46,445 nucleotides of DNA, taken from positions 1 through 46,445 of the forward strand of contig DVIL01000064.1 of assembly GCA_018711305.1 (NCBI GenBank). Direction: 5' to 3'. Positions 1 to 46,445 of this stretch are shown one piece after another; position 1 is the first letter of the stretch; each line of letters starts with the position of its first letter. The translations under genes were made by a program, and so were the position numbers. Under the pieces are notes generated by a model that saw nothing but the letters and a program-made list of their open reading frames with translations, made no database searches and had not been told where the DNA came from. This DNA is from Candidatus Coprenecus stercorigallinarum (lineage in GTDB: Bacteria; Bacteroidota; Bacteroidia; Bacteroidales; UBA932).

Positions 1-754
1 CGTTGAGGGCGGAGATGATGGCCGAGACGGCTTTTGCCGACACGGTGTTTTCCAGCACAATATTGTATTTCCCGGAGGGAAGCTTGCGTGCGTCAATCAT
101 CGGACGGGTCCTTCTGTAGGCGGTCTCTCCGCATCCGTGGCGGAGATTTCCGTAGAAGATGGAACCTTCGATCCAGTTGTTCTGGGGACGGGCTTCTCCG
201 TGTCCTTTTACAGTACATTCGCAGGAAACGGAGAAGAATGTGCCCGATGCTTCCACTTCCAGCCCCCGGGAATCGATGATATAGTCGGAGCGCAGGCAGT
301 CATCCCAGTCGCAGGCGGTGGATATAAGGCGGGGGTCGCTTTTGTCGGTCTCGGCGTCCGTGGCCTCGAGGAATTCTGTCTTTGCCTTGAAGGGAATGTC
401 ATGAAATGAGTGGTCGCACTGCAGGAGATCCGGCCGGCCGCCGCGGTAGTACAGGGAAGGGTCAGGCATTTTGCGGCATTCATCAGGAGTCAGCAGGAGG
501 CAGGACTCGATGCAGTTTGCAATGAAGGGCTTCAGTTCCTTTCCGTCCATCCTGTTGGTGGAGAATGCGCCGTAGCGTCCTTGTGCGAATATTGCTATGC
601 CGAGGACGGCCGAGGACGATTCCTGCAGTTTCTCTATGCTTCCGTTGAGGTATGATATCGATGTCTGTGTGCTTTCGGATAGGGTGACACGGCAGTCCGA
701 GGCCCCGCATCCGAGGGCTGTTTCCAGTGCTTTTCTGGCTATGTCCTTATTCAT
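1..754 (-). CDS. pmbA: TldE/PmbA-family protein, 3' end cut by the window
   Basis: The reading frame is open from ATG at 754 down to position 1 (251 codons seen), so the C-terminal part lies outside the window. The visible part fits the N-terminal half of TldE/PmbA, the non-catalytic partner that forms a heterodimer with the TldD protease and acts on small modified peptides and unfolded chains in the cytoplasm. It starts MNKDIARKALETALGCGA and shows the family pattern of an early helix followed by beta strands. The start codon overlaps the last 8 bases of tldD, so the two are translationally coupled, as expected for subunits of one complex. The order tldD then tldE is usual in Bacteroidetes. 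Family call is made mainly from context plus this pattern. Confidence 0.85.
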   Translation of the reverse strand, partial: MNKDIARKALETALGCGASDCRVTLSESTQTSISYLNGSIEKLQESSSAVLGIAIFAQGRYGAFSTNRMDGKELKPFIANCIESCLLLTPDECRKMPDPSLYYRGGRPDLLQCDHSFHDIPFKAKTEFLEATDAETDKSDPRLISTACDWDDCLRSDYIIDSRGLEVEASGTFFSVSCECTVKGHGEARPQNNWIEGSIFYGNLRHGCGETAYRRTRPMIDARKLPSGKYNIVLENTVSAKAVSAIISALN

Positions 755-2183
755 TGATGCCTCCTACGTTAAGTTTGCTTACCAGAACGGACGGCATGCC
801 GCATGATACGGGACAATACTGTCCTTTCCCGCATGTCCATGTGCCGTCGTCCACTATGAGATTGTCGGCTACGCCGGTAATCGAGGCCAGAGCCTCGGGA
901 CCGTTGCCTATGATATTGGTATCCTTGATGGGGCGTGTCAGACGGCCGTCTTCGATCAGGTAACCGGACTTCACGTAGAATGTAAAGTCCCCGGCGCCGA
1001 TCTGTACCTGGCCGTTGGCGAAGTTGTCCACATAGATTCCCTTTTTCACTGACCGGATAAGGTCTTCTTCCGTTGCGGGACCGTTTTCCATATAGGTCGA
1101 GCGCATTCTCGGAATCGGCATGTACCGGAAGGATTCGCGGCGTCCGTTTCCGGTGGGGGCGACTCCGTAGTGGCGGGCGCTTATGCGGTCGTGCAGGTAG
1201 GAGTTGAGGATGCCGTTGCGCACCATGTATGTCTTCTGTCCCGGAACCCCCTCGTCATCGACATTTACGGAGCCACGGAAGTGGGGCAGGGTGCCGTCGT
1301 CTACGATATTGATATCTGGAGAGCAGACCTGTTTGCCCATCCGATCAGAGAAAATCGATACGCCCTTGCGGTTGAAGTCCGCTTCGAAAGAATGCCCTAT
1401 GGCTTCGTGCAGCAGTATGCCGGAACCGCCGGCTCCCATGACCACAGGCATTTCCCCGCAAGGAGGCCGGCTGGCCTCGAAGAGTCTCATGCACCCTTTC
1501 ACGGCCTCGTCGGCAAGGGAGGCTGCCAGCTCTTCGGACAGGAACTCGAAGCCTTTGCGATAGCTCCTGGACGAGTAGAAATTTTCCATCCTGCTGCCGT
1601 TCTTCATTACGACGGTGGCGGACATCCTGGCCATGGGGCGCGTGTCCGAGAAACATTCCCCGAGGGAGTTGAAAAACAGTACCCGGGTCAGCATGTCCCC
1701 CAAGTTGCCGGTGATGCTGACTATGCGGTCGGAACCTCTGTTGATGAAGTCCCGCAGCATCAGGAGGTAGTGCTTTTTCTCCACGATGGAGTGCTCCTCC
1801 CATCCGGATACGACAGGATACCGGTCGGTATAGCTGACCGGAGTGCAGTTCTCCGGCATGGTTACTTCAGCAGCCGTGCCTCCTGCTATCTCGGCAGCAG
1901 TCGCAGCAGCCTTCATCAGATCCTCGAACCGTGTGCTTTCTGAAAATGCGTATCCCGTCCGGTCGCCTTTCAGCACCCTTATGCCTGCGCCGAAATCTAT
2001 GTGGGACCGCACGGAATTGACCTCTCCGTCCCTCAGGGACAAATCGTTGCTCACTGTGTGCTCGAAAAAGATATCGGCATAGTCCCCGCCCTTGGACAGG
2101 GCTGCATCCAATATTCTCCTGGCTTCCTGTTCTCCGGCGCCGAACAGCCGGAAGAACGATGTGTCTATGGTCGGTGTGTTCAT
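747..2183 (-). CDS. tldD: TldD metalloprotease subunit
   Basis: A 478-aa protein of the TldD/PmbA family (peptidase U62), normal length. The metal-binding helix is visible as HEAIGHSFEAD (HExxxH, around residue 260), which is the catalytic signature of TldD and is absent from its partner TldE. The C-terminal part carries the glycine-rich beta segments typical of the family (for example IGAGDFTFYVKSG). TldD/TldE is a cytoplasmic protease that processes modified peptides and degrades unfolded peptides. The gene overlaps pmbA/tldE by 8 bp. It begins 15 bp downstream of the hairpin at 2198-2231; I see no clear promoter in between, so it may depend on read-through from the zeta-like genes or a weak local promoter. 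Confidence 0.95.
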   Translation of the reverse strand: MNTPTIDTSFFRLFGAGEQEARRILDAALSKGGDYADIFFEHTVSNDLSLRDGEVNSVRSHIDFGAGIRVLKGDRTGYAFSESTRFEDLMKAAATAAEIAGGTAAEVTMPENCTPVSYTDRYPVVSGWEEHSIVEKKHYLLMLRDFINRGSDRIVSITGNLGDMLTRVLFFNSLGECFSDTRPMARMSATVVMKNGSRMENFYSSRSYRKGFEFLSEELAASLADEAVKGCMRLFEASRPPCGEMPVVMGAGGSGILLHEAIGHSFEADFNRKGVSIFSDRMGKQVCSPDINIVDDGTLPHFRGSVNVDDEGVPGQKTYMVRNGILNSYLHDRISARHYGVAPTGNGRRESFRYMPIPRMRSTYMENGPATEEDLIRSVKKGIYVDNFANGQVQIGAGDFTFYVKSGYLIEDGRLTRPIKDTNIIGNGPEALASITGVADNLIVDDGTWTCGKGQYCPVSCGMPSVLVSKLNVGGINE

Positions 2184-2197
2184 TTTTCAAGTTAAAT

Positions 2198-2231
2198 AAA
2201 AGGGGCTCAGTGAATTACGCAAGCCCCTTTT
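2198..2231 (-). terminator. Intrinsic terminator after the zeta-like gene pair
   Basis: Perfect stem AAAAGGGGCT / AGCCCCTTTT with a 14-nt loop and A/T tracts on both sides, so it can act in both directions. It lies 30 bp beyond the stop of the 51-aa gene at 2262-2417 and just before tldD. Confidence 0.8.
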
Positions 2232-2261
2232 AGATCATGTGTGTAGCAGAGTGTGGGATGG

Positions 2262-2417
2262 TTAGATATTGGTCGCTTTAACCTTGACCAGCTTTCCGTT
2301 CTGGACGAAAGCCAGTTCAGAATTGGTCTTTTTCTTTTCTTTGACCAGATTCTGGAACGTGGCGTTCAGACCGTCGAGGATATTGTCTCTAAGCTCCCGT
2401 GATTCTAGTTCGCTCAT
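2262..2417 (-). CDS. 51-aa protein overlapping the zeta-like gene; candidate partner
   Basis: Short open frame, ATG at 2417 and TAA at 2262, encoding a hydrophilic, lysine-rich protein that starts MSELESRELRDNILDGLN and ends VKVKATNI. Its start lies 29 bp inside the 3' end of the zeta-like gene, and a terminator follows its stop, so the two genes form one transcript. I do not recognise a domain. Small genes next to zeta-family kinases are often antitoxins, but these usually precede the toxin; here the small gene follows, so the antitoxin idea is inference. The frame, start and terminator make it a likely real gene that automated calling could miss. Confidence 0.6.
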   Translation of the reverse strand: MSELESRELRDNILDGLNATFQNLVKEKKKTNSELAFVQNGKLVKVKATNI

Positions 2418-2976
2418 AATTGATCAATTGGTTGAACAAGGTTTTATTATGTATTTTAGTTGTAATATTCTTGCCTCCTTCACAGATGATCACAGGCGAA
2501 TTGGAATTGTCTATGATCATCCAGTACTCGCAGACCGGAATGTACAGGTGGAACAGGTTCCTGATACCCATGTCGTATCTCCGGCGTATGCTTTCCTCAC
2601 TTACGTTATGTCCTCCCGACTGAACCCTCAGCCTGACCCTTTCTACGGCCAGCGAAGGCATGTTCAGCCAGAAATAGAGCAGTGTCACGATATATCCTTT
2701 CTCCTGGGCCTTCCTGATGAGATTGACGTAGCTCCGTGTCGCCAGTGTCGTCTCGATCGCGAAGTCCTGCCCTTCGTTCATCAGTTCCTGCACTCTTGCC
2801 AGCATTATCCTTCCCGCCTGTATTGCAGCCTTTTCAGGATTGAAGGGGGACAGTCCTCTGGCTATTTCATCTGCATTTACAAAGTTGCCGCAGTTCAGCA
2901 TGTTCGGCAGGATGGTGTAGGAAGCAGTCGTCTTACCCGCTCCGTTGCAACCGGAAATGATGAATAACTTAGGCAT
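2389..2976 (-). CDS. Zeta-toxin-like P-loop ATPase/kinase
   Basis: A 195-aa protein with an N-terminal Walker A motif (GCNGAGKTT, residues 9-17), followed by FVNADEIARGLSP and a FAIETTLATRSY segment. This combination is characteristic of the zeta-toxin/AAA_33 family (P-loop kinases, some of which phosphorylate UDP-N-acetylglucosamine and poison cell-wall synthesis). Many chromosomal bacteroidal members are annotated this way with unknown substrate. There is a TATTTTTG promoter box at 2998-3005. It overlaps a 51-aa gene at its 3' end. Family call is firm; toxic activity is not shown by the sequence. Confidence 0.8.
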   Translation of the reverse strand: MPKLFIISGCNGAGKTTASYTILPNMLNCGNFVNADEIARGLSPFNPEKAAIQAGRIMLARVQELMNEGQDFAIETTLATRSYVNLIRKAQEKGYIVTLLYFWLNMPSLAVERVRLRVQSGGHNVSEESIRRRYDMGIRNLFHLYIPVCEYWMIIDNSNSPVIICEGGKNITTKIHNKTLFNQLINYERTRITGA

Positions 2977-2997
2977 ACTTCATAACACAACTACCTA

Positions 2998-3005
2998 CAA
3001 AAATA
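2998..3005 (-). promoter_or_regulatory. -7 box for the zeta-like operon
   Basis: TATTTTTG on the minus strand, matching the Bacteroidetes TAnnTTTG element, 21 bp before the ATG at 2976. No clean -33 TTTG is visible. Confidence 0.5.
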
Positions 3006-3046
3006 ATGAAAAATCGCCGAAAAACGGTACTTTTCTTAAAAAGTTT

Positions 3047-3754
3047 TCAACATCCGCCTGAAGCCGCCACTGCAAAAAGAGCGAAATCCCCTAATACAGG
3101 GTCCTCTGGAAATACTTTGAGCAGGAACCCGGTAATCTCCCGTGCAGTGCGTATGTCCGTACTGCGCCTGCATGTTATACATAGATTCATGGCGCTCCGG
3201 TGCACATGTACGTCGAGCGGAATGATCAGATCCCGTTTGTCAATGCTCTTCCACAGCCCCAGGTCCACCTTGCCGTCGTCACGGACCATCCACCGGCGCA
3301 GCATGTGGATTTTTTTGTTGGCGGCGGAAGGGTCATCCTTCTGCCCGTAGATACGCACCCTCATCATTTCGGGGGTAAGGACCTCCATGCTGCTTTCTTC
3401 GCTGTAGAACTGTTTTATTCTCCGGCAGATGCCGGCAAATTCGGACCATTTTACAGTGCGGTGCAGGGATGTGTCGTCATCCCTGTACTTTCCTGCCTTC
3501 ACATATTCGTAGGGTTGCCAGCCCATTTCGTCCATGGCCCTGCGGCAGTCCCTTACAATCATGTCCCGGCGTCCCCATGCCAGGTGTGCCGCCACTGCCG
3601 CAGCCGTTTCCACGTCCTGGAGCGAAGCCTTCCCTTCGGCGTAGAGCATGGCAAAATGTTTCGGGAAAATTATAGGATCCTCCGTAAAGTATTTCCAGTC
3701 ATTGTATTCTCCTGCGTAGCGGCGCAGAAGCTCTGCGGTATCGGTTTCATTCAT
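3047..3754 (-). CDS. TIGR02757 / DUF2400 family protein
   Basis: A 235-aa protein recognised as the TIGR02757 (DUF2400) family common in Bacteroidetes. It is mostly alpha-helical. Visible family features are the early FPKHFA segment, WGRRDMIVRDCRRAM, a central MLRRWMVRDDGKVDLGLWK stretch, and the IPLDVHVHR segment near residue 185. The layout suggests a helix-hairpin-helix DNA glycosylase-like fold, but no function is established and the catalytic residues of glycosylases cannot be assigned here. It is divergently transcribed from the kinase gene at 3809, with overlapping promoters at 3778-3795. Confidence 0.85.
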   Translation of the reverse strand: MNETDTAELLRRYAGEYNDWKYFTEDPIIFPKHFAMLYAEGKASLQDVETAAAVAAHLAWGRRDMIVRDCRRAMDEMGWQPYEYVKAGKYRDDDTSLHRTVKWSEFAGICRRIKQFYSEESSMEVLTPEMMRVRIYGQKDDPSAANKKIHMLRRWMVRDDGKVDLGLWKSIDKRDLIIPLDVHVHRSAMNLCITCRRSTDIRTAREITGFLLKVFPEDPVLGDFALFAVAASGGC

Positions 3755-3777
3755 GTTGTGAGCAAAGGTTTTTTATT

Positions 3778-3795
3778 TACTTTTGCGCAAATATA
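3778..3795. promoter_or_regulatory. Overlapping divergent promoters
   Basis: The plus-strand -7 box TACTTTTG (3778-3785) serves the kinase gene at 3809. The minus-strand -7 box TATATTTG (3795-3788) serves the DUF2400 gene at 3754. They are separated by only two bases, so the two RNA polymerases should exclude each other. Confidence 0.65.
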
Positions 3796-3808
3796 ATGCC
3801 GTTTTGGA

Positions 3809-4660
3809 ATGATAGCAGTAGCAGACAGCGGATCCACTACCATCGACTGGAGAATCCTGCGGGATGACCTCTCTGTGGAAAAGATGGTCTCTCCAGGGAT
3901 AAATCCTGTGTATCAGAGTACTGAGGAGATCATGCAGACTCTTTCCGAAGTAGTCGGAAAGATGCGTGACGGGGAGTGCAGCCACGTATATTTTTACGGA
4001 GCGGGCCTGCTGTCGCCTGATACATGCGCCCGTGTGACCGCTGCGATTGGAACACTGCTGCCCGGATGCCGGGTGGTTGCGGGTTCGGATCTGGAAGCGG
4101 CTGCCCTGGCTCTGCTTGGTGATGGGGACGGAATAGCGGCGATACTCGGAACGGGGTCCAACAGCGGGCTGTACATCGGAGAACGGATTGTCAGAAGCGT
4201 TCCGGCCGGAGGATTTATCCTCGGGGATGAGGGCAGCGGGGCGTGGCTCGGAAAAAGGCTGTTGTCCGACTATATAAAAGGTTTGCTGCCGGATGTCATG
4301 TACGAAGCGTTCAGGAAGGAATTCCCGGGGCTCGACTATCCTGCGGTGGTGGAGAGGGTCTACAGGGATGCAATGCCTTCGAGGTATCTTGCATCGTTCT
4401 CCCCCTTTCTGGGACGTCATAGAGGACTTCCCTATGTGAGGGACCTGCTGCAGGAGGGTTTCGGCCTTTTCATCAGGAGAAACATCCTGAGTTACGGCCG
4501 TCCGGACCTGCCTTTGGCTGTAGTCGGTTCCGTGGCGGCGGTGTACAGAGAGGAACTGGCTGCTGCGGCACTGAAGGAAGGCATAGGCACTGTGAGGGTG
4601 GAAGCAGGAGCCGGGGACGGACTTGTACGGTATTTCCAGAGAAAAACAATAGGAGCATGA
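3809..4660 (+). CDS. BadF/BadG-type ATPase, N-acetylglucosamine-kinase-like
   Basis: A 283-aa ASKHA-fold kinase of the BadF/BadG/BcrA/BcrD family. The phosphate-1 motif DSGSTTIDW is at residues 6-14, phosphate-2 motif GTGSNSG near 114-120, then GDEGSGAWLG near 139-148, which is typical of bacterial N-acetylglucosamine kinases and related amino-sugar kinases, and an adenosine motif VGSVAA near 243. It lacks the cysteine ligands of the iron-sulfur acyl-CoA reductase activators of this family, favouring a sugar kinase, probably in cell-wall amino-sugar recycling. Its stop overlaps the recR start (ATGA), so it is coupled to recR. Confidence 0.8.
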   Translation: MIAVADSGSTTIDWRILRDDLSVEKMVSPGINPVYQSTEEIMQTLSEVVGKMRDGECSHVYFYGAGLLSPDTCARVTAAIGTLLPGCRVVAGSDLEAAALALLGDGDGIAAILGTGSNSGLYIGERIVRSVPAGGFILGDEGSGAWLGKRLLSDYIKGLLPDVMYEAFRKEFPGLDYPAVVERVYRDAMPSRYLASFSPFLGRHRGLPYVRDLLQEGFGLFIRRNILSYGRPDLPLAVVGSVAAVYREELAAAALKEGIGTVRVEAGAGDGLVRYFQRKTIGA

Positions 4661-5268
4661 TGACAACACCATTGATGATACCCTTGCTGCAGGAAGCGGT
4701 GGACAGCCTCAGGATGCTGCCCTCCATAGGGGAGAAAACGGCCCTCAGGCTGGCGCTGCATCTGCTGCGCAGGCCGCAGGAAGAGACAGAACGTCTTGGC
4801 AATGCGCTGATAGCGCTCAGGACCAGGGTCCGTTACTGCCGGATATGCAATATGATATCGGAGGAAGAGATATGTCCTGTGTGTGCGGATACCCGCAGGG
4901 ACCATTCTCTTGTCTGCGTGGTCGAAAGCATCCGGGATGTGATAAGCATAGAAGAGACCGGGGAGTACAATGGGGTATATCATGTGCTCGGGGGAGTGAT
5001 CTCGCCTATGGACGGCATCGGCCCTGATGACCTGCCGATAGCCCAGCTCGTCGGGAGAGTCTCGTCCGGCGGGGTGCGGGAGGTGATAATCGCAATCAGC
5101 AAAGGTATGGAGGGAGAAACCACGTCATTCTACATCAACCGCCTGTTGTCAGGTACCGGTGTACGGGTGACAACCATCGCCAGAGGGGTCGGTTTCGGAG
5201 ATGAACTTGAAAATGCGGATTCCCTTACTCTCGGAATGTCCATAAAGAACCGTACGCCTTTATTGTAA
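4657..5268 (+). CDS. recR: Recombination mediator RecR
   Basis: A 203-aa protein of normal RecR length. It has the N-terminal helix-hairpin-helix (LRMLPSIGEKTALRLALHLL), the four-cysteine zinc finger (C61, C64, C73, C76) and a Toprim domain starting near residue 84 (VCVVESIRDV), ending in a C-terminal helix region. RecR acts with RecO (and RecF) to load RecA on gapped DNA. Two ATG codons stand in tandem at 4657 and 4660; the first gives the ATGA overlap with the upstream kinase gene. Confidence 0.95.
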   Translation: MMTTPLMIPLLQEAVDSLRMLPSIGEKTALRLALHLLRRPQEETERLGNALIALRTRVRYCRICNMISEEEICPVCADTRRDHSLVCVVESIRDVISIEETGEYNGVYHVLGGVISPMDGIGPDDLPIAQLVGRVSSGGVREVIIAISKGMEGETTSFYINRLLSGTGVRVTTIARGVGFGDELENADSLTLGMSIKNRTPLL

Positions 5269-5278
5269 CATCTGTTTT

Positions 5279-5854
5279 ATGAGCTATATAGAACTTTTCC
5301 TTCTCGCTGCCGGCCTGTGTTTCGATACCTTCGCGGTCTCTCTCACGGGCGGGATATGTACCCGCGGCAGCCTTTGTGCCAGGCAGATTCTGCGCATAAT
5401 TCTGTGTTTCGCGGTATTTCAGGCAGGGCTCACATTCGCCGGATGGCTTTTGGGCTATAGCGTAAGCGACTACATATCGAAGGTAGACCACTGGGTGGCT
5501 TTTGTTCTGTTAGGATATATCGGGGGGAAGATGATTGTCGAGGGCTGTTCGAAGAAGGAAGAAGAAGTGTCCGGGTCCTCTCTGTTGAATACCAGACAGC
5601 TCGTACTTCTTTCCGTGGCCACCAGCATAGACGCCATAGCTGTCGGCATATCCCTTGCAATGGTCAGACTGTCCTTTATGAAGATAGGTATCACTACAGC
5701 CATGGTGCTGGCCTGTACGGCTCTGGCCTCTCTTGCGGGTCTGCTGGGAGGGCGCCGTCTCGGTTCAGGTATCGGCAAGAAGTCCGAAATCCTCGGCGGG
5801 ATCATCCTCATCGCTATCGGGGTGAAGATTCTCGTGGAGCACCTGTCTGCGTGA
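5279..5854 (+). CDS. mntP: Manganese exporter MntP
   Basis: A 191-aa integral membrane protein with six predicted hydrophobic segments in two homologous halves, each containing the conserved acidic signature: CFDTFAVS near residue 15 and TSIDAIAVG near 118. This is the MntP (YebN) family of Mn2+ efflux proteins in the inner membrane. It starts 10 bp after recR and is probably co-transcribed. No Mn-sensing riboswitch is visible upstream. The palindromic element at 5861-6027 starts 6 bp after its stop codon. Confidence 0.93.
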   Translation: MSYIELFLLAAGLCFDTFAVSLTGGICTRGSLCARQILRIILCFAVFQAGLTFAGWLLGYSVSDYISKVDHWVAFVLLGYIGGKMIVEGCSKKEEEVSGSSLLNTRQLVLLSVATSIDAIAVGISLAMVRLSFMKIGITTAMVLACTALASLAGLLGGRRLGSGIGKKSEILGGIILIAIGVKILVEHLSA

Positions 5855-5860
5855 ATATAT

Positions 5861-6027
5861 ACTTTCAGGGAATACACATGCTCTGAAAAGCATGCCACCC
5901 GCGGCCTGTTAGCGGGAGGGACCCGCCTTGAGTATCACCGACTTACGAAGTAAGTAGATGATACTCACGATGGGAGGGATAGCGCCGTAGGCGCGTACTT
6001 TTCAGAGCATGTGTATTCCCTGAAAGT
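5861..6027 (+). repeat. Long-arm palindromic element, copy A
   Basis: 167-bp element bounded by a perfect 30-bp inverted repeat (5861-5890 and 5998-6027). The interior holds, in order: a small stem GCC/GGC (5894-5896/5903-5905) whose loop CCCGC (5898-5902) can pair with GCGGG (5912-5916); the conserved GGGAGGGACCCG; a hairpin GAGTATCA/TGATACTC (5930-5937/5959-5966) topped by ACTTAC-gaa-GTAAGT; GGGAGGG (5972-5978); and a hairpin GCGCC-gta-GGCGC (5982-5994). The same core recurs at 25067, 29335 and 43674 with different arms. It could be a bidirectional terminator, a structured RNA or a small mobile element. No open frame is convincing inside it. Confidence 0.85.
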
Positions 6028-6219
6028 GTACGGCCAGAGAAAAATTGCCTATTTTGGCAGGTAATTTGTATATTTGCGCCCGAGTATTAACCATTTAAGT
6101 TTATAGAATTGAAATTCAAGCCTTTCGAGTTCAGAGTCCGATGTTATTGGTGAGTCAGGCACTCTCCTGCAGAGAGTCGTTTCCATCAATTATAACCATC
6201 ATCAAACTCCGAAAGAAGC
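6028..6219 (+). promoter_or_regulatory. corA promoter and leader
   Basis: The -33 TTG(C) at 6045-6048 and -7 TATATTTG at 6069-6076 are 20 bp apart and match the Bacteroidetes consensus. The predicted leader is about 135 nt, long for this window. It contains a possible 32-codon upstream frame (ATG 6138, stop TAA 6236-6238) that runs into the corA start codon. Confidence 0.6.
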
Positions 6220-7170
6220 ATGATACAGATATTCTATAAAGACAAAGGCAAGATATCCATCTCCCAGTCCATTGTGTTCCTGGACGAACTGGGTATGGAC
6301 GATGTAATCTGGATAGACCTCTTTTCTCCGGACGGAGACGAAAAACGGGCGGTGGAGACCTTCCTCGATACTTCCCTGTCCTCCAGGGCGCAGGCGGAAG
6401 AGATCGAATCGTCATCCCGCTATTCCGAGACAGAAACAACCATATCTGTCAACACCAACTTCCTGATACCAGGTCCTGACGAATATTCCATGGAGGCAGT
6501 CTCGTTCATTCTCTGCGAGGGAATCATCGTGTCCATCAGGAACGTGCAGTTGCGCAGTTTTTCCGATATCCAGCGCAGGATTCAGGTCAACAGCAGGCTG
6601 TATCCTACGGGATACCATGTGCTGATAGGTATCGTCGAGAACCGAATCGACCTCGATGCGGATATGATCGAGCTGATGTCAAAGGAAATCGACACATACA
6701 GCAAGAAGGTCAGTGCCGGCAAGGATGTGAACGAGGAATTTCTCTTGGACATCAATCAGTTGCAGGAGAATACCATGCTCGTAAGGGAAAATGTGGTCGA
6801 CAAGCAGAGGATGATATCGTCCATCATGAAGAGCGACAAGTTCCCCAGGGATATCTTCCCCAAGCTTTCGGTGATCAACAAGGACATTGTCTCCCTGCTC
6901 AACCACACCAACTTCAGCTTCGAAAGGCTGGATTACCTTCAGAACACTGTAGTCGGTCTGATCAATCTCGAACAGAACCGCATCATGAAGGTCTTCACGT
7001 TTGTGTCGCTGCTGCTGATGCCGCCTACGCTGATAGCATCGATCTACGGCATGAATATCAACCTGCCTATGGCCGGCAGCGGCCTGCTGGACTTTTTTAT
7101 TCTGCTGGCATTGATGATAGTTGCGATTTTTGTTGTAATTTTGGTCTTCCGTAAACGAAGAATGCTATAG
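6220..7170 (+). CDS. corA: CorA-family divalent-cation transporter
   Basis: A 316-aa protein with a long cytoplasmic N-terminal domain, a long helix region and two C-terminal membrane segments. The first membrane segment ends in the family signature YGMN (in ASIYGMNINLP), which forms the ion-selectivity entrance. The C-terminus is short and basic (FRKRRML). CorA proteins form pentameric Mg2+ (also Co2+, Ni2+) channels in the inner membrane. It has its own promoter at 6045-6076 and is followed after 3 bp by the adenosylhomocysteinase gene, so the two are probably co-transcribed. Whether it carries Mg2+ or another metal cannot be told from sequence. Confidence 0.93.
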   Translation: MIQIFYKDKGKISISQSIVFLDELGMDDVIWIDLFSPDGDEKRAVETFLDTSLSSRAQAEEIESSSRYSETETTISVNTNFLIPGPDEYSMEAVSFILCEGIIVSIRNVQLRSFSDIQRRIQVNSRLYPTGYHVLIGIVENRIDLDADMIELMSKEIDTYSKKVSAGKDVNEEFLLDINQLQENTMLVRENVVDKQRMISSIMKSDKFPRDIFPKLSVINKDIVSLLNHTNFSFERLDYLQNTVVGLINLEQNRIMKVFTFVSLLLMPPTLIASIYGMNINLPMAGSGLLDFFILLALMIVAIFVVILVFRKRRML

Positions 7171-7173
7171 AAT

Positions 7174-8415
7174 ATGAGTGAAATAAAAAAACCTGATACA
7201 TGGGCCGAAGGCCGTCGCAAGATAGATTGGGTAAGGGCCAACATGCCTCTGCTCAACAGGATAGAAAAGAAATTCAAGGAAGAGAGACCTTTTGAAGGAT
7301 TGAAAATAGCACTGTCCATCCACTTGGAGGCCAAGACAGCATACCTGTGCGAAACCCTTGCAGCCGGTGGGGCGCAGATGTACATTACCGGCTCCAATCC
7401 GCTTTCAACCCAGGATGACGTGGCCGCCGCTCTCGTGCACGAGGGTCTGGAGGTATTCGCGTGGTACGGCTGTTCGGAACAGGAGTACATGGACAATATC
7501 CGCAAGGTAGTCTCATGCGGTCCCAACATCATCATCGACGACGGAGGAGACCTGGTGCATACCCTGCATGCAGAGATGCCTGAGCTGATTCCGGGCATCA
7601 TCGGAGGCTGCGAGGAGACCACTACAGGCGTGATGAGGCTCGAGGCCATGGACAGGGCAGGGGAGCTCCGCTTTCCCATGGTGCTGGTCAACAACGCCAA
7701 GTGCAAGTACCTGTTCGACAACCGCTACGGTACAGGACAGTCCGTATGGAACGGGATCAACCGCACGACCAACCTTATAGTCGCAGGCAAGAATGTAGTG
7801 GTAGCCGGTTACGGCTGGTGCGGCAAGGGAGTGGCCATGCGTGCAAAGGGACTCGGAGCTTCGGTCATTGTCACTGAGATAGATCCGGTAAAGGCTATCG
7901 AGGCCGTCATGGACGGATTCAAGGTCATGCCGATGGACCGCGCAGCGGAGATCGGGGATATCTTCGTGACCGTAACCGGCTGCAAGGACGTCATAACCCC
8001 GGCCCATTTCCTGAAAATGAAGGACGGCGCCATCTGCTGCAATGCCGGACACTTCGACTGCGAGGTGGATGTGCACGGTATCAGAAACATGGCAGTGGAG
8101 TCGTGGGAGGCCCGCAACAATATCATGGGCTACCGTCTGTCCAACGGCCGTTCCGTATTCATCCTCGCCGAAGGACGTCTGGTCAACCTGGCATCCGGAG
8201 ACGGGCATCCTGCGGAGATAATGGATATGAGTTTTGCAATCCAGGCCTTGAGCGCCCGTTACCTCGTGCATCACCGCGGCGAGGACATGCCCCGTATCAT
8301 CAGCGTACCCGAAGAGATAGACTCCGAGGTGGCCCGGATGAAGCTCGAGAGCTGGGGAACCGGCATTGACACCCTGACCCCGGAGCAGCATGATTACCTC
8401 TACGGCGGCCATTAG
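7174..8415 (+). CDS. ahcY: S-adenosylhomocysteinase, short form
   Basis: A 413-aa NAD-dependent hydrolase that splits S-adenosylhomocysteine into adenosine and homocysteine in the methyl cycle. The Rossmann NAD motif is visible (VVVAGYGWCGKGVA, near 208-221), as are GGCEETTTG, the VNNAKCKYLFDN segment with the catalytic Lys and Asp, and NAGHFDCEVD. The protein is short: it lacks the internal insertion of about 40 residues and the C-terminal KPDHYRY-type tail that reaches the neighbouring NAD site in long forms, ending instead at TPEQHDYLYGGH. This resembles the archaeal/Thermotoga class. It is followed 42 bp later by a PLP lyase. Confidence 0.93.
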   Translation: MSEIKKPDTWAEGRRKIDWVRANMPLLNRIEKKFKEERPFEGLKIALSIHLEAKTAYLCETLAAGGAQMYITGSNPLSTQDDVAAALVHEGLEVFAWYGCSEQEYMDNIRKVVSCGPNIIIDDGGDLVHTLHAEMPELIPGIIGGCEETTTGVMRLEAMDRAGELRFPMVLVNNAKCKYLFDNRYGTGQSVWNGINRTTNLIVAGKNVVVAGYGWCGKGVAMRAKGLGASVIVTEIDPVKAIEAVMDGFKVMPMDRAAEIGDIFVTVTGCKDVITPAHFLKMKDGAICCNAGHFDCEVDVHGIRNMAVESWEARNNIMGYRLSNGRSVFILAEGRLVNLASGDGHPAEIMDMSFAIQALSARYLVHHRGEDMPRIISVPEEIDSEVARMKLESWGTGIDTLTPEQHDYLYGGH

Positions 8416-8457
8416 CAGATAATCCGGAAGATTTTAGAAATTTTAAAAAATATAAAA

Positions 8458-9906
8458 ATGCCAAAAGTAAGATTCTACACCGGCATAGATATTCCATTGG
8501 AGTTTCATCGCGCGCGTATCGTGCAGAAGGTAAAGCTCCTGCCTATAGACGAAAGACTGGAAGCCTTGAAAAAAGGCGGATTCAATACATACCGCATGGA
8601 TTCGGCTGACGTGTATATGGACATGCTGACCGACAGCGGTACCAATGCCATGAGCGACCTTCAGCTGGCCGCAATGATGAGGGCCGATGACGCCTACGCC
8701 GGCAGCGAGTCGTTCAAGCGCCTCGAGAAGGCCGTCTTCGATGTGCTAGGCAAGCGCTATGTAGTGCCCGCGCATCAGGGACGCGCCGCTGAGAACGTAA
8801 TCATGAGGGCCTTCCTCAGGCCCGGGGACATTATTCCCATGAACTACCATTTCGGCAGTACCGTCAACCACATAAAGCTCAACGGCGGAAGACCTGTAGA
8901 TCTCGTAGATCCCCAGGTGGCGTTTGCCTCGGCCTCGGACAATCAGTTCAAGGGCAATATCGACATCGCCCGTCTGGAGGAGTGCATCGCCCGGTATGGC
9001 GCGGAACACATTCCTTTCATCCGTATGGAGGCTTCGACCAACCTCATCGGCGGGCAGCCCTTCTCTATGGCCAATCTGATGGAAGTGCGTAAGGTAGCGG
9101 ACCGCTATGGTATAAAGGTCCTGCTGGACGCCTGCCTGCTGGGAGAGAATGCATGGCTGATTATCCAGCGCGAGCCTGAGTATGCCCATGCCACACTGGC
9201 CGAAGTGCTGCTAAAGATGTGCTCCTTAGCCGACATAGTCTACTTCTCTGCCCGAAAACTGTCCTGCACCAGAGGAGCCGTCATCGCTACTGACAATTAT
9301 CAGGACAAGCTCAAAATGGACCAGGTCGTAGCCGTGTTCGAGGGTTACGTCACCTACGGCGGCATGTCCATGAAGGAGATCGAAGCCATGGCCCAGGGGC
9401 TGTATGAGGCCACGGACGAGGATTACATCTGCCAGAACCCCGAGTTCATAAGATATTTTGTGAATGAGGCCGTGAAGATGGGCATTCCGATGGTAACCCC
9501 TCCGGGCGTGCTCGGAGCGCAGATAGACGCAAAGAAGTTCTGCGACCACCTGTCTGTCCGCGACCTGCCCGCCAGTTCCCTTGCCGCGGCCATCTACCTC
9601 TGTTCAGGCGTGAGGACCATGGACGGCGGTACATACGCCGATGTGTCGGAGGATGATCCGGACTTTGTCGCAGATATGGAACTCGTGCGGATGGCATTCC
9701 CCCGTAAGGTCCTGACCCTGTCCCAGACGATGTATGCCCTTGACCGCCTGAAATGGCTGTATGACAATAGAGAACTGATAGGGGCAATCCGATGCAAAGA
9801 CATTCCCGGCATGCAGAGGTGCTTCCGCACTCCAATGGAACCGGTAGGGGACTGGCCGGAACGGATCATTGCCAGATTCAAGGAAGATTTCGGAGACAGC
9901 CTTTAG
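8458..9906 (+). CDS. Tryptophanase/tyrosine phenol-lyase family protein, atypical active site
   Basis: A 482-aa PLP-dependent enzyme of the beta-eliminating lyase family; the similarity runs over its whole length (LLTDSGTNAMSD, MMRADDAYAGS, PAHQGRAAEN, GGQPFSMANL, FEGYVTYGGM, MAFPRKVLT). The PLP-binding lysine is kept, but its context is SARKLSC instead of the usual SAKKDA, and the usual DSARFAENA reads DACLLGENA, replacing the arginine near the cofactor with leucine. Substrate is therefore uncertain: tryptophan and tyrosine are not supported. It lies 42 bp after ahcY, so a sulfur amino acid made from homocysteine is a reasonable guess only. A strong terminator follows. Confidence 0.8.
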   Translation: MPKVRFYTGIDIPLEFHRARIVQKVKLLPIDERLEALKKGGFNTYRMDSADVYMDMLTDSGTNAMSDLQLAAMMRADDAYAGSESFKRLEKAVFDVLGKRYVVPAHQGRAAENVIMRAFLRPGDIIPMNYHFGSTVNHIKLNGGRPVDLVDPQVAFASASDNQFKGNIDIARLEECIARYGAEHIPFIRMEASTNLIGGQPFSMANLMEVRKVADRYGIKVLLDACLLGENAWLIIQREPEYAHATLAEVLLKMCSLADIVYFSARKLSCTRGAVIATDNYQDKLKMDQVVAVFEGYVTYGGMSMKEIEAMAQGLYEATDEDYICQNPEFIRYFVNEAVKMGIPMVTPPGVLGAQIDAKKFCDHLSVRDLPASSLAAAIYLCSGVRTMDGGTYADVSEDDPDFVADMELVRMAFPRKVLTLSQTMYALDRLKWLYDNRELIGAIRCKDIPGMQRCFRTPMEPVGDWPERIIARFKEDFGDSL

Positions 9907-9912
9907 CCTATA

Positions 9913-9945
9913 AAAAAAGACCATCAGAAACTGATGGTCTTTTTT
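9913..9945. terminator. Bidirectional terminator between convergent genes
   Basis: A 15-bp perfect stem (GACCATCAG / CTGATGGTC extended by A and T tracts) with a 3-nt loop AAA. It ends the ahcY-lyase transcript and also the convergent NigD-like gene, whose last codons and TGA lie within the stem. Confidence 0.9.
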
Positions 9946-10613
9946 GCTTTTCCGTTGTCCTCTGTCTGACTAAGAGGGATATAGTCTATAATCAGCCCTT
10001 TGTATCCGGACTGGGTATATTGTGGCGGAAGCATGAACGTAGAGACTGTATTCGCTTTCATGAGAGGGGTGTCATCGTTGCTGTCGTGTCTCAGCTCGAG
10101 GTGATAGTAGCCGTCCTCGTCAGGATTGTTCAGGGAAGAGGAGTTGTCTACAAGATAGAATTCGTGTTTCGGAGCCGAAGCGCTGATGGCGTAGGAATAG
10201 GCGATGGTCAGGAAATGGTTGGTGCCGTCCACGCCGCCGCAGTGCCATGCGTTCTCGATGTCTATGCCGTCACTGCCGCAGGTGTCAGGCTTTGCCGAAT
10301 ATGTGATGGATTCTGTTTCGAGTTTGGTGATGGCGGAAAATTCCACTTCCACAGGATTTGTGATTTTGCCTGCAGGAATGACGAATGTGGCGAGAACCCT
10401 GTCATTGGTGACAAAATTCTTGATGACGTTGTAGTTGCCGGTGGGAATGACCTTTATCGAGTCATCGCTGATGAAATAGCAGCTGTATGGCGTACCTATA
10501 GAAGAGACAGCTGTCATGTAGGCCTGATATGTCGTTTCGCTGCTGTCATTGCAGGAAATAAGGGACAGTGCCGCCAAGGGCATCATAATAAGGGTCTTTA
10601 CGAGATTTTTCAT
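9924..10613 (-). CDS. NigD-like lipoprotein
   Basis: A 229-aa secreted lipoprotein. The start at ATG 10613 is chosen because it directly precedes a signal peptide (MKNLVKTLIMMPLAALS) ending in the lipobox LISC; an upstream extension to 10661 would spoil it. After the Cys come a small beta-rich N-domain and a C-domain with IENAWHCGGVDGTNHFLTIAY, the pattern of NigD-like proteins of Bacteroidales (cell-envelope proteins of unknown role). The stop codon lies inside the terminator hairpin at 9913-9945. A weak -7-like box (AATCTTTG) is seen at about 10659-10666. Family call is from pattern recognition. Confidence 0.75.
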   Translation of the reverse strand: MKNLVKTLIMMPLAALSLISCNDSSETTYQAYMTAVSSIGTPYSCYFISDDSIKVIPTGNYNVIKNFVTNDRVLATFVIPAGKITNPVEVEFSAITKLETESITYSAKPDTCGSDGIDIENAWHCGGVDGTNHFLTIAYSYAISASAPKHEFYLVDNSSSLNNPDEDGYYHLELRHDSNDDTPLMKANTVSTFMLPPQYTQSGYKGLIIDYIPLSQTEDNGKAKKTISF

Positions 10614-10693
10614 TTTTTGATATATCCTTTGATTTAAATTTGGCAGTTCTCCTCCCTGCAAAGATTATGCCCTAAGTTAAAAGTGTAAAATTA

Positions 10694-10725
10694 TTTGGAA
10701 ATCAGTAAAATACTCTTTACTTTTG
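10694..10725 (+). promoter_or_regulatory. rpsA promoter
   Basis: TTTG at 10694-10697, 20 bp spacer, TACTTTTG at 10718-10725: an excellent match to the Bacteroidetes promoter. The leader is about 68 nt and contains a 15-codon upstream frame (10758-10805) that overlaps the rpsA start. Confidence 0.8.
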
Positions 10726-10798
10726 CGCTCCCTTCGCAGGTGGAGGTTTTATAAATAATGTCTAACTCCTTAATGGAAAGATTGTTTTATTTAAAATT

Positions 10799-12688
10799 AT
10801 GGTAAAAGAAAAAGAAGTAATGGTGGAGAACGAGGAAATCGAGGCTCCCGTAGAAAAGAAGGAGACAGCCGAGTCCTATCAGGAAGAGGCGGCTCCCGTA
10901 GTGGATGCTATGGCTCCCAAACGCAAGAGCAATGCATCGGTGCCTGTCGACAAGTTCGACTGGGACAGTTTTGAGGAAGATACTCCTTATGAGGACCGCA
11001 AGGCCGATGAGGAGAAGTACAACCAGACACTCTCCAAGGTAGTGGAGAATGAGGTGGTGGAAGGAACGGTTATGGCCATCGGCAAGCGCGAGGTTCTCGT
11101 GAACATCGGCTACAAGAGCGAGGGCGTGATCAACATTTCCGAGTTCCGCTACAACCCCGACCTGAAGGTGGGCGACAAGGTAGAAGTATATGTCGAGACA
11201 GCAGAGGACAAGAAAGGCCAGCTGATTCTCTCCCACAGAAAGGCTCATTCGCTGCGTTCATGGGATCTCGTGAACGAGGCTTACGAGAAGGACGAGATCG
11301 TGAAAGGTTACGTGAAGTGCCGCACCAAGGGCGGTATGATCGTGGATGTATTCGGCATCGAGGCATTCCTGCCCGGATCCCAGATCGATGTCAAGCCCAT
11401 CCGTGACTACGATGTATTCGTCAACAAGACAATGGACTTCAAGATCGTCAAGATCAACAATGAATACCGCAACGTGGTAGTATCGCACAAGGCTCTTATC
11501 GAGGCTGAGATCGAGGCCCAGAAGGCAGATATCATCAGCAAGCTCGAGAAAGGCCAGATCCTCGAGGGTACAGTCAAGAACATTACCTCCTACGGTGTGT
11601 TCGTGGACCTCGGCGGAGTGGACGGACTCATCCACATCACAGACCTCTCATGGGGCCGTATCAATCATCCCGAGGAAGTCGTTCATCTCGACGAGAAGAT
11701 CAATGTGGTTATCCTCGACTTCGATGATACCAAGAAGCGTATCGCCCTCGGTCTGAAGCAGCTCCAGCCTCATCCCTGGGATGCACTTGATCCCAATCTC
11801 AAAGTGGGTGATGTCGTTAAGGGCAAAGTTGTCGTTATCGCAGACTACGGTGCATTCGTTGAGATCCAGCCCGGCGTTGAGGGCCTGATCCACGTATCCG
11901 AGATGTCATGGTCTCTCCACCTGCGCAGCGCACAGGACTTCCTGAAGGTGGGCGACGAGGTAGAGGCCGTTATCCTGACCCTCGACCGCGAGGAAAGGAA
12001 GATGTCCCTCGGTATCAAACAGCTCAAGGAGGATCCCTGGGCAACCATCACCGAAAAGTATCCTGTCAATTCCCGTCATATCGCTACAGTACGCAACTTC
12101 ACCAACTTCGGTGTGTTCGTCGAGCTTGAAGAGGGTGTGGACGGTCTGGTACACATCAGCGACCTTTCCTGGACAAAGAAGATCAAACATCCTTCGGAGT
12201 TCACTTCCATCGGAGACAAGCTCGAGGTTGTGGTTCTCGAGGTCGACAAGGAGAACCGTCGTCTGAGCCTCGGCCACAAGCAGCTTGAGGAAAATCCTTG
12301 GGACGTATTCGAGACACAGTATCCTCTCGGCTCTATCCATGAGGGAACAGTGGCCAGTTTCGCAGACAAGGGAGCCGTCATCTCTCTCGGCGAGGGTGTT
12401 GAGGGAACATGCTCCATCAAGAACCTCCAGAAACAGGATGGCACCACTGCCAACGTAGGTGAGAAACTTCCCTTCAAGGTGGTAGAGTTCAACAAGTCCA
12501 ACAAGAAGATCGTTCTCTCCCACACCAGAACATGGGAAGAGCCCAGAAAGGAGGAGAACCGTCGTGAGAACGAGAGCACACAGAGTGCTATGAAGAAGCT
12601 CAAGACCAATCTTGAGAAGACCACACTCGGTGACATCTCCGAACTTGCAGACCTGAAGAACAAGATGATGGAGGAAGCAGGAAAATAA
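10799..12688 (+). CDS. rpsA: 30S ribosomal protein S1
   Basis: A 629-aa protein with six consecutive S1 RNA-binding (OB-fold) repeats from about residue 78 to 580, seen by recurring patterns such as GTVKNITSYGVFVDLGG and GLIHITDLSW. An acidic N-terminal extension of about 70 residues and a charged C-terminal tail flank them. S1 binds mRNA on the small subunit; in Bacteroidetes, whose mRNAs mostly lack Shine-Dalgarno sequences, it is especially important for initiation. Followed after 13 bp by rnz, so probably one operon with rnz and the S41 protease. The gene's codon use looks more biased (repeated GAG, AAG, ATC) than its neighbours, as expected for a highly expressed gene. Confidence 0.97.
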   Translation: MVKEKEVMVENEEIEAPVEKKETAESYQEEAAPVVDAMAPKRKSNASVPVDKFDWDSFEEDTPYEDRKADEEKYNQTLSKVVENEVVEGTVMAIGKREVLVNIGYKSEGVINISEFRYNPDLKVGDKVEVYVETAEDKKGQLILSHRKAHSLRSWDLVNEAYEKDEIVKGYVKCRTKGGMIVDVFGIEAFLPGSQIDVKPIRDYDVFVNKTMDFKIVKINNEYRNVVVSHKALIEAEIEAQKADIISKLEKGQILEGTVKNITSYGVFVDLGGVDGLIHITDLSWGRINHPEEVVHLDEKINVVILDFDDTKKRIALGLKQLQPHPWDALDPNLKVGDVVKGKVVVIADYGAFVEIQPGVEGLIHVSEMSWSLHLRSAQDFLKVGDEVEAVILTLDREERKMSLGIKQLKEDPWATITEKYPVNSRHIATVRNFTNFGVFVELEEGVDGLVHISDLSWTKKIKHPSEFTSIGDKLEVVVLEVDKENRRLSLGHKQLEENPWDVFETQYPLGSIHEGTVASFADKGAVISLGEGVEGTCSIKNLQKQDGTTANVGEKLPFKVVEFNKSNKKIVLSHTRTWEEPRKEENRRENESTQSAMKKLKTNLEKTTLGDISELADLKNKMMEEAGK

Positions 12689-12701
12689 TCCACCTCTGCT
12701 C

Positions 12702-13631
12702 ATGAAGTTTTCGTTGACGACTTTGGGAGTCTCATCGGCTTCCCCGACAACGGACAGATATCCCAGCGCTCACATATTGAATATATGTGGGCGCTTGCTG
12801 CTTATCGACTGCGGCGAGGGATGCCAGATGCTTATGAAGCGGCACGGCATTTCCCTGAGGAAGACGGAGAGGGTTTTCCTGTCCCATGTGCACGGAGATC
12901 ACGTCTTCGGGATATTCGGCCTGATGTCCACCCTGTCAATGTCCGGCAGGACAGAACCACTGCATGTTTATGCCCCGGAGGCATTCCGGAGTATTCTGGA
13001 CTTTTTCCGCGGACAGTTCCTCGAGAGGGAGTGCTACCCTATAGTATTCCATCCGCTGAGTTCCGGGCATCCCGAGACAGTCATGGAAGATGGAGGCATA
13101 AAGGTAACGGCCTTTCCTTTGCGGCACAGGGTCCCGACGTACGGGTATCTCTTCCGTGAGCAGGAGCCCGGCCTCAATGTACGTAAGGAAGCGGTTCAGG
13201 AACTGTCCCTGAGTGTCCGGGAGATACTGTCCCTGAAAGACGGACAGGATGTGATAAGGCCGGACGGTACTGTCCTGCACGCGTGCAGCCTTACATATCG
13301 TCCGTACATTCCCCGCTCATTCGCATACTGCAGTGATACAGCGGTGTTTGAATCTCTTCCGGACATGGTCCGCGATGTAGACCTGCTCTACCATGAGGCG
13401 ACTTTTGGTGACGACTGTGCGGAGAAGGCGGCGGAGATGTTTCACAGCACGGCCCGTCAGGCCGGAGAGACAGCCTTGAAGGCAGGAGCCGGAAGGCTGG
13501 TAATAGGACATTTTTCCTCCAGGTATAAGGACCCTGCAGTACTTCTGGCTCAGGCCCGTGAGGTCTTTCCTGAGACAGAACTCGGGTGGGAGGGAAAGGA
13601 ATTTGAAGTACCATTGAAAAACAGATTTTGA
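12702..13631 (+). CDS. rnz: Ribonuclease Z (tRNA 3' endonuclease)
   Basis: A 309-aa metallo-beta-lactamase-fold RNase Z. The zinc-binding motif reads SHVHGDH (near residues 61-67). Other expected parts are CGEGCQ early, the YCSDT segment with the metal-bridging Asp, LLYHEATF, and GHFSSRY near the C-terminus. It matures tRNA 3' ends by cutting after the discriminator base. Normal length for the short bacterial form. It sits between rpsA and the S41 protease with a 1-bp gap to the latter. Confidence 0.95.
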   Translation: MKFSLTTLGVSSASPTTDRYPSAHILNICGRLLLIDCGEGCQMLMKRHGISLRKTERVFLSHVHGDHVFGIFGLMSTLSMSGRTEPLHVYAPEAFRSILDFFRGQFLERECYPIVFHPLSSGHPETVMEDGGIKVTAFPLRHRVPTYGYLFREQEPGLNVRKEAVQELSLSVREILSLKDGQDVIRPDGTVLHACSLTYRPYIPRSFAYCSDTAVFESLPDMVRDVDLLYHEATFGDDCAEKAAEMFHSTARQAGETALKAGAGRLVIGHFSSRYKDPAVLLAQAREVFPETELGWEGKEFEVPLKNRF

Positions 13632-13632
13632 C

Positions 13633-15225
13633 ATGCATAGACACAGCATTATCGCGACAATAGCCCTTGCGGCTGCACTGGTGCTACCGTACGGCGCGCA
13701 GGCGCAGCAGAAAAACGAGATGACGGAAGCTGCCGGCAAGTACAATCAGACCTTGTTCTATATTGACAGGCTTTATCTCGAGGATGTGGATTTCGGGAAG
13801 CTGGTGGAGAAGGCCATTGTGGCTACAGTCGGGGAGCTGGATCCGCATTCCAGCTATATTTCCGCCGAGGATGTTAGGGCGATGAACGAGCCGCTGCAGG
13901 GGGAATTCGAGGGAATAGGCATCGAGTTTGCCATCATCAGGGATACCCTTACAGTCCAGGCAACGGTTGCCGGAGGACCGTCGGAAAGCGTAGGTCTGCT
14001 GGCGGGGGACAAGATTGTAAGGGTCGATACATCGGACATAGCAGGTATCGGTCTTTCCAATGAGGATGTGTACGGATACCTTCGGGGAAAGAAAGGCACA
14101 AAAGTGGAACTTGCCGTACTCCGGAAAGGAGTGGACGGACCTTTGGACTTCACTGTGGTCAGAGACAAGATACCGATCAACAGTCTCGATGCGGCCTACA
14201 GAGTGAACGGCGATGTCCTGTATCTGAAACTGAGCCGTTTTGCCGCCAAGTCCCGCGATGAGATAGCAGATGCGATACGGTCCTTCGACGGTGTGACAGG
14301 AGGAGTGATACTTGACCTGCGGGGAAACTCAGGCGGATACCTGCCGACGGCTATAGATATAGCGAACGAGTTCCTGGAGGCAGGTGATCTGATAGTATAC
14401 ACTGAAGGCAGGAAGATTCCGAGGATGCAGGAGTCGGCCCGTGGCAACGGACTTTACCGGAAAGGTCCTTTGGTGGTGATGATTGACGAGAATTCAGCTT
14501 CGGCCAGCGAGATAGTGGCAGGTGCTGTACAGGATCAGGACAGGGGAATCATAGTGGGCCGCCGTTCTTTCGGAAAGGGACTGGTGCAGCAGGCACTTCC
14601 TTTGGAAGACGGTTCCGAGCTCAGGCTTACCATAGCCCGTTACCATACCCCTTCCGGCAGGGTCATCCAGTCGCACTACGAGGCCGGGCATGCTGACCGT
14701 TATTACCGGGACTTTTATGAGAGATATCTGAGGGGGGAATCTTTCAGCAGGGACAGTATACAGTTCCCTGATTCGCTGAAGTTCCGTACGCTCAGGCTCG
14801 GACGGACTGTCTACGGCGGAGGTGGGATAATGCCGGACGTTTTTGTGCCTCAGGACACTGCTTCCTATACTCCATATTATGCGGCATTGCTCCGTCAGGG
14901 GCTGGTGATTGAGTATATGAACGGACTGTGCGACCGCAACCGGAGCGCATGGACATCAAAGTATCGGACGTTTGAGAAATTCGACCGTGGCTTCGAGGTT
15001 ACTGACGATATGGTGGAGGGACTTGTAGCCCTGGCCACTGAGAGGGGTATCGGGTTGAAAGAAGAGGAACTGGAACGCTCTAAGGAAGATCTGTGCCTGT
15101 ATATGAAGGCATTGGCTGCCAGCTCTATCGTATCGCGTGAATGCTTCTATCGGGTGATGAACTCCCGCAGCCCCGAATTTCAGGCTGCATTGGAGGCTTT
15201 GCGTGAAGCTTCTCTTTCCCTGTAG
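13633..15225 (+). CDS. S41-family carboxy-terminal processing protease, exported
   Basis: A 530-aa protein with a signal peptide (MHRHSIIATIALAAALVLP, cleavage near AQAQ), a PDZ domain (about 85-175) and an S41 peptidase domain. The catalytic serine lies in ENSASASEIVAGA and the lysine in RRSFGKGLVQ, both present. Such Ctp/Prc proteases act in the periplasm on C-termini of envelope proteins. The C-terminal 130 residues form a helical extension common in bacteroidal members. Its last 46 bp overlap the 3' end of the convergent mltG. Confidence 0.93.
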   Translation: MHRHSIIATIALAAALVLPYGAQAQQKNEMTEAAGKYNQTLFYIDRLYLEDVDFGKLVEKAIVATVGELDPHSSYISAEDVRAMNEPLQGEFEGIGIEFAIIRDTLTVQATVAGGPSESVGLLAGDKIVRVDTSDIAGIGLSNEDVYGYLRGKKGTKVELAVLRKGVDGPLDFTVVRDKIPINSLDAAYRVNGDVLYLKLSRFAAKSRDEIADAIRSFDGVTGGVILDLRGNSGGYLPTAIDIANEFLEAGDLIVYTEGRKIPRMQESARGNGLYRKGPLVVMIDENSASASEIVAGAVQDQDRGIIVGRRSFGKGLVQQALPLEDGSELRLTIARYHTPSGRVIQSHYEAGHADRYYRDFYERYLRGESFSRDSIQFPDSLKFRTLRLGRTVYGGGGIMPDVFVPQDTASYTPYYAALLRQGLVIEYMNGLCDRNRSAWTSKYRTFEKFDRGFEVTDDMVEGLVALATERGIGLKEEELERSKEDLCLYMKALAASSIVSRECFYRVMNSRSPEFQAALEALREASLSL

Positions 15226-16232
15226 GCCTTGTTGTAGGCCCTTGAGTTGGCCTTGTGCTGGCTATATGTGGTCGCAAAGTTATGGGTTCCGTCGAATTCC
15301 GGCTTTGCGCAGAAATACAGGTAACCGGACTTCTCGTAGTTGAGTACCGCATCTATGGCTGTCACTGTGGGTATCGCAATGGGTCCCGGTGGCAGCCCTT
15401 TTATTCTGTAGGTGTTGTAGGGAGAGTCGATCTGCAGGTGGCGGTTCAGCAGACGCCGCAGTCCAGGCTCTGTTTCCAGATGGGCGTAGATGACAGTGGG
15501 GCAGGCCTGGAGCCTCATGCCCCTGTGGAGTCTGTTCATGTACACACCGGCTATCTTCGGCATCTCTCCGGCGTTGTTTGTCTCGCCGATGACTATCGAG
15601 GCCAGTGTCATAACCTCGTTGCGGTCCAGGCCTATCTCTCTGGCGAGGCGGTCACGCTCACCGTTCCAGAATGCGTCACATTCCTTTTTGAAGCGTTTTA
15701 CGACGCTGCGTGGACTGGATGTCCAGTAGAACTCGTAGGTGTTTGGGATAAACATCCCTATGAATGTTTCGGGCCTGAAACCGAGAGAGTCTATCATGGC
15801 AGTGTCTTTCAGGACCGTCGCAAAAGCGGCTGAATCGGCCTCGAAATTGCGTCCGAGAAAAGCTGCAAGCCTGTCGATGGTCTTGATGTATCCCCTCAGC
15901 GTGACTTTTGCCGGTGTTTGCCAGCCATTGGCGATCATCCTGATTATGTGCTGGTTTGACATTCCAGGCTCTATGACATACCGTCCTGGTTCGAAGTGCT
16001 CCGCCAGATTCCGTCTGCCGGCGGCCCGTCTGAAACTTTTCAGGTTCTTTATCGTGCCTGAGGCACAGATGGAGTCTTCCACCGCCCCGTAGCCGGAGTT
16101 TCTGTATATGAGGATCACTCCTTCACCTGCCGTATTCGGCTTCTTGAAAGTGATATACCAGTTCAGCCCTATGGCACCGAGAATGAGTACGGCAGCCAGG
16201 CATATAGCCGTAGTCAGTTTTCTTCTGTTCAT
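15180..16232 (-). CDS. mltG: Endolytic transglycosylase MltG
   Basis: A 350-aa protein with one N-terminal membrane anchor (about residues 8-28) and a YceG-like domain. Motifs include LASIVIGETN, VYMNRLHRGMRLQACPTVIYA, DSPYNTYRIKGLPPGPI and FCAKPEFDGTHNFATTYSQH, all characteristic. MltG cuts nascent peptidoglycan glycan strands at the outer face of the inner membrane. In E. coli the active-site segment reads IVEKET; here it is IVIGET, so one of two glutamates is kept. It begins 3 bp after the GH73 gene, forming a small peptidoglycan operon, and its 3' end overlaps the S41 protease gene. Confidence 0.95.
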   Translation of the reverse strand: MNRRKLTTAICLAAVLILGAIGLNWYITFKKPNTAGEGVILIYRNSGYGAVEDSICASGTIKNLKSFRRAAGRRNLAEHFEPGRYVIEPGMSNQHIIRMIANGWQTPAKVTLRGYIKTIDRLAAFLGRNFEADSAAFATVLKDTAMIDSLGFRPETFIGMFIPNTYEFYWTSSPRSVVKRFKKECDAFWNGERDRLAREIGLDRNEVMTLASIVIGETNNAGEMPKIAGVYMNRLHRGMRLQACPTVIYAHLETEPGLRRLLNRHLQIDSPYNTYRIKGLPPGPIAIPTVTAIDAVLNYEKSGYLYFCAKPEFDGTHNFATTYSQHKANSRAYNKAYREREASRKASNAA

Positions 16233-16235
16233 ATT

Positions 16236-17246
16236 CTATTTGTGTCTTCGGAGGAATATCTCATCACCGACGTAGAGGATGTCTCCACTCTTGTAGTCGT
16301 TGTATCTGAAGAGCTGTTTCATGCGGACACCGTATTTCTGTGATACATCGTAGTAGGTGTCGCCTTCCACAGCTATGTGTATTTCCATGTGCCGTTGTGC
16401 CCTTGCCTTTTTCTTCTGGAGGTATACCACTGTGCCGGGTACCAGTTCCCTGGATTTCTTGAGATCATTGTAGCGCAGGAGTTCGTTTGTGAAGAGGTTG
16501 TATTCTTCGGCAATGCTTTCATATGTGTCAAGATTGCCGGCCAGAATGTAGGGCACACCGTTGCGCTCGTAGATGATGCGGTTGCGTGAGTATTTGTAAA
16601 GCAGGGAAGTCCTGGCAGGATTGAGCTCCATCACCTTCATTATCTCGTTCGGGCTGGGAGGAAGCAGTTTGCGGTTCTGTTCCGCTTTGGCTGACATCTC
16701 GCGGTCGAAACGGTAAAGCTGGTAGTCCTCGATGATTTTTATCAGCCTCTGGGCATACTGGGGGTCTGTGGCGTAACCGGCTTTTTTCAGACCGTGGCAC
16801 CAGCCCTTGTAGTCGGTTATATCCAGATCGAAGAGAAATGCATAGCGGTCCCTGTAGCGCAGGAAGTCGGAGTGGTCCTTGAAAGACTCCGCCGGGTTGC
16901 GGTATTTGCGGAAGCAGGATTTGCCGGGATCATCGTCCTTTTTGTAGTAAGTCGGTCCCTTCCAGTCTTTGTGACACTTGATCCCGAAGTGGTTGTTGGC
17001 CTTTACGGCCAGATCGGAGTTGCCGTCTCCGGATTCCAGACAGCCCTGCGCCAGAGTTATGCTGGCCGGTATGCCGTGAGTCCTCATGGACTGTATGGCC
17101 GCGTCCTTGTATTTGTCGATGTATTCCTGACGGGTCATCCTGCTCTGTCCCTGTGCGGGCAGTACAGCCAGCATTATCAGGAGCATTGCGGTGAAAGCTC
17201 CCGTGATTATAGTCCGGATTTCATTGAAATTCAGTATCTGTCTCAT
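16236..17246 (-). CDS. Secreted N-acetylglucosaminidase (GH73) with LysM repeats
   Basis: A 336-aa protein with an N-terminal hydrophobic signal segment (ending near PAQGQS), a glucosaminidase domain (about 40-185; ASITLAQGCLESGDGNSDLA includes the catalytic Glu of GH73, then NNHFGIKCH) and two C-terminal LysM modules (YILAGNLDTYESIAEEYN and IHIAVEGDTYYDVSQKYG) that bind peptidoglycan. It hydrolyses the glycan backbone of the cell wall. It is co-transcribed with mltG (3-bp gap) from a -7 box TATTTTTG at 17277-17284 on the minus strand. Confidence 0.92.
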   Translation of the reverse strand: MRQILNFNEIRTIITGAFTAMLLIMLAVLPAQGQSRMTRQEYIDKYKDAAIQSMRTHGIPASITLAQGCLESGDGNSDLAVKANNHFGIKCHKDWKGPTYYKKDDDPGKSCFRKYRNPAESFKDHSDFLRYRDRYAFLFDLDITDYKGWCHGLKKAGYATDPQYAQRLIKIIEDYQLYRFDREMSAKAEQNRKLLPPSPNEIMKVMELNPARTSLLYKYSRNRIIYERNGVPYILAGNLDTYESIAEEYNLFTNELLRYNDLKKSRELVPGTVVYLQKKKARAQRHMEIHIAVEGDTYYDVSQKYGVRMKQLFRYNDYKSGDILYVGDEIFLRRHK

Positions 17247-17276
17247 GTCGTCAGTTCAGTTCTGAGTCTGAACGGA

Positions 17277-17284
17277 CAAAAATA
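17277..17284 (-). promoter_or_regulatory. -7 box for the GH73-mltG operon
   Basis: TATTTTTG on the minus strand, 30 bp before the start codon at 17246 and within the short gap after the FtsX-like gene at 17295. Confidence 0.5.
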
Positions 17285-17294
17285 CGAAAAAATT

Positions 17295-19631
17295 CTACTC
17301 GTTGGAGATGGAGTCGACCGGATTGCGCATGGCGGCGCTTCTGCTCAGCAGGGTCACGGTGACGGCTGTGATGAGGGCAATCAGGGCAAGGGCGGCGATG
17401 AATATCCAAGCGGGTATCTGGCTGCGGTAGGGGAAAGAGGAGACCCAATGCCGGATGATGACAGTGGCGACCGGTGCGGTGACGATGAAGCAGACCAGTG
17501 TGATGGTCAGGTAGTAGCGGTTGACCATCAGCAGAATCTCCCTGACGGAGGCCCCGAGCACCCGGCGGACGGCTATCTCCTTGCGGCGGAACTGGGTCTC
17601 GAAGTACACCAGCCCGAGGATACCGATGAGGGAGATGAACATGGAAATGAGGGCGGTGGCTGTAATGAGGCGGCCGAGGCGCTCCTCGCTGCGGTACAGG
17701 CGGTCGATGCTCTCGTCCAGGAAATGGATGTCCAGGTCATCGGGATTCAGGGACGGGTCCAGCTCGCATACCTTTGTCCGGATCCAGTCCAGGCTCTTGC
17801 TGACTCCCTCCGGCATTATCCTGATGTAGAACATTCTGAGCATGCTCCCGGTATTCGAACCGTAATTGTACAGGGCCATCGGGGCCATGGCATGCTGCAT
17901 GGGCTTGTAATGGAAATCCTTGACTATTCCGACGATATTCATCTTGCCGTTTTCCATGTACGAATGCAGGTATGGCCATGTCTCCATTGCCGTCCTGTTG
18001 AAAATATAGCAGCCCTCGGAGCTCCCGTCATCGGAAGGAACGAAGTTCCGTCCCTCCTCAATCTCAAGACCGAAAAACGGTACAAACCAGCGGTCCGTGC
18101 CTATGACATCGTACATGATGTATCCCTCGCCGTAGTCACCTCCCCAGCCGCCTGCCTCCGCTGAGACTATTGACCTGGATGCCGCCGCGACTCCGGTGAT
18201 ACCCGGATATTCCAGCAGCATATTCCTGAAGGTTTCGCGCTTGGCCGCGATATTGTCCGTCACCTCCATCTCGACCACCTGCTCCCGGTCGAATCCCATG
18301 TCGTAGTTCTTCATATACCTGTTCTGCACGGCTATGAACATAGAGCAGAGCAGCAGAACGAACGATATCACGTATTGTACCCCTATCAGTACCGAGCGCA
18401 GTCTGATGCCTTTGGCTGACAGGGAAAAAGAGCCCTTGAGCACCACAGCCGGACTGAATGAGGTACTGTAGAACGAAGGGAAGATACCGGCGGCAACAGC
18501 TGTCGCCACCGCAACCCCGAGGGATATGAGGATAAGCGAGGGATTGTCCTGGAGCCGCATTGATCCGGAGATATATGAGGCCAGGCTGGTACCGGCTGCA
18601 AGCGACATCACCCCGATACTGAGGGCAAATGCAAGCAGTGCCAGCCCGATAGTGGAAATCAGCTGCGACCTTATCAGGCTGCCTCTTGTCGCACCGACTA
18701 CCCTCCGGGTGTTCAGCCCCTTGATGCGGAACGGCACCGACGCCATGGCGAAGTTGATAAAATTGATGACAGCGATGAGTATCACTGCAATGGCTACAGT
18801 CAGCAGGACAATGGCAGTGGAACGGTTGCCCTTGCCGGCAACGTCCGAAATGACATCCTCCGACCAGTAGGCGTCATGCAGGCGGGTAAGCCGCAGCTTT
18901 ATTATGTCCGCCTGGAATATCTGCCGCCCGATATACGCCGCTGCCGAATCTACGGCCGCAGCCGCTCCCTCCTCTGTGAACAGCTTTACATAGCAGCAGT
19001 AAGACCATCCGCTCCAATCCTCCAGACCGTCGAGACCGGATGACAGCAGCAGCTCATTGTCAGCACTGGAATTGTCCGGAAAGTCCTTGTAGACCGCCAC
19101 AATGCGGAACGGACGCGGATCAGCGCCTACCGTAAAGCTGACTTCTTTCCCTAACGGGGACTCGTTTCCGAACAGCTTCCTGGCCCCTTTCGCGGAGATG
19201 ACGGCAGTTCTCGGGGCACCATAACCGGCAGTGTCCCCGCTGATTATCTCGAACGGGAATACCTTCAGCAGGTCATGTTCCGAATAAGCTGTCCTCAGGC
19301 TCACGCCCGGGTTGTCCGTACCGGTCTCATTGAAAAGCTGCGTCATCCCCTTGGCATACTCATACACGCTCACCGCCTCGGCCTGAGGAAGCGAGGTCTT
19401 CAAATGCTCTATCACCGGCCGCGATACCGTTGAGTACCACATCCCCGGATTGGTCGGCAGCATGCTCTCCAGACGGTACACCTTCCCGTGACCGGGATAA
19501 TTCCGGTCATACCGCAGGTCGTACAGCACCTGCACCATCACGGTCATGAATATCGAGAAGGCGAGTGTCAGTCCCGCGATGTTGAGAACGGTGGAGAACA
19601 GTGTGTGGCGGTTGAATCGTATCGGTCTCAT
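17295..19631 (-). CDS. FtsX/MacB-type ABC transporter permease, paralog 1
   Basis: A 778-aa permease with the long bacteroidal layout: one N-terminal membrane helix (about 15-40), a MacB-like periplasmic domain, a block of three to four helices (about 275-440), a second periplasmic domain, and a final FtsX block (about 660-778) with the motif FRRKEIAVRRVLGAS. These proteins pair with an ATPase encoded elsewhere (none in the window) and export peptides or drugs, or act mechanically on envelope processes. It is closely related to the gene at 20672 (identical start RPIRFNRHTLFST, near-identical end RNPV-SI-NE) and shares its promoter architecture, so the two arose by duplication. Confidence 0.92.
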   Translation of the reverse strand: MRPIRFNRHTLFSTVLNIAGLTLAFSIFMTVMVQVLYDLRYDRNYPGHGKVYRLESMLPTNPGMWYSTVSRPVIEHLKTSLPQAEAVSVYEYAKGMTQLFNETGTDNPGVSLRTAYSEHDLLKVFPFEIISGDTAGYGAPRTAVISAKGARKLFGNESPLGKEVSFTVGADPRPFRIVAVYKDFPDNSSADNELLLSSGLDGLEDWSGWSYCCYVKLFTEEGAAAAVDSAAAYIGRQIFQADIIKLRLTRLHDAYWSEDVISDVAGKGNRSTAIVLLTVAIAVILIAVINFINFAMASVPFRIKGLNTRRVVGATRGSLIRSQLISTIGLALLAFALSIGVMSLAAGTSLASYISGSMRLQDNPSLILISLGVAVATAVAAGIFPSFYSTSFSPAVVLKGSFSLSAKGIRLRSVLIGVQYVISFVLLLCSMFIAVQNRYMKNYDMGFDREQVVEMEVTDNIAAKRETFRNMLLEYPGITGVAAASRSIVSAEAGGWGGDYGEGYIMYDVIGTDRWFVPFFGLEIEEGRNFVPSDDGSSEGCYIFNRTAMETWPYLHSYMENGKMNIVGIVKDFHYKPMQHAMAPMALYNYGSNTGSMLRMFYIRIMPEGVSKSLDWIRTKVCELDPSLNPDDLDIHFLDESIDRLYRSEERLGRLITATALISMFISLIGILGLVYFETQFRRKEIAVRRVLGASVREILLMVNRYYLTITLVCFIVTAPVATVIIRHWVSSFPYRSQIPAWIFIAALALIALITAVTVTLLSRSAAMRNPVDSISNE

Positions 19632-19870
19632 AGTTTTTGGCTTTTATCAAATTGAAATTGGCAATAAAATCCGTACACAAAATTAATCGTTTGCTTCAAG
19701 CCAGACAAGGAAAAGACGGTCGTGGAAGTTTTTTCGTTGCGGAGGTAATTGATACTTAGACGTTTCTGCGGTTTGTCGGAAGTTTTTGTGTCTGCCGCCC
19801 CTGCTGCTCAGCGTGAACTGCTACTCCTTCCGAAGGAGTTCCTGGCTTGCGTCTGGTTTTCGGCTGATAT
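19632..19870 (-). promoter_or_regulatory. Promoter and three-part operator candidate of permease 1
   Basis: On the minus strand the promoter is TTG (19708-19706), 20 bp, TAATTTTG (19685-19678). Upstream lie three similar motifs (plus-strand reading): GGAAGTTTTTT at 19724, AGACGTTTCTG at 19758, GGAAGTTTTTG at 19778, i.e. offsets 0, 34 and 54. The same three motifs with identical offsets stand upstream of permease 2 (23113, 23147, 23167), suggesting one regulator for both. Confidence 0.7.
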
Positions 19871-20623
19871 TTATGCCATTGCGGAAGTACTGGGATCCTT
19901 CCGGAGGGGACAGGAGCGGTATGAGTACAGCCGGTCCTTGAGGTATTTGGAGAGCCGGACGGGCAGGCCCATCTGTCTGCCCAGACGGGTCTTCCATTTA
20001 TTGAGCCGGTTGAGGTCGGTGCCGAGGATGACGCTTACGGCGTTGGGGGAGACTCCGCAGCACATCAGGGAGACGAGCAGGCGGTCGTCCTGTGTCATCC
20101 ATGGGAATTCGGAGTACAGGCTCTCTGTGAAGCCGGGGTAGGAGGCCTCGATGAGGGAATTGATCTGCGGCAATATGCTATTGTCCGCCAGTTCCGTGCG
20201 CAGGACGGCTATTATCCTGCGGCTCATGTTTCCGGGACTGGATGCGCTCTCGTAGTAGATGTTGGCCGTCTCGTCTGCGAGCATCAGCAGCTTCTCGGTA
20301 AATGCGGTCAGCTCTGCGTTCTCACTGCCGCGCTGCAGCAGCATCCGGGCCATGGTCCGGCTTTCCTCCAGGTCGGTCTCAAGGCTCTCTATCTCGTGTT
20401 TCTGTTCCAGAATCGTATTGTTCTGCACCATTATAGTGCCGCTCTGCTCCTCGATGACGTCCTTCTGCTTCCATGTGTCTCCCTCCAGGTCCTTGGAAAT
20501 GCTGTAGAACATGGAGGTCTTCCGTTTCTCCTCCCTCAGTTTCAGACGGGTGTCCAGAAGTGCCAGCAGGGCGGCCGACAGCCCCACAGCCAGTATGCAT
20601 TGAATGATAAAGTCCCAATCCAT
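19871..20623 (-). CDS. Membrane-anchored regulator with C-terminal helix-turn-helix-like segment
   Basis: A 250-aa protein with one N-terminal membrane helix (about 5-25), a coiled coil (about 40-100; heptad-like ESLETDLEESRTMARMLLQRG) and a C-terminal segment, MTQDDRLLVSLMCCGVSPNA followed by VSVILGTDLNRLNKWKTRLG, that resembles the DNA-binding tail of bacteroidal membrane regulators. I do not recognise a named family. It stands between two FtsX permease paralogs whose upstream regions share the same motifs, so it is a good candidate for their regulator. Its -7 box TATTTTTG (20628-20635) is only 4 bp from the ATG, which predicts a leaderless mRNA. Confidence 0.7.
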   Translation of the reverse strand: MDWDFIIQCILAVGLSAALLALLDTRLKLREEKRKTSMFYSISKDLEGDTWKQKDVIEEQSGTIMVQNNTILEQKHEIESLETDLEESRTMARMLLQRGSENAELTAFTEKLLMLADETANIYYESASSPGNMSRRIIAVLRTELADNSILPQINSLIEASYPGFTESLYSEFPWMTQDDRLLVSLMCCGVSPNAVSVILGTDLNRLNKWKTRLGRQMGLPVRLSKYLKDRLYSYRSCPLRKDPSTSAMA

Positions 20624-20627
20624 ACTG

Positions 20628-20635
20628 CAAAAATA
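20628..20635 (-). promoter_or_regulatory. -7 box of the regulator gene (leaderless start)
   Basis: TATTTTTG on the minus strand, followed by CAGT and then the ATG at 20623. Transcription would begin at or within a base or two of the start codon. Confidence 0.55.
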
Positions 20636-20671
20636 CGCAAAATCGGCGTGCCGGACAAGGACGATGCCAGC

Positions 20672-23035
20672 CTATTCATTGGCAATGGACTCCACTGGGT
20701 TGCGGAGAGCGGCCCTGCGGCTGAGGAGCGTGACAGTCACTGCGGTGATGACGGTCACTATGACCAGGGCGGCCAGGAATATCCATACCGGTATGGGGCT
20801 TTGGTAGGGGAAGGAGGAGACCCAGCGGCGGATAATGACCAATGATACCGGTGTTGTCAGGATGAAGCAGCCTGCGGTGAGGGTCAGGTAGTAGCGGTTG
20901 ATCATCAGCAGTATCTCCCTGACGGAGGCTCCGTGTACCCGGCGGACGGCTATCTCTTTGCGGCGGAACTGGGTCTCGAAATGGACGAGACCGAGGATAC
21001 CGATGATGGAGATGAGCAGGGAAATCCAGGAAGCGGTGCTGATCAGGCGGCCCAGCCTGTCCTCTTTGGCATAGAGTCTGTCCACCGTATCATCGAGGAA
21101 ATGGATGTCTATGTCCTCGGCATTGACAGAGGGGTCTGTCTCCTGTATCTTTTGCCGGATGAATCCGAATGTGGCGGGAATGTCGCCTGGAATTATTCTG
21201 GCATATCCCGTCCGCAACGGCCACCAGGGGGTGCTTCCGAAGTTGTACAGGCAGAAAGGACCGATACTGTGCTGCAGGGGCTTGAAGTTGAAATCCCTGA
21301 TGGAGCCGATTATCGTCGCGTAGCCGTTGGAGTGTCCCGGGAATCCGGAACCGATCTGGTAGAATGGATGCATGCTGAGAAAAGTCCCGTTTACTATCAT
21401 CGTGCCGTCCGGATTGGTGTCATCGGATGGGAGGAAGTCCCTTCCGCCGGTCAGTTCCAGACCGAAGAAGGAAATGAAATTGCGGTCTACGGGCAGGCAT
21501 TCTACCTGTACCGGCTCTCCGTTGTACTGACGGCCCCATGGCATCTTTGTCTCCGAGGCGATGGAGTAGGCGGAGAAGGTCACACCGGTGATGGCCGGGT
21601 TCCCGAGCAGCATTTCTCTAAGAGTCTCCCGCCTTACTGCCGATTCGTTTGGAAGGCTGAACTCCACGATATGTTCCCGGTCGTAGCCCATGTCGAACCC
21701 TTTCATGTATCTTACCTGCAGGGTGATGAACAGTGCGCAGATAATCAGGATGAAAGAGACCAGGTACTGTATGCTGACGAGCACCGTGCGCAGATTCCGG
21801 CCCCGGGCGGAGAGGGAAAATGAGCCTTTGAGTACCATCGCCGGGTTGAACGAGGTGCTGTAGCGGGCGGGAAAAATCCCTGCGGCCAGGGCAGTGGTCA
21901 CGGCAGCACACAGGCCGATGAGGAGCACGGCAGGGTTGTCCTGGACTTTCAGCGAACCGGAGATGTACGAGGCAATGCCTGTGGTCGCGGCGACGGACAT
22001 CACTCCTGCGCTGAGGACAAAAGCGGCCAGTACCAGCAGAAGTGTCGAGCCGAGCTGCCGCCATATCAGGGTTCCGCGTGTCGCTCCGATTACTCTTCTG
22101 GTATTGAGACTCTTGATGCGGAATGGTACTGCCGCCATGGAGAAATTGATGAAATTGATGGCTGCAATCAGCAGGATTAGGATGGCGACGGAGAAGAGTG
22201 TGATGGTGGTGCTGCGGTTGCCCTTGGCGATGTTGTCAGGAGGGAAATTGTAGTTGTAGTACGCATCGTGCAGGCCGGTGATCCGGAATCCCCTGAATCC
22301 GGAATCCTCTTGTCCTCCGGACAACTTGTCTGCATATTCATCCAGTGCCGATTGAAGCCCTTCATGGTCGGAAGTCCTGACATAACAGTAGTAGGCCCAC
22401 TCCCCGTAATTGTTGATGGAAAAGTCCCCGATATTGATTATGACTTCGTTGTCCACACTGGAATTCTCCGGGAAATCCTTGAACACCCCCACGATAGTGA
22501 ACTGCCTTGGAAGGAACCGGACGGTGGCCGGAGAGGCGAATTCCACCTCCCTGCCTATGGGAGACTCGCTGCCGAACAGCTTCTCTGCTCCATTTTCGGA
22601 GATTACGGCAGTCCGGGGAGCCTTGAACAGCGATGTGTCGCCCTCGGTGAACTCGAATGGGAATACCCTCAGCAGCCCGTAGTCGCAGTCTGCGTACCTG
22701 AGTGTGATTCCAGGATTGTCCGTCCCGGTCTCACGCATAGGAGCACTCTGCCCTTTGCTGTACAGATATGTGCCGACAGCCTCGGCCTGGGGCAACGCAT
22801 CCTTCAGCGTGTTAATCATAGGTCTCGACCAGTTCACGCTGTAGGAACTAAGGTCTTCCTGGGCGGCATATTCCAGCCGGTATATCTTTTCGTGTCCGGG
22901 CCAGCATCTGTCGTATCTCCAGTCATACATTACCTGCACCATCAGTATCAGGAATACCGATAGGGCGAGTGTCAGTCCCAGGATATTGAGGATGGTGGAG
23001 AACAGCGTGTGGCGGTTGAATCTTATCGGTCTCAT
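20672..23035 (-). CDS. FtsX/MacB-type ABC transporter permease, paralog 2
   Basis: A permease of 787 aa from the ATG at 23035 (790 from an alternative ATG at 23044). I prefer 23035 because the sequence then begins MRPIRFNRHTLFST exactly as in paralog 1. Layout is the same: N-terminal helix, MacB-like periplasmic domain, central helices, second periplasmic domain, C-terminal FtsX block with FRRKEIAVRRVHGAS. No ATPase gene is nearby. Together with paralog 1 and the regulator between them it forms an envelope-stress or antimicrobial-export-like cluster; the substrate is unknown. Confidence 0.92.
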   Translation of the reverse strand: MRPIRFNRHTLFSTILNILGLTLALSVFLILMVQVMYDWRYDRCWPGHEKIYRLEYAAQEDLSSYSVNWSRPMINTLKDALPQAEAVGTYLYSKGQSAPMRETGTDNPGITLRYADCDYGLLRVFPFEFTEGDTSLFKAPRTAVISENGAEKLFGSESPIGREVEFASPATVRFLPRQFTIVGVFKDFPENSSVDNEVIINIGDFSINNYGEWAYYCYVRTSDHEGLQSALDEYADKLSGGQEDSGFRGFRITGLHDAYYNYNFPPDNIAKGNRSTTITLFSVAILILLIAAINFINFSMAAVPFRIKSLNTRRVIGATRGTLIWRQLGSTLLLVLAAFVLSAGVMSVAATTGIASYISGSLKVQDNPAVLLIGLCAAVTTALAAGIFPARYSTSFNPAMVLKGSFSLSARGRNLRTVLVSIQYLVSFILIICALFITLQVRYMKGFDMGYDREHIVEFSLPNESAVRRETLREMLLGNPAITGVTFSAYSIASETKMPWGRQYNGEPVQVECLPVDRNFISFFGLELTGGRDFLPSDDTNPDGTMIVNGTFLSMHPFYQIGSGFPGHSNGYATIIGSIRDFNFKPLQHSIGPFCLYNFGSTPWWPLRTGYARIIPGDIPATFGFIRQKIQETDPSVNAEDIDIHFLDDTVDRLYAKEDRLGRLISTASWISLLISIIGILGLVHFETQFRRKEIAVRRVHGASVREILLMINRYYLTLTAGCFILTTPVSLVIIRRWVSSFPYQSPIPVWIFLAALVIVTVITAVTVTLLSRRAALRNPVESIANE

Positions 23036-23044
23036 GGGTCGCAT

Positions 23045-23180
23045 TGTTGTTAGTTAAATCCGCAGGCAAAATTAGATGTTTGCTCCAAGCCGGACAAGGA
23101 AAAGGCGGCGGTGGAAGTTTTTTTGCGGTACTTGGGGCTGAGACTCAGAAGTTTCTGTGGTAAGCCGGAAGTTTTTGTGC
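23045..23180 (-). promoter_or_regulatory. Promoter and three-part operator candidate of permease 2
   Basis: Minus-strand promoter TTG (23097-23095), 20 bp, TAATTTTG (23074-23067). Plus-strand motifs GGAAGTTTTTT (23113), AGAAGTTTCTG (23147; with the preceding C it forms the dyad CAGAA-gt-TTCTG) and GGAAGTTTTTG (23167) copy the arrangement upstream of permease 1. Confidence 0.7.
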
Positions 23181-23556
23181 CGGCCGGAACCATTGCGGAG
23201 TAAGCATTCGTGGATGTCGTATCACTAATCCGGAATCCAGGCTGCCCGGCCAAATGTCACTAAACAGATTAGTTGTGGTGAACTTTCTGATTTTCAAATA
23301 TTTTTAAAACGTCCTTTTGCTATGTGGTGGCAAAAACCAGCTTGTGCCTCCTTTTTAGATTCACTAAACAATATAGTTGAAACTATCGCGCTTATTCTCA
23401 AATACTTCGTTTTAAAGAATTAATTTAGTGAGTCGGGCGGGATTCTGCTTGTGTGAGTGAAAGTGACAGGAGTCGGGGCAATGTGGCAGGTATCCGGAAA
23501 GGTATGCCGCAGCAGCTGCGATGTCAGAAATTTTCGGGCGGAATGAAAATTGCTTC
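23181..23556. other. Intergenic stretch with 19-bp direct repeats
   Basis: No gene seen. It holds two copies of TCACTAAACAnnnTAGTTG (23257-23275 and 23361-23379), each with an internal ACTA...TAGT dyad, and a possible third half-site TTTAGTGA in inverted orientation near 23424-23431. The segment between them is A/T-rich. An upstream extension of the cdd frame into this area is open, but it precedes the cdd promoter. Confidence 0.5.
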
Positions 23557-23564
23557 TAACTTTG
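23557..23564 (+). promoter_or_regulatory. -7 box of cdd
   Basis: TAACTTTG, 33 bp before the chosen cdd start at 23597. The -33 element is weak. Confidence 0.5.
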
Positions 23565-23596
23565 CAGTTGAAAGTTACTTGAGTAAAATAAGACGT

Positions 23597-24088
23597 ATGG
23601 CACATAGGAGTTTGACAATCGAATATAAGGAATTTGCATCTATGGAAGATATGATGCCCGAGGACCGCTCCCTGCTGGAGTCTGCAATCGGTGCGACGAA
23701 AGGCTCTTATGCACCTTTCTCGCATTACAACGTCGGTGCGGCGGTGCTCCTCTCGGACGGGACGGTGGTGCAGGGGGCCAATCAGGAGAATGCGGCGTTC
23801 CCGTCCGGGCTCTGCGCTGAGAGGACGGCTCTTTTTGCGGCTCATGCGCAGCATCCGGAACTTGCTGTCCGTGCCCTGGCGGTGACTGCCTGCCGCGACG
23901 GACGTATGGCTCCGGAGCCTGCCTGGCCCTGCGGTGCGTGCCGCCAGGTGCTGGCCGAGACCCAGAAAAGGGCAGAGGCCCCCGTCCGTGTCATCGTGGG
24001 AGGCCTCAGCCGTATTGTCGTATTTTCCTCGGTGGACGATATTCTGCCGTTTATTTTCGATGGCAGTGCTATTCCTGTTGCTGAATAG
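23597..24088 (+). CDS. cdd: Cytidine deaminase
   Basis: A 163-aa zinc enzyme converting cytidine and deoxycytidine to uridine and deoxyuridine in pyrimidine salvage. The motif FPSGLCAERTALF supplies a zinc Cys and the catalytic Glu, and PCGACRQ supplies the two other zinc cysteines: the three-Cys, tetrameric class. FSHYNVGAAVL is the usual substrate-binding start. The frame is open 48 codons further upstream, but the promoter at 23557 and the family length support the ATG at 23597. It is convergent with the DUF3298 gene, with only two bases between the stops. Confidence 0.93.
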   Translation: MAHRSLTIEYKEFASMEDMMPEDRSLLESAIGATKGSYAPFSHYNVGAAVLLSDGTVVQGANQENAAFPSGLCAERTALFAAHAQHPELAVRALAVTACRDGRMAPEPAWPCGACRQVLAETQKRAEAPVRVIVGGLSRIVVFSSVDDILPFIFDGSAIPVAE

Positions 24089-24090
24089 TT

Positions 24091-24852
24091 TCAGGGCAGC
24101 AGGTCTTCAAGTTCGTTCCAAGGGACAGTGACCTTTATTGTCCCCATGACGTAGGGGCCGATCTCGTACTGGTTGTAGATGTAGGTGACGCCGCTGTCGG
24201 ATACGGTGAAGTTTCCGTTGGGACGGATGTTTTTCTCGAACAACATGGATGTATCGGCCGGATTTTCCAGCGATTCGGGCAGACGGCCGGTAAGGAGTCC
24301 GGACAGTCTGTCTGAGTATCCGGCTTTGAACATCTCTTCCTCGGTTACAGCCGCTCCGGTCTTCATGTCAAGATTGAGTGCTATGACAGAGGTGGTTCCG
24401 TGGGCACCTCCTGTATATGTGTATTTTGTGACGGTGTAGGAGAGAATGTCATCGTAGAAGCCGCTTACGGCCCCGGTGGTGTAGTCCGACCAGCTGGCTG
24501 AGGCCGGAGAAATGCCGTAGGTGCTGTCCTGCAGCAGTGGCAGATTGGCCTCCCTGTACTCGGCTACTTTCCTGTCCTTGTATCCAGTAACGGCATCCTC
24601 AATGTCCGTGCCGGCCGGCATGTCTCCGAACATGGCTGAGGCAAGCCTGCCATTGATACTGTCCAGGCTTTTGGCGTCCAGACCTGAAATGAGGTACTCG
24701 ATGTTGATTCTGAGGTCCAGCTGTGCGTCACTGTCGTCAGAAAGTCTGTAGGTGCCGGAGGTCTCCATAGTGACAGTACCAGGCTTGATGTCGCTGCAGG
24801 ATGCGGCATTGCACAAGATCGCCGCAGCCATGGCCTTCAGTAAAGTATTCAT
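24091..24852 (-). CDS. DUF3298 domain lipoprotein
   Basis: A secreted lipoprotein of 253 aa from the ATG at 24852 (an in-frame ATG at 24861 adds three residues). Signal peptide MNTLLKAMAAAILCN with lipobox AASC. The C-terminal half has YTGGAHGTTSVIALNLDMKT, the hallmark of the DUF4163/DUF3298 (RsiV-like) fold, and ends in the usual VPWNELEDLLP. Function is unknown; relatives bind peptidoglycan fragments or lysozyme in anti-sigma factors, but no sigma factor lies here. A promoter box TATATTTG is at 24887-24894 (minus). Confidence 0.82.
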   Translation of the reverse strand: MNTLLKAMAAAILCNAASCSDIKPGTVTMETSGTYRLSDDSDAQLDLRINIEYLISGLDAKSLDSINGRLASAMFGDMPAGTDIEDAVTGYKDRKVAEYREANLPLLQDSTYGISPASASWSDYTTGAVSGFYDDILSYTVTKYTYTGGAHGTTSVIALNLDMKTGAAVTEEEMFKAGYSDRLSGLLTGRLPESLENPADTSMLFEKNIRPNGNFTVSDSGVTYIYNQYEIGPYVMGTIKVTVPWNELEDLLP

Positions 24853-24886
24853 GATTCTCATGACAAATAGTGGATTAAATGTGTTT

Positions 24887-24944
24887 CAAATATACCTCGT
24901 AAATTTGCAGTAGTGCCATAGTATAAATGGCGAAAACAAATATA
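24887..24944 (-). promoter_or_regulatory. Two -7 boxes upstream of the DUF3298 gene
   Basis: TATATTTG occurs twice on the minus strand (24894-24887 and 24944-24937), 50 bp apart. The first is well placed for the DUF3298 gene. A plus-strand box TAAATTTG (24900-24907) lies between them. Confidence 0.5.
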
Positions 24945-25043
24945 GCGAGAAATCGAGAGCAATGCAAAGAACTTGTTCAATCTGCACCGCCAAGGCGTAA
25001 AGACCAAAGACTAATTTCAACCCCTCCCGCAGGTGAACCGTAA
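24927..25043 (+). CDS. Possible 38-aa basic peptide
   Basis: ATG at 24927 to TAA at 25043, reading MAKTNIARNREQCKELVQSA then a proline- and arginine-rich tail ending PPAGEP. A -7 box TAAATTTG at 24900-24907 would start transcription about 13 bp before the ATG. I recognise no family. Its end runs into a hairpin (25027-25065) and then palindromic element B, so it may be a gene start cut off by the insertion, or an independent small gene. Low confidence because of the size. Confidence 0.3.
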   Translation: MAKTNIARNREQCKELVQSAPPRRKDQRLISTPPAGEP

Positions 25044-25065
25044 TCGCCGTATTTGGTACCTGCGG
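25027..25065. repeat. Hairpin repeat left of element B
   Basis: Stem CCGCAGGT / ACCTGCGG around a 23-nt loop. A similar sequence, GCAGGCGAACC...ACCTGC, stands at 25191-25226 on the other side of element B in the same orientation; the first 16 bases agree at 13 positions. Confidence 0.5.
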
Positions 25066-25066
25066 A

Positions 25067-25165
25067 GTTTATTCAATAGTACAGGCTGCGGGATCCTCCC
25101 CACCTTCGGCGGGTCCCCTCCCTTTTCGGGAGCCAAAGTCCCGCAGCCTGCACTATTGAACAAAC
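25067..25165 (-). repeat. Long-arm palindromic element, copy B (reduced core)
   Basis: 99-bp element with 27-bp arms (25067-25093 and 25139-25165; 25 of 27 pairs). Read on the minus strand the core has GGCTCCCG, GGGAGGGGACCCGCC and GTGGGGAGGA, matching the other copies in order, but the internal hairpins are missing. The pseudoknot position has become a simple hairpin CTCCC-gaaaa-GGGAG (25118-25132). Confidence 0.75.
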
Positions 25166-25190
25166 AAGGGGTGCAGCAAGTGATGTCGTC

Positions 25191-25226
25191 GCAGGCGAAC
25201 CATTATGCGGCATTTCACGGACCTGC
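25191..25226. repeat. Hairpin repeat right of element B
   Basis: GCAGGCGAACCATTAT...ACCTGC, a diverged direct repeat of the hairpin at 25029-25063. The pair brackets element B. Confidence 0.4.
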
Positions 25227-25650
25227 AAGTTAATTTAACAAAATGCAAGAGTCTTTTTTAAGTGCTTCTGATATAATATTTTGCAATTTTACAAATATGC
25301 TGATTATCATAGTCCCAATTTGACTAAAATGTATAGTGGCTTTAACAGAGGCTACATGTGGCGTATGGGTATTTTGCGGATAGCCATTCGTAGGAGCACG
25401 GTGCGGATGGAACTTAATGCCGCGCTTCGAGGTATGGATAAAGGCCACGGGAGAAGATGGCCCGACAGCAACGGCAGACGGCCCGACAGCAACGGTAAGC
25501 AGAAGCGCACTGTTGTTTTGCAACATGCTGTTATACAGTTGATTGAAAAATACAGGCGCTCTTCCTGGCCTGAAAAAACAAGGTGCTGCACAGCATGCAG
25601 TTGTGACCCGTAACTTCTACAGACCGGATAGTAACGTGAGCACCGGATAT
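25227..25650. other. Intergenic stretch without a supported gene
   Basis: An A/T-rich first part is followed by a G/C-rich part with a 21-bp tandem repeat (GGCCCGACAGCAACGG plus 5 bases, twice, about 25458-25499). Frames of about 95-110 codons are open on both strands, but neither has a good start context or a recognisable domain, and the repeat dictates their composition. Possibly decayed mobile or gene DNA. Confidence 0.4.
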
Positions 25651-25656
25651 GAAAAA

Positions 25657-25760
25657 GGGTAAGCTGATTACATCGCACCGCTACGACCATCGTGTCCTTG
25701 CTGCCTTCCGGCCCTGGGGAGGTTGGATGGGAGCTGGTCGTGTAAGACTTACCCGGCTGC
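25657..25760 (-). ncRNA. ffs: Signal recognition particle RNA (small bacterial type)
   Basis: On the minus strand the conserved SRP apical domain is seen: CCAGGGCCGGAAGGCAGCAA, containing the GGAA tetraloop-type cap and the Ffh-binding internal loops. The terminal stem is GGGTAAG / CTTACCC (25754-25748 with 25663-25657). A run of five T follows the 3' end as a terminator. The -7 box TATCTTTG (25767-25760) lies at the 5' side, so the exact 5' end is a few bases inside 25760. The RNA partners with Ffh for co-translational membrane targeting. Confidence 0.93.
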
Positions 25761-25788
25761 AAAGATATAAATTTTCGCCAAGATTTCT

Positions 25789-25796
25789 TACTTTTG
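25789..25796 (+). promoter_or_regulatory. -7 box of mnmA
   Basis: TACTTTTG. Transcription should start near 25803, so a TTG start codon at 25794 is excluded and the ATGs at 25818, 25830 or 25839 are the candidates. Confidence 0.65.
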
Positions 25797-25817
25797 CGCA
25801 GAATTTTTGAAAATCCA

Positions 25818-27128
25818 ATGTTAGGAACGATGTCTGGAATGGAAATAAAAGAGAATCTTCGGGGTAAGAGAATTGCCGTAGGGCTTTCCGGCGGAGTGGA
25901 TTCGTCGGTGGCGGCGCTGCTGCTCAGGCAGGCCGGGTACGATGTGTTCGCGCTGTTCATGCAGAACTGGCACGATATCACCGGGACCCTGCACGGGGAA
26001 TGTGAGTGGGAGGAGGACCGCAAGGTGGCCGAGATGGTGGCCCGCAAGATAGGCATACCCTTCGAGTTCATCGACTTGTCGGATACTTACCGGCATCAGG
26101 TGGTGGACTATATGTTCTCTGAATATGCCAAGGGCCGTACTCCCAATCCGGATGTGATGTGCAACAGCCGTATCAAGTTCGACGCTTTTCTGAAGGCGGC
26201 GAGGGATCTCGGGGCGGACTATGTGGCTACAGGGCACTATTGCCGCAAGGATGTGACGGAAGGTCCTGACGGTGAGCCTGTATACCGGATACTGGCCGGG
26301 GCGGACGGTAACAAGGACCAGAGCTATTTTCTCTGTCAGCTGACCCAGGAACAGCTGGCTCCCGCGCTTTTCCCGATAGGGGATATCGTCAAGCCGGAGG
26401 TACGCAGGCTGGCTCGTGAGGCAGGTCTGCCCAGCGCGGAGAAGAAGGACTCGCAGGGCATCTGCTTTGTGGGCAAGGTAGACCTGCCGGTGTTCCTCCA
26501 GCAGAAACTGGCTGCGAGGGAGGGCAATGTGGTGGAGATTTTCCCGGATTTCTACGGTCGTCTCCTGGAGGAATATCCGGGCTATGCGGTCTCTTCAGAT
26601 GATTCGGAAGTGGGTACGGCAGTGCCGGAAGCATGCGGAGGATTCTGTCAGCTGCAGCCGGATGAGGTGAAGGCCCTCGCCAGGGCGTACCACTATAAAG
26701 AGAGTGACGGGAAGAAAATAGGGACTCACATCGGGGCGCAGTACTATACCATCGGGCAGCGCAAGGGTTTGAACATCGGAGGGCACCGAGAGCCGATATT
26801 TGTCCTCGACACTTCCGTGCAGACCAATACGATATACGTAGGGGAGGGACATGAGCATCCCGGTCTGATGCGCCGGGCCCTGAAGATAAATGCGGACGAG
26901 GTGCATTGGATCCGCCGCGACCTCCGGATGGTCCCCGGGGAGGTGCGCCGCTATCTGGTCCGGATACGCTACCGCCAGCCCCTGCAGCAGGCATCCCTTT
27001 ACAGCCTCGACGACGGGATGTACATCGTCTTCGACCAGCCTCAGAGGGGTATAACCCCCGGGCAGTTCGCGGTGTGGTATGCACCGGAGGATCTGGAAAT
27101 GCTTGGCAGCGGGGTGATTTTGGAATGA
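25818..27128 (+). CDS. mnmA: tRNA-specific 2-thiouridylase MnmA
   Basis: About 436 aa from ATG 25818; ATGs at 25830 and 25839 are in frame and equally possible. The PP-loop ATP motif is AVGLSGGVDSSVAALLL. The first catalytic Cys lies in NPDVMCNSRIKF and the second in SQGICFVGKVD. C-terminal OB-like and beta-barrel domains follow (YTIGQRKGLNIGGH). It adds sulfur to C2 of the wobble uridine of Lys, Glu and Gln tRNAs, receiving persulfide from a sulfur relay. Heads a short operon with the GT39-like and LOG genes. Divergent from ffs. Confidence 0.94.
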   Translation: MLGTMSGMEIKENLRGKRIAVGLSGGVDSSVAALLLRQAGYDVFALFMQNWHDITGTLHGECEWEEDRKVAEMVARKIGIPFEFIDLSDTYRHQVVDYMFSEYAKGRTPNPDVMCNSRIKFDAFLKAARDLGADYVATGHYCRKDVTEGPDGEPVYRILAGADGNKDQSYFLCQLTQEQLAPALFPIGDIVKPEVRRLAREAGLPSAEKKDSQGICFVGKVDLPVFLQQKLAAREGNVVEIFPDFYGRLLEEYPGYAVSSDDSEVGTAVPEACGGFCQLQPDEVKALARAYHYKESDGKKIGTHIGAQYYTIGQRKGLNIGGHREPIFVLDTSVQTNTIYVGEGHEHPGLMRRALKINADEVHWIRRDLRMVPGEVRRYLVRIRYRQPLQQASLYSLDDGMYIVFDQPQRGITPGQFAVWYAPEDLEMLGSGVILE

Positions 27129-27131
27129 CAA

Positions 27132-28721
27132 ATGACGAGTTTGAATAGGACAATGAAAGCAGATCTACAAATCGCGAAGACGTTTCACGGAATGAGCCGG
27201 TATACCCGTTATGTGCTTATACTGATGGCCGTGTCTGCCGTAGTAAGGGCAATGTGTGCGGCTCTGATAGAGTTCGGCAACGATGAGGTTTATTACAGGC
27301 TCTATGCCCTGTTCCCGGACTGGAGTCATTTCGACCATCCCGGGATGGTGGGCTGGATGATCCAGATATTTACTTTCAATCTTGCGCTGGACAGCGAGCT
27401 TGCAATCCGGATGGCCTCGATAGTGCTGGGTACTGTCAATATCTGGCTGATGTACCTCATCGGCGCGGAGATAGGAGGCGACAGGCGTACCGGTTGGTAC
27501 AGTGCCCTGCTGTATGTCTCGTCGCTGTATGCTACCGTTATCTGCGGTACCTTTATCATGCCTGATACACCTCAGGCCACTTTCTGGCTGGCGGCTCTGC
27601 TTTGTTTTCTCAGGGCCTTCGGGGACGGACGGCGCAGCGGCAGCTGGATGCTGGCTGCAGGGCTGGCATGCGGGCTGGCTTTCCTCTCGAAATATACCTC
27701 AGCCTTTCTATGGACAGGTGCAGGTCTGTACATTATCTTCCATGACCGCAGGTGGCTCCGCCGCTGGGAATTGTATGCTGCCATTGTAGTGACGGCGGTC
27801 TGCATGCTGCCCGTGTTGGTATGGAACATGCAGAATGATTTTATCAGTTTCACCTTCCATTCGGAGAGAGTGGTCTCACAGCACCAGCTGCACCCAGAGT
27901 TTTTCGGACGGGAGATAGCGGGTGAATTTTTCTACAACAATCCGGTTCTGTTTGTATTGACTGCCGCCGCTGTCATACTGTTTTTACGCCGGCGGTTGGA
28001 AACGGACAGGAAAAAAGCCTCCTACCTGTTGTGGACGGCTCTGCCTTTGATCCTGATTTTCTGGGTGGTGTCGTGGCAGAGGGCGACTCTTCCGCATTGG
28101 TCCGGACCGGCCTTTGTGACACTTGTCCCGCTGGCGGCCTCAGCAGCAGTACGGATGGACAGGCGTACCTTGAAGGATGGCATTATGAGCCGCTGGGTGA
28201 CGGCAGCCGTGGGATTTACAGCAGTGCTGCTGCCTCTGGCCTTGGTGGAGATACGGACCGGAGCCATTCCTTTGGACCGTCATACGGAGTACAACAGGAT
28301 GGGCAAGGATGATTTTACTCTCGACATGTACGGCTGGGATCAGCTCAGAGACGGGTTCGCGGCTGTCAGGGATGAGGCGTTGGCGGAAGGACTGGCATCG
28401 GAGGATGACCCGGTGTTCAGCTGGCGGTGGTATCCGGCTGCCAATATCGACTACTACGTGACTTCGCCTCTCGGAGTACGGATGCTCTGCGTCGGGCCGA
28501 TGGAAGATATCCACAAGTATCGGTGGATCAACCTGGAACGGGGAGGCCTGCAATCGGGGCAGGACGGCTGGTTTATAACTTCGAGCCGTGACTGGCGCGA
28601 TCCTTCAGTCATGCCTTTCGGCAATGTGTCCGACTGTGATACGGTGAAGGTGATGCGGTGTGGAAGGCATGTGTACAACTTCTATATCTACAGGGTAGAG
28701 GATTTGCAAGTGAATGAATAA
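27132..28721 (+). CDS. GT39/ArnT-type membrane glycosyltransferase
   Basis: Up to 529 aa; the ATGs at 27132, 27153 and 27192 are possible starts. About ten hydrophobic segments in the first 370 residues followed by a soluble C-terminal domain. The first periplasmic loop has GNDEVYYRLYA and HFDHPGMVGW, the acidic-pair loop of PMT/ArnT-like (GT-C) enzymes, which use polyprenyl-phosphate sugars and act on the periplasmic side. Acceptor could be lipid A, a glycan or a protein; sequence does not decide. Starts 3 bp after mnmA and is followed 18 bp later by the LOG gene. Confidence 0.85.
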   Translation: MTSLNRTMKADLQIAKTFHGMSRYTRYVLILMAVSAVVRAMCAALIEFGNDEVYYRLYALFPDWSHFDHPGMVGWMIQIFTFNLALDSELAIRMASIVLGTVNIWLMYLIGAEIGGDRRTGWYSALLYVSSLYATVICGTFIMPDTPQATFWLAALLCFLRAFGDGRRSGSWMLAAGLACGLAFLSKYTSAFLWTGAGLYIIFHDRRWLRRWELYAAIVVTAVCMLPVLVWNMQNDFISFTFHSERVVSQHQLHPEFFGREIAGEFFYNNPVLFVLTAAAVILFLRRRLETDRKKASYLLWTALPLILIFWVVSWQRATLPHWSGPAFVTLVPLAASAAVRMDRRTLKDGIMSRWVTAAVGFTAVLLPLALVEIRTGAIPLDRHTEYNRMGKDDFTLDMYGWDQLRDGFAAVRDEALAEGLASEDDPVFSWRWYPAANIDYYVTSPLGVRMLCVGPMEDIHKYRWINLERGGLQSGQDGWFITSSRDWRDPSVMPFGNVSDCDTVKVMRCGRHVYNFYIYRVEDLQVNE

Positions 28722-28739
28722 AATAGAACAATAGGAAAT

Positions 28740-29309
28740 ATGTTGGCAAAAGTTACAGTCTATCTTGGTTCGGCTGCCGGTAATTCTCCGGTGTATGCGG
28801 ACAATGCAGCAGAACTCGGCCGCCGTCTGGCACGTGAAGGTGTGGAGATAGTCTACGGTGGAGCCTCAGTAGGAACAATGTGGACGATGGCCTCGGCGGC
28901 AATCGAGGCCGGTGGAAGGGTTACGGGAGTGTTCCCGAAGAATTTCAAGGGAAAGAAGGAGTCCCGGGACCGCCGGATAGAGGTGAGGGCACAGGGGCTT
29001 GCGGAGATGGTCGAGACTCCGGACCTGGCTTCCCGCGTGGCGAAGATGACGGAGCTGGGCCAGGCCTGCATCGTGCTGCCGGGCAGCTGGGGCACCATGC
29101 ATGAACTCTTCTGCTGGCTGTTGGGCCGGCAGTTGTGCGAGCACTCCAAGCCAGTGTTCATTCTCAATACGGACGGATACTACGATTCTCTGCGGGAACT
29201 TTTTACCACAATGGCTTCCCGAGGTTTCATGTCGGAGGCAGATGCCGCAATTCCCTGCTTCTGTTCCACAGTCGGAGAAGTCGTAGAGAAAGTATTGAAC
29301 TGGGAGTAA
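28740..29309 (+). CDS. LOG-family (TIGR00730) Rossmann-fold protein
   Basis: A 189-aa protein of the LOG/lysine-decarboxylase-like family, many of which are cytokinin-riboside 5'-monophosphate phosphoribohydrolases or general nucleotide hydrolases. Visible motifs: VYLGSAAGNSP at the start, YGGASVGTMW, SRVAKMTELGQACIVLPGSWGTMHELF. The usual motif PGGxGTxxE reads PGSWGTMHE: the second Gly is Ser but the Thr and Glu of the active site remain. Last gene of the mnmA operon; palindromic element C starts 26 bp after the stop. Confidence 0.87.
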   Translation: MLAKVTVYLGSAAGNSPVYADNAAELGRRLAREGVEIVYGGASVGTMWTMASAAIEAGGRVTGVFPKNFKGKKESRDRRIEVRAQGLAEMVETPDLASRVAKMTELGQACIVLPGSWGTMHELFCWLLGRQLCEHSKPVFILNTDGYYDSLRELFTTMASRGFMSEADAAIPCFCSTVGEVVEKVLNWE

Positions 29310-29334
29310 CCGTTTGGGTGAATAACGCTCCGGG

Positions 29335-29461
29335 CCATCAGGGAGTGCTGCCTCCTGGAGGCGTAGCCGCCCGTGGCTTCGTGAACGGGAGGGGCCCGCA
29401 CTGCAGGTGTGGGGGGGATAGCGCGAAGCGCGTACCTCCAGGAGGCAGCACTCCCTGATGG
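29335..29461 (+). repeat. Long-arm palindromic element, copy C
   Basis: 127-bp element with a perfect 27-bp inverted repeat (29335-29361 and 29435-29461). Core: AGCC/GGCT stem (29365-29368/29375-29378), loop CCCGT (29370-29374) able to pair with ACGGG (29385-29389), GGGAGGGGCCCGC, a G-rich run, and the hairpin GCGC-gaa-GCGC followed by GTA. It lacks the internal GAGTGTCA-type hairpin of copies A and D. Confidence 0.85.
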
Positions 29462-29480
29462 CGGTGTGAGGCGATTTCTT

Positions 29481-29520
29481 CCACACCGGCAGTGTTTTCC
29501 GTGGTTTGCTGCCGTTGTGG
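29481..29520. repeat. 40-bp palindromic repeat, copy 1
   Basis: CCACACCGGCAG ... CTGCCGTTGTGG, an inverted repeat with 11 of 12 pairs and a 16-nt loop. A second copy lies at 29587 and a third at 41101. Confidence 0.75.
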
Positions 29521-29586
29521 ATGGAGGTGGTGACGGTAGGGTGTCCCAGAGTGTGCTGTCATCGATGTGCGGCATGCGGCGGTTTG

Positions 29587-29626
29587 CCACACCGGCAGTG
29601 TTTCCCGCGATTTGCTGCCATTGTGG
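29587..29626. repeat. 40-bp palindromic repeat, copy 2
   Basis: CCACACCGGCAG ... CTGCCATTGTGG, same orientation as copy 1 and 106 bp from it; flanking bases are also partly shared (GGCGnTTT before, ATGGAGG after), so the pair looks like a local duplication of about 60 bp. Confidence 0.7.
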
Positions 29627-29706
29627 TGCATGGAGGGAAGGGGCAGGACGGGAAGTGGTATGGGACGAAAAAGGAAATGGGGACGGACAATTTGGAAATA
29701 AGATAT

Positions 29707-31974
29707 ATGACAGACAGAGAATACATAACGATCAATGATGCGTACGAGAACAACCTGCAGCATGTCTCGCTGCGCATCCCGAAGTATAAGATAACGGTCT
29801 TCACCGGGGTGTCGGGCTCAGGCAAGTCCTCGCTGGTGCTGGATACCATTGCAGCCAGGTCACGCAGGGAACTGAACGACACATTCCCCTCATTCGTGCA
29901 GCAGTACCTCCCCAAGTACGGCCGTCCGCACGTGGGCAGCATTGACAACCTGCCGGTGGCCATTGTCATTGACCAGAAGAAACCCGCCTCCAACTCCCGC
30001 TCGACAGTAGCCACTTACACCGATATCCACCCGCTGCTGAGACTGCTGTTCTCCCGCGTCGGGCAGCCTTTTGTGGGATATTCCGACACATTTTCCTTCA
30101 ACCATCCCCAGGGCAGCTGCCCGCGGTGCTCCGGCTTGGGGGAGATACGGGAGCTGGACATCCACAAATTGGTGGACTTCGACAAGAGCCTCAATGACGA
30201 GGACACGATACACTACATCGCATTCCACAAGGGAGGCTGGAGGTGGATACGCTATGCCCACAGCGGTCTGTTCGACCTGGACAAGAAGATACGGGACTAC
30301 ACTCCCGAGGAGCTGGACCTGTTCCTGTATTCGCCGCAGATACGTCTGAAGAACCCTCCCTCCAACTGGCCCAAGACCGCGAAGTACGAGGGCCTGGTGC
30401 CGAGGATGTACCGCAGCATCATCAATTCGGAGGAAGGTCTGCTGCACCGCAAGGTCCTCGATCCCATGCTGCGTACCGGAGTCTGTCCTGACTGCGGAGG
30501 CACCCGCCTCAATCCCAAGGTGCTTTCCTGCCGCATTGACGGAAAGAATATCGCGGAGGTTACGGCCATGTCCGTTTCAGAACTGGCGGAATGGATGCGC
30601 ACTCCGGCACCCGGCAGCATGCTGGCCGGTCCGTTGGCCCAGGATATCCGGCAGGCAGTCCTGAGCCGGCTCGATGCACTGGAGGAGATCGGCTTAGGCT
30701 ACCTGACCCTGGACCGGGCCGTGGGAACCCTGTCCGGAGGCGAGGCCCAGCGGTGCAAGATCGCAAAATACATCAATTCCTCCCTGTCCGACCTGCTCTA
30801 CATCCTTGACGAGCCCAGTGTCGGCCTGCACAACCACGATATCGCCCTGCTGAAGAACTCGGTCCGCAAGCTCCGGGACCACGGCAATACCGTCCTGCTC
30901 GTGGAGCACCACCGGGAGATGATCCGCATCGCCGACCACATCGTGGACATGGGGCCGGGAGCCGGAATGGAAGGGGGCCGGATAATGTACGAGGGACCGC
31001 TGGAGGGGCTGGTGGCGAGCGGTACGGATACGGGGCGTATGCTGGAGGCGGACCGGGAGTTCAACCCTGATCCGTTGGAACCTGCCGGATGGATTAGGGT
31101 GGAGAATGCCCGTCTGCACAATCTGAAGGGTATCACGGTGGATTTTCCCCTCGGGGTGCTTACGGTCGTGGCGGGAGTAGCCGGATCGGGCAAAAGCTCT
31201 CTGATCCAGTGCCTGATGGACAGCTGCCCGCAGCAGGATGACATAGAGTACATCAGTCAGAAAAATATCGGGGCCAGTCTCCGTTCCACGCCCGCGACCT
31301 ATATGGGAGTGGCCGACGACATAAGGAAAATATTTGCCAAGGAGAACAAGGTCAGTGCCGACTGGTTTGCGTTCAACTCGAAGGGAGGCTGTCCGGTCTG
31401 CGGCGGCAAGGGGGTGATAGTCTCCGAAATGGCCTTCATGGATTCGGTGGAGACGGTCTGCGAGGCCTGCGGCGGCCTGCGCTATTCGCCGGAGGCCCTG
31501 CAGTACAGAATCCGGGGGGAGTACAATATCGCCCAGGTCATGGACATGACGGTGCGGGCGGCGTCCCGGTATTTCGCCGGTACGGTGATAGAGGAGAAAC
31601 TGCGCCCCCTGATGGAGGTCGGGCTGGTGTACCTGCATCTCAACCAGGCCCTGTCTACTCTTTCCGGAGGGGAGCTCCAGCGCATGAAACTCGCTTCCCG
31701 TCTCGGCCAGAGCCGCAGGATATTCATCCTCGACGAGCCTACCGACGGCCTGCATTTCAAGGATGTGGAACACATCACCCGGCTGTTCCGCTCGATGGTC
31801 TCCGCCGGCAACACCGTCATCCTAGTGGAGCACAACACCGGTCTGATTAAGTCCGCCGACTGGCTCATCGAGCTCGGCCCCTACGGAGGCGGCTCAGGCG
31901 GAGAGCTGCTTTACAGCGGGGTACCCTTCGGAGTGATGTCCGAGCCGCGCTCCGTCACACGGCGGTATCTGTAG
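29707..31974 (+). CDS. Short UvrA-like ABC ATPase (UvrA2 class)
   Basis: 755 aa from ATG 29707 (MTDREYITINDAYENN); the frame is open to 29506 but that part crosses the repeat region. Two ATPase modules: Walker A GVSGSGKSS (about 34-42) and GVAGSGKSS, signatures TLSGGEAQR and TLSGGELQR, Walker B LLYILDEPS and IFILDEPT. Zinc-finger cysteines are visible (CPRC, CPDC, CPVC, CEAC). Canonical UvrA is about 940 aa; here the stretch that holds the UvrB-binding and insertion domains is missing. Such short forms occur as accessory UvrA2 proteins, sometimes linked to resistance to DNA-binding drugs. The role here is not shown by the sequence. Confidence 0.9.
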   Translation: MTDREYITINDAYENNLQHVSLRIPKYKITVFTGVSGSGKSSLVLDTIAARSRRELNDTFPSFVQQYLPKYGRPHVGSIDNLPVAIVIDQKKPASNSRSTVATYTDIHPLLRLLFSRVGQPFVGYSDTFSFNHPQGSCPRCSGLGEIRELDIHKLVDFDKSLNDEDTIHYIAFHKGGWRWIRYAHSGLFDLDKKIRDYTPEELDLFLYSPQIRLKNPPSNWPKTAKYEGLVPRMYRSIINSEEGLLHRKVLDPMLRTGVCPDCGGTRLNPKVLSCRIDGKNIAEVTAMSVSELAEWMRTPAPGSMLAGPLAQDIRQAVLSRLDALEEIGLGYLTLDRAVGTLSGGEAQRCKIAKYINSSLSDLLYILDEPSVGLHNHDIALLKNSVRKLRDHGNTVLLVEHHREMIRIADHIVDMGPGAGMEGGRIMYEGPLEGLVASGTDTGRMLEADREFNPDPLEPAGWIRVENARLHNLKGITVDFPLGVLTVVAGVAGSGKSSLIQCLMDSCPQQDDIEYISQKNIGASLRSTPATYMGVADDIRKIFAKENKVSADWFAFNSKGGCPVCGGKGVIVSEMAFMDSVETVCEACGGLRYSPEALQYRIRGEYNIAQVMDMTVRAASRYFAGTVIEEKLRPLMEVGLVYLHLNQALSTLSGGELQRMKLASRLGQSRRIFILDEPTDGLHFKDVEHITRLFRSMVSAGNTVILVEHNTGLIKSADWLIELGPYGGGSGGELLYSGVPFGVMSEPRSVTRRYL

Positions 31975-31983
31975 TAGCCGCAG

Positions 31984-32406
31984 TTATCGCTTGTTGTAGA
32001 TGAAATCGAGCCCTTGGGCTCGGTAGTAGCCAAAACGGGTGTCGCTGGAGATCAGCGGCATGTGCTCTGTTATGGCGTGGGAGATGATGACGTGGTCGGA
32101 TGGGTCTCTGTGGTCCTGCCGTATGTTGAGACGGAGTCTTGCATAGGTGAGGATGTGCTCGCGGTTGATCGGTCTGATGTATATGCCGTACTCGTCTTCA
32201 ATCGAATTCAGCATATCCTCGGCTTTTCCCCATCGTTTCGTCAGCAATCCTTTATTTCTGTATGCTATGACCAGCTCCTTTGCAGATTCCGCACTTGTAT
32301 ATAGTGTGTTGTCAGGATCGGATATGATTGCCTTAACATCATTGTCCAGAGAATCAGGGTCACTGATGATGTAGACAATGATATTTGTGTCTATGAGGTA
32401 TCTCAT
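31984..32406 (-). CDS. PIN-domain ribonuclease toxin (VapC-like)
   Basis: A 140-aa PIN-domain protein. It starts MRYLIDTNIIVYIISDP with the first catalytic Asp at position 6, has the conserved Glu in TSAESAKELVIAY, and the later acidic positions in DPSDHVIISHA and ISSDTRF. VapC-type toxins cut tRNA or rRNA. The start codon overlaps the stop of the 57-aa gene upstream (ATGA), the standard antitoxin-toxin arrangement. Convergent with the UvrA-like gene (9 bp between stops). Confidence 0.88.
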   Translation of the reverse strand: MRYLIDTNIIVYIISDPDSLDNDVKAIISDPDNTLYTSAESAKELVIAYRNKGLLTKRWGKAEDMLNSIEDEYGIYIRPINREHILTYARLRLNIRQDHRDPSDHVIISHAITEHMPLISSDTRFGYYRAQGLDFIYNKR

Positions 32407-32576
32407 CGTTCGTAAAGTGTCCGGTCAAGAACTATCACGCTGCCTTTATACCGCATCGCAGCCTCCCAAGTTTTGCTGACTTTCCTCTTCTTTCCGGCAT
32501 CTGCATTGTCAGTTGAATCGTGCTGGATCAGTTGCTCCTGAACCTGTCCGTTCTTTTCTTCTTTCACATTCTTCAT
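32403..32576 (-). CDS. 57-aa antitoxin partner of the PIN toxin
   Basis: ATG at 32576, TGA overlapping the toxin start. The protein is hydrophilic and charged in the N-terminal half (MKNVKEEKNGQVQEQLIQHD) and ends with VSKTWEAAMRYKGSVIVLDR then TLYER. Position, size and 4-bp overlap with the PIN gene identify it as the likely antitoxin. A -7 box TAGCTTTG lies at 32614-32607 (minus), 31 bp before the ATG. Confidence 0.75.
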   Translation of the reverse strand: MKNVKEEKNGQVQEQLIQHDSTDNADAGKKRKVSKTWEAAMRYKGSVIVLDRTLYER

Positions 32577-32606
32577 ATTCTGTCTGCTCTAAAAGTTAGC
32601 ACGAAG

Positions 32607-32614
32607 CAAAGCTA
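32607..32614 (-). promoter_or_regulatory. -7 box of the toxin-antitoxin operon
   Basis: TAGCTTTG on the minus strand, matching TAnnTTTG. No clear -33 element. Confidence 0.5.
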
Positions 32615-32656
32615 CAAAAAATAAAGGCAGCATAAGCCGCCTTATATCAAATTTAT

Positions 32657-32690
32657 ACGTTTTTAAAAAATTGTATGCTTTTAAAAACGT
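32657..32690. promoter_or_regulatory. 12-bp inverted repeat upstream of the toxin-antitoxin operon
   Basis: ACGTTTTTAAAA, 10 bases, TTTTAAAAACGT: a perfect dyad 81 bp before the antitoxin start. It could be an operator for autoregulation or a terminator stem. Confidence 0.45.
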
Positions 32691-32712
32691 CAATTATTCG
32701 TTCTGCCGGGAC

Positions 32713-32928
32713 CCGAGGTAGTAGACGAGGGAGGCCAGGGCACTGATGGCTGCGATGAGGTAGGTGCGGGCGGCATCCCGGTATTTCGCCGGTACGGTGA
32801 TAGAGGAGCTGCATCTCAACCAGGCCCTGTCTACTCTCTCCGGAGGAGAGCTGCTTTACAGCGGGGTACCCTTCGGAGTGATGTCCGAGCCGCGCTCCGT
32901 CACACGACAGTATCTTTTGGCAGATTAG
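32713..32928 (+). pseudogene. Mosaic pseudogene: metallopeptidase 3' end joined to uvrA-like 3' end
   Basis: 32713-32774 matches 40379-40440 (end of the zinc metallopeptidase gene) with 2 differences in 62. From the shared 12 bp GGTGCGGGCGGC onward (32763-32928) the sequence matches the end of the UvrA-like gene (31551-31972) with few differences but two deletions of 36 and 231 bp, both multiples of three. The second deletion joins two SGGEL-coding sequences. In frame it reads RAASRYFAGTVIEE-LHLNQ and ends in QYLLAD, a tail not found in the intact gene. A TAG precedes the UvrA-like part in frame, so it is not translated as such. Confidence 0.88.
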
Positions 32929-32965
32929 TATGCAGGACTCGGACAAGAGCATCAGACATACATAA

Positions 32966-32996
32966 TTTGGATTATTGAGAAAAATACCTACATTTG
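32966..32996 (+). promoter_or_regulatory. Promoter of the B12 operon
   Basis: TTTG at 32966-32969, 19 bp, TACATTTG at 32989-32996: a near-perfect Bacteroidetes promoter. Transcription would start about at the first base of the cobalamin riboswitch. Confidence 0.8.
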
Positions 32997-33003
32997 CACC
33001 GCT

Positions 33004-33192
33004 GAAAGTTTCCGTTCCGCCGCTCTGCGGTGGAGGAATCAAAAGGGAACCGGGTGAGAATCCCGGACAGTTCCCGCTGCTGTAATTTCCACGTCCTTTT
33101 CCGGACGGAAGTCACGCGGTCATCTTTTTAGCCACTGCCTGAAAAGGTGGGAAGGCTGCCGCGATGAGGAATAAGTCAGAAGACCTGCTTTC
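33004..33192 (+). promoter_or_regulatory. Cobalamin (B12) riboswitch
   Basis: Class I cobalamin aptamer. Conserved parts in order: AAAAGGGAACCGGGTGAGAA and the following TCCCGGACAG, CCCGCTGCTGTAA, GCCACTG, GGGAAGGC and the B12-box tail AAGTCAGAAGACCTGC. A closing stem GAAAG/CTTTC spans 33004-33192. Downstream, GACTGTCTG (33199-33207) can pair with CAGACAGTC (33262-33270), probably part of the expression platform. It should lower expression of the receptor operon when adenosylcobalamin is plentiful. Confidence 0.96.
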
Positions 33193-33368
33193 AGTTGTGA
33201 CTGTCTGCCCTGCGGGAGTACGGGTGCAGCATAGCTGAATGATTTTTTCTTCTTCAGGACACAGACAGTCTCCATGTATCAGAACAGTCGGAATGTTGTC
33301 GGGCTTTTGTCCTGCATTCTGCCGATTCTGGCGCATGGATATCCCGGGAGATGGAAAATTATTTGGCA

Positions 33369-35426
33369 ATGATAAACGATAAAGGGGGTACTGCATTACC
33401 TATTGTATTTTTGCTGCTGTTTCTTCCATGTGTGATGTCGGCTCAGGATACGGTTGGCCGCATGTCTGGAGATACGCTCAGTGAGGTGGTCGTCACGGCT
33501 GAACGGATAAGGGAGATTGTTCCGGCGCAAAGGCTGTCGGGGCGGCAGCTTCAGCGTCTGAGTTCCAATTCGATAGCAGATGCGCTACGGTATTTCTCCG
33601 GTGTGCAGGTCAAGGACTACGGTGGCATCGGAGGATTGAAGACTGTCAATGTGCGCAGTCTGGGAAGCCAGCATGTCGGGGTGTTCTACGATGGCATCCA
33701 GATATCCAATGCCCAGAACGGGACGGTGGATCTGGGCAAGTTCTCGATGGACAACATGGAGGTCCTCTCGGTGTACAACGGGCAGAAAAGCGATATTTTC
33801 CAGTCTGCCAAGGACTATGCGTCGGCAGCCGCCCTGTATATGGTCTCCCGCCGCCCCAGGTTCGGGGAGGGCAAGCGAAACAATCTCAATTTCAAGGTAC
33901 GCAGCGGCTCATTCGACCTTATCGACCTCTCTGCCCTGTGGGAGAGCAGGGTGGGGCGGTGGCTCAGTACCTCCGCCAATGTGGAATTTCTCAATACGTC
34001 AGGGCGTTACAAGTTCCGCTACAGCCGGGAAGGAGGTTATGACACTACAGAGGTGCGCAGGAACGGGGATGTGATGTACGTAAGGGCGGAGGCCGGGCTT
34101 TTCGGCAATATGCCCCGCACGGACTTTATGGTAAAAGGCTATTTCTACTGGTCGGAGCGGGGCTATCCCGGGGCGGCGGTCAAGAAAGACTACGGAATCT
34201 CGCTGCTCAACGAGGACCGTCAGAAGGACCGCAACATATTTGTGCAGTCGGCAGTTACACATCGGGCATCTGATTTCTACAGTTTCAGGTTGCAGGCAAA
34301 GTATGCCAATGACTACATGAATTATGTCATGCCTCCTCACAGCACGGTGCAGCCGATGGACAATCATTACTGGCAGCAGGAACTGTATCTGACCACCTCG
34401 CATCTCTTCTCCATCAACCGTGTATGGAGCACCAGTCTGGCCTGCGACCTGCAATGGAACGGTCTGGATGCGGACGGTACGGAGATGTTCGATGCCAATT
34501 TTATCCGGCCGCGCAGGCTGACAGTCCTTTCCGCCGCAGCCACTTCTGTCAATTTTGACTTCGGCCTCAGAGCTCAGGCAAGCGTGCTCTATACCTACGT
34601 CCATGATGTCAGCAAGCGCGGCATGGAGACGGCAGGGGACAAGAACGAATGGACTCCTACGGTGATAATCTCCTATACCCCATGGAAGGAGATCGGGCTG
34701 AGTTTCAGAGCCTTCTATAAGAAAATCTTCCGTATGCCCACTTTCAACGACCTGTATTATGTACAGCTCGGAAACCGCAATCTGAGACCGGAATACACGA
34801 CGCAGTACAATGTCGGTATTGCCTATGACAGGATATTCCGGAATACTTGGTTTGCAGGAATGCGGGCGAGTGTGGATTTCTATTACAATACTGTCAAGGA
34901 CAAGATAATAGCAACTCCGACATCCAACCAGCTCGTATGGACGATGGTCAATCTCGGGTATGTTGAGGTGAGGGGGATGGATGTGGCTGTCGCTCCTTCC
35001 TTCAGTTTCGGGCCGGTCGGGGTATCAGTCATGCTGAACTATACGTACCAGAAGGCTCAGGATTTTACCGGAACAAAGAAGGATGAAGGCTATGATGGGG
35101 TGATCAGCACTTATGGGGATCAGATACCGTACGTGCCGCTCCACAGCGGCTCCGCTGTGTTGAGTGTGAATTACGGGACATGGGACTTCCATTACAGCTT
35201 TGTCTATACCGGGGAGAGATACATGCTGGGCGGCAATGTGCCGGTGAACTACATCCTGCCGTGGTACACGAGCGACCTCTCGCTCTCCAAGATGTTCCGC
35301 ATAGGAAAGACAGAGTTGGGAGTGACTGCGGAGGTCAACAACATCTTCAACCAGCAGTACGAGGTGGTCAAGTGGTACCCCATGCCAGGCACAAACTTCA
35401 GGATAACATTAAGTCTTACAATATGA
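33369..35426 (+). CDS. btuB: TonB-dependent outer-membrane receptor, BtuB-type
   Basis: 685 aa from ATG 33369; an ATG at 33351 in the same frame would weaken the signal peptide (INDKGGTALPIVFLLLFLP, cleavage after SAQ). A TonB-box-like SEVVVTAER is followed by the plug domain (about 40-150; IADALRYFSGVQVKDYGGIG, VNVRSLGSQHVGVFYDG) and a 22-strand barrel ending ITLSLTI. It has no N-terminal carboxypeptidase-like extension, unlike SusC. The B12 riboswitch in front and the BtuG-like gene behind identify it as the corrinoid receptor. Stop overlaps the next start (ATGA). Confidence 0.93.
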   Translation: MINDKGGTALPIVFLLLFLPCVMSAQDTVGRMSGDTLSEVVVTAERIREIVPAQRLSGRQLQRLSSNSIADALRYFSGVQVKDYGGIGGLKTVNVRSLGSQHVGVFYDGIQISNAQNGTVDLGKFSMDNMEVLSVYNGQKSDIFQSAKDYASAAALYMVSRRPRFGEGKRNNLNFKVRSGSFDLIDLSALWESRVGRWLSTSANVEFLNTSGRYKFRYSREGGYDTTEVRRNGDVMYVRAEAGLFGNMPRTDFMVKGYFYWSERGYPGAAVKKDYGISLLNEDRQKDRNIFVQSAVTHRASDFYSFRLQAKYANDYMNYVMPPHSTVQPMDNHYWQQELYLTTSHLFSINRVWSTSLACDLQWNGLDADGTEMFDANFIRPRRLTVLSAAATSVNFDFGLRAQASVLYTYVHDVSKRGMETAGDKNEWTPTVIISYTPWKEIGLSFRAFYKKIFRMPTFNDLYYVQLGNRNLRPEYTTQYNVGIAYDRIFRNTWFAGMRASVDFYYNTVKDKIIATPTSNQLVWTMVNLGYVEVRGMDVAVAPSFSFGPVGVSVMLNYTYQKAQDFTGTKKDEGYDGVISTYGDQIPYVPLHSGSAVLSVNYGTWDFHYSFVYTGERYMLGGNVPVNYILPWYTSDLSLSKMFRIGKTELGVTAEVNNIFNQQYEVVKWYPMPGTNFRITLSLTI

Positions 35427-36592
35427 GGATAAGAAACATTTTTCTGCTTATTTCAATACTTCCGCTTGCCGCTGTGCAGGGATGCCGCGGCGAGTTACCT
35501 GTGCTGCCCTCTGAGCCGGTGGAGGTCAATCCCTGGGATACGGTCTCAGGCGACATCTGCGGCTTCTACCTGCTCAACGAGGGTAATATGGGCAGCAACA
35601 AGGCATCGCTCGACTACTACGACTACACGACCGGGGTCTACACCCGCAACATCTACGGGGAACGCAATCCCAATGAGGTCAAGGATCTCGGGGATGTGGG
35701 CAACGACATCAAGATCTACGGCGGCAAGCTGTGGGCGGTAATCAACTGCTCCAATTACGTGGAAGTCATGGATGTGCAGAGTGTCAGGCATATAGCCAAG
35801 ATAGCCGTGCCCAACTGCCGTTACCTGGCCTTCAAGGACCGCTACGCATACGTCAGTGCATACGCCGGGCCGGTGAAGATAGACCCGGATGCCCGTATCG
35901 GTATGGTGGTAAAGATAGATACGGCCACATTGGAGATAGTGGATTCCTGTATCGTGGGTTACCAGCCCGAGGAGATGGCCGTGGTGGGTAACAAACTGTA
36001 TGTGGCCAATTCCGGAGGATACCGGGTGCCGGACTACGACAGCACGGTGTCCGTCATAGACCTGGTCAGTTTCAGGGAACTGTACAAGATACCTGTGGGC
36101 ATCAACCTGCACCGTCTGGAGCCGGACCGCTACGGCAACCTCTATGTCTCCTCGCGCGGAGACTATTACGATGTCCCCTCGAAGACATTCATCATAGACA
36201 CGAGGACGGATGTATGCACGGATACGCTCCACCTGCTGCCTAACAGCAACATGACCCTCTGCGGAGACTCCCTGTACATCTACAGCACCGAGTTCAGCTA
36301 TCTGACCAATGACTGGACAGTCTCTTACGCGATACTCAATACGGTCACCAGGCAGGTCGTCACCCGCAGCTTCATCACTGACGGGACAGACGATAACATC
36401 CAGGTACCCTATGGCCTGGCTGTACATCCTGTGACAAAGGAGTTTTTTGTGACAGACGCCAAGGATTATGTCAGTCCCGGCACCCTTCACTGCTTCTCTC
36501 CTGACGGCAGACGAAAATGGTCCGTAACCACAGGAGACATACCTGCGCACATTGTATTTACACATAAACCATTAATACCATTGGAAAAATGA
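35423..36592 (+). CDS. btuG: BtuG-like surface beta-propeller lipoprotein
   Basis: 389 aa from ATG 35423, chosen because it begins a signal peptide (MRIRNIFLLISILPLAAVQG) with lipobox Cys right behind and overlaps the receptor stop. The mature part is a YncE-like (DUF5074) seven-bladed propeller: repeated blades such as GFYLLNEGNMGSNKASLDYY, DVGNDIKIYGGKLWAVINCS and VVGNKLYVANSGGYRV. In Bacteroides, BtuG caps BtuB on the cell surface and binds B12 with extreme affinity. Family match plus position make the role likely. Next gene again overlaps by ATGA. Confidence 0.88.
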   Translation: MRIRNIFLLISILPLAAVQGCRGELPVLPSEPVEVNPWDTVSGDICGFYLLNEGNMGSNKASLDYYDYTTGVYTRNIYGERNPNEVKDLGDVGNDIKIYGGKLWAVINCSNYVEVMDVQSVRHIAKIAVPNCRYLAFKDRYAYVSAYAGPVKIDPDARIGMVVKIDTATLEIVDSCIVGYQPEEMAVVGNKLYVANSGGYRVPDYDSTVSVIDLVSFRELYKIPVGINLHRLEPDRYGNLYVSSRGDYYDVPSKTFIIDTRTDVCTDTLHLLPNSNMTLCGDSLYIYSTEFSYLTNDWTVSYAILNTVTRQVVTRSFITDGTDDNIQVPYGLAVHPVTKEFFVTDAKDYVSPGTLHCFSPDGRRKWSVTTGDIPAHIVFTHKPLIPLEK

Positions 36593-38292
36593 AAAGACTT
36601 TTCAGGACAGTGCTTACAGCACTTATTGCTGCAGCCATGGGGAGCTGCAGCATGTATGATGACACGGAATTGCGGGACCGCCTTGATGACTTGGACGGCA
36701 AGTTGGCCTCTCTGGAGGAGGTGGTGAACGGCATTAATTCGGACATAGACGCCCTGCAGCGGATAATAGAGGCATTGGAGGCGGAAGTGACCATAGACAA
36801 GGTGGAGACAGGCGAGGACGGGTATGTAATTTATTTCTCAGACGGGACTTCTGCCAGGATATCCGATGGTACGGATGGTGCTGATGCTCCGGTGATATCA
36901 GTGGCTCAGGATGAGACTGACGGTCTCTGGTACTGGACGTTGGCCGGAAACTGGCTCATAGTCGACGGACAGAGGATAAAAGCACAGGGCATTGACGGAG
37001 AGGACGGTAAACCTGGAACAGATGCTGTCGCACCTCAGGTAAGGATCAATCCTGACTCCAAAGAGTGGGAGATATCTGTGGATGGAGGCAAGTCCTGGGA
37101 ATCCACTGGAGTGGTGGCAGAGGGAGGGGGAGGCCTTTCTTCAACAGGCGGCTCTTGCATCATCGTCGGGGTGGATCACGAAAGCAGCTCCTACAATGTC
37201 ATTTTTACTCTTGCGGACGGAACCGAGATCTCAGTGCCGAAGACCATAAGCGTGGAATTCGAAATAGAAGGAGTTTCCGCAGAACAGACTGAGGAAATCA
37301 TCTATGGCAAAAGCCGGACGTACAATGTGAGGATATCCGGCCTGTTGAACCATATCATAAGCAAGCCTACCGGATGGAAGGTGTCCCTCTCCATTTCTGA
37401 AGAAAACAACACTCTGGCTATTACAGCCCCTCCGAAAGACAATGCTTATGCGGAAACAGAGGGAACTGTCGGTTTCCAGCTCCAGTCGATTACCGGCCAG
37501 ATGTCGATAGTTACGATGTCTGTCAGGGCTGTGGACTACGAATTGCGCGTCCTGACTTTTGAGGACGAAGACTATAAGGGCGACGGCAAAGGGTATTGGA
37601 CATCGCTGGTCGACAGTCCCCAGTATGGCGGGCCGCTGCTTTACGGGGAGTCCGGTATGGGCCCTGCGGATTATCACTGGAATGACGAGGGCAATACATT
37701 CCTCGCGCATGACATGCCGGAGAATTTCGGAACCACCTGCTACTGGAGCGGAGGACACGCTATCTCAAATTATGTGGACATGGAACTGACAAACGGGGAT
37801 TACCAGCATCAGCTGGCAGTGTATTACAAGGATCCGGCGACAGGATTCGGAGGCCACGGCGGCTCGGAGAATTTCTGCGTGCATTTCGGATACAAGGATG
37901 ACTCCGGCTTCAATATGACGGAGAATCTTCCTTCCATCTATTTCGTGGACGATGTTGCCCGCGTTGTGGATCACATGTATGTCATGTGGACTACCTATCT
38001 GGCCAACTGCGTCTCGAACGGCAACGGGCTTACCAAACCTCTCGACCCGGACGGCTATGTCAAGATCATCGCGACCGGATACGATGAGGAGGGGGCCAAA
38101 GTGGAGCCTTCGCTCGAATTCAGCCTGGCAAGCGCCGACGGCCAGATCTCCGAATGGACGAAGTGGGATCTGTCAGCTCTCGGTAAAGTTCTTAAAATAG
38201 AGTTCAACATGACCGGGGACAGCGACAACGGATACGGATTCAGCCAGCCTGCGTATTTTTGCTATGACGATGTGGCCGTAAGATTTGAGTAA
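36589..38292 (+). CDS. Surface lipoprotein with DUF4988 coiled coil and DUF4465 domain
   Basis: 567 aa. Signal peptide with lipobox MGSC near residue 20, then a short coiled coil (DRLDDLDGKLASLEEVVNGI), a DUF4988-type region (VIYFSDGTSARISDGTDG, TWSL-like repeat region to about 185), a middle Ig-like part, and a C-terminal DUF4465 domain (from about 325; GYWTSLVDSP, TCYWSGGHAISNYVDMELTN). DUF4465 proteins recur in riboswitch-controlled B12 loci of Bacteroidetes, and I recall B12-binding surface lipoproteins (BtuH) from such loci; whether this is one is inference. Probably a second corrinoid-capturing protein. Confidence 0.8.
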   Translation: MKRLFRTVLTALIAAAMGSCSMYDDTELRDRLDDLDGKLASLEEVVNGINSDIDALQRIIEALEAEVTIDKVETGEDGYVIYFSDGTSARISDGTDGADAPVISVAQDETDGLWYWTLAGNWLIVDGQRIKAQGIDGEDGKPGTDAVAPQVRINPDSKEWEISVDGGKSWESTGVVAEGGGGLSSTGGSCIIVGVDHESSSYNVIFTLADGTEISVPKTISVEFEIEGVSAEQTEEIIYGKSRTYNVRISGLLNHIISKPTGWKVSLSISEENNTLAITAPPKDNAYAETEGTVGFQLQSITGQMSIVTMSVRAVDYELRVLTFEDEDYKGDGKGYWTSLVDSPQYGGPLLYGESGMGPADYHWNDEGNTFLAHDMPENFGTTCYWSGGHAISNYVDMELTNGDYQHQLAVYYKDPATGFGGHGGSENFCVHFGYKDDSGFNMTENLPSIYFVDDVARVVDHMYVMWTTYLANCVSNGNGLTKPLDPDGYVKIIATGYDEEGAKVEPSLEFSLASADGQISEWTKWDLSALGKVLKIEFNMTGDSDNGYGFSQPAYFCYDDVAVRFE

Positions 38293-38300
38293 GAACGGAT

Positions 38301-40019
38301 ATGAGCAGGATTTACATTCTTATTATGGCTGTGTTGGCCGGAGCGGTGCTCTTCTCGTGTAGGGAGGAGATTACTCCTCCGGCTCCGGGCATCGCTCTGG
38401 ACAATGAGAGCGGCATCTATACGGTCAAGGCCGGGCGGATGATCACCATATCCCCGTCCTACAGCAATGCCGAGGGGGCGGAGTACTCCTGGACTCTCGA
38501 AGGCGGAGAGAAGCTAAGCGACGCACCTGTGCTGGAGTTCATGCGGGAAGAGACAGGCCGGTATTATATTGTGCTGACAGTCTCCAATGCGGGAGGTTCC
38601 GCTCAGGCGCAGATCAGGATAGACGTACAGGATATTACACCGCCGACGATAAGCCTGCCTGGAGCCGGGGACGGTTTCGTGATACTGCAGGGCACTTTCC
38701 TCGAATTGCGTCCGACGGTAGCTTCTTCCTTGGAGACAACCTATTCCTGGAGCGTGGACGGCAGCGAGGTCTCGACGGAGCCGGTGTACACTTTTGTCGG
38801 AGATGAGACCGGAGAATACCTCCTGCGCCTGGAGACTGTCAATGAGGACGGCAGCGATGCGGTGCAGTTTACCGTGAGTGTCAAGTCGCCTGACGAGGTG
38901 GATTTTTCCTGGACTTTCCTTCAGACTGAGTACAATATCTCACTCGGCCGCAGGGCACTCATCCGCGTACTGGATGTGCGTAATGCCTTTGATGCTGTCT
39001 ATACCTGGTATGTGGACGGCTCGCAGGTGCAGACAGGAGGAAAGACGGACTATGTTTTCACAGGCAGTGAGGAAGGGCAGTATGAGGTCAGGGTGGTGAT
39101 GGAAAATGCATATCTCACTGCATCACAGACTCTTACAGTCAATGTGTGTCCGCCCGAGGGGACGTACCGCCGTCCAGGCTCGTCCGCAAGCTTTGCCTCT
39201 GTCAATAAAGTCTATGAGTTCCTTCCGGCTCCGGGCCAGTTTGTGAATGAGTATTACGAGGCGGCGACTATGGAGGAGGCCTGCCGGTACGCTGAGGGCC
39301 GGATGGCGCAGACGCAGTATGTGTCCCTCGGCGGTTTCGGCGGCTTTATCGTGGCGGGCTTCGACCACAGTGTGGAAAATGACGGGGATTACAATATCGC
39401 CATTACCGGCAATGCTTTCGACGGCTCTTCCGAGCCGGGAATTGTCTGGGTGATGCAGGACGAGAACGGGGACGGTCTGCCCAATGACACGTGGTACGAG
39501 CTCAAAGGCTCCGAATACGGCAAGGCTGAGACCGATCAGGACTATGCCGTGACCTATTTCCGGCCCGAGGCTCCTGCCATGCCGGTGACGTGGACGGACA
39601 ACCGGGGCAATACCGGTACCGTGGAATATCTTGGCGCCTTTCACCGCCAGGATTACTATTACCCCACCTGGGTGGAGGAGAACAGCTATACCCTGCGTGG
39701 CACATGCCTTAAGGCCCGCAACTACGATGCGTCCGGCAACGGCACGTACTGGGTCAATCCGGCCTACGGCTGGGGCTATGCGGACAATTTCAGCAGTATC
39801 GACCGGCTGACAGACGATGACAACTACAATGCCTCGCCTGCCGACAACCATTTCCGCATCAGCGATGCCGTGACTTTCGACGGCAAGCCCGCCGGCCTGG
39901 CCTACATCGATTTTGTGAAAGTGCAGGTAGGTGTCAACGCCTCCAGCGGCTGGCTCGGAGAGGTGTCCACTGAGATATTCGATATAAAGGATTTCAATCT
40001 TTTGAAAACGACAAATTGA
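38301..40019 (+). CDS. Surface lipoprotein with three PKD-like domains
   Basis: 572 aa with signal peptide and lipobox LFSC near residue 20. Three Ig/PKD-like repeats follow (about 30-115, 116-200 and 200-290; recurring YSWTLEGG, YSWSVDGS, YTWYVDGS and GEYLLRLETV-like ends). The C-terminal 275 residues form a separate domain with VSLGGFGGFIVAGFDHSVEN and a calcium-loop-like DENGDGLPND. Relatives are found in B12 loci. It is the last gene of the operon, before the terminator at 40049. A role in B12 or corrinoid capture is inferred from the operon only. Confidence 0.8.
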   Translation: MSRIYILIMAVLAGAVLFSCREEITPPAPGIALDNESGIYTVKAGRMITISPSYSNAEGAEYSWTLEGGEKLSDAPVLEFMREETGRYYIVLTVSNAGGSAQAQIRIDVQDITPPTISLPGAGDGFVILQGTFLELRPTVASSLETTYSWSVDGSEVSTEPVYTFVGDETGEYLLRLETVNEDGSDAVQFTVSVKSPDEVDFSWTFLQTEYNISLGRRALIRVLDVRNAFDAVYTWYVDGSQVQTGGKTDYVFTGSEEGQYEVRVVMENAYLTASQTLTVNVCPPEGTYRRPGSSASFASVNKVYEFLPAPGQFVNEYYEAATMEEACRYAEGRMAQTQYVSLGGFGGFIVAGFDHSVENDGDYNIAITGNAFDGSSEPGIVWVMQDENGDGLPNDTWYELKGSEYGKAETDQDYAVTYFRPEAPAMPVTWTDNRGNTGTVEYLGAFHRQDYYYPTWVEENSYTLRGTCLKARNYDASGNGTYWVNPAYGWGYADNFSSIDRLTDDDNYNASPADNHFRISDAVTFDGKPAGLAYIDFVKVQVGVNASSGWLGEVSTEIFDIKDFNLLKTTN

Positions 40020-40048
40020 CAGAGTCCGCACCACTTTCAGAACCGACG

Positions 40049-40085
40049 GTGCAGCGCTTAATGTATTTTAGTGCTGCACTTTTTA
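40049..40085 (+). terminator. Terminator of the B12 operon
   Basis: Stem GTGCAGCGCT / AGTGCTGCAC (9 of 10 pairs, 40049-40058 and 40070-40079) followed by TTTTTATT. Confidence 0.8.
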
Positions 40086-40315
40086 TTATCTCTTCACCCA
40101 GTTCTCCAACTTAATTTCCGGTATGCGTGCAAGGTGCTTATCGTTTTCAGTAACCAGAATGAGGTTGTTTGCAATGGCTGTAGAGCCTATCAGTAAATCA
40201 AAGTCATCAATCAGGATTCCTTCTTCTGAGTGACAGTGAGTGGATAAACGATAGAAGACTGTCCATATTCAGAGAAACATTGGTGTTCATTGTTTGTCCT
40301 CCTGATTTATATTAT
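40086..40315 (-). pseudogene. Deleted toxin-antitoxin remnant (PIN toxin C-terminus)
   Basis: On the minus strand, after AGGAGG and ATG (near 40291-40289), a 27-codon frame starts MNTNVSLNMDSLLSFIHSLS and stops. In another frame the sequence then reads IDDFDLLIGSTAIANNLILV and ENDKHLARIPEIKLENWVKR, which is the C-terminal third of a VapC-type PIN toxin including its last acidic residues. The toxin N-terminus is missing. The simplest reading is an internal deletion that joined the start of an antitoxin gene to the end of its toxin gene. Confidence 0.7.
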
Positions 40316-40362
40316 GAATTATAGGCAAAATATTCAACCCAATAATCCAACCACATTCCAGA
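40316..40362. other. Short gap before the metallopeptidase
   Basis: A/T-rich, contains the probable promoter region of the remnant (minus strand TATAATTC-like). No gene. Confidence 0.35.
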
Positions 40363-41034
40363 TTACTCCCTGCGGAATCCGAGGTAGTAGACGAGGGAGG
40401 CCAGGGCACTGAGGGCTGCGACGAGGTAGGTGCGGGCGGCCCAGCGGAGGGTCGTGCGGGCCTGGTCCAGCTCAACGGTTGAAAGGGTGTTGGAGCGTTC
40501 CAGCCATGCCAGGGCGCGGGCAGATGCGTTGTATTCTACCGGCAGGGTGATGGCGCTGAAGAGGAATATCATGAAGAACATGGCGATTCCGATCCAGTAC
40601 AGGGAGGGGAATACGTTCATCATGACGAGTCCTAAAATGATCACTATCTGTGCGAACATCGAGGAGAACTGCACTATGGGCACGAGGGCGGAGCGCATCT
40701 TCAGGAAGGCGTAGCCCTCGGCGTGCTGCACGGCGTGTCCGCATTCGTGCGCTGCCACTGCTGCAGCCGCAACGCTGTTGCTGTTGTATACCGAGTCGGA
40801 GAGGTTCAGGGTCTTGTTTGCGGGGTTGTAGTGGTCGGTGAGATGGCCGCTGACATTGGTTACCCGCACGTCGCGGATACCGTGGTCACGCAGCATCTTC
40901 TCTGCCACCTCCCGTCCCGTAAGCCCTCCGTGGAACATTACACGTGAATATTTTGCGAATACTTTCTGCAGTCTGCTCTGCACTATCATGCCGGCAATGG
41001 CGATGACGATGATAAGTAGTAGTTCTAAACCCAT
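40363..41034 (-). CDS. Membrane zinc metallopeptidase (YugP-like)
   Basis: A 223-aa protein with an N-terminal membrane segment, the zinc motif HECGHAVQHAEGY (HExxH near residue 99), then hydrophobic segments (about 120-165 and 200-218). It is of the YugP/Zn_peptidase_2 family found throughout Firmicutes and Bacteroidetes; substrates are unknown. A partial second copy of its 3' end is embedded in the mosaic at 32713-32774. A poor -7 box (TATCTTCG) is at 41093-41086. Confidence 0.88.
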   Translation of the reverse strand: MGLELLLIIVIAIAGMIVQSRLQKVFAKYSRVMFHGGLTGREVAEKMLRDHGIRDVRVTNVSGHLTDHYNPANKTLNLSDSVYNSNSVAAAAVAAHECGHAVQHAEGYAFLKMRSALVPIVQFSSMFAQIVIILGLVMMNVFPSLYWIGIAMFFMIFLFSAITLPVEYNASARALAWLERSNTLSTVELDQARTTLRWAARTYLVAALSALASLVYYLGFRRE

Positions 41035-41100
41035 TTAAACTCTGTTTAATAATCAATGTCATACTGCATTGAAAAAATCATGCCGAAGATACGGTCGCAT

Positions 41101-41140
41101 CAGCAGTGGCAGCAAATAACGTAAAATGCTGCCGTTGTGG
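41101..41140. repeat. 40-bp palindromic repeat, copy 3
   Basis: Reverse-complement reading CCACAACGGCAG ... CTGCCACTGCTG aligns with the copies at 29481 and 29587 (about 30 of 40 positions). It starts 15 bp after the stop of the FtsX-like gene and may serve as its terminator. Confidence 0.6.
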
Positions 41141-41155
41141 CATTCCCGTGCCGCT

Positions 41156-43489
41156 CTAGTCCTTGCGGAGGGCTGTGGACGGATTGGTGTTCATCAGCTG
41201 TACGGCCCGATACGTGATGGTCACGACGGCTATGGCCGCCACAATCAGCAGGGCCAGCAGGTAGATCCACCAGTAGTTGCCGATACGGTAGCTGTAGGTC
41301 TGCAGCCAGCGTCCTGTGAAGGTATATATCAGAGGTACGGCAATGACGGCCGCGATGAGGGAGGCCGACAGGAAGCTGACGAGGGTATGGGTGTATATCT
41401 CGCCCCGGGGGCAGCCCATGATCTTGCGTATGGCCGCGCTCCTGGCCCTCTGGCGGGCGTAGTAGGTGCTCATGGCGACCATGGCCATGACCGTCAGGAC
41501 GATGGTGAGCATGGCGAAGATGCCTGTAAGTTTGAGGCTGCGGTTCTCTGCGGTATATGTCTGGCGGTATATGTTCTCGTAGGTATCGACGTTCACTTTC
41601 AGTTCCGGCTTTTCCGCTGCGTAGAATTCGCTGATGGCACGGACGGCATCGTCCGGGTTGCCGTTGGCTTTCACCACCAGTGAACGCATGTTGCCGAGCT
41701 GCTCCGGTCGGGAGGGCTGTACGGCCCATAGCAGCAGGTCGTTGTCAGTGGAGTTGGCATTGCCCATCCACAGGTCGTCTATGATGCCGCAGACATCGAT
41801 GGCACCCAGGTCGTATTCGAACAGTGTCGCATCCATATCCAGGCCTAATGCTGTGGCCGTCCTGCGGGTGAAATAGAAAGTGTCTGGCAGAGGGTCCGAA
41901 TTCTGGCTGAGAACCTTTACCCCGAGCAGTCTCATGGCCGTGGTGTCCCCGTCAAACAGGATTACCGCATACCGGTTGCCATTGAGTTCCATTCCCCAGC
42001 TGGATCTGGTGTTCCCGGCAGGGCATCCCTGTATCAGACCGACATCCGCCACGCACGGCAGGGATTTCAGCCTGTCTATGAGAAAATCATCTAAATCCTG
42101 GGTATTGGTTGCAGTTACATTGACAAGTGAGTCCCGGACATAACCCATGGGCTTCTCCACCATGTGGCGGAGCTGGAGGAACATAGCTATGGCAATGGCT
42201 ACGGCTCCTATGGCGGTGACGTTCTGCACCACGAGGAATATCCGTCCGAGTATCATCTTGCTGGCCTTGGTGAACTCTCCCCGGACTATGTCAAGCGGCC
42301 TGTAGCGGGAAACCATCAGGGCCGGTATGATACCGGACAGGACGGAGAGCAGCACTATGACTCCGGCCCACATTGCGGCAGTCCCCCAGGTAAGGGACGA
42401 CAGCGGGCTGTAGGTCTTGCCTATGAGGGTGCTGAACCAGGGCGCGGTAGCCTCGGCCAGCAGGAAACCGAGAATGAACGATACGGCAGTCACGGCGAAG
42501 GACTCTCCGATATAGCGCAGTACGATGCCTCCGCGGGAGGAGCCTATCAGCCTGCGGGTGGCCATCTCCTTTACCCTGAATCCGACCTGGGCGGTGGTGA
42601 GGGAGATATAGTTGAGCAGGGCAAATACCAGCAGCAGCACTCCGGCAGCGGTGAAGAGCCGCAACATGTCCCGGTTGACAATGTTCTCGAAGGGAAAGGG
42701 GAAGGAGGAGCCTATACCATAGTGTATCTCCTTGAACGGTATAAGGTTGTATTCGGAGCAGATACCGGACATATACAGCGCGTCGCTTTCCTTCAGGATA
42801 TCGAGTATCCCGCTGGAAATGGCGTGGATATCGGCTTCCGGCCTGATTTTATATAAGGTAGCTGTGGTGCCGTTGCCGTTGCGGGTGATGTACGGTGCGT
42901 GCCTCTCCAGCATTTCCAGCCTGTATATCATGTCGCACTGCGGCAGTACCGTCCGCTCCATATCCTCGAAGATGCCTGTGACAATCAGGCTGGTCGTTCC
43001 ATTGTCTATCGTGATATCCAGTGTATTGCCTATGGCATTGCCTTCCGGAAACCACTTGTCGGCGAATGACTGCGAGATAATGACGGAACTGATGGTCTCG
43101 AGTACACTGTTCCTGTCCCCGACGGCCATGGGTATGGGGATGAGGGACATGAAGCTGGAGTCTACGCACAGGGCATTCTGGGGCATAGTCTCATCGCCTA
43201 TGGTAACGCTCTGCTCCATCCCGCTGAGGGATTTGAGGCCTATAAGGCGGCAGATGGCCTCGACATCCGGATAGCGGCCTTCCACCGAGCCTTTGATGGT
43301 GCCGCTGAGACCGAAGAACTCGGAATCCGAGCCGACGTACACATCGTCACCGACGAAAGTGTCGTAACTGCTCTCCTGAGTCACGTATGTACCTATGAAA
43401 ACGATAAAGGCAAGGGCAATGGCCATACCTGCCACCTCTATCACCGTGTAGAGGCGGTTGCGGGAGATGAATCTGAGGAATGATTTCAT
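41156..43489 (-). CDS. FtsX/MacB-type ABC transporter permease, third family member
   Basis: A 777-aa permease with the same long layout as those at 17295 and 20672: N-terminal helix (MKSFLRFISRNRLYTVIEVAG), periplasmic domain, helices around 275-440 with VGFRVKEMATRRLIGSSRGG, second periplasmic domain and C-terminal FtsX block (ARSAAIRKIMGCPRGE). It is clearly more distant from the other two than they are from each other. No ATPase is encoded nearby. A 12-bp perfect inverted repeat upstream (43527-43561) is a likely operator. Confidence 0.9.
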   Translation of the reverse strand: MKSFLRFISRNRLYTVIEVAGMAIALAFIVFIGTYVTQESSYDTFVGDDVYVGSDSEFFGLSGTIKGSVEGRYPDVEAICRLIGLKSLSGMEQSVTIGDETMPQNALCVDSSFMSLIPIPMAVGDRNSVLETISSVIISQSFADKWFPEGNAIGNTLDITIDNGTTSLIVTGIFEDMERTVLPQCDMIYRLEMLERHAPYITRNGNGTTATLYKIRPEADIHAISSGILDILKESDALYMSGICSEYNLIPFKEIHYGIGSSFPFPFENIVNRDMLRLFTAAGVLLLVFALLNYISLTTAQVGFRVKEMATRRLIGSSRGGIVLRYIGESFAVTAVSFILGFLLAEATAPWFSTLIGKTYSPLSSLTWGTAAMWAGVIVLLSVLSGIIPALMVSRYRPLDIVRGEFTKASKMILGRIFLVVQNVTAIGAVAIAIAMFLQLRHMVEKPMGYVRDSLVNVTATNTQDLDDFLIDRLKSLPCVADVGLIQGCPAGNTRSSWGMELNGNRYAVILFDGDTTAMRLLGVKVLSQNSDPLPDTFYFTRRTATALGLDMDATLFEYDLGAIDVCGIIDDLWMGNANSTDNDLLLWAVQPSRPEQLGNMRSLVVKANGNPDDAVRAISEFYAAEKPELKVNVDTYENIYRQTYTAENRSLKLTGIFAMLTIVLTVMAMVAMSTYYARQRARSAAIRKIMGCPRGEIYTHTLVSFLSASLIAAVIAVPLIYTFTGRWLQTYSYRIGNYWWIYLLALLIVAAIAVVTITYRAVQLMNTNPSTALRKD

Positions 43490-43673
43490 ATTGGTCGGTA
43501 TAATATCGTTCCTTTATATAACCAAAATTGTGCCATAATTGTTAATCGATTATGGCACAATAATTTAGTAAAATCTTTAAAATCGGTAGCTGTTAAAAAA
43601 TCATACAGAAAGTGTCTAATTTTTTGAAAATTGTAAAGAAATCATACAGTACATCAGCCGGTCCATGACCTGC
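43490..43673. promoter_or_regulatory. Upstream region of the third permease with a strong dyad
   Basis: ATTGTGCCATAA (43527-43538), 11 bases, TTATGGCACAAT (43550-43561): a perfect 12-bp inverted repeat 38-72 bp before the ATG, fitting a dimeric repressor or activator. Further up, AAATCATACAG occurs twice (43598-43608 and 43640-43650). No clear TAnnTTTG box is visible. Confidence 0.6.
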
Positions 43674-43815
43674 GTGTAAAAACATACGTCTGAAAAGACT
43701 AGCCGCCCTCGGCTCAAGAGGGAGGGACCCGTTGTCGAGTGTCACCGAGTTACGAAGTAACGAGCTGACACTCACAATGGGAGGGCCTGGTCTTTTCAGA
43801 CGTATGTTTTTACAC
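43674..43815 (+). repeat. Long-arm palindromic element, copy D
   Basis: 142-bp element with a perfect 25-bp inverted repeat (43674-43698 and 43791-43815). Core: AGCC/GGCT stem (43701-43704/43711-43714), loop CCCTC (43706-43710) able to pair with GAGGG (43718-43722), GGGAGGGACCCG, hairpin GAGTGTCA/TGACACTC topped by GTTAC-gaa-GTAAC, and GGGAGGG. The GCGC hairpin of copies A and C is absent. It begins 17 bp downstream of the stop of the nitroreductase-like gene, with the core in opposite orientation to that gene. Confidence 0.85.
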
Positions 43816-43832
43816 ACTAAAGGCTTGTTCGT

Positions 43833-44456
43833 CTACCTGTAGATAATCTTTTCTGGATCCCATTTGTCCTTGGGCTCGGGATTGTCGGCAGGCCAACCTA
43901 TGGGTATGACGCAGAACGGGACATGGCTGTCCTCCATTTCAAGGATACGGGAGACATCGGCTATGCGCTCGCGGATAGGGTAGACCCCGGTCCATACCGC
44001 TCCAAGTCCCATGGCATGTGCTGCCAGCAGGATATTTTCGGAAGCGGCCGAGAGGTCCTGCACCCAGTACGTCATACCTTCCCCGCTCAGGAACCTGTCC
44101 CGGTCTCCGCACGGTACGATCAGTACGGCGGCATCGGCTGCCATTTTGGCGTAGGGCAGCACCTCCGCAAGGGATCGCATCAGTTCCTTGTCGCGAACCA
44201 CGTAGAAGGTCCACGGCTGTGTGTTCATGGCGGTCGGGGCTGCCATGCCGGCCTTGAGCAGGGCCGTTACGGTCTCGTCACCGACCGGCTCGGAGGTATA
44301 GGCGCGGATGCTGGTGCGTGAAGCGATATTCTCCAGTACAGCGGAGGATGTGTCGCTGCCGCTGTTTCCGTCAGAGGCGCTGATCCACAGGGCTACGGCC
44401 AGTACGGCGCAGCTCAGGGCAATGAGCGTCAGGGGAATGTAGAGTCTTGATTTCAT
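43833..44456 (-). CDS. Nitroreductase-family flavoprotein with N-terminal membrane anchor
   Basis: A 207-aa protein: hydrophobic segment at residues 5-27 (YIPLTLIALSCAVLAVALWI), a Ser/Gly-rich linker, then a nitroreductase domain (ASRTSIRAYTSEPVGDE, AGMAAPTAMNTQPWTFYVVR, AAHAMGLGAVWTGVYP, IPIGWP) with the usual FMN-binding pattern. The family reduces nitro compounds, quinones or flavins with NAD(P)H in the cytoplasm. The segment at the start resembles a lipoprotein or uncleaved signal (LSCAVLA has a possible lipobox), so the domain would face the periplasm, where the electron donor is unclear. 17 bp after GH97. Confidence 0.85.
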   Translation of the reverse strand: MKSRLYIPLTLIALSCAVLAVALWISASDGNSGSDTSSAVLENIASRTSIRAYTSEPVGDETVTALLKAGMAAPTAMNTQPWTFYVVRDKELMRSLAEVLPYAKMAADAAVLIVPCGDRDRFLSGEGMTYWVQDLSAASENILLAAHAMGLGAVWTGVYPIRERIADVSRILEMEDSHVPFCVIPIGWPADNPEPKDKWDPEKIIYR

Positions 44457-44473
44457 GCAGGTCTGTTTTTGAT

Positions 44474-46445
44474 TTATTTTCTCTCAATGATGGCAGCGAA
44501 TCCTCCGCCGGGTGCGGCCTCGATCTCAAGGCTCTGGCCGGAGTGCAGTCCTGAAGTCACGATTACGTAGTCTTCACCTACGGTAGCGGCGTTCACGCCG
44601 TCGCGGAAGACAGTAATGGTATAGTCCCCCTCTGGCAGCTGCGGGGTAAGGGTCATGGTCATGCCCTCAGTTCCCGTGATGCCTCCGATGTACCAGCGGT
44701 CACCGGCACGTCTCTGGGTTATGATGTATTTGCCTATCTCTCCTGCAAGGACTCTTGTCTCATCGTAGACGGTGGGTATGGCAGAAATGAAATCTGTGGT
44801 CTCCTGTTCTTTCATGTAGTCGCTGGGAGAGTCGCAAAGCATGGTAAGCGGAGAGTCGAATATGGCGTACAGCGCAACCTGATGGGCTCTCGTTCCCTGG
44901 CTCATAGGGTGGCTGTATATGGGGGCGAAATTTTTCATCGGGGCATTGCGCAGGGCTCCCTGGGTGTAGTCCACCGGTCCGGCGGCCATGCGGATATAGG
45001 GGAAGGTCACATCGTATGTCAGGATGTCCTCCTCTGACCATTTCATCTGCTCGAGACCCCATACGCCCTCGTAATTGAGCAGGTTGGGCCATGTGCGGTT
45101 AAGTCCGGTGGGCTTGTACATGCCGTGCAGGTCTATTGTCAGATGATATTTTGCAGCCGTTTCGAGGATGCGGTAGTTCATTTCCACCACTTCCTGGTCG
45201 TCGCGGTCCATGAAGTCTACCTTGAATCCGCTGATTCCCATTGCGGAGTATGTGCTGCAGGCCTCTTCCAGCTTGTCGTCCAGGACATATCCTACTGCCC
45301 AGAGTATCACTCCCACACCCTTGGACCGGCCGTAGCGGGCCACTTCCTCCACGTCGAATTCGGGTATGGCCTTCATGATGTCGCCTCCTGTGCGGGGGGA
45401 CCATCCTTCATCCACGACCACGTACTCGAGTCCGTTTGCGGCCGCGAAATCTATCATGTATTTATAGGACTCGGTGTTGATGCCGGCCTTGAAGTCCACG
45501 TTGTGGAATCCCCAGTCGTTCCACCATTCCCATGCGGCCTGGCCGGGACGTATCCACGAGATGTCCTCTATGCGGCTGGGTGAGCCGAGCAGCCATACGA
45601 GATTGTTTACAGGCAGATCGGTGTCATTTTCTGCCACGGATATGATTCTCCACGGATAGGTCCTGGTGCCGGAAGTGACGGCCAGGGTGTCGGAGTTGCG
45701 CAGTATCCTTTCCTGGCATCTGTAGCCGTCCACGTAGGTGGTGGGCCGTCCGGCGAAGACTCCGTGCAGGGTGCTGCCTTCTCCGTCAAGGAACATACCG
45801 GGGTACGACTCCAGGTCAGATTCGGTTATGAGTACCTTGGCTCCGGAGCCGAGCTCCACGAGCATGGGAGTGATGGACAGGCGTCCGGTCTCGAATCCGC
45901 TCAGGGGCGAGACGGTGTACTGACTCTCGAAGGAGGTCTGGAAAGGATTCTTGGTGTTGGCACTGTAGGGTATCCAGGCCTGGTAGTCCTGGTCAAAACG
46001 GAAAACGGCCTCCTCTCCGACAACTGTGACGCTGTCCTTGAGCGTGGTAGCGAAGCGGTAGGCTGCGCCTTCATTGTAGGCTCTGAACTCCAGGGAGAAG
46101 CCTGCTCTCGGGAAAGTCAGGGTCAACGCATTGTAGCTCTCCTCAATACGGCTTTGCCGGTAGAGCGGAGTGTCCACGGAATCCCTTACGGATGAAGTCC
46201 TGAAGCGTACGGAGGAAAGGTTGTCATGTCCCAGTACCCTGCCGTCAGAAAGGGTCATGGAGACCGGTGAAGGCAGAATGAAGGTGTGTCCGTCAAATGC
46301 TACACTGTATGAGACAGAGTCACTTACCTCTACTGTCAGAGCCAGTCTGCCGTCTGGAGACTGGACAGTGCGGGTCTTGGGTGCGGCAAAAAGCACCTGG
46401 GCCGAGATGAGGACAATCACGGCCGATGTGAGAAATCTTAAATTC
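44474..46445 (-). CDS. GH97-family glycoside hydrolase, 5' end off the window
   Basis: At least 656 codons. The frame stays open to the window edge, and upstream of the GTG at 46420 it reads NLRFLTSA, completing a signal peptide (NLRFLTSAVIVLISAQVLFA); the true start is therefore probably a few bases outside. N-terminal beta-sandwich, then a TIM barrel (about 280-560) with WEWWNDWGFHNVDFKAGINT, YVVVDEGWSP and GISGFKVDFMDRDDQ, and a short C-terminal sandwich. GH97 includes inverting alpha-glucosidases (SusB) and retaining alpha-galactosidases; the Asp in KVDFM suggests the retaining type, with moderate certainty. Periplasmic. Confidence 0.9.
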   Translation of the reverse strand, partial: NLRFLTSAVIVLISAQVLFAAPKTRTVQSPDGRLALTVEVSDSVSYSVAFDGHTFILPSPVSMTLSDGRVLGHDNLSSVRFRTSSVRDSVDTPLYRQSRIEESYNALTLTFPRAGFSLEFRAYNEGAAYRFATTLKDSVTVVGEEAVFRFDQDYQAWIPYSANTKNPFQTSFESQYTVSPLSGFETGRLSITPMLVELGSGAKVLITESDLESYPGMFLDGEGSTLHGVFAGRPTTYVDGYRCQERILRNSDTLAVTSGTRTYPWRIISVAENDTDLPVNNLVWLLGSPSRIEDISWIRPGQAAWEWWNDWGFHNVDFKAGINTESYKYMIDFAAANGLEYVVVDEGWSPRTGGDIMKAIPEFDVEEVARYGRSKGVGVILWAVGYVLDDKLEEACSTYSAMGISGFKVDFMDRDDQEVVEMNYRILETAAKYHLTIDLHGMYKPTGLNRTWPNLLNYEGVWGLEQMKWSEEDILTYDVTFPYIRMAAGPVDYTQGALRNAPMKNFAPIYSHPMSQGTRAHQVALYAIFDSPLTMLCDSPSDYMKEQETTDFISAIPTVYDETRVLAGEIGKYIITQRRAGDRWYIGGITGTEGMTMTLTPQLPEGDYTITVFRDGVNAATVGEDYVIVTSGLHSGQSLEIEAAPGGGFAAIIERK

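Follow-up and report, generated by a model that had tools for sequence, protein, structure and literature searches.

The four long palindromic elements of this 46,445 nt stretch of Candidatus Coprenecus stercorigallinarum DNA (the window, at its full length) probably belong to a family of palindromic mobile repeats of the Bacteroidales that are non-autonomous and fold on themselves. Copies are dispersed, loci are found both occupied and empty, cores are inverted and exchanged within a locus, the arms change in pairs, and elsewhere in the Bacteroidales copies reside in open reading frames. Each copy would consist of a structured core of ~50–100 nt closed by a stem of ~15–38 bp, and the core is modelled as a pseudoknot of two stems, S1 and S2, followed by one hairpin or two, in which C-GNA-G loops are frequent, and containing two G-rich blocks.

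A search of the window for inverted repeats (ungapped, arms of at least 16 nt, no more than 400 nt apart) returned eight pairs, the four longest of which are elements A, B, C and D; the next pair was a 20 nt palindrome with overlapping arms at 80 %. The claim of four long hairpins in the preliminary description was borne out. Element A (+ strand) has arms of 38 nt that are 92 % complementary, the left at 5858–5895, its inner end extending into the core, and the right at 5993–6030. The core, a long-hairpin variant, occupies 5896–5992 (model R1, E 9.8e-9), and sequence together with family-wide covariation places the interleaved stems at 5894–5916, with S1 formed by GCC 5894–5896 and GGC 5903–5905, and S2 by CCCGC 5898–5902 and GCGGG 5912–5916. 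Element C (+) has fully complementary 28 nt arms at 29334–29361 and 29435–29462, enclosing a core at 29362–29434 (R1, E 1.1e-13) in which S1 pairs AGCC 29365–29368 with GGCT 29375–29378, S2 pairs CCCGT 29370–29374 with ACGGG 29385–29389, and the last hairpin is GCGC-GAA-GCGC. Element D (+) has 29 nt arms, 97 % complementary, at 43674–43702 and 43787–43815; its long-hairpin core lies at 43703–43786 (R1, E 1.4e-17), with S1 formed by AGCC 43701–43704 and GGCT 43711–43714, and S2 by CCCTC 43706–43710 and GAGGG 43718–43722. The outer 21 nt of the C and D arms had no other match in their own genome at up to three mismatches.

Element B (− strand) has 27 nt arms, 93 % complementary, at 25067–25093 and 25139–25165, around a core at 25094–25138 that is laid out as GGCTCCC-GAAAA-GGGAGGGGACCCGCC-GAA-GGTGGGGAGGAT. 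An ordered core had been attributed to all four elements. This holds for A, C and D, but not for B, which R1 matched only at E 0.47, and the different core of which (GGCTCCC-GAAAA-GGGAGGGGACCC...) recurs at six further places in its own genome. As the B core differs yet is repeated in the genome, we recognize two related subfamilies. The nearness to stop codons described previously stood for A (~3 bp), C (~25 bp) and D (~17 bp, the gene being on the opposite strand), but B lies farther from a called ORF. Another intergenic repeat, with the repeated text CACACCGGCAGTGTTT...TGCTGCC...GTGG, is present 3′ of element C at window positions 29480–29600, and a longer run of similar units occurs at locus C in genome G017 (L290).

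The exact motif GGGAGGGNCCCG was present at 19 places in the own genome, a 2.1 Mb draft, and the reversed control at one. Model R1, built from 13 copies including A, C and D, found 22 own-genome copies, these three included, with E no higher than 2.3e-8, and 36 when the cut-off was relaxed to E ≤1. A model search of the genome and its relatives had been proposed at the outset, with the finding of no further copies taken as a refutation; the 22 strong copies answer this point. The six weaker R1 matches inspected (L047–L052) belong to the sister subfamily of B, having the same plan and the other core; three arm sets were seen in this subfamily, one of which occurs at four places and, except for its outer tip, at B. 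Within the genus, 18 of 19 genomes had R1 matches, at 1 to 24 copies per matching genome, and none was found in 20 genomes from other genera. The genus set used below comprises 130 copies (133 were taken, three of which had no locus sequence); about 15 listed, mostly weaker places were left out, so the total in the genus is higher.

The element also occurs in other Bacteroidales. A pattern scan of contigs, covering one genome per species and biased toward the CCCTC core, found it in at least 115 stretches; the 80 stretches listed are assigned to Bacteroidales, Bacteroidia or Candidatus Coprenecus, and many of these derive from ruminant stomachs. At least 76 stretches come from assemblies of other Bacteroidales, since four of the 80 listed (L168, L182, L194 and L197, with 5 of the 83 elements that make up our contig collection) are apparently genomes of the genus set. 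Under strict filters, model R2 reached E 1e-4 or better in 4 of 198 Bacteroidales genomes, representing 3 of 150 genera, with 17–20 copies in G199. The distribution of the element across the order is patchy. One core pattern had no match in viral contigs.

A match to a known database family had been named as a second possible refutation. Against Rfam, the window elements had no family at the curated threshold; in the whole window only a cobalamin riboswitch and a signal recognition particle RNA reached it. The riboswitch (RF00174, 107 bits, 32989–33206, +) precedes the ORF at 33351–35426, and the Bacteroidales small SRP RNA (RF04183, 25653–25761, −) lies ~500 bp from element B. No description of the element family was recognized in the titles and abstract openings covered by our literature search, to which subscription journals contributed little.

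The genomes are drafts, mostly metagenome-assembled, and palindromes are prone to assembly error. Several G199 and G050 contigs terminate in or beside a copy, and in G199 we observed inverted pairs of copies with cores 52–118 bp apart (L344, L347 and L350).

The core follows the plan xGCC-R-CCCnn-GGCx′...n′n′GGG in 201 of 213 copies (73 distinct cores), as read by a parser that itself required CCC and GGG and dropped the other 12. S1 (xGCC with GGCx′) and S2 (CCCnn with n′n′GGG) are interleaved in the manner of a pseudoknot. Among the 73 distinct cores, the fourth S1 pair, x–x′, was T-A, G-C, A-T or C-G in 63, G-T in one and unpaired in nine, and the variable nn positions of S2 paired in all 73 (once as G-T), mainly in the versions CCCTC/GAGGG, CCCGC/GCGGG and CCCGT/ACGGG. 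Across 35 chosen cores, pairing held in 96.0 % of cells (91.7 in shuffled sequences), 23 cells carried double changes (6.3 in shuffles), and the covariation score was 0.131 against 0.051, a value that none of 500 shuffles reached; pairing collapsed when the structure was slid. The number of further pair types, 11, was not above chance (9.6 in shuffles; 111 of 500), and S1 continued in register beyond four pairs in just 18–31 of the 73 cores. One or two hairpins follow S1/S2, and of the distinct sequences, 37 of 99 for the second hairpin (H2) and 18 of 37 for the third (H3) had C-GNA-G loops, compared with two GNRA tetraloops in the same count. These data identify the core as a structured nucleic acid, constrained to keep its pairing.

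The preliminary description had offered a structured RNA, a folded single-stranded DNA or inverted copying of the flank as candidate explanations. The structured core was upheld, a folded DNA form is plausible, and the copying of flanks became less likely, as discussed below. GNA loops closed by C-G are unusually stable in DNA, and it is these loops, the lack of an overall strand bias in arm mismatches and the presence of the core in both orientations at one locus that make a folded single-stranded DNA stage plausible. The loop between S1 and S2 is one nucleotide long; a first loop of this length is characteristic of RNA pseudoknots, and so counts against the DNA form of the mobile repeat. Together with the covarying interleaved stems, and with long complementary ends like the a1/a2 repeats of retrons, it would suit a trans-acting structured RNA (a retron-like msr/msd, guide or small RNA) for which the arms provide a closing stem. 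We consider such an RNA improbable given the 1 to 24 copies per matching genome, in both orientations and elsewhere inside genes; moreover, two copies searched against Rfam in E-value mode, one in each run, retrieved nothing but miRNA and lncRNA models, with scores that fell far short of the threshold.

Copies with arms of at least 14 nt span 93–173 bp in Coprenecus (108 of 130) and 89–174 bp in the contig collection (75 of 83). The earlier claim that the arms have no sequence in common failed for the ~8 nt next to the core, which A and D share as CTGAAAAG, but was sustained farther out, where information was mostly below 0.35 bit per position (range 0 to 0.57, with orthologues kept in). Complementarity is well preserved: 141 distinct arms of at least 16 nt had 104 mismatches in the 2,300 pairs lying beyond the nine innermost positions. 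Overall, 36 of these mismatches were G-T and 27 A-C, without strand preference. Coprenecus arms alone (15 G-T, 17 A-C) had no G-T bias, and arms from outside the genus leaned weakly to G-T (23 to 11; one-sided p 0.03).

For the definition of arm families, some locus groups were merged by hand, leaving 62. The 34 Coprenecus groups with arms of at least 22 nt fell into 27 families, 23 of them confined to a single locus and four present at more than one; in G199, many loci draw on two arm types, around cores that vary. Orthologues have conserved arms. Where these had changed, in the most different alignable pair of each of 20 groups, we counted 43 two-sided changes, 20 one-sided and three others, and by our estimate about six two-sided changes would be expected if the arms changed independently. 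This count sets aside pairs less than 60 % alike (seven listed), and finding arms by complementarity favours two-sided changes. On balance, the arms probably travel with the element.

The preliminary description had also proposed a comparison of orthologous gaps with and without the element, and within the genus we found both states. By their flanks, with likeness needed on both sides, the 130 genus copies formed 69 locus groups; this is an overcount, since 122 one-sided pairs were found, 60 of which were listed. We inspected loci A, C, D and E012 in 16 versions without the element, 15 of which had no arm. Locus A was element-free without arm trace in G016, G009, G011 and G006, and loci C and D contributed ten more element-free versions, none with an arm. 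At locus E012 in G003, a terminator-like simple hairpin with A and T tracts replaces the element. The flanks of locus A are 500–2,300 bp apart in G012, G015 and G017, which were kept outside the element-free count. The element-free sites are too diverged for the element ends to be placed, and neither a target-site duplication nor a clean terminus was defined; loss of the element may account for the differences within the genus. Where element D would lie, G008 and G016 (L287 and L286) have other intergenic repeats, made of CTCCTTCGGAAGGAG and GGCACCTTCTC units, and several repeat families seem to share this gap.

Occupied loci differ among themselves. Locus A in G003 and locus D in G005 carry shorter, inverted cores, the latter seen as E005 against E079, E105 and E106, and the core of locus C is inverted in G011. 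Orientation is also opposite between E025 and five other copies, and between E024 and E078. The kind of core at locus D differs between species, and in E056 and E080 identical arms enclose a short and a long core, respectively, which represents core exchange.

The sixteenth element-free version, locus C in G017, retains a lone left arm, matching at 27 of 28 bases and following the same stop codon, with neither core nor partner arm, and this arm joins directly to the right-flank text that G012 has after its right arm. It is the pre-insertion state predicted if insertion makes an inverted copy of the flank, the arms being born from the target; consistent with this, 23 of the 27 Coprenecus arm families are single-locus, the C and D arms are unique in their genome, and the outermost bases of element B pair in another way than those of its sister copies. 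However, a deletion reaching from one arm-end GGCG repeat to the other would also yield the G017 state, the 15 other element-free versions have no arm, G199 and four Coprenecus families bring one arm to several loci, and the insertions in proteins described below add approximately the whole element to a domain. We regard an origin of the arms by flank copying as distinctly unlikely.

The positions of copies relative to genes were assessed with simple longest-ORF calls. Leaving eight of the 69 Coprenecus locus groups unresolved, 31 of 61 lay between convergent genes, 25 between tandem and five between divergent genes; control gaps of at least 60 bp in the window numbered four, six and five, respectively (n=15). 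Of the neighbouring 3′ ends, 58 of 87 were within 60 bp of the element. Outside ORFs, copies of the contig collection were convergent in 15 cases, tandem in 24 and divergent in two (n=41, 38 ORF-overlapping and four other copies being excluded), compared with 8, 26 and 21 of other gaps (n=55). These placements favour a host 3′-end element, in which the long hairpin acts as a bidirectional terminator or protects mRNA 3′ ends, is kept by selection and is spread by conversion, as do the AAAAGAC/GTCTTTT sequences framing type I cores and the A/T-tract hairpin of G003. Nevertheless, core orientation is variable (10 forward and 15 reverse at tandem loci, and the inversions at orthologous loci), the T tract is short in other Bacteroidales, and Coprenecus arms show no G-T mismatch bias. 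A terminator role is hardly possible for the copies inside open reading frames, and as a general explanation we judge it unlikely.

The copies inside frames comprise 35 of the 83 elements of the contig collection, to which this test was applied, each within an open frame continuing for at least 30 codons on each side; none of the 35 comes from the genus set. Pfam analysis of 30 cases found a domain in 25 and none in five. In six cases a match runs across the element (RNase R, Radical_SAM_N, a pseudouridine synthase, MraW, AIR synthase and an ABC ATPase), and 13 others have matches flanking it on both sides (RibF four times, TruB twice, HI0933-like twice, and others), giving 19 with spanning or flanking matches; in three of the remainder one family matched two stretches, the second place not being displayed, and in three there was a match on one side only. 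The insertions lengthen the domain by approximately the whole element, and in two genes the insert is at the identical point in two genomes each. Five of the six reading frames were used (10, 10, 7, 5 and 3 copies). The sixth, in which the element has a conserved TAA, was never read, partly because open frames were the selection criterion. At copies outside ORFs, none of ten flank pairs (from 48 copies) represented one split gene, six of the pairs having no Pfam match on either side. The sequences favour probable translation through the insert over its removal or bypass. In Coprenecus, where some short ORFs were listed over copies, every frame is closed by stops in 41 of 108 copies, which fits their intergenic life.

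We searched for a gene that could mobilize the element. IS200-like Y1 genes occur in 15 of the 19 genus genomes; 42 Y1 places were listed, and a motif scan covered 31 loci, three from the own genome and 28 from elsewhere in the genus. Two of the 31, L306 (B-type) and L307, carry a copy, and both are at the E012 locus. Additionally, G001, G004 and G007 have copies and no Y1 match, and we rejected an association with RAYT genes. A short Y1 frame of 189 aa (G005:C156:4513–4710 and 5416–5486), outside the 31 scanned loci, lies close to copy E027, also at the E012 locus; other Y1 frames of the genus are about 280–410 aa. Near a Y1 gene in L020 (~2077) there is a different, REP-like G-rich hairpin, CCCTCCC-TTTT-GGGGAGGGTTTGGGAGGGGGTGGGG.

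How might a mobile palindrome of this kind behave? It would spread via a folded single-stranded form, most likely DNA, handled by the host or by a trans-acting enzyme. Recombination between the inverted arms may flip the core, gene conversion among copies may keep cores alike while arms drift, and template-switch correction or selection may maintain arm complementarity. Copies would persist where tolerated, which in Coprenecus would be just 3′ of stop codons, mostly between convergent genes, and elsewhere in the Bacteroidales in frame in tolerant protein loops.

Several observations sit less easily with a mobile palindrome: the rarity of copies at the scanned Y1 loci (two of 31), which pointed to no mobilizing gene, the lone arm in G017, the G-T lean outside Coprenecus, the lack of added pair types over shuffles and the limited register of S1. 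Furthermore, cores are alike where arms are unrelated, though arms are conserved between orthologues, a combination that conversion plus drift fits only if the arms are old. The conservative answer would be core conversion with slow arm drift, and the bold one renewal of the arms as a pair at each movement. The latter leads us to speculate, tentatively and at less than even chances, that the inherited unit is the fold and not the end sequence: a self-folding, single-stranded core would move between, flip inside and be exchanged within arms that are renewed as complementary pairs, would be able to lodge in frame in housekeeping genes, and would have its ends recognized by structure alone. The target would perhaps supply the renewed arms, a possibility with which the lone arm of G017 is compatible.

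The occurrence of a gut and rumen Bacteroidales family with a covarying core in tRNA- and rRNA-modification and other housekeeping genes makes the question of movement and tolerance testable, perhaps in culturable relatives, and the arms are a natural record of complementarity kept while sequence changes.

Among known systems, REP/BIME elements are folded palindromes, with the RAYT (Y1) gene bordered by repeats. Our elements share the folded palindrome, and Y1 genes are common in the genus, but they are much longer, rarely near Y1 genes, and have paired arms with little shared sequence. In the mitochondria of Nematomorpha, perfect inverted repeats lie inside protein genes, both arms reportedly encoding conserved protein sequence (PMC6649704); unlike these, the arms described here are parts of an inserted, core-bearing repeat family. 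The Correia repeat is reported to have a 107 bp form with open frames that enters genes and a stop-rich 155 bp form that stays intergenic (PMC2229807). Correia/NEMIS and ERIC-type MITEs are, like our elements, small dispersed non-autonomous repeats, and the split between gene-entering and intergenic forms recurs here between lineages; however, they have conserved terminal inverted repeats, whereas in our family conservation lies in the core and usually not in the arms. Such terminal repeats are lacking in Coprenecus; G199 copies share arms. The closest likeness by description is to Rickettsia palindromic elements (RPE), repeats of ~105–146 bp modelled as long stem–loops, both intergenic and in frame in conserved genes (PMC2229807). 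In-frame palindromes are known there above all from Rickettsia, and its reference list names Wolbachia as well. Shared with RPE are the palindrome with a long stem–loop, an overlapping size, although the range here is wider (89–174 bp), and residence both in frame in conserved protein genes (35 of 83 in the contig collection) and between genes. By analogy, the element may work like an RPE, a likeness of description; it is set apart by its host in another phylum, by a conserved core with covarying interleaved stems, by arms that are mostly locus-specific, and by a core that inverts and is exchanged in place.
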